Origin: Apostichopus japonicus
Taxonomy: Eukaryota; Echinodermata; Holothuroidea; Aspidochirotida; Stichopodidae
NCBI RefSeq assembly: GCF_037975245.1
Contig: NC_092575.1
Span: 1,007,001-1,071,000 of the forward strand
Direction of reading: 5' to 3'
DNA length: 64,000 nucleotides
Below, in pieces: positions 1 to 64,000 of the stretch. The notes under the pieces were generated by a model, which was not told the DNA's origin, ran no database searches, and saw only the letters and a program-made list of their open reading frames with translations. A program made the position numbers and the translations under genes. Positions within the stretch are counted from its first letter, which is position 1; each line of letters starts with the position of its first letter.

Positions 1-195
1 CTTATTGATTCAAGTCAGACAAGGAGATCTATGTGGCTTTATACAGAAGACACTATTTAAGGTAACTTGTGATGATTCTGAAAGAAGTTTGCATTCATGA
101 GGTCATTATTTGCTCAGAACTCTGGTGATATTCTGTGGATTTTTTTAGTTTTCTTAAATACAAACAGAAAATTTGCATAATTTGTTTATACTCAC

Positions 196-365
196 CCATA
201 CTTGTGATTTTTCATGTTGAGTTGGATATCACTGACTTTACTGTATACATACTTTGGATCTCGATAAATAAAAATACTAGAATTTAAGTTGACATCGGTT
301 GGTCTCAATAGAAAGTACAACCCAATAGCGACCAGAATCACTAAGATGGTAGTTTTTAAACCCAT
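196..365 (-). CDS. N-terminal exon of a single-pass (type II-like) membrane protein, partial
   Basis: The exon follows a good acceptor (pyrimidine-rich, ...ctatcag at 368-369) and ends at a GTGAG donor (191-195). The first ATG (363-365) lies two bases inside the exon, so the upstream exon would be 5' UTR. The peptide starts MGLKTT, continues with a hydrophobic segment of about 16 residues (ILVILVAIGLYFLL) and a following Arg-Pro, then a polar stretch with an NSS glycosylation sequon. This fits a short cytosolic tail, a signal anchor and an extracytoplasmic domain. The remainder lies beyond the left edge. I do not recognise the family; TMEM106/LEA-2-like proteins and Golgi type II enzymes share this layout. 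The frame also stays open upstream of the acceptor to an ATG at 453-455, so an unspliced longer start is possible. Confidence 0.45.
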
Positions 366-881
366 GTCTGATAGGTATGGAGTAAACAAGGGAGCCGCCA
401 CAGTTGAAGACCTCTGCATTGAAATAAGAAGCATGAAAATTTGTATCATGAACAAGACAGACTTTCAGTCAAGAAAATTATAATATTGTGTTTACATAGT
501 TAGTGCAAAGGTTGGTTCCCATGTGAGCACACTGGAAGAATCCCTTAATACCCCAGAAAACCGGTACGGTTATACTGTTACACAGGAGATTGGTTTACGA
601 ACCTTTGTTTGGAAAATGTTACTTGTTTTTAAACTTGTTGGGATTCACATTGGGATCAAGACCCATATCATGGCTGTCAGATTGTTCCCAAATTCTTGTA
701 TTACAAGTACTGTACAGTACTACCTAAGTGTTTAATTTGCTGGGATTCACATTGGGATCAAGACCCATACCATGGCTGTGGGATTGTTCCAGTTGGTTGA
801 TACAACAGCGTCATCATTCTTTTTGTTCTCAAATTAGTCTATTTTGAGAATGACACAACCACAATGCCTTAATTATTTTAT
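366..881. other. Intergenic or 5' UTR intron, no gene seen
   Basis: No convincing exon is visible. The stretch holds the imperfect duplication listed at 636-792 and otherwise unique AT-rich DNA. Confidence 0.5.
636..792. repeat. Imperfect tandem duplication, period about 102 bp
   Basis: GGATTCACATTGGGATCAAG and the following ACCCATA(T/C)CATGGCTGT occur at 641 and again at 743, with diverged spacer between them. The two copies have the same orientation. Confidence 0.7.
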
Positions 882-1217
882 TTAAAGGGTGTGAAGACTC
901 GCGCACAAAGAAACGTCTCATGCCGGTAATCTGACCTAGTTTCGAATGAGGTGTAACAGAAATGTAAGACACCACCATCGATACAAGAAAATATACATAT
1001 ATAGTGTACAGTCAACATACAGCTACGGTCAATACCCACAACACAGTGTATATAGCAGCGTGGACATCTCAGGTCTAGATAAAAGATAACAAGGTATCAT
1101 GTTTCATTAATGTCTGCATTTTGTAGCTACAAGAAGAAAACGTCATTTGCAAGCAACAGAAAGTTAACTTTTTCAGAGCTCGGCACGCGGTTTGGGGCGA
1201 GTCTTTAATGCCTTTAA
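882..1217 (+). mobile_element. TTAA-flanked MITE, copy 1
   Basis: The element is bounded by TTAA at 882-885 and 1214-1217. Imperfect terminal inverted repeats start AGGGTGTGAAGACTCGC on the left and, read on the other strand, AGGCATTAAAGACTCGC on the right. A second copy in the same orientation lies at 52113-52477 and aligns over nearly its whole length, with an indel of about 30 bp. It has no coding capacity. A TTAA target with AGG-type ends is what piggyBac-mobilised MITEs show; the assignment to that superfamily is inference. Confidence 0.75.
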
Positions 1218-4200
1218 TGAACTACTGTTTAAAGCAAATTTTTACAAAATGACAGCAGTCAAGTGTTCTGGTTCTCATATTGTGTTGAGAATGGCAATCA
1301 CAAGCTTAGTTTACAGATAAAACAAATGGAAGAAACTGATCAGCACAATATGGGTCTTGATCCTTATTGTAGCCTTCAAGTTCAAGTACAATATTGACTG
1401 AAGTTTGCCCTACATTACTGCACTTAGGCTAATACTAGACTTGTACCTCGGTTTCACCTTACTCAAGCCACGAAAGAGTGCTAGGAACATAACTTAAAGG
1501 ATATTATTCTGTCTTAGGCACCAAGCAATCCTTTCATCAGTAAGGGCTAGGGCTACTCCTAGTCCTACTCCTTGCGTTCGAATTGATAGTTACATAACGT
1601 AAAACCTATGCACGCGATAGGCTGCAGTGTAGGCAAGACTGGTCGAATACAAGTTTACAAGTTACATAACCCCCACCTAATACTGCTTTCTAAAAAGTTT
1701 CTACAGGCCCCAAGAGCCTTACCAGTTCATCTATGACAATATAAAGCTGGATAGTCTTAGTCCTTCGCTTGCTTGTAGTATTCAATCTGTACTCTTCAAA
1801 AAGCGTCGCGTTGTGGTTTGTAATTACAGAAATTCTGTTTGTATTCGGTTAATCATTGGTCTCCGACCAAGGCTGTAACTTGGGGTGCATCCGTGTACGA
1901 CAAGTTCCATTCATGTGGTGTATCACTAAAGCACAATACTTCCTCGCTTTTTCTACAACAGAGACAGCGAACGGAAAGGCGAAACACTACCCGGCCACCT
2001 TAGTTTTTGCCTTTTACTTTGATTTGATACCACTTTCAAATGACATTCATACTTCTGCAAAAGATCATTTTCATTTTGCAGTGGGCATTGCATAGAAGAT
2101 TGAAAATACTGTAAGGTCAAATGGGTAATTGTTTCAGCTACCATACCAGAAACATTCCAGACCTTTGTCACTGGATATCATTACAGGCAAAGACAAAAGA
2201 TTTGAACTTAAAAGAAAACACACAAGTACACTAAAAGGAGGGGGAGGGCTAGATATCATAAAACAGTCCTGTTAAAAGTACACCCAGTCTCCCCTCCCCC
2301 TTACCAGTCATGTGGAATTTAAGCAGACAATTTGAAATTTGGTGCACTGTTCCTCATCTGGCATGACCTCTCCTCGCACCCATGTAAGTCTAGCATTCCT
2401 AATGAAAGGATTTGAAGATGAAAAAAAGCATGAAACTATTACCCTCACTAAACATTGCCCTGGTAGCCAAACCAATTTCCAATATTTATCTGCTCGGAAT
2501 ATGAAAACAGAAAAAACAACCATAGGTACAAGAGAAATTTCACTTTTTTGTAGTCTTTTATTATTCTTTGTTACATCTCAAGGTAAAGCCTTGATGTCAA
2601 TAAATTACAACCAATTAAAATGTATTGAATATCATTGCAACATGATACATGACTAACATACGATAAATAAGACATTACTAAGACCGTAACAAAAAAGAAC
2701 CAATGTTAAGTTGTTAGATGTTGCTGGAAACTTCGCTCATTTTATTGAGACTAGTTCTGTTCTGTTGAAACACCTTTATTAAGAATCCTGTTGAGTTTTT
2801 GCTTAATTTATTTAAAATCAACGTATGGATTATGAGTATTTTACTTACATTTTCAATAGAAAGTTGCCCACTACAATTATTTTCTACATTTTTAACAAAA
2901 GGAATAGAATGAAGTCATTATGGATGTATTTCTTCCTTTTGTTTCTTATTTTGGTTTCTTCTGTTTTTTGTATTATGTTCTGACAAAGCAACAGACTATT
3001 CAGATGCGAAATTTTCCTGTGAATTACTAACACTGTATCACAATTGTTATTACTAAATTATTGAAGAAAATATCCTACTGGGGAAAATCCCAAGAAGAAG
3101 TTTCCCCCAAAATTACCACAACTTCCATAATCTCACCTCCCCCCCCCCCCATCCCCTCCTACATACACATACAACCCGATCTCCTGAACTCGACCAAATA
3201 CTCCTAAATATGCAACCATTTAGAGGCAAGTGAAAAACAAAACCAAATAAGTCAAATCAAACGAATACTTAATTATGCATATTTCTCTTTTCCAAAATTA
3301 TGTTATATGTATGTGACTGCTATTCTGTGACGTAAAATCAGTTTGTTTCTTAAGGTTTCAAACATTTGTGCGTTCAATTAAATAATTGTAAATTTGCATG
3401 TAAATAATATGAAAGTAATTTTCTTAAACTATTAACAAGAATTTTTCTCACTAAATACTGGTGAATGTGGTGAAAGTTGAAAAACATATCTGACAGTTTT
3501 TCTATGTATCTTTTGCACCATAACACAACATCTCTCCAAGTTGTCAAAGCCATCTCCCTTTCACCCAATTCCCACCACCCCCCCTTCTCAACCCCACTAC
3601 AGAAGAAAGAAAAATAGAAAAACTATGACTGGCCATAAACAACCAAACTTTGACTACTATTGCTGCCAATCTTTAATAGAGCATCTGTTCTCAGGCGTGA
3701 CCAGAGATGGTTTGGGCCTAAAGCCCTGCGGCCAAAGGTCCATTAGGGTTCCTGGCAAATGTTGGATAGAGAATAATGTATTCTCATTTTCTTAATACAC
3801 TTAAATATTTAGAGTGCAAAGGGGGTAGGGGAGGGAGGGGCGGTGATATAGTTGTCCTGGGGCCCAACTTGGCTGTCTGTCCTCTCTGGGACATCAGGTT
3901 TTTCTATCATCCTCAGAACCTGATAATAGAAGAATTTTAAAACCCCAGTATAATATTTTTAGAATTTCTTTTAGCAATTTTAGTTTGTATTTTGGGTAAC
4001 TTTTGAAGACAATACAATACTTCCTTTTCACTGAAAGGCAAATTACCATATATTTAAAATTGTTGATGAATACATAATGGTCCATTGCAGCATTTAAAGA
4101 AGCTAGAATCATATTCAGACAAATTATGGTAAACATTAAAAAGTGACCGATTAATAATTAAATCTATTTCTTCCTTTAAACAGTCTTACATACCTGATAA

Positions 4201-6246
4201 AATACCAGACTGTTGTATCATCACATGCACAAAACAACAAAAAAACAATATTGATATCATAATATAATATAGCATAGATGTACATTATCATATATTACAT
4301 CAAAATATAATATGTATACATTCAATGTAATACATCTATGTAACAATAACATTGTAAATCATTCTATGCTGTTATAAAGACATCAAGAATTATATTGTTA
4401 CACAAATGCACTACGTAAAATTAATATATTTTCATATGATAATATTGTTTCATAATTGTTTTTTCATATTTTCCTTATTATGCTACAATTTGTTTAGTTC
4501 GATACAACATGATTCGGCTGATTAGATTAGAGACAGTAAAGACTGTGGATTGTCTCATCTTGAAAAACATTACAACTTTGGAAGACAACACTTATCCATA
4601 CCCAAACACTCCATCTCAATAATTTATTTCTAATTTGAAATTAATAACTTATTGAAAGTACCTAAATCAGTAAGATTTCAGTGCTATTTCAGGGTATGAT
4701 TTATGCATAATATTGACCTTGTCTAAAAATTTGTTGTCTGTCCTCAGAAGAAGATCCTGTCTGTCTTCACCTGCACAGATTTTTTTTGCAGACGATTAGC
4801 TGTTTGTTAACAGATTTTTCTGTTTTAATTTTACGGTCATCACTATGAGGAGACCTACATTTTCTTCAGCAATGTCTCTCTTTAATAGATGCTGAGTATA
4901 TTTGCAACGTAACATTTAATTTACCATCGACAATATTTTTTTTATTTCTTGCCAAGCAACTACTTAAAAAAGAAGAAGAAAGAATCAAGATGAATTTGAC
5001 TCAAGACAAAACGATTCATTCTGACATTTTTTTATTTTGGAGGGTAAGGGGAGGGGGGGGATTAGTCAAATATTGACTAATAAATTCTTTTCTGTATGTC
5101 AGTAATCTCAACAAGAAATTACCATATAAACATAAAATTTCATTCATCAAAGAGGATACACTAAGGACCAACATTCACAAACCACTTTGCACTCATACAG
5201 TAGAAGCATGACCCACCTACAAAAAAACAAAAAATCTTTATATATAAAAAATAAATAAACAATAACAGCTAAGGGGTGCTAAAAGGAAAGTTCCTGGGAT
5301 CCTTAAAACAAAAAACTCACAAGGAAACAACCAACGGAATTGACAAAATGTTGAGAAATAAGTATTCACTTGATAACAGGTTGAGATGGGATATTCAGCC
5401 ATCATATGAGATGTTCAGATGTTGGGCAATGGCTTGGCAATATCACTTGTTTTCTGCTACATTTTTCACATATTACTGCTTATTATTAATTAATTATATA
5501 TTAATTAGCCAATACAGTCAGTTGCTGACTGACAAAGCATTGAAGCAAAACAACATATTAGATATTAAAGTGTTATCCTATAAGAAGATAAGGACGAAAA
5601 AAATAGAGTTTTATGGATACAAAATCATAAGCATCAAAGAGAGAGATGAACGAGGAAGTTTTACACCCTGTGTTTGCTTACATGGACGTAACCTTTAGAT
5701 ATTACGGGAATGAAAGTACTCCAATTACATACTTAGTCTACTCCAGATCTGTAAGACAACGATAACAGACTGCATAATGTCATAATCACACAGACCTCTT
5801 GCTACTCTTAGTTGTCAGGCCCTAAATTCTACGACCACGTCTGTTTTAAAACTTATTAAAGGAGAACGTCTTACACTAAGCAAATTTTTAACTTTAAAGG
5901 AACATTCCGGTGACAGATAATGTGACACTGATATGGCAAAGAAATAAATTCCACACTGTAAGGTGAGAACCGCATCTCAATATGTTGTCCCTTTAAAGTC
6001 AAGATATGCTTGATTGAATGGCACTTATTTTGACTGGCTAACACCCCCTGATTTCTTTCCTGCAGTGTATCACAGTGGGTGGTCTGTGATGTCACAGTGC
6101 TAATTGTTCTTCAAAAGCTTTACTTTTCTATGATAATCTCCTCAGTTGATTTTTCCTTGAAACTTAATACATTTGGAATGTTTGTTTAGTTGTCAAGGTT
6201 CTCTATATTTAGAGTTTCATCAAAATGCAGTTCTGTGTTGTAGAAA
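1218..6246. other. Gene-free stretch
   Basis: I see no exon pair with consistent phase on either strand. The DNA is AT-rich, with C-runs (about 3138), G-runs (about 3820-3845 and 5045-5060) and a very AT-rich block of imperfect inverted repeats at about 4240-4440. The longest open frame (5276-5698) looks like chance. Confidence 0.5.
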
Positions 6247-6602
6247 TATAATAATAATGATAATTAACAGTTCTTATATAGCGCAACTTACAATAAAGTC
6301 TTTCTGCTCTGTACTTAACCCTGGTCTTTGGTAACTTGTCACACCTACACACCAAAGTGTGCACAAATCAAACAATCTCTCCTGGGGCACCCTGGGGGAC
6401 TTCCCATTGGGTGCAGCCACAGGCACACGCAACTATATTTACAATTCACCTCGCAAGTCCCCATTTATACACCTGGGTGAAGAGAGGCAATGGAGATAAA
6501 GTGCCTTGCCCAAGGACACAACGCAATGATCTGGCCAGGGCTCGAACCTGTAATCCTTAGATCACAAGTCCACTGCCTTAACCACTTGACCACAACGCCT
6601 GT
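6247..6602 (-). mobile_element. tRNA-derived SINE
   Basis: Read on the minus strand, the element begins with a tRNA-like head. An A-box-like stretch (TGGTCAAGTGGTTAAGG, plus positions 576-592 of 6 kb) and a perfect B box (GGTTCGAGCCC, 6538-6548) are present, and AGTGGTTAAGGC...GGACT is typical of tRNA-Ser. The body contains CCTTGGGCAAGGCACTTTATC, and the tail GCGC(T)ATATAAGAA ends in ATT repeats at 6247-6262. This head-body-tail order is that of a Pol III SINE whose 3' tail was borrowed from a LINE. It is not a functional tRNA gene: the acceptor stem does not pair and there is no CCA-proximal end. Confidence 0.8.
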
Positions 6603-9600
6603 CATATATATTATCTACCTGTGCAAAAAAGTGAGTTAAATATTATAAATATCAACTGAATTGCTTTGATGACATCACTAACTCTACTGTTGCCAGATGC
6701 ATTAATCACAAAATATCAACAACAACAATCATATTTCACCATAAAACATGGTATAAGGATGCGGTTTTTTCCCTACTGTATTGTAGCAGAAAATTTCCAG
6801 CATTTGTTGTTGTTGGTCAATCTACGTCAGCTACCAGAATATCCCTTCAACTAACTGCTCGAAGAGAGCAGACCTTTCACTTTGTTAAATAACAATACTA
6901 TTTAAAGTGAATAATAAATAAAAGAAATAACTCTACACAAAATGCATATTTGCTATACCATGAAACCATATATATACAAACAAGTTCATTTGAAAGTTGG
7001 TTTAATGAGAATTTTACAAATGTGTATTGCACATGGCAGCATTTTGAAATTACTGAATGATGAAATAATTATATTGGTTGTTAATTACATTTTCAATTAA
7101 CTATGTTGGATGAGTAGCACATAACGAGAGAATTACGAGACTAAATACAATGTAATATTTATAGCAAGTCGTTAAAGATTGATGGTTACAGAAAGAAACG
7201 AGAAAGTGCCTCAAACTTGATAGAATTCTATTCCATTAAAATAACTGCAATGCATCCCACAAAAAAAAAATGGAAAAAAAATTAATGATCTGTGCAGAAC
7301 ATTATCGCAGAGAAGAATATGCAAAGAAAGCCACAGTTTGCATCCACCATAAAATCAATCTATGAAATAAAGGGAGGTGGGGGAGTGGGTGGGGGAGGGG
7401 GTATTTGGTGAAGATATGACAAAGTTCAAATGATACCTCAATTCTGCATTCTGAATGAACCTATTCTATCCAACCTCCAGCATGGGATGTATGATTATAC
7501 ATTAAATAATATTTGTTTCCAGCCTGAATCTCCCAACCCCTTCACTATGATGCTCACTATGACCCTATGTGCTACTATGTGACAAAAAATACTGTGCTTC
7601 ACTTGGATGCTACAAAGAGATCTAAAATGTGAGTCATATCACACCTAACAATGGAGGTTATATTATACTTTAAAACAAAAAATCAATAACTTTACTAATT
7701 TAATACTGATATATACATATATTTATATATGACATAATTAATGGTGGGTAAACAAATTTAGGAAAAGAAAAGAAAAAAATACTAATGGCAACTTTGTTCA
7801 TCCTAATAGAATAAGGCCAAAAATGACCACAATAACAGAATTGGGGTTACATTGGAGATAATCAAGTTACCCTATTGACAATTCTCAAATATAAAGAAAC
7901 CATTGCTTGAAGCTCAAGCAGGACAAGAATATAACCTAATGCACAGATCCTTGTTGATTCCTGAAGAATGCAATACAAATCATCTCACAAAATTCATTTA
8001 CCATGAACTCTTCAAAACCCAAAATAAAGCTACTGTAACATTATGGGATAGATTATAGAGTTATAAAGTAGGGAGATGGAATTACTACAATAGCAGAGAA
8101 GAAACAGGTAAAAATGTATACATTAAATATTACTGTTGTAGAATTCATTTTCATGATAATTGCTGAAACTAACATACTTCATGTTGAAAGCTATTTTAAG
8201 AAAGGCTTCTTTCGTATGTAGGTAGATTGTTCACATCAGATGACCAATGTACTCGCAATGTTGCTACAAATTTGTGCAGAATTTCTGGAATAAATTAATG
8301 TGATATTATTTGTCGCAATTTTCGGCATGATTTTAGCTTGCTTCACGTACAATTGTGCAATCTTTGCTAAACATTTAATGTCACACTACTTCGGTTGCTC
8401 CAAATCTTAGTAAATTTTTTCAATCAACTATTCTTGCTTATTTCCGATTTTTCCAGCATGTCTGGTATTCTAGCATATCTCTGCTTTCACATAAATTTGA
8501 GTAAATCGTTCTTAAACTTCTCTCTTCAAACTATACTGGTACAATTGTTACAGCTTTCATTTTATCCTAAATATTTAATTGCATTCTTCTACAAAATACT
8601 ATTTACAGAGGAGCTCTAAGAAGAGCTGCCAAACTGGTGAACTCTGCAATAGGCAAAACATCTCTCTATTTCTGTGCTCTTGCACCATCTTCCCACACGG
8701 CAAACATTCTTTCACCTTCTAAGTTCCTTTCCAATGCTCATGTTTCAACTGAATGTGCAGTAAATACCAAAGTCAACCAAAGCAAGACTCATAAGTCAAA
8801 TATGCATAAAATTTAAAGAAACATTACAAAGACTTCTGGTGACCATTAATGTAACCTTTATTTTGTAATATTTCTGATACTGCAGTGTAGAATTAATTCT
8901 TGTTTAATATTAACAGCACTTGCTGTGTTTCCCGACTCCCAGAGCCAATGCAAATTAATTATTTAAGGGATGATCACTTATCCCATATTCCTTCCAACTA
9001 TCTGCGTCAGCAGAAATATTTTAACAATGATTATCTGATACACTCTATCTTCATATTTCAAATGTAGTTTGCATGAGCAGCGAGTCCTTAGAATCATGTT
9101 AAGTATCATAATTTCAGTAGTCCATTAATTTTAGAACGTTAGACAATTACTTACAAAGAGAGAGAGGTGCTCTTGATATGATCAAAGCCACCTGCTTCTG
9201 CACGTTTATTTAATTTAGTTTAGTTTGGTATTTCCCTTCTGAATTTAACAGAAGCCTATTAATTACCTGATCCATGTGATGATTATGGATAACATCTGAC
9301 TCATATAAAGCTTTTTCATTTCTATGAATTTTTAGAGTATAAGGAGGCAGGCATGTAAGTGTTGCAACCATTCCTGCCCACCCCCCGGACCGCCACCTAA
9401 TGTCGTCCCCATCTGTCTGATGAGGGTGCACCTCAGAATCTGACAATTTTTTTAAATACTGAAGGAGGTGCAAGCACCCCATTCATCATCACTACACTGC
9501 AGCAGTGGCAAACAAAGTTGCTCCAAAACCATTAAGAGAACAAACAAAACCCCAATCTTCAAAAACCACAACTCCAAGGAAGAGACCTCTCTCCTTTGTA

Positions 9601-10407
9601 CTATTCATTTCATTTGTATCATGTCATATCAGTCTGTATGATGTCATATCAGTCTGTATGATGTCTCTGATCACCCAGCTCACACTACTGTACCACCTGA
9701 CACTGAACCAGTTCCATGGCTTGACCTACTAACCTTTGACCTTACTGTGGCATCTTTAACCAGTTCTTTGGCCAAATAAATCCTTCAACTGCTGTGGCAT
9801 GTCTCTCAACTATCCCAGTGCAATGTGTCATACTTACTAAATTACCTTTCATCTTTTTGTTTTCTTTAATACCCTGACTGTTGCATGTGAGGTAAATGAA
9901 GTTCCTTCCCTTATCTAACTACCTAGCAATGTTTAGTTAGAATTAGATGCTTCTGTAGTCATCATCATTCAAACAATAAGATTCAAACCTGTATTGTAGC
10001 TCTGACTATAGTACTTCTTCCATGAATTCTCTCTGCACCAGAAAAGGCTTAGGCTAAAAAATCCAGCCTATATATGTGTGTTACGTAACCAACCTGTCAG
10101 CCGCCAGCAGCTCATGACGGTGGAAGAATTTTACCACAGATTTGTGTAATCTGTCAATGCAGTTGCACGACTCTTTGGGTCAACGTATTTCAAATTTTCG
10201 TCCCCAAAATCCACCATCAGCAGTCACACCTTTGAGCCAGCAATTTGAATGGCGCCCTCATCACAATCTCCTTACATATCACCTTCGGAATTCTTTCTGG
10301 CTCCACCGATATTTCTTTGTGCCTCTTCAGCTCTCCTACAGCCTCAACGGTACTCATTTTCACAACATATTGCGTAAAACCTTCTAAACCATTCTAGTTC
10401 TTTTCCT
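6603..10407. other. Intergenic DNA and probable 3' UTR of the clathrin-like gene
   Basis: No coding exon is supported. The minus-strand gene ending at 10408 should have its 3' UTR here. Weak minus-strand poly(A) signals are at 9865-9870 (ATTAAA) and about 9205 (AATAAA). G-rich runs occur at 7375-7400. A 20-bp direct duplication (ATGTCATATCAGTCTGTATG, twice) lies at 9621-9660. Confidence 0.45.
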
Positions 10408-10515
10408 TCATTCCTTTGCAAAGGATTTCTCCAGCTGATCGGCAACGATTCTCTTCTTCATCTTCTCCTTGACATGTGTAAGTAGCGCTTCCTCCTTGAT
10501 CTTAATTGAGAGTAG
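10408..10515 (-). CDS. Clathrin-like gene, exon 8 (terminal)
   Basis: Acceptor ...ttctgtttag (516-517 side). The phase-0 exon encodes 35 residues beginning LLSIKIKEEALLTHV, which align with the family's VLSV-x-VEEENIIPYI at the propeller-linker junction, then a Lys-rich helix ending SFAKE and TGA at 10408-10410. No consensus donor precedes the stop, so read-through into more exons is unlikely. Confidence 0.8.
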   Translation of the reverse strand, partial: LLSIKIKEEALLTHVKEKMKKRIVADQLEKSFAKE

Positions 10516-13500
10516 CTAAACAGAAATAAAATAAAAGAGGGCTACTCAGAGAAAAGAAATCTGTAGGAGTGGTGGTAGATATAGTAGTAGTAAAATAATG
10601 TAGACTGCATAGAGGAACTCATGCATACTAGTAGAAAAGATCCCAGTAGGGGTGCTCACCCACATACTATGAGCAGCCGTGCTCACACACATGGGAACAT
10701 ATAGAGGGCAGGAGTACTCACACATACTATATATAACTTTGTCCATGACTTATCCATTCCATACAACTATCATTGCTTCCATATAATCTACCCTAATGTA
10801 CTATTAAAGTATTCATCACAATAACGGGGACAAACCACTATCAAACTAAAGGACTGAATTCTTCTGCCAGATAAATCCCCCCCCCCCGCCCAGTCCCACT
10901 TAACCCCATCCTACCTCATTCCATCCCACCTAATCCCATCCCATCCCATCTCTCCCCCTAACACAGTATTCTTCTTGCACAGTCTTCATGCTTTGTGGTG
11001 AAAACACATAAAGCTTCTGCCCACATATCAGTTCACCATAACCAGCAATTCCTGGGTGAGGATGACTGTTTACCTTTCCACATCTGTCGAGAGCAACGAT
11101 CCGTTTCTCCTCCACGTCTGTGATGGCCGTGAAGACAGCCATGTGAGAGACCCTGGCGCTGCATAGATAGACACCCGTCTGGATGTCGGAGACCTTCACC
11201 ATACCAGATTTAGTGAACACGTAGACTAGACCCTGAGTTGTGCTCACCTATGACAAGGATGGAAACAAAATACTTGTGTCATGTTTTAAAGATGCTCCCT
11301 TCTTCTTAACTTCTCAAATAACATCTCACATCACTATCTTCAAGTTCATACAAACTTAATACAGTAATACCTGTAATACCTGTAATACAGTAATACCTGG
11401 AACCAGAAATTGATAAACATTGCATGCTTTATGCAATCATTCATGTATCAGTGAGACACATTTTGGCAGTAGCACTTTGTATTTTGTACTGTCAGGTTAC
11501 CTTTATAATGGTATTGTCAATATTAAACACTATCTAATTTCAGTTTTATATCTATTTATCACTGAACCAATTATTATCATCAGCCTTTGAATGTATTTGA
11601 ATGTTTTCGATCCTTAAACCTGATATGGATGAAATCATTTAAGTTTTACCCAAGTTTTTCTTTTTATCTCATGAAAACATTAATAATTAAACACTAAAAG
11701 TAAAAACGATGGTTGGCACTTAACCGTCTAAAAAATTCAAAGAAACAGGGGCCCATTGAATCCCTATTGTTAAATATTCAACTGTGATATAAAAATCTAC
11801 ATATTTCTCCCTGGATCTCCCACCGATCTCACACCTTGATAAACGAATTTGCTCTGTAGACTTGAACCCTTAGTTTTCCAGTACACATGATCATAAAAGT
11901 ACACACGATAACCTGACGGCAATGTTCGGTAGACCACTAAAGCAATCAAATCTTGTGAACGTAAAACATTTTCTCTGATTGCTAAGGTACATACACATTA
12001 CAATATACAGTACAGTGACCTATTTAAGGGGGAAATTGTTACCACGGTTACGACACATGCAGCAACACAGCTACAAAATTATATGAACTAGTTTTAGTAG
12101 TTTCATTTCTACCTGATTTTGAAGTGAACAAACGAGACCACATCCTTGAAATTTTTTAAAAATTACATCCATGAACAAGTTTAATTTGGTGTATGTTTCA
12201 ACGTCTTTCAACATCTAAGGTGTTAATGTGATCCTATCGTGAAGCAAGAAGGCCGCCCAGTGTATCTAGGACATACTGTACTTGTAACGGTTACTACGGC
12301 GATAGTAGCCGAGTAATATCCATATCAAATTTACACAGGTTTATGTTATCCCTCTAAGATATCGATCGGGAACTCGTACAAGCAGGATGTGCATTGATTT
12401 TCTTCGTTCTTCCTTGGTCTCAATTGATGTTTTATAATTTGATGGTTGGAGCAATATTTTTTTTCTGTTACCATTGCCAGAGAACTGAGACTAAGTTAAA
12501 TTGTATCAATAAATAGCAACCAATATATATGCTTAATAAGATAAACAAGAATTAGAAGACCTCTAAGGAATATGCTTTAAATGACGACAATAGAAGATAA
12601 CAAAAAATAAAAAGAGAAGATAAAAAAGAACGAAAATGAAAAAGAATACAGACATTGGATTAAAAAGTGAAAAAAAAAACCTTGTTCCCAAGTTGGCAAC
12701 ATTACAAGTACTGTTGTCCTACCTGTAACCATGTTATTGTGTATTAACGTTCACTCATGTTGAACTATTCATTCCTTCACAGTGTATAAGAAGGACAGGC
12801 TTATCAAGGTTTAGTCTACAGTATGTCCAGGGGGGGTAGGAAGCTTCAAAAAAGGGGGGGGCACAACATCAGAGGGGCACTTTCTCATTCCACAACCACC
12901 ACTCATGCTATAAACCGATACACACAGGCTATATCACTTAAATATATATGATGTGTTAGTATGCCTATCAATACTATTTATTGAGATTGTTTATTGTTAA
13001 CTGTGCTACAAAAAGATATGGGATGCCACTTTAAATATAGCATGTACAGACTAAAAATAAGTACATTTCATTCTAATGACTACAATACATGACAATTCAT
13101 TCCTTCCCCAACCACCACATCCACCTTCACCTCTCCCTTGCCTTCTCCCCCTTCCCCCACCCCCCTTTTTGAATCCCAACCTAATCAATACTAATATAGA
13201 CTTCACCTTAAGTACTGTCTAGGATGACTAACTTCTCACTACTTATTAATAATAACTTCAAAGTTATGTCCGTCTGTCAAAGCCACAAATTTTCAGAACA
13301 TGATAGTTATAACATACATGTACCTCACTCAGCAAGCTAAACTGCTACCAGCATAAATAACAAATGATTGCAAAATAAATTTAATGTTAAATCTGTCTCT
13401 GATAATGGTACATGATAAATACACTTTATACTAAATATATATGAGAAGACTGGTACGGACTGGAATGTCTTGTAATTACATCTTTTCAAATATCTATTAA

Positions 13501-16500
13501 CATAATCGATACGATATATGTACAGTACACACGCACCTGTACGCAGACTGGAAAATCATAAAAACTTTTGTCATCAAAAAGGAGTTGTTCTGTGTTATTG
13601 GTAAGGGAGTAATTCCCAGAGATGAATGGCCCTAGTTCGATGATATGGATCTATAAAATAAACAAGCAATACACAAATAGCAAATATAAAATATAAATTA
13701 TCAGTGACATCAGTAACAAACATAGAACAACAGACATCTGAAGACAATTTTATCTAAGAACAAAACAAAATTAATAAAATATGTTTATTGTAAATTTTAG
13801 TTGTAATCATTGAAAAATGATAGATTTGGAAGACAGAGGAAGATGATGTTGACCCTGAATTAGGTCAGAGGGGCACAGGGTGGGGAAGAAGGGGTGGGGG
13901 ATCAGTGCAGAAATGTCATAAACTTTTGTAGGCTAGGTAGATTTGAGTGTATATGTTAGAATGAAGACAGGTACACGAAGAGGGGAGCAAAAGTAAACAA
14001 GAGTAACTAGAAGGAGCATGGAAGACTGCAATGGTAAAGTCACAAAGAGAAGAAAGTGCGAAAGAGGTTTTCCAAAATCCCTGACATGGTACAGCAAAGG
14101 GCATAGTTGTTACAAAGCAAGAGTTTGACGATTAAAGTCAAAATTTATGCTCAACTAAGTTCCTGAGATAGATCTAACTAACACCACTGTTTCTTCATTT
14201 TATCTTAAGCTGTGGCCTAAAAAAATGCTTTTGTATCTTATACCTTGCCAGGCTGACCAGCAGACCTGTGTGCCAAGACGAGAAGTGACGTTGGCTTTTG
14301 GTTGCCTTTCCTCAAGTACTTGGCGAAGGTGGCCGCTTGTGCATCGATAGGGATGCTGTGGTTGTAGTGAGCCGAGTAGACTTGGGTGACACCACAAACA
14401 GAATTAGCATCTCCATCCTGCAAATAAATACAAAAACCATTGTCAACACTGGAATGAATGATTACCCTTCTAGATGGATGCAGCTCCAAATGAATTGTAA
14501 AACAACTGACTAATCTAGCATATTCTGGCAGATTACTAGTTTGGGTGAATTTTTTCATTTCTTTCCAATAAATTTCAACGGATATCTACAGAACATTTCC
14601 ATTTCAAGCTTGTTAGCATACTGTAAAACGTCCCTCTTCGTCTCTGCGAGAGACTCAATCCTTTAAAACTAAAATAACTGACTATATAATCCTTGTTCAG
14701 CAGCTGCCCTTCCCAAATATCAAAGCATTCAGCTTGAACACACGATTTCTAACAACAGATTAACCATTCCATTTTCTCTCCATAATCCTCAATCCAACTT
14801 AAAGCCATGTTAACTAATCCTTCTGCCGTACAGGAATAGTAAACATAAACAAAATGTTTGTGTAGAGAGAACGATAATCTTCTGTGAAAGAAGGCATAAG
14901 CTTCGTTTACCTTCATCATGCACTTTATTAACGATAACGATAACAGTGCAACAACCCTCCCTGAATGTTGAGCAAGATGTCAGCTTTCGACTTCATGTAC
15001 TATTCTAGTTTTAATGTATCATGAAATATTTCTTAAAAGTAAACAGGCTGTGGATGTACTTTTAACTGTTTTCTTTTAAACTTATAGCCGTACTTTGGAT
15101 CTGTTGTTCATATCCGGCACCCACAACTCACAACACACAACGGTGCTTTTATCAAATAGAATATAAAATCGAGATTGATGGACAACATTAACGGTATACC
15201 AATTGATAAGAATTTACCAGGATCCAATAGAGGTTCAATTGATCTCATGTTTCTTGATTGGACTCCGATTAAATTGATGCATTTGTACGTTTTGAATACA
15301 AAACAAGATCTACGCATAGCTTCTAGATTTGCCAAGAAATTGTTAGATGTTTATCTCAATGTAGTAATTCGTTGTAATTATTAAATGTGCATTATAAATG
15401 CTCAATACGTGCATTATAAATAAGTGATTCATACCAATTATGTACATATGTACTATGGATAAAACATAGCTGCCATGTTGTTTATCTGCAGGGAAATCTA
15501 TTCATGAATTCTAATATGTAAAGAGTATTTCCCAAACCCCCACCCCCCCCCCCCAACGCCATACTCTCCTGTTTCCCTCTTGAAATAGAAGCAATCCCAT
15601 TTCTGACAGAATGGCTCAATTTTTGGAGATTTTCCCCCAATATTCTTGGTCCTTTGTGTTTTCCCTCTGTCATGAATCACATACATAGACACACACACAG
15701 ACAGTTGGCCACCTTTTAACTAGCAACTTGCAAAAATACTTTAGTCAAGTAACTTTTTTCAAAATGCCATTTTTCTTTTCATCCAACATACAAATGAAAT
15801 GACAAAAGCTAAGGACTGGAAACATTGTTTCTCCATTGTTTTATTAAACTGCCAACCCTATAAACTAACCGCAGAAGCTGCGTCTGACAGTATGAAAGCA
15901 AACTTATGCCGTTTGAAAATGGATCCCAGTTTATACATTTACCATTTTCTCTCTTTATTACCAAATTGCTACTTTTGTATTTTGCAATTGCAAAAACCCA
16001 AGTAAACGTAGTAATCCTCTTTTTGTCTGTCATATGGTTTTGTTTTAAACAAGTACTGTAGGCCTCCTAGAGCTCCTCCTAAAGGAAAGAGAGGTAACTT
16101 TATCTTCTCTAGAAATCTTTACATCCATCAAAATTCTGTTTTCGTTAACCAACTTTGAGATGCTTGCATTGAAGATGAGATCATCTAACAACTTAAATAT
16201 TCCAAAATGCAAAAAGTCACGGACTGGGTATTAAGAGTAATGTATCATAAAATTGAACCGATAGCTCTCACTATTTTTATCGTCTCTATTTTCGGCCGGA
16301 GAAAATTAGAGACAGATATATTTCACACTTGGCTTGGCAATCTTACAATGTGTTATAAAATAATATGTATAAATTTGCATATATTTAATATACAACTCAA
16401 AGAAACCCATGGGTATTAAAATCTGGATGCCAAAACCTGCCCAGGAAACCTCTTTTTGAAAAGGATACTTTAATATCAAGCTGTTAGGTGTAGTGAAGAC

Positions 16501-19500
16501 AACTGTAAACTATTTGGTAAAGACCAAAAAGGGTCCATAAGGCTACCAAAAATTCCCAACTCCAAAGTCCACCAAAGAAACACTTGTAGGTACTTTGGGT
16601 GGTAGAATGAGAAGGTGGGGCCTCGAGCGGAAGTGACTTGTGGTAGACGACTCACACTGCCTAACAGGTTACCAGTGTCACTATAGGCACGGTACAGCTA
16701 GAGTGCTAAGGTTGTGGGGAGACAGGTAAGCGATCAGCGTAGTAAATGTTGTTCACATGTTAAATTGCATAATGCACTGATGCTTCAGATTGGAGTAAAA
16801 CAATAAATGACGTCTTTGGCATATATGATTCATTTGGTGAACAATAAATTATCAGTAGTTTAATGTCATATATTAGAGCAAGGGAAATAAGCTGGAAATC
16901 TAATCAGTGTTTTGCCCGCGAGCAATACTCCATTAATAAATTAACGGCGAAAACAGAAAATAACTTTGCAAGTCACATGGCTTGAAAAGGTTGCCATTTT
17001 CAGGTCTCATTAGCGTCCTGTTCACGACCAATGCAATATCGTCATAAATTGTTGAGATTACAAGTAACTTGATTTGGGAAATATTTCAGATCTAGGTTGT
17101 CATGGCAACAAATTGGGAACTGTAAAGGAATAAAGTTTAAAACTATAATTACAAAGAATTATTAAGAATTATTGTAAATTATTTATCATAAATGTGTAAC
17201 AATTTGATATTATTTTGAATAATTCTTTACACTAATATGTTACATTCTGTTCCTTTACAATTCACAATTTCTTGACAATGACAACATAGATACCATACCT
17301 CCAAACATATTGCAGTACAGAAAATGATAGGGTCTATAAAGGGGGCTGTTAACAAACAACTATTGCCTATTTCGTCAATACCGCACTACAACGACCACTA
17401 CACCGTAGTCTCCAACAACTTTCGCCTCCATCCAGCACTACCATGCTAAAGACAGCAAATATACAAGAACAGAAGCTTTCCAGTGTTTAAGTTTTCATTG
17501 ACGTTTTGACGCTACTAAATATTAAAACCTCGCTAAAATGTAGATCAATGTAGGCAAGGGGGATATGGCTCCCCTCCCTCCTTTTCCACTCCTTGTCCTT
17601 CCTCTCCCCCTCCTCATCTCAAACCCTCCTCCCCCCCCCCCCCTCCCCATCTCAAACAAGTACCAGGGTCTCCGGTAGTGGGTGGTAAACGAACTAAAGG
17701 CTGAGGCTAATAAATATATCCCTCCTTCTGATTCCTCCAATTTTAAGAGTAAAGCTGTTTAATTTATGTAAACATTACAGAGGGCCTGACGTAGTTTGAT
17801 AGATTGTTTCCAGAGGCAGGCTCTATCAGTTGCAAATCTATAGGCCTGCACAGAAAATCCTGCTAAGATGAAAAGAAAAAAAACTCAGGCTTACCAAACC
17901 TTTGACAATTTATCTACATGGTTTCTTTAGTACAGTACATGGACAAGCTTGTTTACAGGTGTTTTTTCTATCAAGATAAATAACTTGAAAGCAGAATGAA
18001 CCAGAATGAAAACATTTCATGGTTCCTTGCTGCTGTTCATTAGTTCCATTCATAGGGAAATTTCTAACAAAGCCCTAATACAACAACAGTAATTTATGCT
18101 CACAAACTTTTGTTGCCAAAGTAATGCTAAGCCCTGATATCAATTGCAACACACATCAGTGTGTGAAGACTATCTACCATTATCATCATACCAAGTTTGA
18201 CGAAATTCCGACTAGTAATAGTAGCCAAGTAATTGCAATTTGGAGTATTTCACGTTTGACCCCATGACCTCATTAATATTCATGAAATGAGCACCAACAT
18301 CAACAGGGATAATCTACTTACTATGGGCCACCCACTCACCAAGTATGGTAATGATTGGTCATTCCCTTGTTGAGTTATTGTGCATACAAACTTTTCATAA
18401 CGAAATAATGCTAGCCCCCCCCCCCCTTATAAACATGCATGATATCAATTGCAACACACATCAGTGTGTGGAGACTATCTACCAATATCATCATACCAAG
18501 TTTGACGAAATTCCAATAAATAGTAGCTAAGTTATTGCAACTTGGGAGTTTTTCACGTTTGACCTGTGACCCTCATTAATATTATTTATCTTTGAACTCG
18601 TATAACTTCGCACACGAAGGTCACATTGGGGTCAACCTATTGACATTTATGATCAGAAGGCACCTTTGACATCTGAAAATAGCATCGAAACTGCAAAAAT
18701 CCCCAAAACACGAAAAGGTCACCAGAGGTCAAATTGAGGTCAAGGGTCACCCAGATGCGGGTTGACAAATGGATTACACTGAAGCAACTCCCAACCTTAA
18801 CGGACAGTTCGTTCTCAAGTTATCACAAAAATACTAGTTTTTTATCATTAATTGACCTTTGGTGACCTCGGATCACATGACCGTTAAGTTTGAAAATATT
18901 CCCCTATACCATTTGCAACTTGTCCCAAAATATCAACCACGTCACACCTTGGAACTGAGAGTTATTGCATTAAATGTCTGAAAATTAACTTTGACCTCGT
19001 ATAACTCCGCACACGAAGGTCACACGGGGGTCAACCTATTGACATTTATGATCAGAAGGTACCTTTGACATCTGAAAATAGCATCGAAACTGTAAAAATC
19101 CCCAAAACATGAAAAGGTCACCAGAGGTCAAATTGAGGTCAAGGGTCACCCAGATGTGGGTCGACAATTGGATTAAATTGAAGCAACTCCCAACCCTAAC
19201 GGACAATTCGTTCTCAAGTTATCGCAAAAATACTAGTTTTTTTATCATTAATTGACCTTTGGTGACCTCGGATCACATGACCGTTAAGTTTGAAAATATT
19301 CCCCTATACCATTTGCAACTTGTCCCAAAATATCAACCGTGTCACACCTTGGAACTGGGAATTATTGCACTAAATGTCTGAAAATTTACTTTGACCTCAT
19401 AAAACTTCACACACAAAGGTCACCTGGGGTAAACCTATTGACATTTTTGATTGGTGAGACGTGAATACAGCATCAAAACTGTAAGAATTCAAACATTTTT

Positions 19501-20484
19501 TTCTTTGCCCATTTTCTCACCGAAAATACTAGTTTTTTAACATTAATTGACCTTTGATGACCTCGGATCACATGACCGTTAAGTTTGAAAATATTCCTCT
19601 ATACCATTTGCAACTTGTCCCAAAATATCAACCTTGTTACACCTTGGCCCTGGGAGTTATTGCATTAAATGTCTGAAAATTAACTTTGACCTTGTATAAC
19701 TTTACACACAAAGGTCACCCGGGTGTCAACCCATTGACATTTTTGATCGGAAGGTACCTTTGATATCCAAATCTAGCATCAAAACCAAACATTTTCTTTT
19801 TCGCTCATTTTCTCCCAAACTAAGCACATTTTTTCTAATGTGACCTTTGACCTTTTGACCTTGGTTTCAAATGTAGTTTGATCTGCTGATTCCAAAAATC
19901 AACACGATAAGTCTGTACAGCCATCCTAACTCTGACCGAAAACTTTGACCCCATATAAGTTCGCACACAAAGGTCACACGGGCGTCAACCTATCGATATT
20001 TATGATCGGAAGGTACCTTTGACATCTGAAAATAGCATCGAAACTGTAAAAATCCCCAAAACATGAAAAGGTCACCAGAGGTCAAATTGAGGTCAAGGGT
20101 CACCCAGATGTGGGTCGACAATTGGATTACACTGAAGCAACTCCCAACCCTAACGGACAATTCGTTCTCAAGTTATCGCAAAAATACTAGTTTTTTAACA
20201 TTAATTGACCTTTGGTGACCTCAGATCACATGACCGTTAAGTTTCAAAATATTGCCCTAACCAGTTCACAACTTGTCCCAAAATATCAACCTTGTCGCAC
20301 ATTGGCACTGGGAGTTATTGCATTTTTAGTATTTTGGGTTTTTGGACCATAACTGACCTTTGGTGACCTTTGTGGGCACCAAAAACAATAGGGTTCATCT
20401 ACTCACTATGGGCCACCCACCCACCAAGTTTGATCATGATCAGTCAATCCCTTGTTGAGTTATCGTGCATACAAGCTTAAGCGT

Positions 20485-20516
<32 letters not shown>

Positions 20517-23500
20517 TACATACACACACACACACGCCAACCTGAATACATAGGTTCCTTTGCTTTCAGCAAGGAACCAAAAACGGAGAAGTGAATTTAA
20601 AAAAATAAAAACATAAAGACAAACGTTGCAATTTGTGATATAATTTAATATGCAGTAAACACATCAATTATGCATATTTTCTCTGATATGATAAATTTCT
20701 TCACATGGGGTGAACTTCAAGGTTGGATTATACAATTTAATGAGGACATGTTATAAAAGCATACTGTATACTTTAAGTGGTCTTCTGTAACCCATAGCAA
20801 CAACAATGAAGTCAATATAAGACTTGTGGTAAATGTATAATATAATTTATGTTTTCAACCAAACTATTCAGTGTGACAGAAATTATGGAGTATTGCAGGA
20901 AGTTTTAAGACATTGAATGGTGCATGAGAAAGTCATACTACTGTTTAGCTAAATGTCTTTTTTATTTAAATTAAATAGTTAATTATACTTAAAATTCCAA
21001 GAACCTGAAATGACTACTGGAACAGTTTATCAAAAGACCAGATTCAGCTGTACTGTAAGTACTCTGACACAAGCTGCAGTAAAGAACCTGTGTCACTGAA
21101 CACAGACTTTAGTGTATTAAATACAATTTCATTCCTGGATAATCATCCGGAACGAGCCTTCTACAGGCGACAAGTTTCTGATTTCATTATGTTGATGTTG
21201 CTGTAGGTGTTGATGTTGATTTCCATGGTATTGAAAGGGATTGGAAACCATAGCCGAGTGAAAGGCTATCAAGATCATAAATTGTGCCACTGATACCTCG
21301 AATCAGTCAGAGGCCAGTGTTTCTATTGGGATCGTAAAATGTGTGTCCCACAGATGCAACATCCCAAAAAAATAATTGCACCATACAGAGAAGCATGCAA
21401 TGTTCCTGCCAAAAACAATCACCAAAAGTCACATAAATTTTCTTCTGAATGGTAGATTTTGAGAAGAAGAGTTAGTGGGCGTTGCCCATGTAGACGTGAG
21501 GGAGGGAGCAGTGTAAATAAATCCAGCCAGGTGCTGCAGATTGGGTAGATAGACAAGTGCAGATGTAGTAGTATTGGCGACAACTAACAGAGGATCGAAG
21601 TATTAATATTTACTTCGCTCCTCACTTACCTGTCTCCCCACAACCTCAGCACTCTTGTTCTACCGTGCTTAGAATGAACTGGTAACCTTTGAACAATGCC
21701 CTTCCTTCTCATTCTTCCATCATGAATTCTCATTCATTTTAAACTTCCCAAATATCCACAACTGGTACTGCAAACTAGTTGTGACTTTACAGGTATGCCA
21801 ATTGACAGATTTTGTCACAAATTTAATGTGCAAATATCTTTCAAGCAGAAAATTGATTTCTAAGCCTTACTTTTGACATATCTCACAACTCTGTGTGTAT
21901 AACAAGTAGCACTACTGTTTATGTCCTGCCTAAGGTGTGTTTTTACTATACAGTAATTAAAACCCTATAGATAAATTACTGTAGCATCTGCATATGAAAC
22001 CAAAAAACAAACAATCTAGATTGAATCGAAAACAAAACTGAATCTTTCTCCACGGTAACCATACATGGTGATTTTCACTAACATCTCCCTCCCGGAAGAC
22101 ATGTGAATTGATCCTGTTACTATGACAACTAATTGCCTCCAGGCAAAAACAATGGAAAACGTGCCAATTCACGGCGAGTGAAACTTACAGCATACCATCT
22201 CATCACTACTATACGTAACACTTGAGAGCTCACGAAGTGCCTTACAGGTAATATCAGATCATTGAACTTGAAACGATCTACAACTCTAAAGAGATCTTTA
22301 CATGTAACAGAATCATTGTCAGACTCTGAAATTTGAGAGAATGGGACAAAAATATACTCTTCCTTATATACAGTATAGAGTGTCCATTTACAAAGTATAG
22401 AGCAGAAACTGTTCGTCATTAGAGTGTGTGTTTTAAGCTGAATGAGTCAATGTGTGTGTACTGTATGGCATAGATCTGTTGCATGAATAGTTTCAAACTG
22501 TAGGCTGTGTTTGCAACATCAATGATCTTGCTACTGTAACAACAGTAATATGGTTGAAGTTAAACTTTACACATACAATGCTCAATCAAGTTTTAATTGC
22601 CAGCAAAATGCACCATTTCAGTGAAAGATTTTAATTCAGTTTAGAATGTTTAGGTTTATAGAAATTTGTAAGGAACTGTTTAGGATATGGAATTTGGTTT
22701 TAAACGTCAACCAGCTCCTTTAAGTTCCCAATCTGGAAGGAACAAAGTGTGAATTGACTTACTAGTAAATGTACAGAAGGGGTCTTTCATGTGCAGCACT
22801 AACGTACAGCCATTAATACAGTAATTTACGCTTTTTATTCTTAGGGAAATTTTCCAAACAATTACAATACAGCAAGGCCATAAGTAGTAGTGTCATGCCT
22901 TCATGCTTGTCTTCGAACCCTACGAACAGCTCTGACAAAACAAGCAACAATTTGTTAATTCAATTTAATGGTTTATAAAAATAACCTAATGGCACTGGTG
23001 CCCTAGCAATGTCAAGAGCATAATTGAATTTCCAGGTCTCCTGCTCGCATCTCTTTCAGCAGTGTTTTTACAGAGTTTTACTCTCCTTTATATAAACTGA
23101 AAAACCTGGGGCTAATTTCGACAGGTGTGACTTACGTCGTACTCTCTGTATAGACCGACCACAGCAAACCATCTGAAGGAGGGATCTGTTTTGTAGGCAA
23201 CAATCTGGCAAAAGTTAAGCTTAGGATGTCTGGCAAAGGCTCGGACTGGACGGGAAAAACCTGCATAGTAGTAGAACGAAAAGATACATACTTTAAGACA
23301 GTTTCTCAATCTTTGCAATTATTATAACCTGGACAGTTCAAATGCAAAATTGTACTGGCAAACAAAAAGCCAAATGGAAGAAGAAGAGGAAAAAGAAAGA
23401 AAAAAAAGACTTCAGAAAACGGGATCAGAATATTGCTAAAGAACTTGCATGAATTTTGTGATAAGGTGAATTCATTTTTAACAGAATGCAACCGGCTGCT

Positions 23501-26500
23501 TAAAAATTGAACACACTGTACGGTAACTAATCTCCGAGCCTACTACCACGACAAGAATCAGGTGAAATTTAGCATGGCATTCACGGCAATCACCAGCAAA
23601 AATGAGACTTTGGGGAAAGAAGGAAGAACCCTTGCCTAGCCTAGCATCAACCAGGGAGTTCCATAACAACTCCCTGCATCAACTGCCCTACAGTACTTAA
23701 ATCCTATACGGGACTCTGAAGCACAGTGTGTTTATCAATGTAACTTAAGCCATAAATTGTAACCTGAGCAGTCTCAAGTAAATACACTGTATAATCTTTC
23801 TATAAGTATATCAGGTCACCAGAAATCAATAGAGAAAAATATCCAATTTAAAGTTTTTATCTATTTTTCTTGTTTACTTCTCAAATTGGAACTTGGTTTA
23901 AAATTTCTTATCGTATGCACATAACACAGGTGCTGTACACTACTCCGCATTGGAGGGAGAGAGTATTACTGTACTGTGTGCAGTTCAAATTGAGCTGTAG
24001 CAGTAATACTGTACACGTAGGGAGTAAATAATTGCACATTGGTAGGATAGCTGCACCAACTATAACCAGCTTTCTAGCATGGTGGATATCTCTAGCATTG
24101 TGGCTATCCCCGTATTGCGGGTACCTCCAGCATTCTAGCATTATGGCTACCTCCAGCAGGCTAGCATTGTGGATACCACCAACATTTTAGAATTGTGGAT
24201 AACTTTAGCATTCTAGCATTGTGGCTACCTCCAGCATTTTAGAACTGTGGCTACCTCAAGTATTCCAGCATTGTAGATACAATATCTCCAACATGCTAGC
24301 ATTTTGTGGATATCTCTAGCGTTGTGGCTATTCTGTTCAATTACCACCAACATCTATCAGTGTGTCTACCTCAAACAACTAAGAAATGTCTTTATGCAAC
24401 GTTTGTTTTTAACCCATTCATCCGTCCAATTTGTATTAACCAGCATTCCAGCATTGGGGCTACCTTGAGTTTCCATTAAATGAAATTATGTCTGAAAACA
24501 TTTAAAACCCTTTAATCTGTATCTATGGAGTGTCTCCTTGAACAGATACTAGATAAATACCAAGCCAACTGTTACATATGTACCATCAATAATACTCATG
24601 AAATGCTATGAAAATGTCACATTAAGTTGCCTCAATCCACTATTTTCCCCATTTCTGCATATCTCATGTTATCACAAACACACTCTCATAAAATATCAAC
24701 GAAAACACTGCTTAATTGTAAACTGTTATTATTTTCCTCTAAAGATACTTTCAAGGGCAAATTTGAGACACACTTAAGAATGTAATAAGATTTCTGGCTA
24801 GCTGTTTACAGATACGTAAAAAAATATGAGTTGTAAATCAAACTGGGTGTGTTGTCATTTCCCAGCTCTGGCAAAATATCGGCAAAGGACTGTTATTAAA
24901 CAATACATTTTCAGCTAAACCTTTGACATTCACACATGTGCACAACATGTACAGAAGCTTTATTAAACACGTGCAGCAAAACTGAAAGGTAATGAAGAAT
25001 ACTACAAGAGACGATTATATTGTTAAAATATCAAGCAAACTCAGGAATGAAACCACAAAAACTGACCGGGGGGGGGGGGTTAGTGATCCCTTGAGATCCC
25101 ATATGAGTGATCCTACGTATATGAGAACACATAAAGTCCCACAATGCAATTGATTCAAGTTGCTCAAGTTAGCATATTAAAGTGATCAGCAAGGATTCTT
25201 TTTCATGCAAAGAACATGTGCTTTGGTGATATTAATCCTGTAAATTAATTCAAAATTCAACTTAAATTCCAACTTCTACCACAAACATTACCCTTTGCAA
25301 AAAAATATGCTGTCCTTCTGACAAGAGTAATCTTTTGTCATTCAGGAGCTCAAGAAAAATTGCCCAAAGGTTATAAATAATCACCAACAAAATCTGTTCA
25401 GATGAAAATACAACTTTTTATTGGGGGGTAAGGGAGGGGGCACCTTTACCCTTTAATTCTCAGGTAATATTTTGGGACATAATATAGGTGTCCACGCTTT
25501 CCTGCGAACAACAATCCCGTTAATTATCTTGTCCATTTGCAATCTCCTGTATGGATACTCTCTAGAATATTTAAGCCACCTATGGGCCGACTGGCTGGCT
25601 GGCAAGCCTTGCTTCCTTCCAGCTCCGTGACATGCTGATTAATTACCATTATTGATTTGACCATTTTGCTCTTTGGGGGCAAAACCTACTTTGGCAAACA
25701 GTCGAAGGATGCCGAAGAATTTATTTTACGAGGTCTGATGAGCGTTGTGCGAATTTTGGTTAAGTGCGGAAGGAAGATTACCAAGACGTGATGTTAATTA
25801 ATCCTCTTTCATCAAACAGGAAACACCACACAGAGAATTTGTTTACTTAAAAGAGAAAAAAGATTGGTAGCAGCAGAGATCTAAATACCTGCAAAGTTAT
25901 GACTAAAGAGTACAGTAGTTGACCTGTAGTGTATCTGTACACACTGACACATACTCTTACATCGTACTGGTACTTGGGGAAGAAGAGTACATATATGTAG
26001 GTACTAGTGCTAGATTGAGTACTCTACAAATGCTTCTATGAGCCTTGTAATCATACTCATTCGAGTACACATATATAGGTACTAATGAAGCAACTTCAAG
26101 GATAGATTTAGTTACCAATTCAAAAAATTTAGTAAGACTCAGACGGGCTACAATTAAATGCGAATGCTTAATTGCAATACATATCTAATTAAAGGGCAGT
26201 TCATCTTTCTTTCTTTGTTATGATAGTTTATCTACTCTAACCACAGAAGAGGAATATACAGAACTACAGAAGCCTTGAAGGCCATAGCCATAATTCTTTT
26301 CTAGTTGTCTATGTTGCCTTTTAACTGATATTGGACAATGTTACATCACTGTGTGCAAGGAGACTAAATAAGCCTTCATAACAAGTTATGAAACAAATAT
26401 CCCAGCCCCACTAAATCAAAATTTTTCTCTACATTAAAATTGCTGTTAAAACTGACTTTGCAACAGTCTGATACCACATAAAGTAATTGCACTGCAATTA

Positions 26501-29500
26501 AGGAAAAAATGAAATTTGGCAATAACAGGACACTAAATGTTTTGGGTAGCATCTTTTCTGCATTATATATATGAAACAGTTTAATAAATTTCTCTGTAGC
26601 AATGATTATTCTGTCCAATAGATCTATAATGAATGGTTAAACTGATGGTAATCCTATTATGTGTGAATTAATATACATCTTAAAGGACACAGGGTTGCAA
26701 TCCAAACTGAAGCGCAGTATGAACCAAACTTACTGCAGTGACCCTTTAACCCTGTTGGGAGATGCATTAACTAATGTACCAGCTGGAACCCATGACCGTA
26801 ACATTATTTCATCTACGAGTTGATCCACAATCCCAAGTTTGTGCCATTGCTCTCAGGACTGCAAGTAGAGTCACAAGCTAAGAGAATTGTTTTATTGAGT
26901 ATATAGGAATACAATCTGTTTAGTATATAAGCTCTAATTAATGATTAATAGTAATTAATCATTAATTAATTAAATCCTAATTAATGAGAACAATAGTATA
27001 CTAAGTTCTATACAGCAATCTACTGTATATCTTGCTGATCAAAGACGGCCAGTTCATCTCAAAGATCTTGAAAATGCCAGTGACCGAACAAATTTTATGT
27101 AGCTGACCCAATTTTTTTTATTCACTACACATCCCATTCATCCATCATCACCATCACTGATAATTTCATAACCGACTGGTTTGAATATAATCAGTCCATT
27201 CGGTCACATGTTGACCCCCGCTGTATCCATAAGTTTAGCCAATTGGAGACCATGTTTATTATCATTCTGAATGAACTATATAGCATTCTGAATTGGAACA
27301 ATCTAACAGTTAAGTTACTATGTATAGATCTGCTAAAGGAATAAGCCTCAGTAGTGCAGTGTAATTCCAGGTTTGTATGGAACGTTTCCAGCAAGCAACT
27401 TACACTACACAAGGCCTTGGAATGGCAGGTGAGCACTGGAATCGGTGATGACCTAGATTTGGTGTCAGAGAGAGGCAAAGCTAAAACAGAACCAAGTTAC
27501 AATGATTAGATCAACAGGAATTTGTAGCAGTTGGTGCAGGGCCCCTGACACAATTATAAACAAACAAATCTTTGGTGGTGTCCAGAGTGGGGAGTGTGGG
27601 TAGGGTGCCAGAGGGTGGAGGGTTGGGGGAGGTTAGGGGACGGTGGGAGAGGGAGGGATTGTCTAAAGCTTTTCATTTTCTTTCATCCTATTACAATATT
27701 TGTTCAATATGATCCTGCGGTGAGTATGTTTATGTATCCCAGATGTATCCAAGAATGATCTATGAAATAATGTTAAATCCCTTGAAATACTGCACTGACA
27801 TACAGTACCATGTCAAAGGTCGATCATTAAATTTGAATTCATAAGTGATGCTCTGAGACAGGAGGATTGAGGGGAGTGTCAGGTACGTCAGAATCATTCC
27901 GATGGTAACAGGGTCATAATGAAAGTGTAAAAGGGTGACAACACTGATGTATTTGTGTTTGATGTTCAAGGGATGATTATAGACAGTTCTACCAGTTCAT
28001 GATACCTGCTTGTAAAAGTAGACATTAATTCATATCAACAGTTTCTAGTCTTAGAATATCTAAAATCCCTTCTCTGAAATGAAGCAGAGATATAATGTAA
28101 AAAAGAAAAGAAAATGAAACTAGATAAGTCCCAAGATCTGGATGTCAATAAACTTGTTGTTAAATTTATACTGCCATGCTTTATGATGACAAAGACATTT
28201 TATCTTTGTGCCAATAAAAGATCCTACCAAATATCTTGGCATACCGGGGCTTCTACTCAACTCTGTACATAGCTAACATCAAAATATTTTTTCTTCAACA
28301 ACACATCATGCAAATCTTTAAAAGTCTGGCTTGATCGACAATGGCAGCATGATGATAAAGTCTGTTGCAGATGCAAGTTCCACCAATAACTTTATTTGCA
28401 TTGTTATGCAAACTGCTATGCAAATTAAGTTATTTTTTATGAATATATTAACATAACTGAACATTTTTAATCAGAATAAACTGTAAACAGTACCTGTACT
28501 CCTCCTTCCCTGTCCCCTCCCTTACTTGTTGACTGTCATCCTACGTACATGTTTCCTTTCAAACACACCATTTACTGATAATCATAGACATTCAACAAGA
28601 ATTATCACAGGCAGTCTAATGGACTGAATGAAGTTGGCATCAAAACAGCTCCTCGCATTAACATTTAGTATATAACGTCTCTTAGATTCATACAGTAACC
28701 TGTATAGAGTAGTACACACGCATGTGTGGATGAGCACTAAAGTGTTACAGTAGCTTCTTTGCATTAGCATCACAATCTAGATACTTTTAATAATTCAGAG
28801 AAAGTCCATTAAATAATTACTTTTTTCAAAACAACTAATCAACCCCGAAGCAAAGGCCTAGGATGTTTACATCCAGAGTAATATCACTGATGATGGTATG
28901 TGTGTGTTAGATTCATTGTCACTGATTCATTCAGTAGGTTAAGCAGTAACTAACAACTGAAATTCATGTCTTTAGGACCAGAAGAATTACTCTCAAGAAA
29001 AGTAGACTACATACTGTACTGTCTGGATTAAATACTGAATGTGGAGGACAAGCAAAGACTGGGCTAAAGACGAAATAAAACTACTGTATTCAATATCAGG
29101 TTGTCCATCAGAATTAAAAACAATTCCAAGCCTACCGAACAAAGCAAGTTGTTGAAAATGCTCTTCAAAAACTTACTTTAATTTGCACTTTATTTTTCTG
29201 TATTATGGTCATAACGATTACTGTACATATAATGGCCAAGTGGTGTATGTATGTACACCACTTGGCCATTGTATCATTATTTTTTGTATGGTAGTGTAAA
29301 AGAAATGCTACCGGCAGAAAACCCAAAATAGTAAAAAGTGCAGTAACAGTTAAGTGCAGTAACAGTTAAGTGCAGTAACAAGTGCAGTAACAGTTAAGTG
29401 TAGTAACAGTTAAGTGCAGTAACTGACATCTGAACTAGGAAAAAAAACCTAACACTTACAGGTTCGGGCATTTACCAACCTAGATACTTACCTATCTTCT

Positions 29501-32500
29501 ATACATACACACTCTGATCTACCATGGCTACAGACTGGTATTAACATACTTGTACTGCCTCAATGACCTTCTAAGGTCACTACCCTCTCTACCCTCCAAA
29601 TGTCCTACAATACTTTCTTTGTTTTGACTCAAGATTAATGAGAACTAATTAGAATCAAAGGACTTGCAAAATGAGAAGTGATATACGTAGCAATTACATC
29701 AATGGCCTTTAAATTATGACAGCTGTTACCACTTACCAGTAGGTGGGGATAGATCCCAGTGGTACGTGAACTTTGACCCCACCATACCGATGACGTCTTC
29801 ATTCAACCACGTCCAATATTGCACTTCATCTTTCATTGTACAACGGTACATCTGCTTCTCTGCGACGATGTTGAAAATTTGAAAATGTCGCCCAACTGGA
29901 AGGAAAACAAAGCCAGGAAAATGCTAATTAAGTTTGGTCCATACAGGAATGGCATGGTTAAACATGCAGAAATGGAGGGAGGTAGGGAAAATCCAAAACT
30001 TCCCATATACCAAAAAACTAGAAGTGAGGTCAGATGAGGTGGAACTAAAGACAAAACAAATGTGTACCAAAGAAAACTTCTTATGTCCTGTATTGACATG
30101 TTTCCATCTGCAGATAATATCAGAATGCCCATAAAGAATTACATGGAAATAATCCAAACATTTGTAATCAGAAGTTCATTCCAAATGTCAAAGGTCATAT
30201 ATTGTACATCAGAGTCTTAGAATGTTACAAAGAGTTAAATAATCCAAGCAGAAAAAGGAAACTGTCAGATTGCAAAGAAATTACTACAGAGAATGGGATT
30301 TCATAAAATTCATTAGAACTTTGAAGATATAATCAACATTCCTGTCTTTCATTCTCCTTCGTTCTTATGTATATACATTATACAATACATATCTTTCATA
30401 AAGTTCACCTACTATACTTACACCTACTCTACAGTTCATAGCTATATAGTCATTCTGTAGTACTGTGCTCTGTACAATATAGGTAATAGAACTGTGCACT
30501 AAATCTACCATACAGTATATATAGTGTTGTACATACGTACATGTGTCGCTGTACAGTACATCTACTATATAAGACAGTACTTACATAATATACTGTACCA
30601 CTGTACAATACAGCTGAGTACAGTTTATGTTACATCTACTATGGCACTGTTTACATACAAAAATATGCAGTATACTGTATCTGCTAAAGAACCCACAGAA
30701 CATCCTATATAATACTGTACAGTAATTTCACATACATAGTACTGTTCAATGTAGAGCAGTTTCTATACTATAGCACTGTACTCCAATTATAGCACTATTC
30801 ATGATCTACTAAACCACTGTACAGTACATGATCTTACAGTATACAGCACTGTACAATACTTTCATATATTACACTGTGCAATGTAGCTTGAACTATAACA
30901 GTTTACATTACATCTACTTTAGCACTGTTATTAACTGATCTAACACAGATAGGTTCCCAAATAAGCTACTGTAAGGCTTCCTGATCCTTAATTGGGTCAC
31001 TAAACTAACTAAACTAAACTCACTACAGTACACACAGCACTATATGCAGTATGTAGATCTACTACAGCACTGTAAAGTACATCTACAATATACAGTGTTT
31101 TTCTTGCATACAATGTAAATCTACAGTAATACAGTGACAGCAATGTAAAGTGTATCCTATAAAGCAGTTGAGTAGTTTAACAGTAGCTCAGTATCTCGTA
31201 TTATATACAGTGGAACTATCCCATTACTTCAGTGTTCTGTGTATAATTTTCTATCACTACACTGTGGGATATATGTATAACATACACTACACATACTGTA
31301 AAGTACAGTGTATCTATAGATGAAGCATGTAACTACTACAGGCAATGTACAGTAGTACACAACTAAAGTATGGTTACATCAAAACAGCACTGCAGTCTAT
31401 GTCAGTAGTACACAATATCTACAACACACTGAAATGTAAACCACTCTGTACAATATGCTTACTACCTGTAGTTCATATCGATTTACCACAACCTTAAAGA
31501 CTGCAAAGGATAAAAAATCCATTCTTTCTTTTTTTTGACGTTACCCAGTCCCAGGGCTAATTACCCTACAGCTTATTACAGCAAGTAGCCTACTACTGAT
31601 ATAATAAGTAAACTTGGGTCTTGCTGAAGTTCACTACCAGCAAAAAATATTAAAATTCATTCAAAAGCAGGAATAGTATCTCAATAAAACCACAAAGGAG
31701 ACACTTTTACAAATCAGGATAAAGGCACAGAATATAACAATGTGACTTATTTATGCAACGGATGTATATCAAGCCCCAAGCCATCACTGAACATATTTAT
31801 GGCAAGAAAAAACTGAAATAGTCTGCACACAGATTTAACACATGTGTTTCACTAATGCAAAGTTATTAAAATAATGTTAACCGGGTATTTTATGACTGTA
31901 ATTCTCAATAAATACAATTTAAGACCTTCAATGAAAGAATGGCATTAAACATAACTTATGTTCATGAGGAAGGATTGCTTTAATGCCGAACATTGTACAC
32001 ACAATACATAAGAGTGCTGTCAGTCTGAGGAGACAATAGCATGAAGAGTAAAATAAGAGGCAAGCCTAATAAAAACCTGCTAAAAAAAGAAATTCCCAAG
32101 GTTCAATTCCCAAAGCTCAATTTCCAAAGTCCAATTCCAAAGTTCAAGCCAGAATTTCACAGTAAAGCTTTACATACTGTACTGTAGTGCAGTATGAGAA
32201 CAACTATTTTTTTTAGCTCACCATGTCATACTTGGGACTTACAATCCTCTACTTTGAAACTATGAAAGTAATATCTAATCACATCACAGGATGTATTAGG
32301 TAAGCACTTATATACCAGAACCACTTTACAACAGCTCATGTCTCTTCTCAAGAGTTCATCACTACTTTACTCTCAAATTATAAACTTTAATAGTTTGATT
32401 ATCCTTCCACTGAAATCGATTGAGCTTGCATACATATATGTGCATAGTGGATACAATTTCATAACAGAATGTTTCTTACGTTTCCTTCACTTGTACATAC

Positions 32501-35500
32501 AGTAGATACAGTAGAGCCACTAATGAAACCAGAGTGGAAACAAGATATCAAGATTTGTGTTGATAGAGCAGACAGCTTTATATATGACTATCATTCTTGT
32601 AGCCATGACAACCATGCAAAATGCAAAACAGGAATCACTAAATTAATGAAAGGGGAAAGGCTATGTCCAAGCAAGTCTGATGCAGTCATTTCTGTTCAAA
32701 ACACCTTTCTACCTTTTAGGGTTTCACGCTCTTTTGCACAAGACAATTTACCTACTCCAGTAAGTACAGTACAGCTCAACTAATGGAAGCTGTGAAACAT
32801 TATTAGCCAATGTAGTGTATTAATTGTGTTTAAGAGCACAAATGGTCACATATAGAACATGTATGTCATAATGTGGTTGTTTCATTGTAAAACAAGACAG
32901 TGACCGAGTCCTTGTTAGTTTGTTGTTTGTATTTTTTTTATTTGGATATATTGTCTCTGTTTATATTCCATAGGAGGAAAGCACTTCAACAACTCCCTTT
33001 ATCATGTTTACAAAATGGACTAGAAACTTGAGAAGTTTAAAATAATCACCTGGGTTCATTAACTAGGGTTTGAGCTGAGAAGTATTCGTATATTGAGCAA
33101 TAGAATTAACATATATATGCTGATCGGTATTAGGATTCACCTATACTGATTAGCAAGATTCACATACCTTGATCAGTTCTGCTGATCAATAGCATTCACA
33201 TCGATAGGATTCACACACATTGATCAGTTCAGGATTCACACACTTTGTTCAGAAGGATTAACATACTGATCAAGAGCATTCACATTTCACATACGATGAT
33301 CAGTGGACTTAACATACAATTAAATAGGATTCACATGCATTGATCAGTTGGATTCATTGCACTGCACAGTAAGTCAAGTCCAAGTGCATTGTACAGTTGA
33401 GTTTCACTTGCTTAAGTAACTTCATTTTATAAATGGTAGATACCAAAGGGGGGGGAAGTGTGGGGGGGTGTTCCAGATGTTGGAGGCAAAGTGCTCAAAT
33501 GTTTCCAGTCATATAGCTTCATGCAGTTTGGAGACAGGTAGGAGAACAAGTAAAATCCACAGTACATTAGTCAATATACTATAATGTAGTCAGTATCATA
33601 GTCAATAAACTAATTATGTAGTCAGTATAATAGTCAATAAACTATAATGTAGTCAGTATACTAGTCAATAAACTATTATGTAGTCAGTATACTAGTCAAT
33701 ATACTATAATGTAGTCAATATACTAGTCAATGTACTATAATGTAGTCAGTACACTAGTCAAAATACTATACAGTATACTAGTCAGTATATACTGAACTTC
33801 TGAAGCATTAGATCTACAGTACAGTATGTCATGACAGCCATATCAGAACTCTGCTTTAAGCAGAGAATATAATGGCTGTTGATTGCATTTGAGAGCCCAC
33901 TTTTTAAACTAAAACTCTCCACGCATCAAAAGAGGTAATGCTGCACAATTATTCAAATAGAGCCCTTCCAGGACTATTAACCTCCTGAAACATTATGAAG
34001 TGAATACTTGTTGACTCTCTTCAAATCGCAACAGATTTGTTTTGAGCAGGCAAACCAGTACTTCACCACTTGTTTTTGTATTTCATTTTCATTATTTGAA
34101 ATGGAAACTTAACTGTCGGTCGTCAGGGTAATAATGTTCAGTTGATGAGCTGTGTTTCCACTTTCAAGTTACTTCATGGAATTGATGTTCGCATGTGATA
34201 GAAAAAGGGTACCAAAATCAATCCAATATGCTGCTTCAAATATCTGGATAAAAGCATGGCAAGATGTCGCTGCAATTTATTGTTCCAGTGATGCTGCGCA
34301 GTTTCCAGTCCAGTCGGTATAGTGACATGTCAACACCCATATCAAACGTGAAACTAATTTGTGATGCAAAGAATGAATATTTTAGATCTACAACATTGAT
34401 GCAAAGACTGCAGGAACTTGAAGAGAAATACTAACCTTGAGTAGATCCCAGGGTAGTGGCACTTCAAGCCAACAATAGCCTTGAGCCATGCTGATTACTT
34501 TTCAGCTTAATTATTCATTTTGTGTTCACAAAACAAACAATTGATCAAGGATCATACAGTCAAGTATCGTACATTTTCAGAGACAACATTTGAAATTCTC
34601 TTGACTATTCACAGATTTATTTTAAGTTCCTTTTTCTGTTAAAGCAGGAAGTCCACATTGAGATTTAAAGCAACTTTACACAATCATTTTAGTACTTTAT
34701 ATATATATGCTTGCTCAAAGCACCAATGTTGCAATACAGTGCATAAATCTTTGAGGTAATCATGTTTTCAAGACTTTAGAGTCGTGATTGTGAATTTCAA
34801 TTTAATTGAAATGTCTTCAGCTTGCAAGGACTTTTAGAATCCAGTGATATCAATGATTATTCCTCATTCTCTGAAAATTTTGGGGAATGGTCGTCTTGCA
34901 TTAAGCGTACATTTCTAGCATAGATCGTTATTTCGTATTGAGACCTTCGGTGGGTTTGATGAAAATAACAGATGGTGTCTACCAAGCGCAAAGACTGTTT
35001 CAGCAAAATATTTGAACCATGATGATAACAGCTTCACTGTCTCAAGCTGAAGAATGTTACAAACATCTGTGAATTTCAGTTTTTCCTCTGGTACAAGATA
35101 ACGTTACTGTACCTTAGGAAGAAAAAATACATCACAGTGATGCTAACTTTGTGTGAAATATTTTCATCATACCATTCGAACCAATCTTTTTAACTTCACT
35201 AACACTGTAGTTTGTTTTGACTTACAGTAATACATTTTGGCAGGAGGTGGGAGGGGAGAGTGAGGGCATAGCACTCAACTTCACTAATACTACATTTTGT
35301 TTTAACTTACAGTTTGGCAGGGGGTGGGGGAGGGGGTACATAGCAATCTAACCTTCATTAATACTGTAGTTTGTTTTATCTCACTGGTTGGCAGGGGGTG
35401 GGGGAGGGGATACACAGCAATCTAACCTTCATTAATACTGCAGTTTGTTTGTTTTGACTTACAGTTTGGCAAGAGGTGGGTGGGGGGACATAGCAATCTA

Positions 35501-38500
35501 ACCTTCACTAATATTTTAGTTTGTTTTTTAACTTTCAGTTTGGCAGGAGGTGGGGTGGGAGTGGGGGGATAGAGATTGGAGGGCAAGGACAGAAGGGGAG
35601 TGTTGGTTTCTTCCTTTGCTATATCTGTACATGTGTGTCCTCTACCGGAGATTGAGGGGGCACAGTATTAAAATGTTCCAATTGATTCAGTACTTGGTGT
35701 TAAGGTAGATGGGAAAAGTGCATAAAAGCAGACTGGAGACCAGTACATGAGAGGAGCGAAGTCAATGCTTACGTTTTAGGGCAAGCCATGGCTTCCTGGG
35801 GTTCATTATAGCAGAGTCCGCTGTGCATGGCCATGTTTTGGGTCTTGGTGTACGACTGGTCAAGTTGATGACCGTCACACAGTTGTCCCTTTTCTTCTTC
35901 TTGCTGGTGTGTCGGCAACAGAGCCAGCGGTGGGAAGACATAGTGGCCCGAGGGAAAGTCACCTGCTCTGGCTTGATGCCAAATGATGATAGCTGAAAAG
36001 AGATTAACAAAACTGCTCGGTAAAAAACAATTATTTGTGACAAAAGTTATAGTAAAAGACTCACAAAGATTGTGTCAGTTTCCTATTTACAATTTTGTTT
36101 AAAATTAGCAAACTAAAAATTAACAGTTGTTTTTTCCTAATATGTGTTTGTTGCTTGCATTTTATTTCAGTGTTTCTAACGACAGGATACAATATACAAT
36201 ATCAGGGACAAATAAATAATGATAAGATTTATGTAATGTCACTCAAACTAAACAAAACTTTCATCAACAAGCTGAAAACCTGTAACACATTTATTGCTAT
36301 CGGTGTGCTACCACTCTGTGCAAACAGTGTTATGTGTGAAAAGCAAAAGTTACTGTTTTCCATCTGGGCTTTAAAATCAAAATATTTCCCCATTCTTAAG
36401 GGGCAGTGGAATAAGGTATTTATAGTTTTGTTTTGTATCATATCACCACCTCAAATTGCAAATTGCATTAAAACTGCATTCCAAACACTATACTAGTATT
36501 AGTCAGAAACAAATCTTAAAAATTTTGAGTCAGCAAAATTATTATACTGCACATACCATTCATACCATAAACACGATACTGACTATTCAAAATGAAACTT
36601 GCTGAACATACTTTTAATTTTGCTGATATATAAGAAATAACATCAGATTTTTAACCAAAAGGGTTGATTTTGATAACAAATGACACCATGGGAGTATCTG
36701 ATGGTAAACAGATCACTCAACACTGTATTGTGTGTGGCTAGGCCAGCACAAATTTTGGGGTTTGAGTACAGTACTTACTTACGGCCATAGGATTTTCAGA
36801 CTCCGACAAGGTGACGGGGAAAAAATAAATAAAATCGGTTGTCCAACCCCACATGAGTATGACCCCAAGTTTAGAGCCAGGTTACTGTTCAGTACCTCCC
36901 ATAGGCTACATGTGATAGTATTACTGAATGGAGAAGATGCGTTACTGTATGTGCAAGCGTGAAGTAAATGCATCAAAAGTTTGAAATGAAATGTGCTTTG
37001 TTTTATCTTGCATTGATCTTGATGGATCTCCCATACTATGTACACCGATACTGAAACCCAATTACAATGGAATTCACTACGTACTTGTAGCTATTGATAA
37101 AGTAATACACTGATTCAATTTGTTTCCAGTCATGAAGAAATGTTAACACGTTTCGAACAATTCCAATTTTCTTTTTGTACACTACTGTATTAACTGTACT
37201 GTCTGTACTGTACACTAAGTAAACTTGTATGAGGGATAAAGTTTTGGTAGAAAGAAAATAAATAAGTCAATATTTAGAACGGCAGACTGGGAAGGAAGAG
37301 AAAGTGGACTTTTGACCCACAAGTGGGTCAGAGGGGGCGCTATGTTGAACTGTTACTCATCTCTTTAAGGCTATACATCCTGCAACACGTACATCGAATC
37401 GAGACAAGTAAAAGAGGATTAAAATATTAAGGTTCATCAGGTGAAAACAACCCAGTAGGCTATCATAGTTTGATCAACATCAACCTTGAGTGTAAAGTTT
37501 GATAAATTTTGGTGGCCAACACATTTTTAGGTGTTACTGATGTATTATTCAGGTCCTTCTCATGTGCTACTCAAGTACTTCATTGATCAGATGAAGGAAT
37601 GTGGTAGTCCTCAGTCATTTGGGCTGCAGAGCTAAAAGTTACCAATTTAATGGCATCTGTAGGGAAAAATCTTATCCAGATACAAAAGTGCATTTGTTAA
37701 GAGGAGACAGGTGAGAGAGATGGACACAGAAGACCTATCCCAAGATATTGCTAATGTTGCTCTGCTTTCATCTTTATCTTAATAAGTGTCAAAACAATTG
37801 TTTAGAACTGTTCTGTCAAAAGTAGATGATACTAAATATGGTATAAATCAGTTTGACAATTTCAATGACATCAATAATTAGTGTCCTGAACACCCTTAAA
37901 ATGAATCAAGTTAGCATATGAAATTACTCACATTAGTAACATATGTAAAATTCATAGTTTTGCTTGAATCCCCATACATAAATGTACAGTATTTGTACAA
38001 ACAATGGCATTTCCTACTGACACCTAAGCAGACATTTCCACATACCATTCATAAGGATTACAAGTTTCAATATCCATTGTTACTCATCCAGGCATGCTTT
38101 ATTTTTTTCAACGACTGAAACTCATGGACAAAGCATAGCTTTGAAACCCGCTCAATTTTAACAAAGAACACACATATGTTGGATGGTACATTGATGATCA
38201 GTACAATTTACAACTGAAATGTAACTTGACTTTTGAAATTTCATTCAAATTTACACATTATCCTACATACCAGAGTATGATAGAATTATGCTATTTAAAA
38301 CATTAATCGCAGTGAATAATTTACTATGCATCCATTGTTAAAATGTTAAGAACTCTTCAACTGTTTGATCATTGACTTCAAATCATTTATAGGGTACTGG
38401 AGATTGTACCAAGTACTTATCTTATTGATATTGTTAGACTAGTATATACACTGTACAATATCATGCTCTTGTTGAGGAACTTTAAGGGACGGCTGGTACA

Positions 38501-40622
38501 GCATGTTACAGCATCAGATATATACGTACACTACTAGTGTACTACACTCATATCTTCTTATTGTATCTTACTGTCTGTTTAAATATGTTTACTTATTGTA
38601 TGTATAACTTATTGTCTTATAGATAATGGAATTTTAATGACAATATTGCTATTAAGTATTGTTTCAAAGCAAATAGTCTACATTCTTTAGAACCCACTGC
38701 TGTAGGCCAAACTTTCTTGTTTAAAGCTCCCAATTTTCACCAGGATCACCTTGGTGACCCTCCAGTGGTGAATGTTGTGGCCTGGGTCAGGGGCCTACTG
38801 GGAGGAGGTTCCCCCCCCCCTGCCTTCACATTTGAGAATCTTTTATGATTAATGGTACTTACTTGCAAATTGGTGACATTATTATTCATTCTAGATTCTT
38901 CCACTTTTTTATACAAATATCGGCAATGATTTTTGACTGCTAAATGTTGGCGACGCTACAAAGCATTTTCTTGATCCTTGTTTGTTAGTTGGGAGGTGAA
39001 ACGACCATTGAACGGTACTTTTCGAAATGGTACTTTTAGGTAAATAACTCAACTTGATAATAGGACTAGGGTAGGATGAGGGTATTGGACTTCCAGGTGG
39101 CTTAAGTCCACCTCACCATTTCAGTTCAATACTTAAATTAGTGCTGCTAAAATTAATTTATGCCATTAAATACCATCTCATCTCATTTCATACCTTGATG
39201 AAAATGCCTAGTTATACAAAGGGTCTATAAACTGCATCAGACACTTCAGTGAGTCATAAAACTCGCAGCATGATGGAGATAAAACCCTCTCATTGGGTTA
39301 TTTAATGTTGTTTTTTGGCTGTTAAATTGTATTTGGTGAACAATTGTTCTCAGTTTGCTATTTCACTCTGATAAAAAGGATGTTGAAAACTAAATCATGT
39401 TTTCATTAACAATTATTTTTGACCATAATTTGCTTTAAAATCAACTTCATTAGCATCTGCAAAAAAATTATTATTTTGGGTGCTATATTGAGTGTTATGA
39501 TGCTGGATATGTTTGCAATTTTTACTGAAATCCAACATGAAGGATTAATGCAGATTTTACAGTGTGGTGATGTGCAATCAGTAGAAAAGACAGAAGTTGA
39601 AGATATGAGTGCATTTCTAATATTGTCAAACACCACCTTAACATCTAATTTCAAGGTGTGAGAATTATTAAAATTTATCACATTCCATCCACAATACTAC
39701 TAATGTGTGAGTCTGCTGTGGGTGAAATAGAATCAAAGGAAAGGTGGTCCAAATAAGCACCACATGAGTAGACTGAAATAGCCCAGACACATGTCTAGAT
39801 TGAAAATATCCTAAATTAATAAAACAACAAAAATCAATTGTACAACTAGATTACAAAATACAAGAATGATAAAATTAATACTTCCACTGGCATCGTGCCT
39901 CACTTGGACGAATAACAATTATTAAAAAGTAGTAAGAAAGGGGCCATGTCATTACGCCATCGGTACATTCCGCCATAGAAAATGTGCTCATTCCGCCATA
40001 GAATGAACAAAGTGGCTATTCTTACGACTAGTCGTAAGAATAATTTATAAATACGCATGCGCAGTTGCTTTAACATGGCTATTTTTACGACTACGAGTAC
40101 TATTTTTTACGACTAGAAATAACAATAATTTCCGGTTAGGGTTAAGGTTAGGTTAGTGTTTAGGGTTAGGTTTAGGGTTACCCCGACTACATGCGCAGTT
40201 GCTTTATTTACTTTACTGCACTTGAATTCGCCGATGTTGTAAGAATAGTTATTAAATAATTGTTACGACTAGGCCTAGTTGTAAGAATAGCCACGACCTA
40301 GAATGAGGCCTACTACTACTTGTACTAGCCTACATTAAATGCTACTTTCTAAAACCTGTACTGGTTATGGCCGGTCTAAACCTAGGACTAATTTCACCAA
40401 TCACAGCGCTAGTCTAGCGTAACTTTACTAGCCTAGCCAACGTTAGGTTGTTATTAGTAAATACAGGCTCTAACTTGGGCCTAATTTAGTAAGTTAGTGT
40501 GTCATAATAATAATTGTGACTTGTATAGTAAATGTAAGGTTAGCACTAACTTAGTATAAGGACAGGCCTACCTGGAAGACTTGTTCCACATGCACAAGCG
40601 GATCTTCAACCACTGCCTCCAT
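10408..40622 (-). CDS. Clathrin heavy chain N-terminal propeller-only protein (whole gene, 8 exons)
   Basis: Joining eight exons gives 374 residues that follow the clathrin heavy chain terminal domain from its first residues (start MEAVVEDPLVHVEQVFQ) to the beginning of the linker (LLSIKIKEEALL). Landmarks in order are ADSAIMNP (75-82), LGRHFQIFNI (91-100), TYHWD (about 135-139), VYSAHYNHSIPIDAQAATFA (exon 5), IHIIELG (exon 6), VYVFTKSGMVKVSDIQTG (exon 7) and ALDRCGK. The family's terminal domain and linker span about 390 residues and the full chain about 1675. Here a TGA follows 35 residues after the last blade, so the trimerising and light-chain-binding legs are absent. Identity to ordinary clathrin is about one third by eye, whereas true clathrin heavy chains are nearly invariant in animals. 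It is therefore a divergent paralogue, probably cytosolic and able to bind peptides but not to build a lattice. Confidence 0.85.
10516..11073 (-). other. Intron 7 of the clathrin-like gene
   Basis: 558 bp. It contains C-rich simple sequence (10877-10970) and nothing else recognisable. Confidence 0.7.
11074..11247 (-). CDS. Clathrin-like gene, exon 7
   Basis: 58 whole codons, acceptor ...gtcatag, donor GTAAAC. It encodes VSTTQGLVYVFTKSGM... through ALDRCGK, equivalent to the last full blade of the clathrin terminal domain (family pattern LxTKxGYIHLYDLETG, GVNRKGQV). Confidence 0.9.
11248..13536 (-). other. Intron 6 of the clathrin-like gene
   Basis: AT-rich, with a short repeat of AATACCTGTAATAC at 11360-11400 and G-runs at 12830-12860 plus C-runs at about 13140-13166. 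No element boundary was found. Confidence 0.7.
13537..13650 (-). CDS. Clathrin-like gene, exon 6
   Basis: 38 codons in phase 0, acceptor ...ttatag, donor GTGCGT. IHIIELGPFISGN and the closing YDFPVCVQ match the family's LHIIEVGxPxxGN and NDFPVAMQ. Confidence 0.9.
13651..14243 (-). other. Intron 5 of the clathrin-like gene
   Basis: 593 bp with no feature beyond a G-rich run at 13870-13900. Confidence 0.7.
14244..14417 (-). CDS. Clathrin-like gene, exon 5
   Basis: 58 codons, acceptor ...atttgcag, donor GTATAAG. VCGVTQVYSAHYNHSIPID followed by QAATFAKY matches the family's VVGAMQLYSVDRKVSQPIE and HAASFAQF. It ends RSAGQPGK, equivalent to RGQAGGK. Confidence 0.9.
16602..16730 (+). repeat. Dispersed repeat, copy A
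   Basis: From GTAGAATGAGAAGG to GTTGTGGGGAGACAGGTAAG. The same sequence, diverged, occurs inverted at 21625-21720. The family is unknown. Confidence 0.6.
17096..17285. mobile_element. Foldback MITE, about 190 bp
   Basis: The left end GTTGTCATGGCAACAAATTG and the reverse complement of the right end GTTGTCATTGTCAAGAAATTG match, and the pairing continues inward through TGTAAAGGAA and AAAGAATTATT. Nearly the whole element could fold into one long hairpin. It has no coding capacity. Confidence 0.7.
18716..18749 (+). promoter_or_regulatory. Nuclear-receptor-like half-site cluster (DR4-DR5-DR1)
   Basis: AGGTCA (716-721), 4-bp spacer, AGGTCA (726-731), 5-bp spacer, AGGTCA (737-742), 1-bp spacer, GGGTCA (744-749). 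The same cluster recurs starting at 19115, 20069, 61424 (one half-site mutated), 61823, 62223 and 63178. The arrangement is seen in the sequence; receptor binding is not shown. Confidence 0.4.
19841..19853 (-). promoter_or_regulatory. Perfect DR1 half-site pair
   Basis: TGACCTTTGACCT is AGGTCA-A-AGGTCA on the minus strand, the consensus DR1 bound by RXR, HNF4 and COUP-TF type receptors. An identical site is at 62949-62961 in the second element. Function is inferred only from the motif. Confidence 0.35.
20485..20535. repeat. (CA)n microsatellite
   Basis: An alternating CA run, broken by CATA, at the 3' part of the long element. The homologous position in the second copy is 63597-63643. Confidence 0.9.
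21625..21720 (-). repeat. Dispersed repeat, copy B (inverted)
   Basis: The reverse complement reads GAATGAGAAGG...GAGTGCTGAGGTTGTGGGG...GGTAAG, matching 16602-16730. With that copy it brackets the long element in opposite orientation. Confidence 0.6.
23136..23260 (-). CDS. Clathrin-like gene, exon 4
   Basis: Acceptor ...tatgcag, donor GTAAGTC. Two bases complete a Gly codon, then 41 codons. RPVRAFARHPKLNFCQIVAY corresponds to the family's [20 protein letters not shown]. Confidence 0.88.
24066..24340. repeat. Degenerate minisatellite (CTAGCATTGTGGCTACCTCCAG-like)
   Basis: About ten irregular units of roughly 18-36 bp built from AGCATT, (T)GTGG(A/C)TA and CTCCAG/CTCTAG. Confidence 0.7.
27585..27660 (+). 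repeat. G-rich tract, potential G-quadruplex
   Basis: At least eight runs of three or more G (GTGGGGAGTGTGGGTAGGG onward to GGGAGAGGGAGGG) with short loops. Confidence 0.6.
29231..29270. repeat. Perfect 17-bp inverted repeat with 6-nt loop
   Basis: AATGGCCAAGTGGTGTA, loop TGTATG, then TACACCACTTGGCCATT. There is no T-run after it and no coding context. Confidence 0.9.
29338..29430 (+). repeat. Tandem repeat, unit AAGTGCAGTAACAGTT (16 bp)
   Basis: About six copies, one shortened and one with a G-to-T change (AAGTGTAG). Confidence 0.9.
29737..29895 (-). CDS. Clathrin-like gene, exon 3 (clathrin-box groove)
   Basis: Acceptor ...ccttccag, donor GTAAGT. Two bases complete Leu91 and 52 codons follow. 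GRHFQIFNIVAEKQM corresponds to the family's GKTLQIFNIEMKSKM. The clathrin-box groove residues Gln89 and Phe91 (bovine numbering) are kept, while Thr87, Lys96 and Lys98 are His, Glu and Gln here. The exon closes with TYHWDLSPPT, matching VYHWSMEG. Confidence 0.9.
33120..33365. repeat. Irregular repeat with GATTCACATAC...TGATCAGT
   Basis: About eight irregularly spaced copies of GATTCACA followed by TTGATCAG. Confidence 0.6.
33568..33796 (+). repeat. Minisatellite, unit about 31 bp
   Basis: Roughly seven copies of a unit reading TAGTCAATAAACTATAATGT followed by AGTCAGTATAC, with point differences between copies. Confidence 0.85.
35195..35560 (+). repeat. Minisatellite, unit about 75-85 bp, G-rich core
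   Basis: Five copies of CTTCA(C/T)TAATACT...AGTTTGTTTT...TTGGCAGGGGGTGGGGGAGG and ...CATAGCAATCTA. The units carry a run of G tracts on the plus strand. Confidence 0.85.
35773..35992 (-). CDS. Clathrin-like gene, exon 2
   Basis: Acceptor ...ctcttttcag, donor GTAAGC. 73 codons plus one base (Leu91 is completed by exon 3). LSSFGIKPEQVTF corresponds to the family's LQNLGINPANIGF, and ADSAIMNP is identical to the clathrin signature. A basic insertion-like stretch (SKKKKR) sits where the family has EKVGEQ. Confidence 0.92.
40012..40294. mobile_element. Inverted-repeat element with telomere-like core
   Basis: The left end GTGGCTATTCTTACGACTAG and the reverse complement of the right end GTGGCTATTCTTACAACTAG match, and pairing continues through TCGTAA and AATAATTTA with a small gap. 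A perfect 26-bp palindrome centred on CTAG sits at 40017-40042. Between the arms are two GCGCAGTTGCTTTA copies and the TTAGGG-like stretch at 40134-40190. Confidence 0.65.
40134..40190 (+). repeat. Interstitial telomere-like repeat
   Basis: Degenerate (GGTTAG/GGTTTAG) units: GGTTAGGGTTAAGGTTAGG, then TTTAGGGTTAGGTTTAGGG. TTAGGG is the telomere unit of most animals; the short length argues against a fused telomere. Confidence 0.7.
40572..40622 (-). CDS. Clathrin-like gene, exon 1 (start)
   Basis: ATG at 40620-40622 and 17 codons, MEAVVEDPLVHVEQVFQ, then donor GTAGGC. The phase (0) matches exon 2. PLVHVEQVFQLSSFGI aligns with the family's PIRFQEHLQLQNLGI. An ATG two codons earlier in another frame does not read into the exon. 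Confidence 0.75.
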
Positions 40623-41887
40623 ATTGGCATTGATACAACTATGTTATCATCTTTGATACTTCGAAAACATACTCTTTGCGACGGAAAATCGAATTATTTT
40701 AAGGAAATGACAAATAGTAAATACACCCCTGTCGGTTTCACGTTAATCCCACAACATTGGAAAACATGCAGTGTATACCGTGCTGTTTTTTCCACTGTAG
40801 TCGTCTGTACTATAGGACTTGTTATTAATAGCCTAGCCATACGCGAAGCAATGTCAAATACACATGATACCAATACTGGAAGTGTTTAGGTGAAAGTCAG
40901 AAATAGTTGACTGCGTAACATGTGTTGGATATGAAATCCAATACACTTTCTATAAACAAGAACAAGAACATCTTATTAGCAACGCAGTCTTCAAGTAATT
41001 TGAAGTGACCATATCATGATGACAAAAAATAGCGATTGACACATCCTTGCTGCAGCTGACAGTGACAGCAACACAGAAATTTACCGACATGTAAAAATCG
41101 GGGGCGCCAGGTAAATTCAACATTAATAACAAACCTATGCTGTGATAACAAATAAATGGGTAAGCTGCGCAGGTACGGGTAAGCATTCAGTACAGGCAGA
41201 CAATATGAGACCGACCTAGGATTTGTCGAAGTTGCTGTCGATAACCAAGGCAACGTTCGACGCACAATTGGTCATGTGTATTATAAATGTCAGCCCTCGA
41301 CGGCTCTAACTTACGTGAGTTCACAACAAGACATATTAGTGAACTGGACCATCTTTCGTCGGCAGAACATTTTATGTTTAGGCCAAACAATTTGGAACAG
41401 TTAGGAGTCCTAACGTTAGGCAAACTTAGATCATTTTGACTATTTAGCAAACATGCGCTTCCAACGTAGGCCTACGCCAAGTAGGCAAAGTCTACTCATT
41501 CATTGGCACACGTTGGGAGGGCCTTTCGATTTCCTTTAGGCTGATTAGTAGTAGGGGCCTAGGCCTAGTATTATTTATTAGGGCGCTAGGCGTAACTTAG
41601 ATTAAGGCCTAGTGTAATGCTTATCCCTAAATCAAAATTTAGGCTATCACTAAATTAAATGTGGAAATAATGTACAATTAAATTTGGCACCTAGACAGGG
41701 CCAACTTAGTTATAATTAATCAAGTGCATTTCAATCCTGACTTCATTTGTGAATATGCTTTAAGTAATTTTCACAATCACATCTTGATATCCATTCATGT
41801 TGCATACTTCCAGAAATCCAGGGATGTCCACTGTTAGAGCCTGAGGCAACAGAAAGACCACTTTGCTTCCATACAATGAACTAAGTT
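40623..41887. promoter_or_regulatory. Divergent promoter region of the clathrin-like and TBC-like genes
   Basis: About 1.27 kb between the two start codons, transcribed outwards. It is richer in CpG and in TAGGCCTA/AACGTTAGG words than the flanks, especially 41400-41620. A six-codon upstream ORF (41824-41844) precedes the plus gene. No TATA box could be assigned. Confidence 0.45.
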
Positions 41888-42031
41888 ATGGTACATAACT
41901 TTCCACCTAGCAGCCCAAGTTTCAAGGTTTGCAGTGTGATTGGTTCCATGGCAAGAAATCAAAGTAATTTTGAGCATTGGATTGACTTACCACAGCAACA
42001 ATCTTTTCTGCAAAATGCACCCTGGAAAGAG
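41888..42031 (+). CDS. TBC-like gene, exon 1
   Basis: An in-frame stop (41882-41884) precedes the first ATG (41888). A second in-frame ATG at 41948 has the context CCATGG. The exon ends ...NAPWKE at a weak GTTTGT donor, phase 0. Confidence 0.6.
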
Positions 42032-45000
42032 GTTTGTGAAAGCTCTGTTATAAAATTCAACTCTCCAAATTAGTATGCAACTAACAGAGTAAAGGTGTCT
42101 GATATTTATCTTTGAGATGATTAATCAATCAATGAATTAGCAACATATTACCTGAAATAGTGTCTGACACTGTCTGAATCGAAGGTTAGGCTATGTCAAT
42201 CAATTATGGACACTTCCAACTATGCAACTTAGTGAGGCAGACAGTGCATGGCTTTGCCATGTGCCTCACCCAGCAAAGAACTGTTCCATGCACCCCCTCC
42301 TCAGGTGTCCCTCCTATCCAAATTTATTTTACCATGCAGAAAAAGCAAAAAATTGTTATTATGAAAGGTACACCTAAAAAATTTGGCTGACATAAGTTTT
42401 GAAAACAGAGTACCCACACATCCCTTGAACCCCTCCCACCCACTTGAGCCCCTCCCACCCCCTTGAACACCTCCCACCCCCTTGAACCTTCCCACCCCCT
42501 TGAACCCCTCCCACCCCTTGAAACCCTCCCACCCCCTTGAACCCCTCCCACCCCCTTGAACCCCTCCAACCCCCTTGAACCCCGCCTCATTGTACTAGCA
42601 TCACCCTGTACCTTGCATCAAATACATTCTGTGCTTCCAAAATGTAGCTGTCATTTTGGTTTGCCCCCTCCTCTTCCAATTGGCCTACTGACAGATTTAC
42701 AGTACTGTAGGTGGCTTGAAACAGTGAACTATGCAGCTATGAATTTCCAACAGTTCTTTTCATTTGGTCGGCTGTGATTTGTTTCAGAGAGAACTGATTT
42801 GAGTCGGTGTCTTAATCAAGAGCCCATCAGTTACAAAAATATACATATATATCAATATATTTATATATATACATGCATTCTTTATGTGTTTACATAGTTT
42901 TATATTTTCCATTTCTCTTCATACACATCAGCTATACAATGTCCTCTGTAAGGCATTGGCTCGTCTCATACACCAAGACTTTGATTCCTTCTCAAGTAGT
43001 CAAAAGTCGTCTCTCTTTGATCTTCTCGGGAGGACGTTCTTTGAGAGGCATATGGACACTTGTAAGATAGTGTTTGATACGCAGGTAATTATTACTGGGA
43101 CAATCCCATCATAGTTAGCTAGATATCTCTATGATGATATTATGTTGGGTATCAACTGAACCTTTTCTTATAATAATTTTGATGATGTGGGAATTGTCTT
43201 AAAAGTAATGCAAGTAATATAGATTCAGGATCTTATTATCATTTTATACAAAGAAAAGAAAAACCAACATAATTGGCTGTTAAATGTTGATTTTGGCTGT
43301 TTTATAGTTTATTCTTTTTTTTTTAAACTGATCAAAGTTAGATGATGAATGTCAACATTTCTTATCATTTTCTTTGATGATGTGATGTTATGTTATGTTA
43401 TGTTGGTTATTTACCTTTCCTCATAATAAATTTGAAGAATTTGTATCTAAGTATAGCCAATATTTTACAAAATCAGGATTTATTAATAATTTTTATGTTC
43501 GACTCTGAAAGGTACAGTATTAAAATATGGCAATTTTTTTTTTTAATTCAGGAGGCAGGATCTATTTTCTGTTTTAACCCAATAGGAAAAAAGGTAGCAT
43601 AAATGGCCATTCAAGGTTGGTTTTGGCCGTGCAATATTTTGTCAATTTTCTATCCATAATTCAGTAGGCCTTTATGTAAGCAGTGTTCTATATAGAAGCC
43701 AATTCTATTCATAGATTATATTTACAGAATGCTTAATTTACCCAAAGCTCAAATCAGATGGAGAGAGTGCTAGGGAAATGAAAAACTACCTGAAGACAAA
43801 ACTAACAGAGGCACTGGAAGACAGCCATTTAGACAAAAACAGCCGAGAGTCAAAGATTCTTAAAGACTTCAAAGACTTCTTGCGAAGTTTGTTAGAAAAG
43901 TCTTTGAATGAGACACTACAGAGAAGAGGCACCACTGACCAGTGTTCATATGAGCAGCAAGAGCGAAGCGAGTCGAGGGATGGATGGTTGGGGAGGGAGA
44001 CCTTTAGCCAAGAGATGACCAAGAGTAATGTTCTAGGAGAGGCAGTCGCTCACATTCTGGACAGACGGCCGAATATGTTTGAAACAGTCTGTACAAAGTT
44101 GAAAGGTCATCAGCTTTCACCAGCACTAAGGAGAAAGATCTGGCTGTGGGTGATTGTTTCAGAAAAGAAGAAAATCAAGAATTGGAGGTAAGGAATAATT
44201 AAGGTGCTGAGTTCCAGGTAAAATACAATTTTTTTTCTATTCTATTGAGGGTGATTTTTAAGATTTTGAATGTCACAGAATCTAGCTATACTGCTATGCT
44301 TTTTATCGGAAGCCAAGAAAATTATATTAAAGGTTGTCGCAAGGTGCCCAGAGGCTGCACTGAATTTTCCCAGGTCTATTGTCGGTATTCGGTGGGGTGA
44401 GTATGACAGAAATAAAACTCACGGAGAGGGTTTCCAAAAGTTTGTTTTCTCTTGTTTCCCGGTTCAGTATATACACTATATACAGTTCTGGAGATAATGA
44501 ATGACACATCACAGAGCCCACTCTTTTAAATACAATGACATACAGGCCTCACTGGCCAAACAACACAGTCTGCCGCAATGGAGCACCGTGGCTCTGGGTT
44601 GGAAAGGAGACCCCTCGCCAAAGAATAAATAAAATTGGCTAGGCAACACCAGTAAAAACACCCTGCAATAACTCAATTGAATCATAACTAATCTTGTTCT
44701 AAATACCTCACCATATCCAAACAATGTGGGTGGCATAAGTAACACAATACAAGTATACAATATACCATTTCCACAATCCATCATTCCATATATTATGCTT
44801 AACCCTTGACAAAGTTATCACCCGAAAGTTTAAACACTATTATCGGTGAAGTGAAAATACTTTGTTTCTTACACTTTACCTAACTCACCATTAGTCAAAT
44901 ACACTGCCGCTTTCCCGCCTAACTTACCTCACATGCCTCATTGTTATTTGCATACCAAAACATTGCACCCTGTTTCTACTATAACCCCTCCTTTCACTGG

Positions 45001-48000
45001 ATATGTCACAAAGGTTTTTTTTTACCTTTGCAAAACCAAAACGGTAAATAATATGTACCTCATAATCTTTGCTACTCTTATTTTTTTAAATATCAAAGTG
45101 TGTTTGAAGGGTTTATTACTTTGGGGGGGGGGGGGGGGGTGGAGGCTACCTTCAATGCTGTTTACCTGTAAACAATATTAAAACTCTGATTCTTTCCCAT
45201 CATTAATAATTTCTTTTCTTGTCATTTCCTTTATTCTTTCTGTATCTTCTTTGCCTGAATCAGTTACTCAACCTTAGAAGAGGAATTTCATGGGAATTTA
45301 TTGAGGAGGAAAGCCCAGATGAATATTAATTCTGTTAGTTCTGCACCTGCTAACTCCCTGATCCAGCAAATGGTCAAAGAGGTCAGTTCAGAAATTGCTA
45401 GATAATTAAGTTACAAACATTTGAGAATTATTTAGAAAGTATTTTTGAAAGCCTTTCTTGGGCATGTAGAGGGCATGTAGTGCAATGTAACAGTGAACTC
45501 GTAGCTTTGACCAAGAACTTGTTCAAATTTATTTACAAGCCTCATGAAAAATGACCTCATAGCTAACTCATACAGGGAAATAATTTGAGCCTTTGCATCC
45601 TCACATAGCAAGTTTGAGGTTGATGCACTTTTGATAACATTAAGTACTGACATGTTACAGACTAAAGTGACTAAAGTTTCAAAATATGGTTAGAATCCTG
45701 TTGACTTATACTTTCATAATAGAATGAGCTTTCTATTTGTCAATCATGATTCAAGGTATTACAAAATACATTGTACTTTAAAATACAATGTCATTTAACA
45801 AAGTTATGAGTGAGGCACCATTCAGCACAATGGTATATGTATACAAGTATAAAGCATTAGGATTTGGGTATCCTACCAATGAAATTGTTGGTGAGACCTG
45901 AAAAAACTCACTTATGCCTTAAAGCTTCAGTGAGATTGGCTCAATCTCTCTGAATGTACAAAATATGGGGATTGGGTTGCAAACAAATACTGATCTCTCA
46001 CTGAAGAGAGAAGCTCAGTAGCTAATCCTCTTTGTTAATTCCTTACAACAATGAACAAATCTTTGTGTCAGTTTGCATCTCTTGAGCCGACTCTGACATT
46101 TAACTTGACCTTTGACCTTGAATAATGACTAAGCATACGCACTGCTTGTAACTGAATGTTTTTGGAGATTGAAACATGAATGCATACCAAAACCATTAGA
46201 GTCTGGTTTATTCAAACTACATCACATCAGAATTGTTTGTAACCATCCAGTGCCAGAAATTTATTTTGTAAAAGTTTGGAAATGTAATTGTTCAATTTAA
46301 TCCCGGACATCAAATTGAGCTTTGGATTTGATTTTTTCTTTTTCAGAAATTCAAATCTACGCCATGTCTCCGGTCTCTGGCAAATAGCGATGTGGAATCG
46401 GTTATTGAAGAGGCTATGAATATTCATGATGTGTGCTATGGCCACTCTGAACCAATCAGTGTTTTACTTTTATTTCCTCTTTACATTGGACTTGTAAAAC
46501 CATCAGACGGTAATTACTTGGACAAAGATACTTTCTCTTTAGAACTTTTATTCTTTTACTTGATGAGATCAAAATCTCTGTGATCTGTAAAACAACCAAT
46601 CTAAATGTAACATGGAAGGTCTTTTCTGCCCACTACTACTGCACTCTTCTCACCTCAATAGCTTTCCAATATTTGTAAAACTCTTCATAGGGATCTAGGT
46701 GAAATATAAGCAATTCAAGGTTTAAGCACTTTGCAAGTATTTCTCGTTATTTTTTTATTCATTTTTTTTTTTTATGTTACCTTCTCTTTTCATCTACTTT
46801 CATTTTAGGAAATCAGCAGATCTAAATATCATCACTAAATAAGTAACGTTTAAATTCTAACTACTCTACAACAAATAACCTACAGTATGGAAACTAATTA
46901 TTTTTGTTGTGTTTGGTCTGGCTTGTAGATGATATTCCGCTGTCCTTAACGATAAGTCTGAACCTACTGCAGATTCACTTAATCCACACTCGGGAAAGAT
47001 CTGAGAGAATCATAACAAATGTACTGGATCAGTTGCAAGTTACAGATGAGCCCCTTTACCAGCATATGAAGGATTGTGCAGAGATTAACAGCATGCAAGA
47101 ACTGATCAAGGTATGTATGCTCTGATTGAGATAGATAGATAGACAGATAGATAGACAGACAGACAGATAGACAGATAGAAACAGCCTAATAATGGTACTG
47201 AAACATTTATTCTTCATTGTGATACAGAATGTTGAAATCACCCTTCAACCCCCCCCCCTTCCCTCCCCTCCCCTTCCCCCACCCTCTCTGCCATGATTGT
47301 CAAAGAGAACAACATACTGCTCCTAGTAAAGTTCGGCCTTTACTGTTGTACTGATTTGCATGATTTTTAAAATTCTGATAGTCATTCCTTGCAAAAGAAT
47401 CTTCTTTATTTTTCACTCTCTCCCTTTATTTGAAAATCTTGGCAGACGAAAGATGAGTCCTTTAACCAGACGAGTGGAAGTGATACTTTGTCAGTTCTAC
47501 TGTCCACATGGATAGAAAAGGTAAATATGTAATGTTAAGTCCTCTGGAATCTTATTTTAGTCGTCGCATCAATGATGATGATGATGTTTGTATATTCCCA
47601 TAGAATGATGCAGTGTATAGTAGATGTAGAATGTAATGTTTATTTGTCATTTTGAAACGATGAATAGATGGTATTTTAGTATTCAAATATCAAAGTGAAT
47701 AAGAAAGTAAAATTTGTGTGCTCGCAATGCTCGATTTCTGTATTCTCGTATGCATGATATTTACCTTTAAAACATGCTCATTTATCTGGAATGTTCCTTC
47801 AAGGCTTAATTGAAGCAATGTGTTTCTCCTTCCAGGGCTCTACAGTAAATGTTAATTCTTTGCATCATAATACTATTAACTCGACCAAATCATGTTTTTA
47901 TTAATTTCGAATTTCATTGTTAAAGAACAAAGGAAAAATAAAATGACTTTGAGGTACTGTTAGTGCCCTTGTGATAGTTCATTTCTCGCTCTGCCGTGAC

Positions 48001-51000
48001 CTCTTCTAAAGCATCTAGGAATTAATTTCTCCGTTTGAAATTGCAATGATGGACAAGATAACAAGACAAATGTTTGACCAGTCTGGTCTTTTCTTTCACC
48101 AGGTATTTGTTAATGTGTTATCTAGACCGGCCGTCATGTTTGTGTGGGACCAGCTGTTTCTTTCGAGTTGGGCTTCTGGAGTATTTGAAGATATCTGCCT
48201 GTGTCTCATTCTGCTTCTAAGGCAGAAGCTCTTGGAAGAAACCAAGGACTATCAGACCCTCATGAAGGTAAATCATTACATTTCATGTATTTTCACTGTA
48301 GATTGCAGAGTAATATATTTCCCATGAACATAGCAATGATATAATGACAAAGTTAACTTGTGGAGGAGTAAAGCCATGGAGGAAGAATAAAAGTAGAGAA
48401 ATTTAAAAAAAAATTGGTCACAGTTATAGGTAAACATCCTCAACTAGGGGGAAATAGAGAGAGCAAGAAAAACAAGGAGAAAAAATTAACTTCAGAGCCG
48501 ATTTTATGAAGTTAATGTCAAGTGGATAAATCATAACCTAAACTTTCTAATTGACTTTAAAAATAAAGGGGAAAGCATTTCATTTGCTAGCTACTGTGGC
48601 AGGCTAACTAAACTACTAAACTAACTAAACTATACTTAATTATGCTGTTTGTGTCAGAATCACTAGATTTGTTCATGTTTAATTGGTCCATTGTTTTATA
48701 AAAGTGTTATGAAGCATTTATTATAAGTCACAAAGTTAGATACTACTGTTAGAATTGAATCTTAATGACTGAAAGAAAAGTACAACCTTTGTGTAGAATC
48801 TTATATGAAAAGTAGGCTAGGCCTTGTTACATCTGCTGATGAGAGTGTGTTAGGCAAAACAAAATCATCTTTCCTCAAGTCTTTGGAATTATTACCTTTC
48901 AATTATATTCTCTGAGATGCTTCAATTTATTTTGATTCCAGGTACTTCTAGATGAGCCATCCATATTATTTACGGCTGACATTCAAAGAGCTTACAATCA
49001 TGTTATTCAAGAGAATGACCTGTCTGATGTACCGGCACTCAATCGCCAAGTCAAAAAACGGTAAGGAAAGACTGATGTCTGCTTTGACAAAAATGGTTTT
49101 TATTTTGTTGGTTAAGGTTGGACCTGTAAAATACAACAAAAAATTATGGCTTGTATGAAAACATCAGAGTGTCCATGAAAAATATATTCATATGATCATC
49201 AGCAGCTGAGTGGCTGTCAAACTTCATGTATGGAAACAAAAGTTATTCCATGAATATTTGAAGGTAATGTTGTTTGGGGTGGGTTTTTTTAGCTGTTTTT
49301 CATAATGTATGAATTAAACTGATAATGTATTCTTTTTGCAGTCTCGATAGGGCTGTCCAGCTACCATCGCCCAGTGAGACACCTGTCAATGAATTACCCA
49401 TCGTTCCAGTCATAACAGAGGAACCTGAACCAGTCGTGACATCCCCCTCACCTGAGGAGGGCTTTGATCTGTACATCGATGGTATCGTCACTCTCCCAGA
49501 TCATGCTACTATAACAAAGGTAATGAAAGAAAAATGAACAGCAAAATAATTATAAAAAAAACAACATTGTTCATTTTCCCAAACTTCCACCTTTTTTTTC
49601 GTATTTAATTATGATAAATTTGAAGTTAATATGTATCAATATTTTTGTTCATTCCAATGTTTTTTTTCTTCATATTATTGAGGGGTGGGGAGCAAGGGGG
49701 AGGGAAGAGAGAGAAGACATTACATTCCTGAATTATTTTCATGGTTTAGTCTAAACCATAACATCCCTTAATATTATCTGTTGTCTGGGAATCAATTAAG
49801 TATTAAAGTGTTCTGATTATTTGTCTGAAGGCTGTTATCTGATTTGCTAAGTTATGTTTAAATATTCATACCAATGATCATGTTAATGTCAAGTTACCAT
49901 AGATACATACACCCCAAAGTAGTAGACTGTAGAGGATATATGTTGAATCCTTTATATTTGTATCATGCTGTGACGTAACAATTACATTTGTTATTGATTC
50001 AGACCAGCTCTGAAAGTACCAGAGTACTAGTTTCCTGACAATAATATACATGATGTTAAACTGAAGAATACCAACACAAAAATTCAAATTATCCTTCATT
50101 TTTTGATAATCCCACCCTCTCCCCCACCCCCCTGAATTATTGGTTAGAATGAGGCTCAAACCAGAACCCTCAGCATAAGAGTTTGATGCTCCCATTGGAA
50201 GAGAACAGGAATTGTGAATCGGAGATCACCGACTCTAATCGTGGGTTATCCGATAATTTCAATGCTTTCTCTAGATTCAGTCATCAATTCCCTGTCAGAT
50301 TTCTGTTCTTGATTTACTTTGCAGTTTTCAGTGCATGGGCATCATCATGATTCACCCTTCCTCTTCACCTCTTCCTTCCCCTTTCATTCCCCGCCCCCCT
50401 CCATTTCCTGCCACTTGTCCCAGCCCCATATTCCCCTCCCAGTGTCACATAAAACTAATCAATTTACAGACTTACATTAAATGACCTACATGTGTGCACC
50501 TCACACAAAAACAATGACCTACTTTTCTTTGGTGTCGCTCCATAGGTCACAGGTCGTGTTTTGACCCCCACTCTTACCATGCCTGACCTCTTGGCTCCCC
50601 CAGACTTGGACTGTGATGCTAAGTGCCCGACCTATACCTACAGATATACATCTCAACAGCTTCAAAAGACAAACCTCATCATCTTAAGAGTTTACACAGT
50701 CAATGCGCTAACGAGAGAGGTAGTTGTAGTTGGTAGCTGTGCATGGAACTTGTACAGAGACATAAATACTACCCAGGTATGTAGTACTTCACCTATCATA
50801 TAATTAACATTAACATAATTAACATTATGTAGAGCAAGTTAAGTGATTTAACAACCAGGACTTTGATAAAGTAATACTGTTTAGATTGACAATCAGTGGT
50901 TAATTATTGCTATGGACATTGTGTTTGAACAAAAGAGGGATTAATAATCATTATAACTACATGAATAAGATTGATAGATGAAACATAATGGTTAATCTTT

Positions 51001-54000
51001 AATATGAACATTTTATAATTCTAAACATGAAAGCTAAAAGGCAGCCATGTGTAGTGTCTTCTTCTTCTCTTTTACTTCTTCTTTTTATCTTTTTTTGTAA
51101 AGCCAAAACTAAAAGTTGGGGCTTTCAAGTTGATTTTAAGACAAGGTTTACCAGATAATAAGTTATCACCAATTGAAGAGGATTTCCATAAACTTCCCAA
51201 AGTACCAGGATGCTGGCTGTTGTTTAGAGTACTACCAAGGTCAGAGGTAACGAGAGATTTAATTTCCCCTGGTTTTTATTATCTTAATATTTACCCAAAT
51301 AAACAATATCAGTTTATGTTTATTGATTTTCACGTGTGAATAGTATCTAGATCGAGAAAGTTATATTTACGTCATATTCAGTCCTTCCTATCTTAGAATC
51401 GTAAGATAATTCAGCTTGTCTTGAGAATATTATTCGGTTTTTCTATTTCCCAAAAGACTACCATTTTGTTAATTTTGTGCAAGTTTTCATTTTTTGGGGG
51501 AATTTCCATGTCTTGGACATCTTTCCTGACTAATAATTTTTTTTTTTTTTATTGATTAAAAAGACAATTGTCGATAGACCTCCATTTAAGCTGTCAAGTT
51601 ACACTGCCCTCAACAAGTCTGAACACACGACTGTAAAGGAAAGTGAAGAGATTCATGAAGGACCCAAGCGGAGGACAGAACGAGAAGTTGCTCTTACATT
51701 AAGGACAGAAGAGGCGGGTCTTGATGATGGTAAGAAATCGAGTGATTCTTGTCCTTTCAGTTAAATCTTTATCACATGATGTACATTGCCATGTTTTATT
51801 GCGTAAACCCATCATCCTCAGGGTTTGGGAAAAGAGGCCTTTATAAGCTGTCGGAAAACAAATATTTTTGTTCCTAAGCCCCATGGTGGGGCTGAGGTCA
51901 TTGGTGCTACTCCCAAAGGTGCCTCAGTGAACAGGTGAATGGATTGATAGAATACCTTGGATGTAAAGTGTTCTGTATGGACAAACTTATCTCTTTCATG
52001 AAACATTTGTGTTAGCGGGCAGTTAAAAATTTAGAGAGAAAACATAAGAGGAACTTGTTGATGCTACATGTACTGCAACCTCTTCAACAGCCCTGTCAAC
52101 ACAGATTGTCACTTAAAGGGTGTGAAGACTCGCGCACAAAGAAACATCTGATGCCGGTATTCTGACCTAGTTTCAAATGAGGTGTAACAGAAGTGTAAGA
52201 CACCACCATTGATCCCAGAAAAAAAAAACACAGCAACTTGCTACCGTCGGTAATTAGACACTAGTGTACAGTCAGTACATACAGCTACGGTCAATACCCA
52301 CAGCACAGTGTACATAGCAGCGATGGACATCTCAGGTCTAGATAAAAAACAAGGTATCACGTTTCATTACTGTCTGCATTTTGTAGCAACAAGAAGAAAA
52401 CTTCACTTGCAAGCAACGGAAAGTTAACTTTTTCAGAGCGCTGCACGCGGTTCGGGGCAAGTCTTCAATGCCTATAAATGTTTCTTTCATTTCTTGATAT
52501 ATTACATTTGAAATTAAGGCTGAATTTAAGTCCGGATTGTTTCACATTTTTATTATTTGTTTTGGCTTGTTGTCAGATCCGGCAAATCCTGAACTCACAG
52601 CTTGGATTCTGAAACGATTGGAGTGGAAGGCAAGTCTGCTCAATAGAAAACCCAAACAGATGCACCCGACGCATTTCTTTAGATATGACCCCGAGATTGG
52701 ACTTAAGGTCAAAGTTCAAGGAGCCTGGGGGCTTAAAGGTACATGGTGTTGTAACAGGTTGTTGTTGGCAACCACAGATATCTCTTTATGGACTGAGGTG
52801 TTTAGGTTGCATATGTGCAAATTTCTTGGTTCCTTGCATTGTTAAAGCACCAGTAGATCTACTTCTTTCGAAAGATATGAGAAACAGCTGAAAAAGGGAA
52901 CAGAGAGGGATAGAGTAATAAAATCAGGAGAATTATAGTAGTGTTATAGTAGTTGTCTTGCAACTTGGCTTCCAAATCCCCTCTGAAAATCATGTTGTCT
53001 ATTCTGTATCTTCTAAACTGTTTTTTGTTTACACCGTGGTCTTGTCTGCTTATACCCCCCACTTCCCCCCCCCTCCCCCCAAAAGACACAGTCTCTATGA
53101 TATCTTGCCTTCCGGTAACCAAGTCTTCCCTGTAAAATGACCAATTTATTGAAAAGTAACACCAGTAAGTGAAGTGGTAATAAGATTCAAGAGAGAGAGG
53201 TGCAACAACAGAAATACATTTGTTAATAAAATAACAAATTTAGCCTTTGATCTTTTCATCATAAATAGTATATTTTAATGATATTGTTTTCTATCACCTG
53301 CAGGTAAGAATATGTACCATGGCGTTATGATCTCACTAGTAGAGGGCATGAAAAGCCAGTCAGAGCGAAACGGTCCTGCTGTGACTGATACCAGAGTACT
53401 GGTAGCTACCTCTCAATTAGACAGTTTGGTTTCTGCTCCAAAGTGGATAGACCAACCAAAGGTAAACAAAACCCTTTGATCAGTGCGAGAAGTAAACATA
53501 TCAAGAATATAATCATACTACTGTTCTATTAAATGATCTTCTTCTTACTCCATCTGTCAGTTAAATAAATTATTTCAGATATAATGAAAGCTGGTATGAA
53601 TGAATGATGTAAGCAATCTGCCTCCCCCCCTCCCCTTTCTCCCTTCCCTTACATTTCCTGGTCCAAGCTATCATCCTTTCTGTATTACAGCAATCAAGAC
53701 AGCTGGTATTTTCCTCAGTATCTCACCTAAAGTTATGCCAGGCGCGTAGCCAAGGGGAGTGGGGCAAAGGTTCAGCCGCCCCCCTTGAGCATATTTAATT
53801 ATGATATGGCTAGTATTTTCAAAATATAAAATGCTTAGATGCAACTAACAAGGCCTGGAAAGTGCCATTTCCAGTGATCTGGGAGGCATTTTCGGCCAAA
53901 ATGTTCTTGTACGTTTCGCGCCAACACATGGTGGCACTACGCTTAGATAGTTTGCTACAGCTGCTACGTTTTCGCCCCTCCCTTGGCAAATTCCTCGCTA

Positions 54001-55939
54001 TGCCCCTGAGTTATGATGGTGATATTATGGTAGTATACCAGCTGTGATACACTGTAATGCAGCTCAAGCATAGGAAAAGTACAATGACACATGAATCTAC
54101 TTTGATCCAATTGAGATATATAATAATAATATATTAATGAAATACATTGAAAAAGAAAAAAAGATTATTATGATGTTCTTTCTTTGGATAGTAACTGTTG
54201 CTTAAACATTTATGTAGGTTCTTCATCCCATGCAAGATGAGAACTCTTGCCTACTTTTAGAAGTTCTAGGAGTAACGGTGGAGAGACCTCCTGCAGGCGG
54301 AAAAGCTTGGAATCGGCCCTTTAAGATGGAGACGATATCTAATTTAGGATGGACTGTCGTTCCTCTCTTCAGGCAAAGTTCACTCTTTCAAGGAGCTCAC
54401 TTTTTGCCACTCTTCCAAGAAACTAAGGAGAAGGTAAAGGATCTTTGATATGTTTGGGAATGTTTATTGTCTGTACGATTAAAAACTCCCCTACTCTTGT
54501 AGAGAGAAGCACAGCTGTGTCACTTGTGGTACTCAGTGTACTCATGCTCAAGTACATTGTTTCTGTACTCATACTCGTGGCTTCGTACTTGCAAGCTTTT
54601 CTTAAATCTAAACGTCCATCTCATCTTTTTGGCATTTCTCCTTTTATGTCTTCAGCCGTTTCTAACGAAACTTCTCACAGAGGAAAGCTCGAAAGTCATC
54701 GAAGAAAATCTAAAGAAAAAGTCCATCTTAGAGTTCAAAGATCATCCGTCAGTTGCCGTAGAGCTTTTCGATGGTCACTTTGAATACCAGGATGTATTAC
54801 CTTTACCTGTAAGTATTAACCCCCTCTACAAGACCCTTGTCTGCCCCTTCACGCTCCTCTCATCTCCACCTTGTTGCTCATGTTTCCTCTCCTTACTGCC
54901 CGGCCATCTTTCCGTTTCTGTACACCTAACTAATCCAGCTGTCACCGGCCCCTTCATACATAATCTGTATTCACACATACATAATCTGTATTCATCACAT
55001 TGGTGATTTGGTGTTTTATGTGAATGATGTTTAACAACCTTGCTTTGCAATTGGCATCTATCCTTTCAGGTACACACACACCTGATGAAAGTGACCGGTC
55101 ACTACAAATTTTGTTTACTTGTGAAGTTGTGATAATGTTAGAAATGAGCTCTCTTTGTTGGAATGATTGTTGACAGTAAATGTTAACAGAAGGGATCATT
55201 CTGTTATAATCTAGCATATTTATGGGCGGTACACATGGTCATACCTAACATATTTATGGGTGGTATAAATGGTCATAAACATTATTAACACTGTTTATTT
55301 GTGAATACAGGTTATTTCTGGCTTGTTTGGGGGGGAGGGGGGGGGCAATACTGATGTTCCTTTCTGATATAAAGTGGTCGTTTCTTTTCCCTGTTGATTT
55401 TCTATCATCTCATTAACATATGTTTGTGATTTAGGTGTTTTATGTGAATGATGTTTAACAACCTAGCTTTAATCTATCCTTTCAGGTACACACAGACCTG
55501 ATGAAAGTGACCGGTCACTTCAAACAATATCAAAAGGTCGCCAAGGAGTCATACGGTAGTTCGATGGTATCGTCCATCCTGATTGGACAGGAGCTTGTAA
55601 ATTCAGAAGAAGAGAAAGAAACTCTACAAAATGCGGCTAAGAGGGCTTTTTGTCAAAAAGTAGTAAGTGGAATTATTATTCCTGGTAGTTGGTTTGGGAA
55701 ACATATTAGCATAATATTTGATGGACTAGCATACAGTAGAACTTGGAGCAATTCTAGCAACAATATCAGCCAATTAGAATGATTCATACCTGCCATAGCT
55801 ATCTGAACTGCAACTTGAAATTCCGATTGAAAATTTTCAAGAATGATAAATGTCCATATTTTGTTACTATTGTTTCTGCTTTTCACAGAACACAGCCCTT
55901 ATACGACATGGACTGAAGCCATTGACAGACGACAAATAG
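41888..55939 (+). CDS. Degenerate TBC domain and C2-like protein (whole gene, 19 exons)
   Basis: Nineteen exons with matching phases give about 1064 residues. Residues 1-215 are mostly helical and charged. From about 217 to 490 the pattern resembles a TBC Rab-GAP domain: LSPALRRKIWLWVI (about 222-235), the segment before YGHSEPISVLLLFPLYIGL (316 on), and RPAVMFVWDQLFL (433-445, the alpha-helical C-half with the WD pair). The catalytic IxxDxxR arginine finger is not recognisable and the YxQ glutamine finger reads YGH, so GAP activity is doubtful. After a Pro/Glu-rich linker (about 525-575), two beta-rich, C2-like regions follow (about 600-705 and 785-940, with IGLKVKVQGAWGL and GWTVVPLF). The C-terminus is helical and ends LKPLTDDK. 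I know no named family with this order; it is probably cytosolic and membrane-associated. Translation starts at 41888 or, with a better Kozak context, at 41948. Confidence 0.8.
42412..42587. repeat. 20-bp minisatellite in intron 1
   Basis: About nine copies of CTTGAACCCCTCCCACCCCC with small differences. Its minus strand reads as a Gly-rich open frame that is not a gene. Confidence 0.9.
42932..43084 (+). CDS. TBC-like gene, exon 2
   Basis: 51 codons, acceptor ...acacatcag, donor GTAATT. Helical peptide LYNVLCKALARLIHQDF... ending KIVFDTQ. Confidence 0.85.
43748..44187 (+). CDS. TBC-like gene, exon 3
   Basis: The longest exon. The acceptor after ...ttacccaaag keeps phase 0; the alternative acceptor at ...tttacag (43727 side) would break the frame. 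It encodes a Lys/Glu-rich helix (KNYLKTKLTEALEDSHLDKN) and then the start of the TBC domain, LSPALRRKIWLW. Donor GTAAGG splits a Ser codon. Confidence 0.85.
45264..45381 (+). CDS. TBC-like gene, exon 4
   Basis: Acceptor ...tgaatcag, donor GTCAGT. YSTLEEEFHGNLLRRKAQMN through QQMVKE, the first third of the TBC-like domain. Confidence 0.85.
46347..46509 (+). CDS. TBC-like gene, exon 5
   Basis: Acceptor ...cttttttcag type, donor GTAATT. It contains VIEEAMNIHDVCYGHSEPIS, where active TBC proteins carry YxQGM; the Gln is His here. Confidence 0.88.
46929..47110 (+). CDS. TBC-like gene, exon 6
   Basis: Acceptor ...gcttgtag, donor GTATGT. 60 codons of a helical TBC middle segment, IPLSLTISLNLLQIHLIHTR... 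to MQELIK. Confidence 0.88.
47117..47180 (+). repeat. (GATA)/(GACA) microsatellite
   Basis: Mixed GATA and GACA tetranucleotides just inside intron 6. Confidence 0.9.
47446..47520 (+). CDS. TBC-like gene, exon 7
   Basis: 25 codons, acceptor ...cttggcag, donor GTAAAT. It ends LSVLLSTWIEK, leading into the C-half of the TBC domain. Confidence 0.85.
48103..48267 (+). CDS. TBC-like gene, exon 8
   Basis: 55 codons, acceptor ...tttcaccag, donor GTAAAT. RPAVMFVWDQLFLSSWASGV followed by CLILLLRQKLLE is the conserved WD and helix of TBC C-halves. Confidence 0.9.
48942..49060 (+). CDS. TBC-like gene, exon 9
   Basis: Acceptor ...gattccag, donor GTAAGG inside an Arg codon. VLLDEPSILFTADIQRAYNH, probably the last TBC helices. 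Confidence 0.88.
49342..49519 (+). CDS. TBC-like gene, exon 10
   Basis: Acceptor ...tttttgcag, donor GTAATG. Pro/Glu/Val-rich linker (PSPSETPVNELPIVPVITEE), likely unstructured. Confidence 0.88.
50546..50776 (+). CDS. TBC-like gene, exon 11
   Basis: 77 codons, acceptor ...ctccatag, donor GTATGT. Beta-rich NLIILRVYTVNALTREVVVV and GSCAWNLY suggest the first C2-like sandwich. Confidence 0.88.
51103..51246 (+). CDS. TBC-like gene, exon 12
   Basis: 48 codons, acceptor ...tttgtaaag, donor GTAACG. KLKVGAFKLILRQGLPDNKL...WLLFRVLPRSE, the end of the first C2-like region. Confidence 0.87.
51564..51729 (+). CDS. TBC-like gene, exon 13
   Basis: Acceptor ...attaaaaag (weak), donor GTAAGA. Charged, probably flexible segment rich in Lys, Glu and Thr. 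Confidence 0.8.
52113..52477 (+). mobile_element. TTAA-flanked MITE, copy 2
   Basis: Same family as 882-1217, same orientation, in intron 13. The left flank is TTAA (52113-52116); the right TTAA has mutated to ATAA. It keeps AAGACTCGCGC on the left and GGGGCAAGTCTTCAATGCC on the right. Confidence 0.75.
52577..52738 (+). CDS. TBC-like gene, exon 14
   Basis: Acceptor ...gttgtcag, donor GTACAT. WILKRLEWKASLLNRK, then FFRYDPEIGLKVKVQGAWGL, the first strands of the second C2-like region. Confidence 0.87.
53304..53461 (+). CDS. TBC-like gene, exon 15
   Basis: Acceptor ...acctgcag, donor GTAAAC. MYHGVMISLVEGMKSQSERN and TRVLVATSQLDSLVSAPKW. Confidence 0.87.
53739..54008. mobile_element. hAT-like MITE, 270 bp, with target duplication
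   Basis: The left end CAGGCGCGTAGCCAAGG and the reverse complement of the right end CAGGGGCATAGCGAGG match at about 12 of 17 positions. The flanks are AGTTATGC (53731-53738) and AGTTATGA (54009-54016), an 8-bp duplication with one mismatch. CAG-type ends with 8-bp duplications are typical of hAT elements. Confidence 0.75.
54218..54433 (+). CDS. TBC-like gene, exon 16
   Basis: 72 codons, acceptor ...tttatgtag, donor GTAAAG. CLLLEVLGVTVERPP and GWTVVPLFRQ...FLPLFQ, the closing strands of the second C2-like region. Confidence 0.88.
54656..54808 (+). CDS. TBC-like gene, exon 17
   Basis: 51 codons, acceptor ...tgtcttcag, donor GTAAGT. PFLTKLLTEESSKVIEENLK... to YQDVLPLP. Confidence 0.88.
55013..55108 (+). 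pseudogene. Decayed or alternative copy of the exon 18 start
   Basis: About 95 bp duplicating 55426-55524: intron end, acceptor (CTATCCTTTCAG) and the first codons VHTHLMKVTGHYK. Beyond the duplicated part the frame reads FCLLVKL and stops at about 55128-55130. No donor follows at the equivalent place. If used as a terminal exon it would give a shortened protein; otherwise it is a dead duplicate. Confidence 0.7.
55486..55662 (+). CDS. TBC-like gene, exon 18
   Basis: 59 codons, acceptor ...cctttcag, donor GTAAGT. VHTDLMKVTGHFKQYQKVAK... ending AFCQKV. Confidence 0.88.
55889..55939 (+). CDS. TBC-like gene, exon 19 (terminal)
   Basis: Acceptor ...tttcacag, 16 codons NTALIRHGLKPLTDDK and TAG at 55937-55939. 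The minisatellite-bearing 3' UTR follows. Confidence 0.85.
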   Translation, partial: NTALIRHGLKPLTDDK

Positions 55940-58900
55940 ATGAAAAAGTCAGCTTTTGATCCTGCTGTTGTGACAGATGACATGGATCAACAACTCAAAA
56001 GCAGATCCTGTAGTCATGGCACAGGATGTAGCCACCCAACTTCTGATCCTGTAGTCATGTCACAGGATGTAGCCACCCAACTTCTGATCCTGTAGTCATT
56101 GTACAGGATGTATTCACTCAACTTCTGATCCTGTAGTCATGGCAAAGGATGTAGCCACTCAACTTCTGATCCTGTAGTCATGACACAGGATGTAGCCAGT
56201 CAACTTCTGATCCTGTAGTCATTGTACAGGATGTAGTCACCCAACTTCTGATCCTGTAGTCATGACACAGGATGTAGTCACCCAACTTCTGATCCTGTAG
56301 TCATGACACAGGATCTAGCCACTCAACTTATGATCCTATAGTCATGGCACAGGATCTAGCCACTCAACTTCTGATCCTGTAGTCATGACACAGGATGTAG
56401 CCAGTCAACTTCTGATCCTGTAGTCATGATCAATTACAAATAGACCAGCAACTCACCGTTTGTCACAGACCAAGTACGGTGACAGCTAGACTAATGTGCT
56501 CCTTTTGTTACTCTGGTATTTAGTACTTCATTCATTTTAGTACTTTGGATAAAGTCTGTGTATTATGTCATATATGAACACATGATATGTTTTCTGCTGT
56601 TATTACTTTGTATAAAGTGTGTGTATTAAGTCATACATGAACACATGATATATGTATTCTGCTGTTATTACTTTGTGGTATATTGCAAAAAATATGTTTA
56701 ATACTTGTGCCAAAACGATTTGTGAAAACAAAATCCAATTTCATGGAAAGTACTTTCCTGACTACAACATGCAATATATTGAAAAGATACCAAGTCTGCC
56801 AGAGGCTTTTGGGGTAACTAGTTAGACCCCCAAAAAATAAATCATTATTCTTTCTGTTTGTTTTCACAAATTAATGTTTTCAGGAATGTACATTGGATTA
56901 ATAACTACTTGTCTTTGTAATGATGATTTTTGTTGAGTAGCAAGTCTCAAGTTTTCAGTGTAGCCATATGAAAAGAAATTAATGTGTCTCAGAAATTTAA
57001 TGATGCTTTAAGGCTGGTATACAATCGGTTTCTCTTAAGAATGACAGTTTTATTTAAATGCTGTGTATTCTAACTTATTTGCTCAGTGTGACCTCAAAAG
57101 TCAACAAAAAGGTCATTTTTAATTTAAAATTTTCTAGAAAAAGCAAAAAATAATCTTTTCTGAAATGTGCATTGCTGCTCTTCTTAACAACTCAGTTGAA
57201 TTAAAAGATTGTTTATTTATAGATATTTCAAATAGATATTTTAATCTATAACACAAGTGCTATATTTTGCAAGGGTAGCTAACCAAAATTGTGTGCCTTT
57301 AAAGTACTAAAACAAACTTTCTATTCAACAAAATTGTTCAAACTTTTTACATTCCAAAAGTCTTTATATCATATTTTCATGTAAATACTTTAACGTTCAC
57401 TGTGTGCTTTAACTTTTGTTTCCGTAGAACATTTTCAAATGTTTATATTTTTAGAACCAAGTTTTGCTAGTACAAGTTGATCGTTTGATGTTTGTTATAT
57501 AAATACCTCATAATGCTTTGATCCTGCAAAGTGTAAAATTTATTCAAACATTCCTTACTCTCATTAATAGTAATAATTTCATACTTTTTTAATGTTATGT
57601 GATTTAGTTTGTTATTAAACTAACAATGCAATTCATTCACAGGGTTGTTTTCATCTGCAGTTATATTTATTTATTTATTTTTTTAAGTTTCATGAAACAG
57701 TGTGGAGTGTTTTGTCAGACTTGTGTGTCAGGCGTAGTATTCTGTATTTATGAAATATGACAATATAATATTTCAGAGGTGTGAATATATCGGTAGATTT
57801 GTAGTCTGAAACATCACCGATGGGCCTGGGGTTGGTTTGGGACTTTTGTTTAGATGTATAATAGCAGATATTTGCATCTACCTTTAGATTTTGAGTAGCA
57901 GTTTATTCAAACCTGCCATATGCTGCTCAAATATCTATGACCACATTCCATTTTGTCACCTTAATTAAAAGCTTATAGTACAGTAACAGAGTATTCCCAC
58001 ATTCAATTCTTAAAAATTATCACCCACTTTATTCACATTAGTACTTATCACGTACAAAGCACGAAATCAAAAATTTAAATTGTTGGCGGTTTTTCCATGG
58101 TTTGAATTGAACTTTACTATTCGAACAAATCAACTGTATTATAATGGGATTTAATGCATCAATGTGATAATGGGACATGATAAACATACAACCTAGTTTT
58201 GCTGTGTCAATTCCTACACAGGAGTGCATTAATGGTGTCATATGTAGTGTTTCATAGTTGGAAATTCAAGATCTGTGCCACTTAATTGGAAGGATGGTTA
58301 TTCTTTGCATGAAGGTGGAGGAAAAGGATCTAGCTGAATTGCGGAGTTTGTGAGTAAATACGGTAAATAAATATGATTTGAACGGTTCACTGTTACATCG
58401 ACTATTTTTCATTTCGCAAACCGTCAAAGTATTACTCTAAATAAAAGACAAGCAGTCGATCAAACTAAACAAAACGTCCGAGATTGGCTGAACAAGTGAG
58501 TCTGCAAGTACTCCAAACTTGATGTTATCGACCCCAACATTTTGTCACCCAGACCCTTCATAACTATAATTATATTTCATAATTACAAGAACAATTTCTC
58601 CAAGTGTTCATCATTTAACCTCATTGTTTGAAATTATTGTCGATTGATCATGTTAGCGATGTGCAAAAGTATAGAAATTCAACTCACAAAGCTTTTTTAA
58701 GGTGTCATGTTCTCCAGAGAACTACTCAGTGTGAAGTTATGTACCAAAAGTTGATCAGAAAAAGGTTGTAACAAAAAAACACTCCATCATAAAAAGTTTA
58801 AAAATACATGATATTTAAATGGAAAATTGGTTTCATTTCGCTTGCTGTTTAGTTTTCTTGTTCATATATTTACATCATGCTGCTGTGTTCTGTACATCAT

Positions 58901-59922
58901 CATTTTCTTATCTTTTAAATCTAGCTTTTATTCTGCTGTTTATTTTAAGGCTGGTCAAAGAGATGAGGATTCAAATGTTTGCAATCCACTAATGTAAAAT
59001 ATCAGGTACTTGTCCAATCCCTCTCTAACTTTTATGTAGTACCCTTGATTACAGCTATGTTTTATGTTGAATTTGTTACAATCTGGTGAAGCCATTCTTC
59101 ACACCTACAAGAAAACTAAGGAACCCATTTTGTAGCATATCTGGGTGCTTAACTATTAATATTCAGAAAGGATTATCAGTAAACAATGTATGTTGAAGTA
59201 TGCTCCATAAATAAACCCCATCACCCTGTGAGATTTATCCCCTAGAATCTGGTTAAAGATTTGCCAACAACCAATACCATGTGGCCTAAAGAGTTTAATC
59301 AGTTCCACTTTATATTGAACCCTAAAGTAAGTAGTGCAGAACATATGATCTATCTATTAATGGTATTCAAACTTCTTTAGAGTATGTCATATTCCAAGTC
59401 ATCAGTCGAGATCAACTGAACCGGACTGAAAAGAAGGAAAAGATTAGTTTATCAACAACCGTTACCCTCTAAAGTCTTTTGGAAGCCACTCTTGAATTAT
59501 GGGAATGTGTAATAACAAGCACTATTTTACAGCGAAAATTGCAACGTTAATTGCTGAGAAGGAAGGTGTGAGAAATAAAGCTAAGTCAGCCTATACAGAG
59601 AATAAGCTATATTAGTTCCATATTACTCCATAAATCTCGTTCCCCAATTTAAACTACCAAAGGCATTTTCAAAGGACCAAAATGATAAACATAAAATCTT
59701 AAATAAATTGGAAAAGTGTGCAACAAGTGGAGTTCTGTTTCAACCATTCAACTTGAAAACAAAAACTTTTAAATTTTCAACCGCTGATAATAATGACTAA
59801 ATTTGGATATTAAAACTTGACTGAGAGGTGCGTATTAAAGGACACAATTTGCTGAAGAATGCAAGGTGTAAATTTATCTGATAAGGAGATGGGATTACAT
59901 AGCCAAGGACCAAAGACGACGA
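55940..59922. other. 3' UTR of the TBC-like gene and intergenic DNA
   Basis: The first 500 bp carry the hairpin minisatellite. Candidate plus-strand AATAAA signals are at 56836-56841 and about 58370. No coding exon is seen on either strand. The two genes on either side converge here. Confidence 0.5.
56004..56435 (+). repeat. 41-bp minisatellite of stem-loop units in the 3' UTR
   Basis: Eleven units in exact 41-bp register (first GATCCTG at 56004, last at 56414). Each unit reads GATCCTGTAGTCATG-(A/G)CACAGGAT, so ATCCTGT and ACAGGAT can pair around a short loop. The last unit lacks the right arm, leaving ten complete stem-loops. Confidence 0.9.
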
Positions 59923-59976
59923 TCATAGCAGGCGAAGCTGGCTCTGGAAGGACATGCCATCAGCCTTCGTTGCTTG
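59923..59976 (-). CDS. C-terminal exon of an unidentified gene
   Basis: Acceptor ...tctctctttcag, 17 codons QATKADGMSFQSQLRLL, TGA at 59923-59925. The phase (0) fits the donor of the exon at 63736-63805, so the joined C-terminus ends ...HKAINKQATKADGMSF... I do not recognise the protein. Confidence 0.6.
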   Translation of the reverse strand, partial: QATKADGMSFQSQLRLL

Positions 59977-59999
59977 CTGAAAGAGAGAAAATGAATACA

Positions 60000-60480
60000 T
60001 ATTTATATATTTATTTATTTATTTATTTATTTATTTTATTAACGTTAATGGGTAAACTCAATTAACGTAAATCTAATCTCCCCGAGGCCCTGAAATACAA
60101 AACCTAACTGTAGAATCAAATATTAAAAAATGATAAAAAGAATACATAGAGATGGCAATGAAAAGGAAAAATGCAATCATATTGACAGCGACATAAAATG
60201 TAACAATCAATAAAATGAAATTAAGAGCATAAGAAAGTAGTTATGTCCTGGATAAAAACGTTTCAAGGTATTTAAAGAGTTGGCATTCTTACACTCCATT
60301 CATAACTCATTCCACTCCTTAGCAGCAACATATGAAAATGTTTTCTGATGATACTGGGTATTACCAGCCTCTAAGAATAAATTATTTTGTCAGGTGGACC
60401 TTTGGGAGTGGTTATGTGTATTATTTGTGTGGCGGAACATGTCCACATGTTGTACATAAACAACAACAAAATTGACTGGG
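60000..60480 (-). mobile_element. 3' end of a degenerate LINE
   Basis: On the minus strand, 60300-60375 reads NNLFLEAGNTQYHQ and TFSYVAAKEWNEL, then, across a stop, MECKNANSLNTLKR. FSY-x-AAKEWNELP and NSLxxFKR are the usual last residues of LINE reverse-transcriptase proteins. Downstream is an A/T-rich tail ending in TAAA repeats (60000-60040). Internal stops show it is dead. Confidence 0.65.
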
Positions 60481-60610
60481 AAGTTATAAACAAACAGAAA
60501 CGAGTAATTTAAATTTTAGGTTCTGATAACAAAATTTATGACTTGATCTTTATAAGCAAAGTTTTACCTTAAACAAGGCAGAAAATTAACAGAAATACAA
60601 CAATAAAAAA

Positions 60611-63600
60611 ACAAGAGCCCAAGGGCACTGTGGTTCCTTGCTTGGGGTATATGACAATACACATAATATTATGAAGCAAGATTGGGCTGAAAAAGTCCAA
60701 GTAATTGTGGTCCTACATGTTCCCATAAAGTAACCAACACTATAGCCAACACTTTGTGATCACAAAATATGATCGGATTTTTTATCAAAAGGCACTTTTG
60801 AGATCTAAATATGGCGTCGAAAATGTAAGAAATATAAGAGACCTACAAGCGTGTCAACAGATATGATAACAATGGTGACCTCAGATGACATGACCTTTAA
60901 GTTTCAAAATGTTCCACCACCCCATTCACAACTTGTCCCAAAATATCAACCATGTCACACCTTGGCATTGAGATTTAATTGCATTAAATGTCAAAAAATT
61001 AACTTTGAACTTGTACGTAACTTCACACACAAAGGTCACCCGGAGGTCAACCAATTGACATTTTTGATCGGTGAGACCTAAATAGAGCATGACTGTAAAA
61101 TTTCAAACATTTTTTCTTTGCCCATTTTCTCCCCCCATAATACTACTTTTTTAACATTAGCTGACCTTTGGTGACGTTGGATCACATGACCATTAAGTTT
61201 GAAAATATTCCCCTATACCATTTGCAACTTGTCCGAAAAAATCAACCTTGTCACACCTTGGCACTGGGAGTTATTGCATTAAATGTGTGAAAATTAACTT
61301 TGACCTCAAATAACTTCGCACACGAAGGTCAAATGGGGGTCAACCCATTGACATTTATGATCAGAAGGTACCTTTAACATCTGAAAATAGCATCGAAACT
61401 GTAAAAATCCACAAAACACGAAAAGGTCACCAGAGGTTAAATTGAGGTCAAGGGTCACCCAGATGCGGGTGACAATTGGATTACATTGAAGCAACTCCCA
61501 ACCCTAACGGACAATTTGTTCTCAAGTTGTCGCAAAAATACTAGTTTTTTATCATTAATTGACCTTTGGTGAACTTGTATCACATGACCGTTAAGTTTGA
61601 AAATATTCCCCTATACCATTTGCAACTACTCCAAAAATATCAACCTTGTCACACCTTGGAACTAGGAGTTATTGCATTAAATGTCTGAAAATTAACTTTG
61701 ACCTCATATAACTTCGCACACGAAGGTCACACAGGGGTCAACCTATTGACATTTATGATCAGAAGGTACCTTTATCATCTGAAAATAGCATCGAAACTGT
61801 AAAAAATCCCCAAAACACGAAAAGGTCACCAGAGGTCAAATTGAGGTCAAGGGTCACCCAGATGCAGGTCAACAATTGGATTTCATTGAAGCAACTCCCA
61901 ACTCTAAAGGACAATTTGTTCTCAAGTTATCGCAAAAATACCAGTTTTTTATCATTAATTGACCTTTGGTGACCTTGTATCACATGACCGTTAAGTTTGA
62001 AAATATTCCCCTATACCATTTGCAACTACTCCAAAAATATCAACCTTGTCACACCTTGGAACTGGGAGTTATTGCATTAAATGTCTGAAAATTAACTTTG
62101 ACCTCGTATAACTTCGCACACGAAGGTCACACGGGGGTCATCCCATTGACATTTATGATCAGAAGGTACCTTTAACATCTGAAAATAGCATCGAAACTGT
62201 AAAAATCCACAAAACACTAAAAAGGTCACCAGAGGTCAAATTGAGGTCAAGGGTCACCCAGATGCGGGTCGACAATTGGATTACATTGAAGCAACTCCCA
62301 ACCCTAACGGACAATTTGTTCTCAAGTTATCGCAAAAATACTAGTTTTTTATCATTAATTGACCTTTGGTGACCTCGGATCACATGACCATTGAGTTTGA
62401 AAATATTCCCCTATACCATTTGCAACTTGTCTCCAAATATCAACTGTGTAATACCTTGGCACTGGGAGTTATTACACTAAATGTCTGAAAATTAACTTTG
62501 ACCTCATATAACTTAACATACAAAGGTCACCTTGGGTCAACTTATTGACATTTTTGATTGATGAGACCTAAATTAGAGCATCAAACTATAAAAATTCAAA
62601 CATTTTTTTCTTTGCCCATTTTCTACCCCCAAAATACTAGTTTTTTGACATTAATTGACCTTTGGTGACCTCGGATCACATGACCGTTAAGTTTGAAAAT
62701 ATTCCCCTATACCATTTGCAACTTGTCCAAAAATATCAACCATGTCACACCTTGGAACTGGGAGTTGTTGCATTAAATGTCTGAAAATTAACTTTGACCT
62801 CGTATAACTTTGCACACGAAGGTCACACGGGTGTCAACCAATTGACATTTTTGATCGGAAGGTACCTTTGATATCCAAATCTAGCATCAAAACCAAACAT
62901 TTTCTTTTTGGCTCGTTCCCTCCCAAAATAAGCACATTTTTTCTAATGTGACCTTTGACCTTTTGACCTTGGTTTCAGATGTAGTTTAATCTCCTGATTC
63001 CAAAAAACAAAACGAAAAGTCTGTACAACCATCCTAACTCCGACCGAAAAACTTTGACCCCATGTAACTTCGCACATAAAGGTCACACGGGGTCAACCTA
63101 TTGACATTTATGATCAGAAGGTACCTTTGACATCTGAAAATAGCATCGAAACTTTAAAAATCCCCAAAAACATGTAAAGGTCACCAGAGGTCAAATTGAG
63201 GTCAAGGGTCACCCAGATGCGGGTCAACAATTGGATAACACTGAAGCAACTCCCAACCCTAACGGACATTTCGTTCTCAAGTTATCGCAAAAATACTAGT
63301 TTTTTATCATTAATTGACCTTTGGTGACCTCGGATCACATGACCGTTAAGTTTGAAAATGTTTCCCTAACCAGTTCACAACTTGTCCCAAAATATCAACC
63401 TTTTCGCACATTGGCACTGGGAGTTATTGCCGTTTTAATATTTTCGGTTTTTGGACCATAACCGACCTTTGGTGACCTTTGTGGGCACCAGAAACAATAG
63501 GGCACACCTTCTCCATATGGCGGATATATAGTCCAAGTTTGGCCTCAATCCAACATTCCCTTATTGAGATAGAGCGTACCCAAGCAAGTGTCACAGACAC

Positions 63601-63685
63601 ACACACACACATACACACACACACACATACATACACACACACGCCAACCTGACTGCATAGGTTCCTTTTGCTAAAGCAAGGAACC
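60611..63685 (+). mobile_element. Long non-autonomous element, copy 2, with tandem 400-bp units
   Basis: Begins ACAAGAGCCCAAGGGCACTG and GGTTCCTTGCT (60632-60642), ends AGCAAGGAACC (675-685), and carries the same terminal hairpin as copy 1 (GGTTCCTTTTGCT...AGCAAGGAACC). Units start near 61003, 61297, 61697, 62097, 62495, 62794 and 63050. Three are full 400-bp units and the others are shortened variants in the order seen in copy 1. It lies inside the intron of the minus-strand gene, in the plus orientation, and has no long open frame. Confidence 0.75.
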
Positions 63686-63735
63686 AAAAATTAAAAATGA
63701 TTCCAATCAGTAATGTGAAGTAGAATCGCTCTGAC

Positions 63736-63805
63736 CTTGTTGATAGCTTTATGTCTGTCTCTGCTCACAATCTCTTCTATAATCTCTCCACTTCCCTTCA
63801 CAAGT
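63736..63805 (-). CDS. Penultimate exon of an unidentified gene
   Basis: Acceptor ...atcattgcag, donor GTCAGAG. One base plus 23 codons: LVKGSGEIIEEIVSRDRHKA then INK, phase 0 at the donor. Hydrophilic and helical. Upstream exons lie beyond the right edge. Coding status rests on splice sites, phase agreement with 59923-59976 and the protein-like composition. Confidence 0.6.
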
Positions 63806-64000
63806 CTGCAATGATGTCATGAAATGGAAAGAATAAAAATAATTATGACTCAATCACTCATTAATGGGGCATAATAATAGCTGTCATGGTTGACTCTGTC
63901 CTGATTGTTCATAACTTAAATATATAAATATATTATATATCTATTCATTAAACTGTTTTATGTATCATTGGTACATGAGCTAAAGTTTAAACCAAATGGG
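63806..64000. other. Right edge, intron of the unidentified gene
   Basis: AT-rich, no exon seen. Confidence 0.5.

Follow-up and report, generated by a model that had tools for sequence, protein, structure and literature searches.

We identified a gene resembling the terminal domain of the clathrin heavy chain (CHC) within a window of 64,000 nucleotides from Apostichopus japonicus, consisting of eight minus-strand exons that run from 40622 to 10408. It is tentatively interpreted, with a little less than even confidence, as an old leg-less CHC paralogue persisting as a stand-alone propeller with one linker helix and acting as a W-box-biased soluble binder.

The coding sequence spans 1125 nt including the TGA and translates into 374 amino acids. 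In a two-sequence BLAST comparison, the product was identical to the human CHC terminal domain at 110 of 345 positions (E 3e-65), and residues 12-358 matched solved clathrin terminal domains in phmmer (E 4e-59), a likeness that is, at the level of sequence, far beyond chance. The seven-bladed propeller of CHC could be recognized in the sequence at full length. The 37-residue propeller-repeat model of Pfam, PF01394, reached only E 0.17 on the product, under the cut-off, and a profile search of the genome with this model did not pick up the locus. Homology is traceable to approximately CHC residue 340, with the end lying near CHC 358 by length; the product terminates just inside the clathrin linker.

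The seven introns are all of the GT-AG type, with mutually consistent phases (0, 1, 1, 0, 0, 0, 0). The initial annotation had described eight phase-consistent exons leading from a start codon to the first linker residues and a TGA, and its coordinates, strand, and extent all proved correct (see table). The start ATG has an A at -3 and a G at +4, with two out-of-frame ATGs closely upstream. Seven of the ten most CpG-rich 1-kb windows (n = 316) start at 39601-40801; since the other three are located in intron 6 (11401-11801), this sign of a promoter at exon 1 is unspecific. The protein alignment to the CHC terminal domain extends into exon 8, an exon left unmatched by exon 7 of the animal's own CHC in tblastn.

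Table. Positions of the exons of the propeller gene and of its possible promoter within the window
Feature	Position	Strand	Evidence
Exon 1 (start codon, 17 codons)	40572..40622	-	GT donor, phase 0; ~CHC residues 7-16 aligned
Exon 2	35773..35992	-	own CHC exon 2, tblastn E 7.9e-9; AG/GT borders
Exon 3 (clathrin-box residues)	29737..29895	-	own CHC exon 3, tblastn E 4.0e-10; AG/GT borders
Exon 4	23136..23260	-	own CHC exon 3, tblastn E 8.2e-8; preceding intron not in ordinary CHC
Exon 5 (W-box V177, arrestin-box residues)	14244..14417	-	own CHC exon 4, tblastn E 8.1e-6; AG/GT borders
Exon 6 (W-box F260, V262)	13537..13650	-	own CHC exon 5, tblastn E 9.1e-5; AG/GT borders
Exon 7 (W-box K278, R320)	11074..11247	-	own CHC exon 6, tblastn E 3.4e-5; AG/GT borders
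Exon 8 (last strand, basic linker helix, TGA)	10408..10515	-	preceding intron at CHC position and phase
CpG-rich stretch round exon 1, possible promoter	39601..41800	.	1-kb window scan

The search for the missing legs revealed no convincing exons nearby, supporting a leg-less paralogue as far as genomic sequence can indicate. By eye, nothing CHC-like was found in the three frames past the TGA. Within 30.4 kb downstream, 13 leg-exon frames of CHC gave a best E of 0.017. When 220 frames taken from the CHC locus were compared with the window and the region downstream of it, nothing but short, repeat-like matches resulted. A clathrin-repeat (ankle/leg) profile likewise had no match near the locus. 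As a positive control, the same search method recovered six of the eight propeller exons. The product, stopping at residue 374, lacks the clathrin repeats of ankle and legs, and the absence of the C-terminal part of CHC implies that the trimerization hub and the light-chain binding region are missing as well. Because these parts are absent, the protein should not trimerize, bind light chains, or form a lattice. The 374-codon model could also represent one isoform or an incomplete gene, with longer transcripts splicing from exon 7 to undetected further exons. Exon 8 shows the lowest conservation and escaped detection by its CHC counterpart, and tblastn could overlook single diverged leg exons; still, exon 8 starts at a CHC intron position, and neither the leg-exon and whole-locus searches, by a method able to find most of the known exons, nor the profile search gave a convincing leg exon near the locus, making this alternative rather improbable.

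In respect to the origin of the gene, each of the six introns within the terminal domain of ordinary CHC has an in-phase counterpart, five of them at exactly matching positions, and one further intron is present in the propeller gene (before exon 4). As these introns are common to both, the gene is best explained as a DNA-level duplicate of CHC; a retrocopy origin is ruled out on the same grounds. Among 63 sites differing between echinoderm and human CHC, the product agrees with the echinoderm residue at 7 and with the human residue at 10, so that 17 sites only are informative on age. The product thus appears to have no special affinity to the CHC of its own genome, which argues against a late duplication. 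Four-fold sites of the propeller gene and CHC agree at 11 of 46 positions, with 13.9 expected at random, and none of 2000 copies remained stop-free at ~35% identity in a neutral simulation comprising substitutions only and no indels. The proposal of an old paralogue instead of a recent truncation was corroborated by the site pattern, the randomized silent sites, and the intact frame. It had been derived from one-third identity, which alone is no proof of age; it is the site pattern that bears on it. Taken together, the intact frame and splice borders, the pattern of shared sites, and the simulation rule out a recent truncation of CHC, and the protein is, on this comparative evidence, under long constraint. 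That the locus is a nonfunctional remnant (pseudogene or dead fragment) of a CHC duplicate is highly improbable: the legs are gone and traces of a very recent inactivation would not be visible, but an open frame of 374 codons, intact splice borders at all 14 sites, residues conserved alongside randomized silent sites, and the failure of every neutral copy to stay open speak against it.

With the product as query and matches accepted to E 1, a protein search of the genome listed 11 of them, eight at the propeller locus and three at ordinary CHC, located ~18.7 Mb away and the only other relative found. No further genomic copy of the gene thus emerged from this search. Viral and prokaryotic collections, which hold no animals, yielded 2 and 26 pattern matches, respectively, none of them confirmed, and no propeller-only clathrin gene appeared among the matches listed from the open-access literature. 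Elsewhere, a clathrin-repeat match with three internal stops was observed (C18, E 3.2e-8). A Pfam scan of ten open frames resulted in matches below the cut-off only, the best being RabGAP-TBC (E 0.0077).

Comparison of the binding pockets revealed an uneven pattern, which represents the new aspect of this gene: the W-box pocket appears to be kept while clathrin box and arrestin box have lost key residues. In the W box, 7 of 9 residues are identical and 9 of 9 similar to CHC; the excess over background identity (103/290) corresponds to P 0.012, uncorrected for four boxes and with residue lists partly fixed after viewing the alignment. These residues may also be retained for folding. In contrast, the clathrin box keeps 4 of 9 residues, among them Q89 and F91, and its basic residues R63, R64, K96, and K98 are gone (R64W, T87H, K96E, K98Q). 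The arrestin box likewise keeps 4 of 9 (Q192I, R188Y, K245N), and Royle-box residues are altered. The term "adaptor-binding" in the initial annotation is consequently supported only in part, by the essentially intact W-box pocket. Since clathrin box and arrestin box are damaged, competition with clathrin is plausible mainly for W-box-type ligands. The product is furthermore basic, with a pI of 9.3 in comparison to 6.2 and 6.3, which could point to different ligands.

The altered pockets suggest a possible natural modulator of clathrin traffic. An intron-bearing CHC paralogue would have lost its legs long ago, leaving the terminal-domain propeller and one linker helix. As a soluble monomer with a retained central pocket, it would bind W-box-type peptides and hold, or withhold from ordinary clathrin, W-box ligands such as SNX9- or amphiphysin-type accessory proteins and perhaps AP2; clathrin-box and arrestin-box motifs would be bound poorly. 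Expression, monomeric state, W-box binding, and any effect on endocytosis are what we infer here. Candidate ligands of the W box are represented by three SNX9-family matches (C16). A six-frame WxxW scan over 30 kb at this SNX9-like locus gave 14 matches, 6 on the gene strand and none convincingly in an SNX9 exon. Five BAR-family matches were also recorded in the genome.

A somewhat less likely alternative is that the gene is functional but its propeller has taken on a role outside clathrin endocytosis, e.g., as a scaffold; damage to two to three binding boxes and the reversed overall charge would fit it, whereas the kept W-box pocket would not. One version pairs the propeller with a protein like CLHC1 (clathrin heavy chain linker domain-containing protein 1), the two representing the halves of a second heavy chain of old origin. 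Human CLHC1 comprises the linker together with the beginning of the ankle. The clathrin linker family PF13838 was placed by genome search at CHC and at one separate locus (C8) only and is absent from the propeller product, for which the Pfam scan gave nothing beyond PF01394. At C8, named CLHC1-like from one linker-family match, the clathrin-like part corresponds to own CHC from residue 363 onward and covers the linker plus the first part of the ankle; terminal-domain exons matched there no better than E 0.055, and no propeller was found. The two pieces would thus nearly adjoin, but this complementarity may only mirror a natural domain border and leaves no overlap for testing common origin. Extending the favored W-box-biased binder to a W-box-selective clathrin antagonist or tuner of animals, split off before echinoderms and vertebrates parted, would make it a natural counterpart of the dominant-negative terminal domain, or else the separated head of a second, old clathrin with CLHC1 as its surviving other half; we regard this broader claim as unlikely.

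If the soluble-binder reading is true, a natural head with one box kept and the others changed, off the lattice, would show the W box's own capacity and whether animals tune coat formation by a soluble head, and it would add the piece complementary to CLHC1 in animal clathrin history. As an oddity of one echinoderm line only, it would still be an unusual domain-only paralogue. According to PMC7480105, CHC with single terminal-domain box mutations is still functional in cells, and the role of each box is therefore a standing puzzle.

Compared with known systems, the product resembles the N-terminal domain of CHC (CLTC/CHC17, CLTCL1/CHC22) end to end in its seven blades, intron positions, and W-box residues; it differs by altered clathrin-, arrestin-, and Royle-box residues, by its high pI, and by having no detected ankle, legs, hub, or trimerization part. 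CLHC1 is likewise an animal CHC-derived fragment without most of the molecule, yet it represents the complementary part. The closest functional parallel comes from the same paper (PMC7480105), in which clathrin endocytosis in human cells is inhibited by the isolated terminal domain when overexpressed, by TDD, and by the W-box-derived peptide Wbox2, with the isolated domain and the peptide acting through AP2 and SNX9. Those constructs were made in the laboratory from normal human CHC and retain every box, whereas the present gene is a natural, diverged one whose activity is putative; in common, both would present the W-box surface on a hub-less head.

The propeller gene comprises eight exons with GT-AG borders and consistent phases, which on joining give 374 codons followed by TGA, the product ending by length at about residue 358 of the clathrin heavy chain (CHC). 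Solved clathrin terminal domains match residues 12-358 of the product with an E value of 4e-59, and 110 of 345 residues are identical to the human CHC terminal domain, in agreement with the initial annotation, which had read these exons as a clathrin terminal domain closed by a stop codon. Judged by homology, the gene is a CHC paralogue. The Pfam 37-residue propeller model scored the product below cut-off (E 0.17) and the gene is not among the matches listed in a genome search with this model, showing that domain scans can overlook such genes.

A search of the 671.6-Mb genome (35 contigs, some stretches masked as N) with the product revealed, among the best-scored candidates listed at E up to 1, 11 matches, eight at the propeller locus and three at the ordinary CHC, which lies on contig C15, as does the window (1,007,001-1,071,000). 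The latter locus hosts propeller, linker, and clathrin-repeat exons; our assembly of this gene covers the terminal domain, which is identical to the human one at 298 of 362 residues. Genome-wide, 13 clathrin-repeat matches were recorded with E no higher than 0.1: 11 at the CHC locus, one on contig C16 that stays below cut-off, and one on C18 that lies above cut-off (E 3.2e-8) and contains three internal stops. None is near the window. The linker family was found twice at the CHC and once on C8, the latter being taken as a CLHC1-like locus.

The proposal of a clathrin reduced to its propeller was examined with 13 frames of the ordinary CHC overlapping Pfam matches as leg-exon queries. Across window positions 1-10407 and a further 20 kb, all downstream of the propeller gene, no convincing leg exon was found: the 19 matches at E up to 1 (best 0.017) were short and scattered, six of them with internal stops. 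Against the whole window, three matches of the same frames had E no higher than 0.1, the strongest of them (0.014) falling in a run of glycines. The best value from 220 frames of the CHC locus was 3e-6, at 16.7 and 21.6 kb, where the matched stretches are short and repeat-like and the matching frames are taken to be intronic. As positive control, terminal-domain exons used as queries recovered exons 2-7 of the propeller gene (6/8, E below 1e-4), missing exons 1 and 8. Since leg frames matched so weakly while the same method recovered most propeller-gene exons, a series of leg exons nearby is unlikely, although single diverged ones could be missed.

Each of the six introns in the terminal-domain part of the ordinary CHC has a counterpart of equal phase (0,1,0,0,0,0) in the propeller gene. 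Five of them align to the very residue and the sixth lies about three residues off inside a gapped loop, showing that the copy arose from DNA and not from mRNA. An additional intron, absent from the ordinary CHC, separates exons 3 and 4. Echinoderm and human CHC differ at 63 aligned sites, at which the product carries the echinoderm residue seven times and the human residue ten times. Had the duplication occurred late among echinoderms, most of these residues should be the echinoderm ones (probability of at most 7/17 such matches 0.003 at an expected share of 0.75, 0.09 at 0.6); the pattern, although it comprises few sites (17), favours a split that preceded the divergence of the echinoderm and human lines or fell early within the former. 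Among 46 four-fold sites in residues shared with the own CHC, the third base agreed in 11 (random expectation 13.9), so silent sites are saturated while 111 of 357 residues still match. Both observations fit the old paralogue, as opposed to a recent truncation, that had been suggested. In simulated neutral decay to ~35% identity, none of 2,000 copies stayed stop-free, with a mean of 13.2 stops. The highest CpG density in the window is found around exon 1, a weak sign of a working gene because intron 6 hosts a second CpG-rich stretch (0.75-0.81 observed/expected, 1-kb windows).

Exon-like frames of a neighbouring gene lie in head-to-head orientation to the propeller gene, one with a RabGAP-TBC match below cut-off (E 0.0077) and others judged TBC- or C2-like on inspection. 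The window also contains two tandem arrays, each built of ~400-bp units; with their mutually similar frames, they probably represent a single satellite or mobile unit. COX1 on the mitochondrial contig C35 gives asparagine and isoleucine at conserved sites when translated with code table 9, lysine and methionine at these sites with table 5, and stops with table 2. Table 9 is used by echinoderms and flatworms, and with a CHC terminal domain so close to the human one, an echinoderm source is far more likely. Contig C29 carries five further mitochondrial COX1 matches, explained by a copy in the nuclear genome or by a fragment in the assembly.

Coordinates of the propeller gene and of further features in the window and genome
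Feature	Sequence	Position	Strand
Propeller gene	window	40622-10408	minus
CpG-rich stretch, intron 6	window	11401-12800	
Tandem array	window	18584-19451	
Tandem array	window	61139-62558	
Neighbouring-gene frames	window	42800-56000	plus
Frame with RabGAP-TBC match	window	48019-48324	
Ordinary CHC	C15	19.76-19.77 Mb	
CLHC1-like locus	C8	17530256-17530372	
Clathrin-repeat match	C18	18907750-18907992	
COX1 matches	C29	14745-31219	

For comparison of the binding pockets, the published residues were supplemented by I80, I154, R188, and F218, which we take to be pocket contacts. The published set stems from PMC11543927, converted from yeast to human numbering by its equivalences and by offset. On this basis, the W box is 7/9 identical and 9/9 similar to human (F27, Q152, V177, F260, V262, K278, and R320 unchanged; I154V, I170L), against a background of 103/290 alignment columns at which human and own CHC agree. 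The chance probability of at least this identity is 0.012, uncorrected and with residue lists partly fixed after the alignment was seen, so that W-box retention is a lead and not proof. The clathrin box retains 4/9 (V50, Q89, F91, I93; changed R64W, I80L, T87H, K96E, K98Q), the arrestin box 4/9 (W164, I194, H229, I231; changed L183V, R188Y, Q192I, F218L, K245N), and the Royle box 1/3 (R297; changed E11Q, N296A). Given chance values of 0.40, 0.40, and 0.73, these boxes are no worse than background; what marks them is which residues were lost. In the own CHC, each main box is 9/9 as in human. Of the adaptor-binding propeller initially put forward, the W-box surface would stand, whereas the clathrin box has lost its basic residues and the arrestin box its anchoring glutamine. 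Given these altered boxes and the basic charge of the product (pI 9.3), the protein may also have a role unrelated to this one.

No propeller-only clathrin gene was found among the open-access papers listed in literature searches; similar genes may already sit in animal sequence databases as 'clathrin heavy chain-like'. By the features making clathrin a coat protein, the product is not a clathrin heavy chain. Clathrin homology at the CLHC1-like locus starts from residue 363 of the own CHC, near the end point of the propeller product, and both products would jointly cover the heavy-chain head, linker, and ankle start, whether by history or coincidence. According to PMC7480105, clathrin endocytosis in human cells is inhibited when the terminal domain is overexpressed, either alone or with the distal leg, through disturbed contacts with AP2 and SNX9; a peptide derived from the W box has much the same effect. 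Moving from pocket to function by analogy, we infer that a natural leg-less head retaining the W-box surface could likewise serve as a competitor or as a local sink for W-box ligands.
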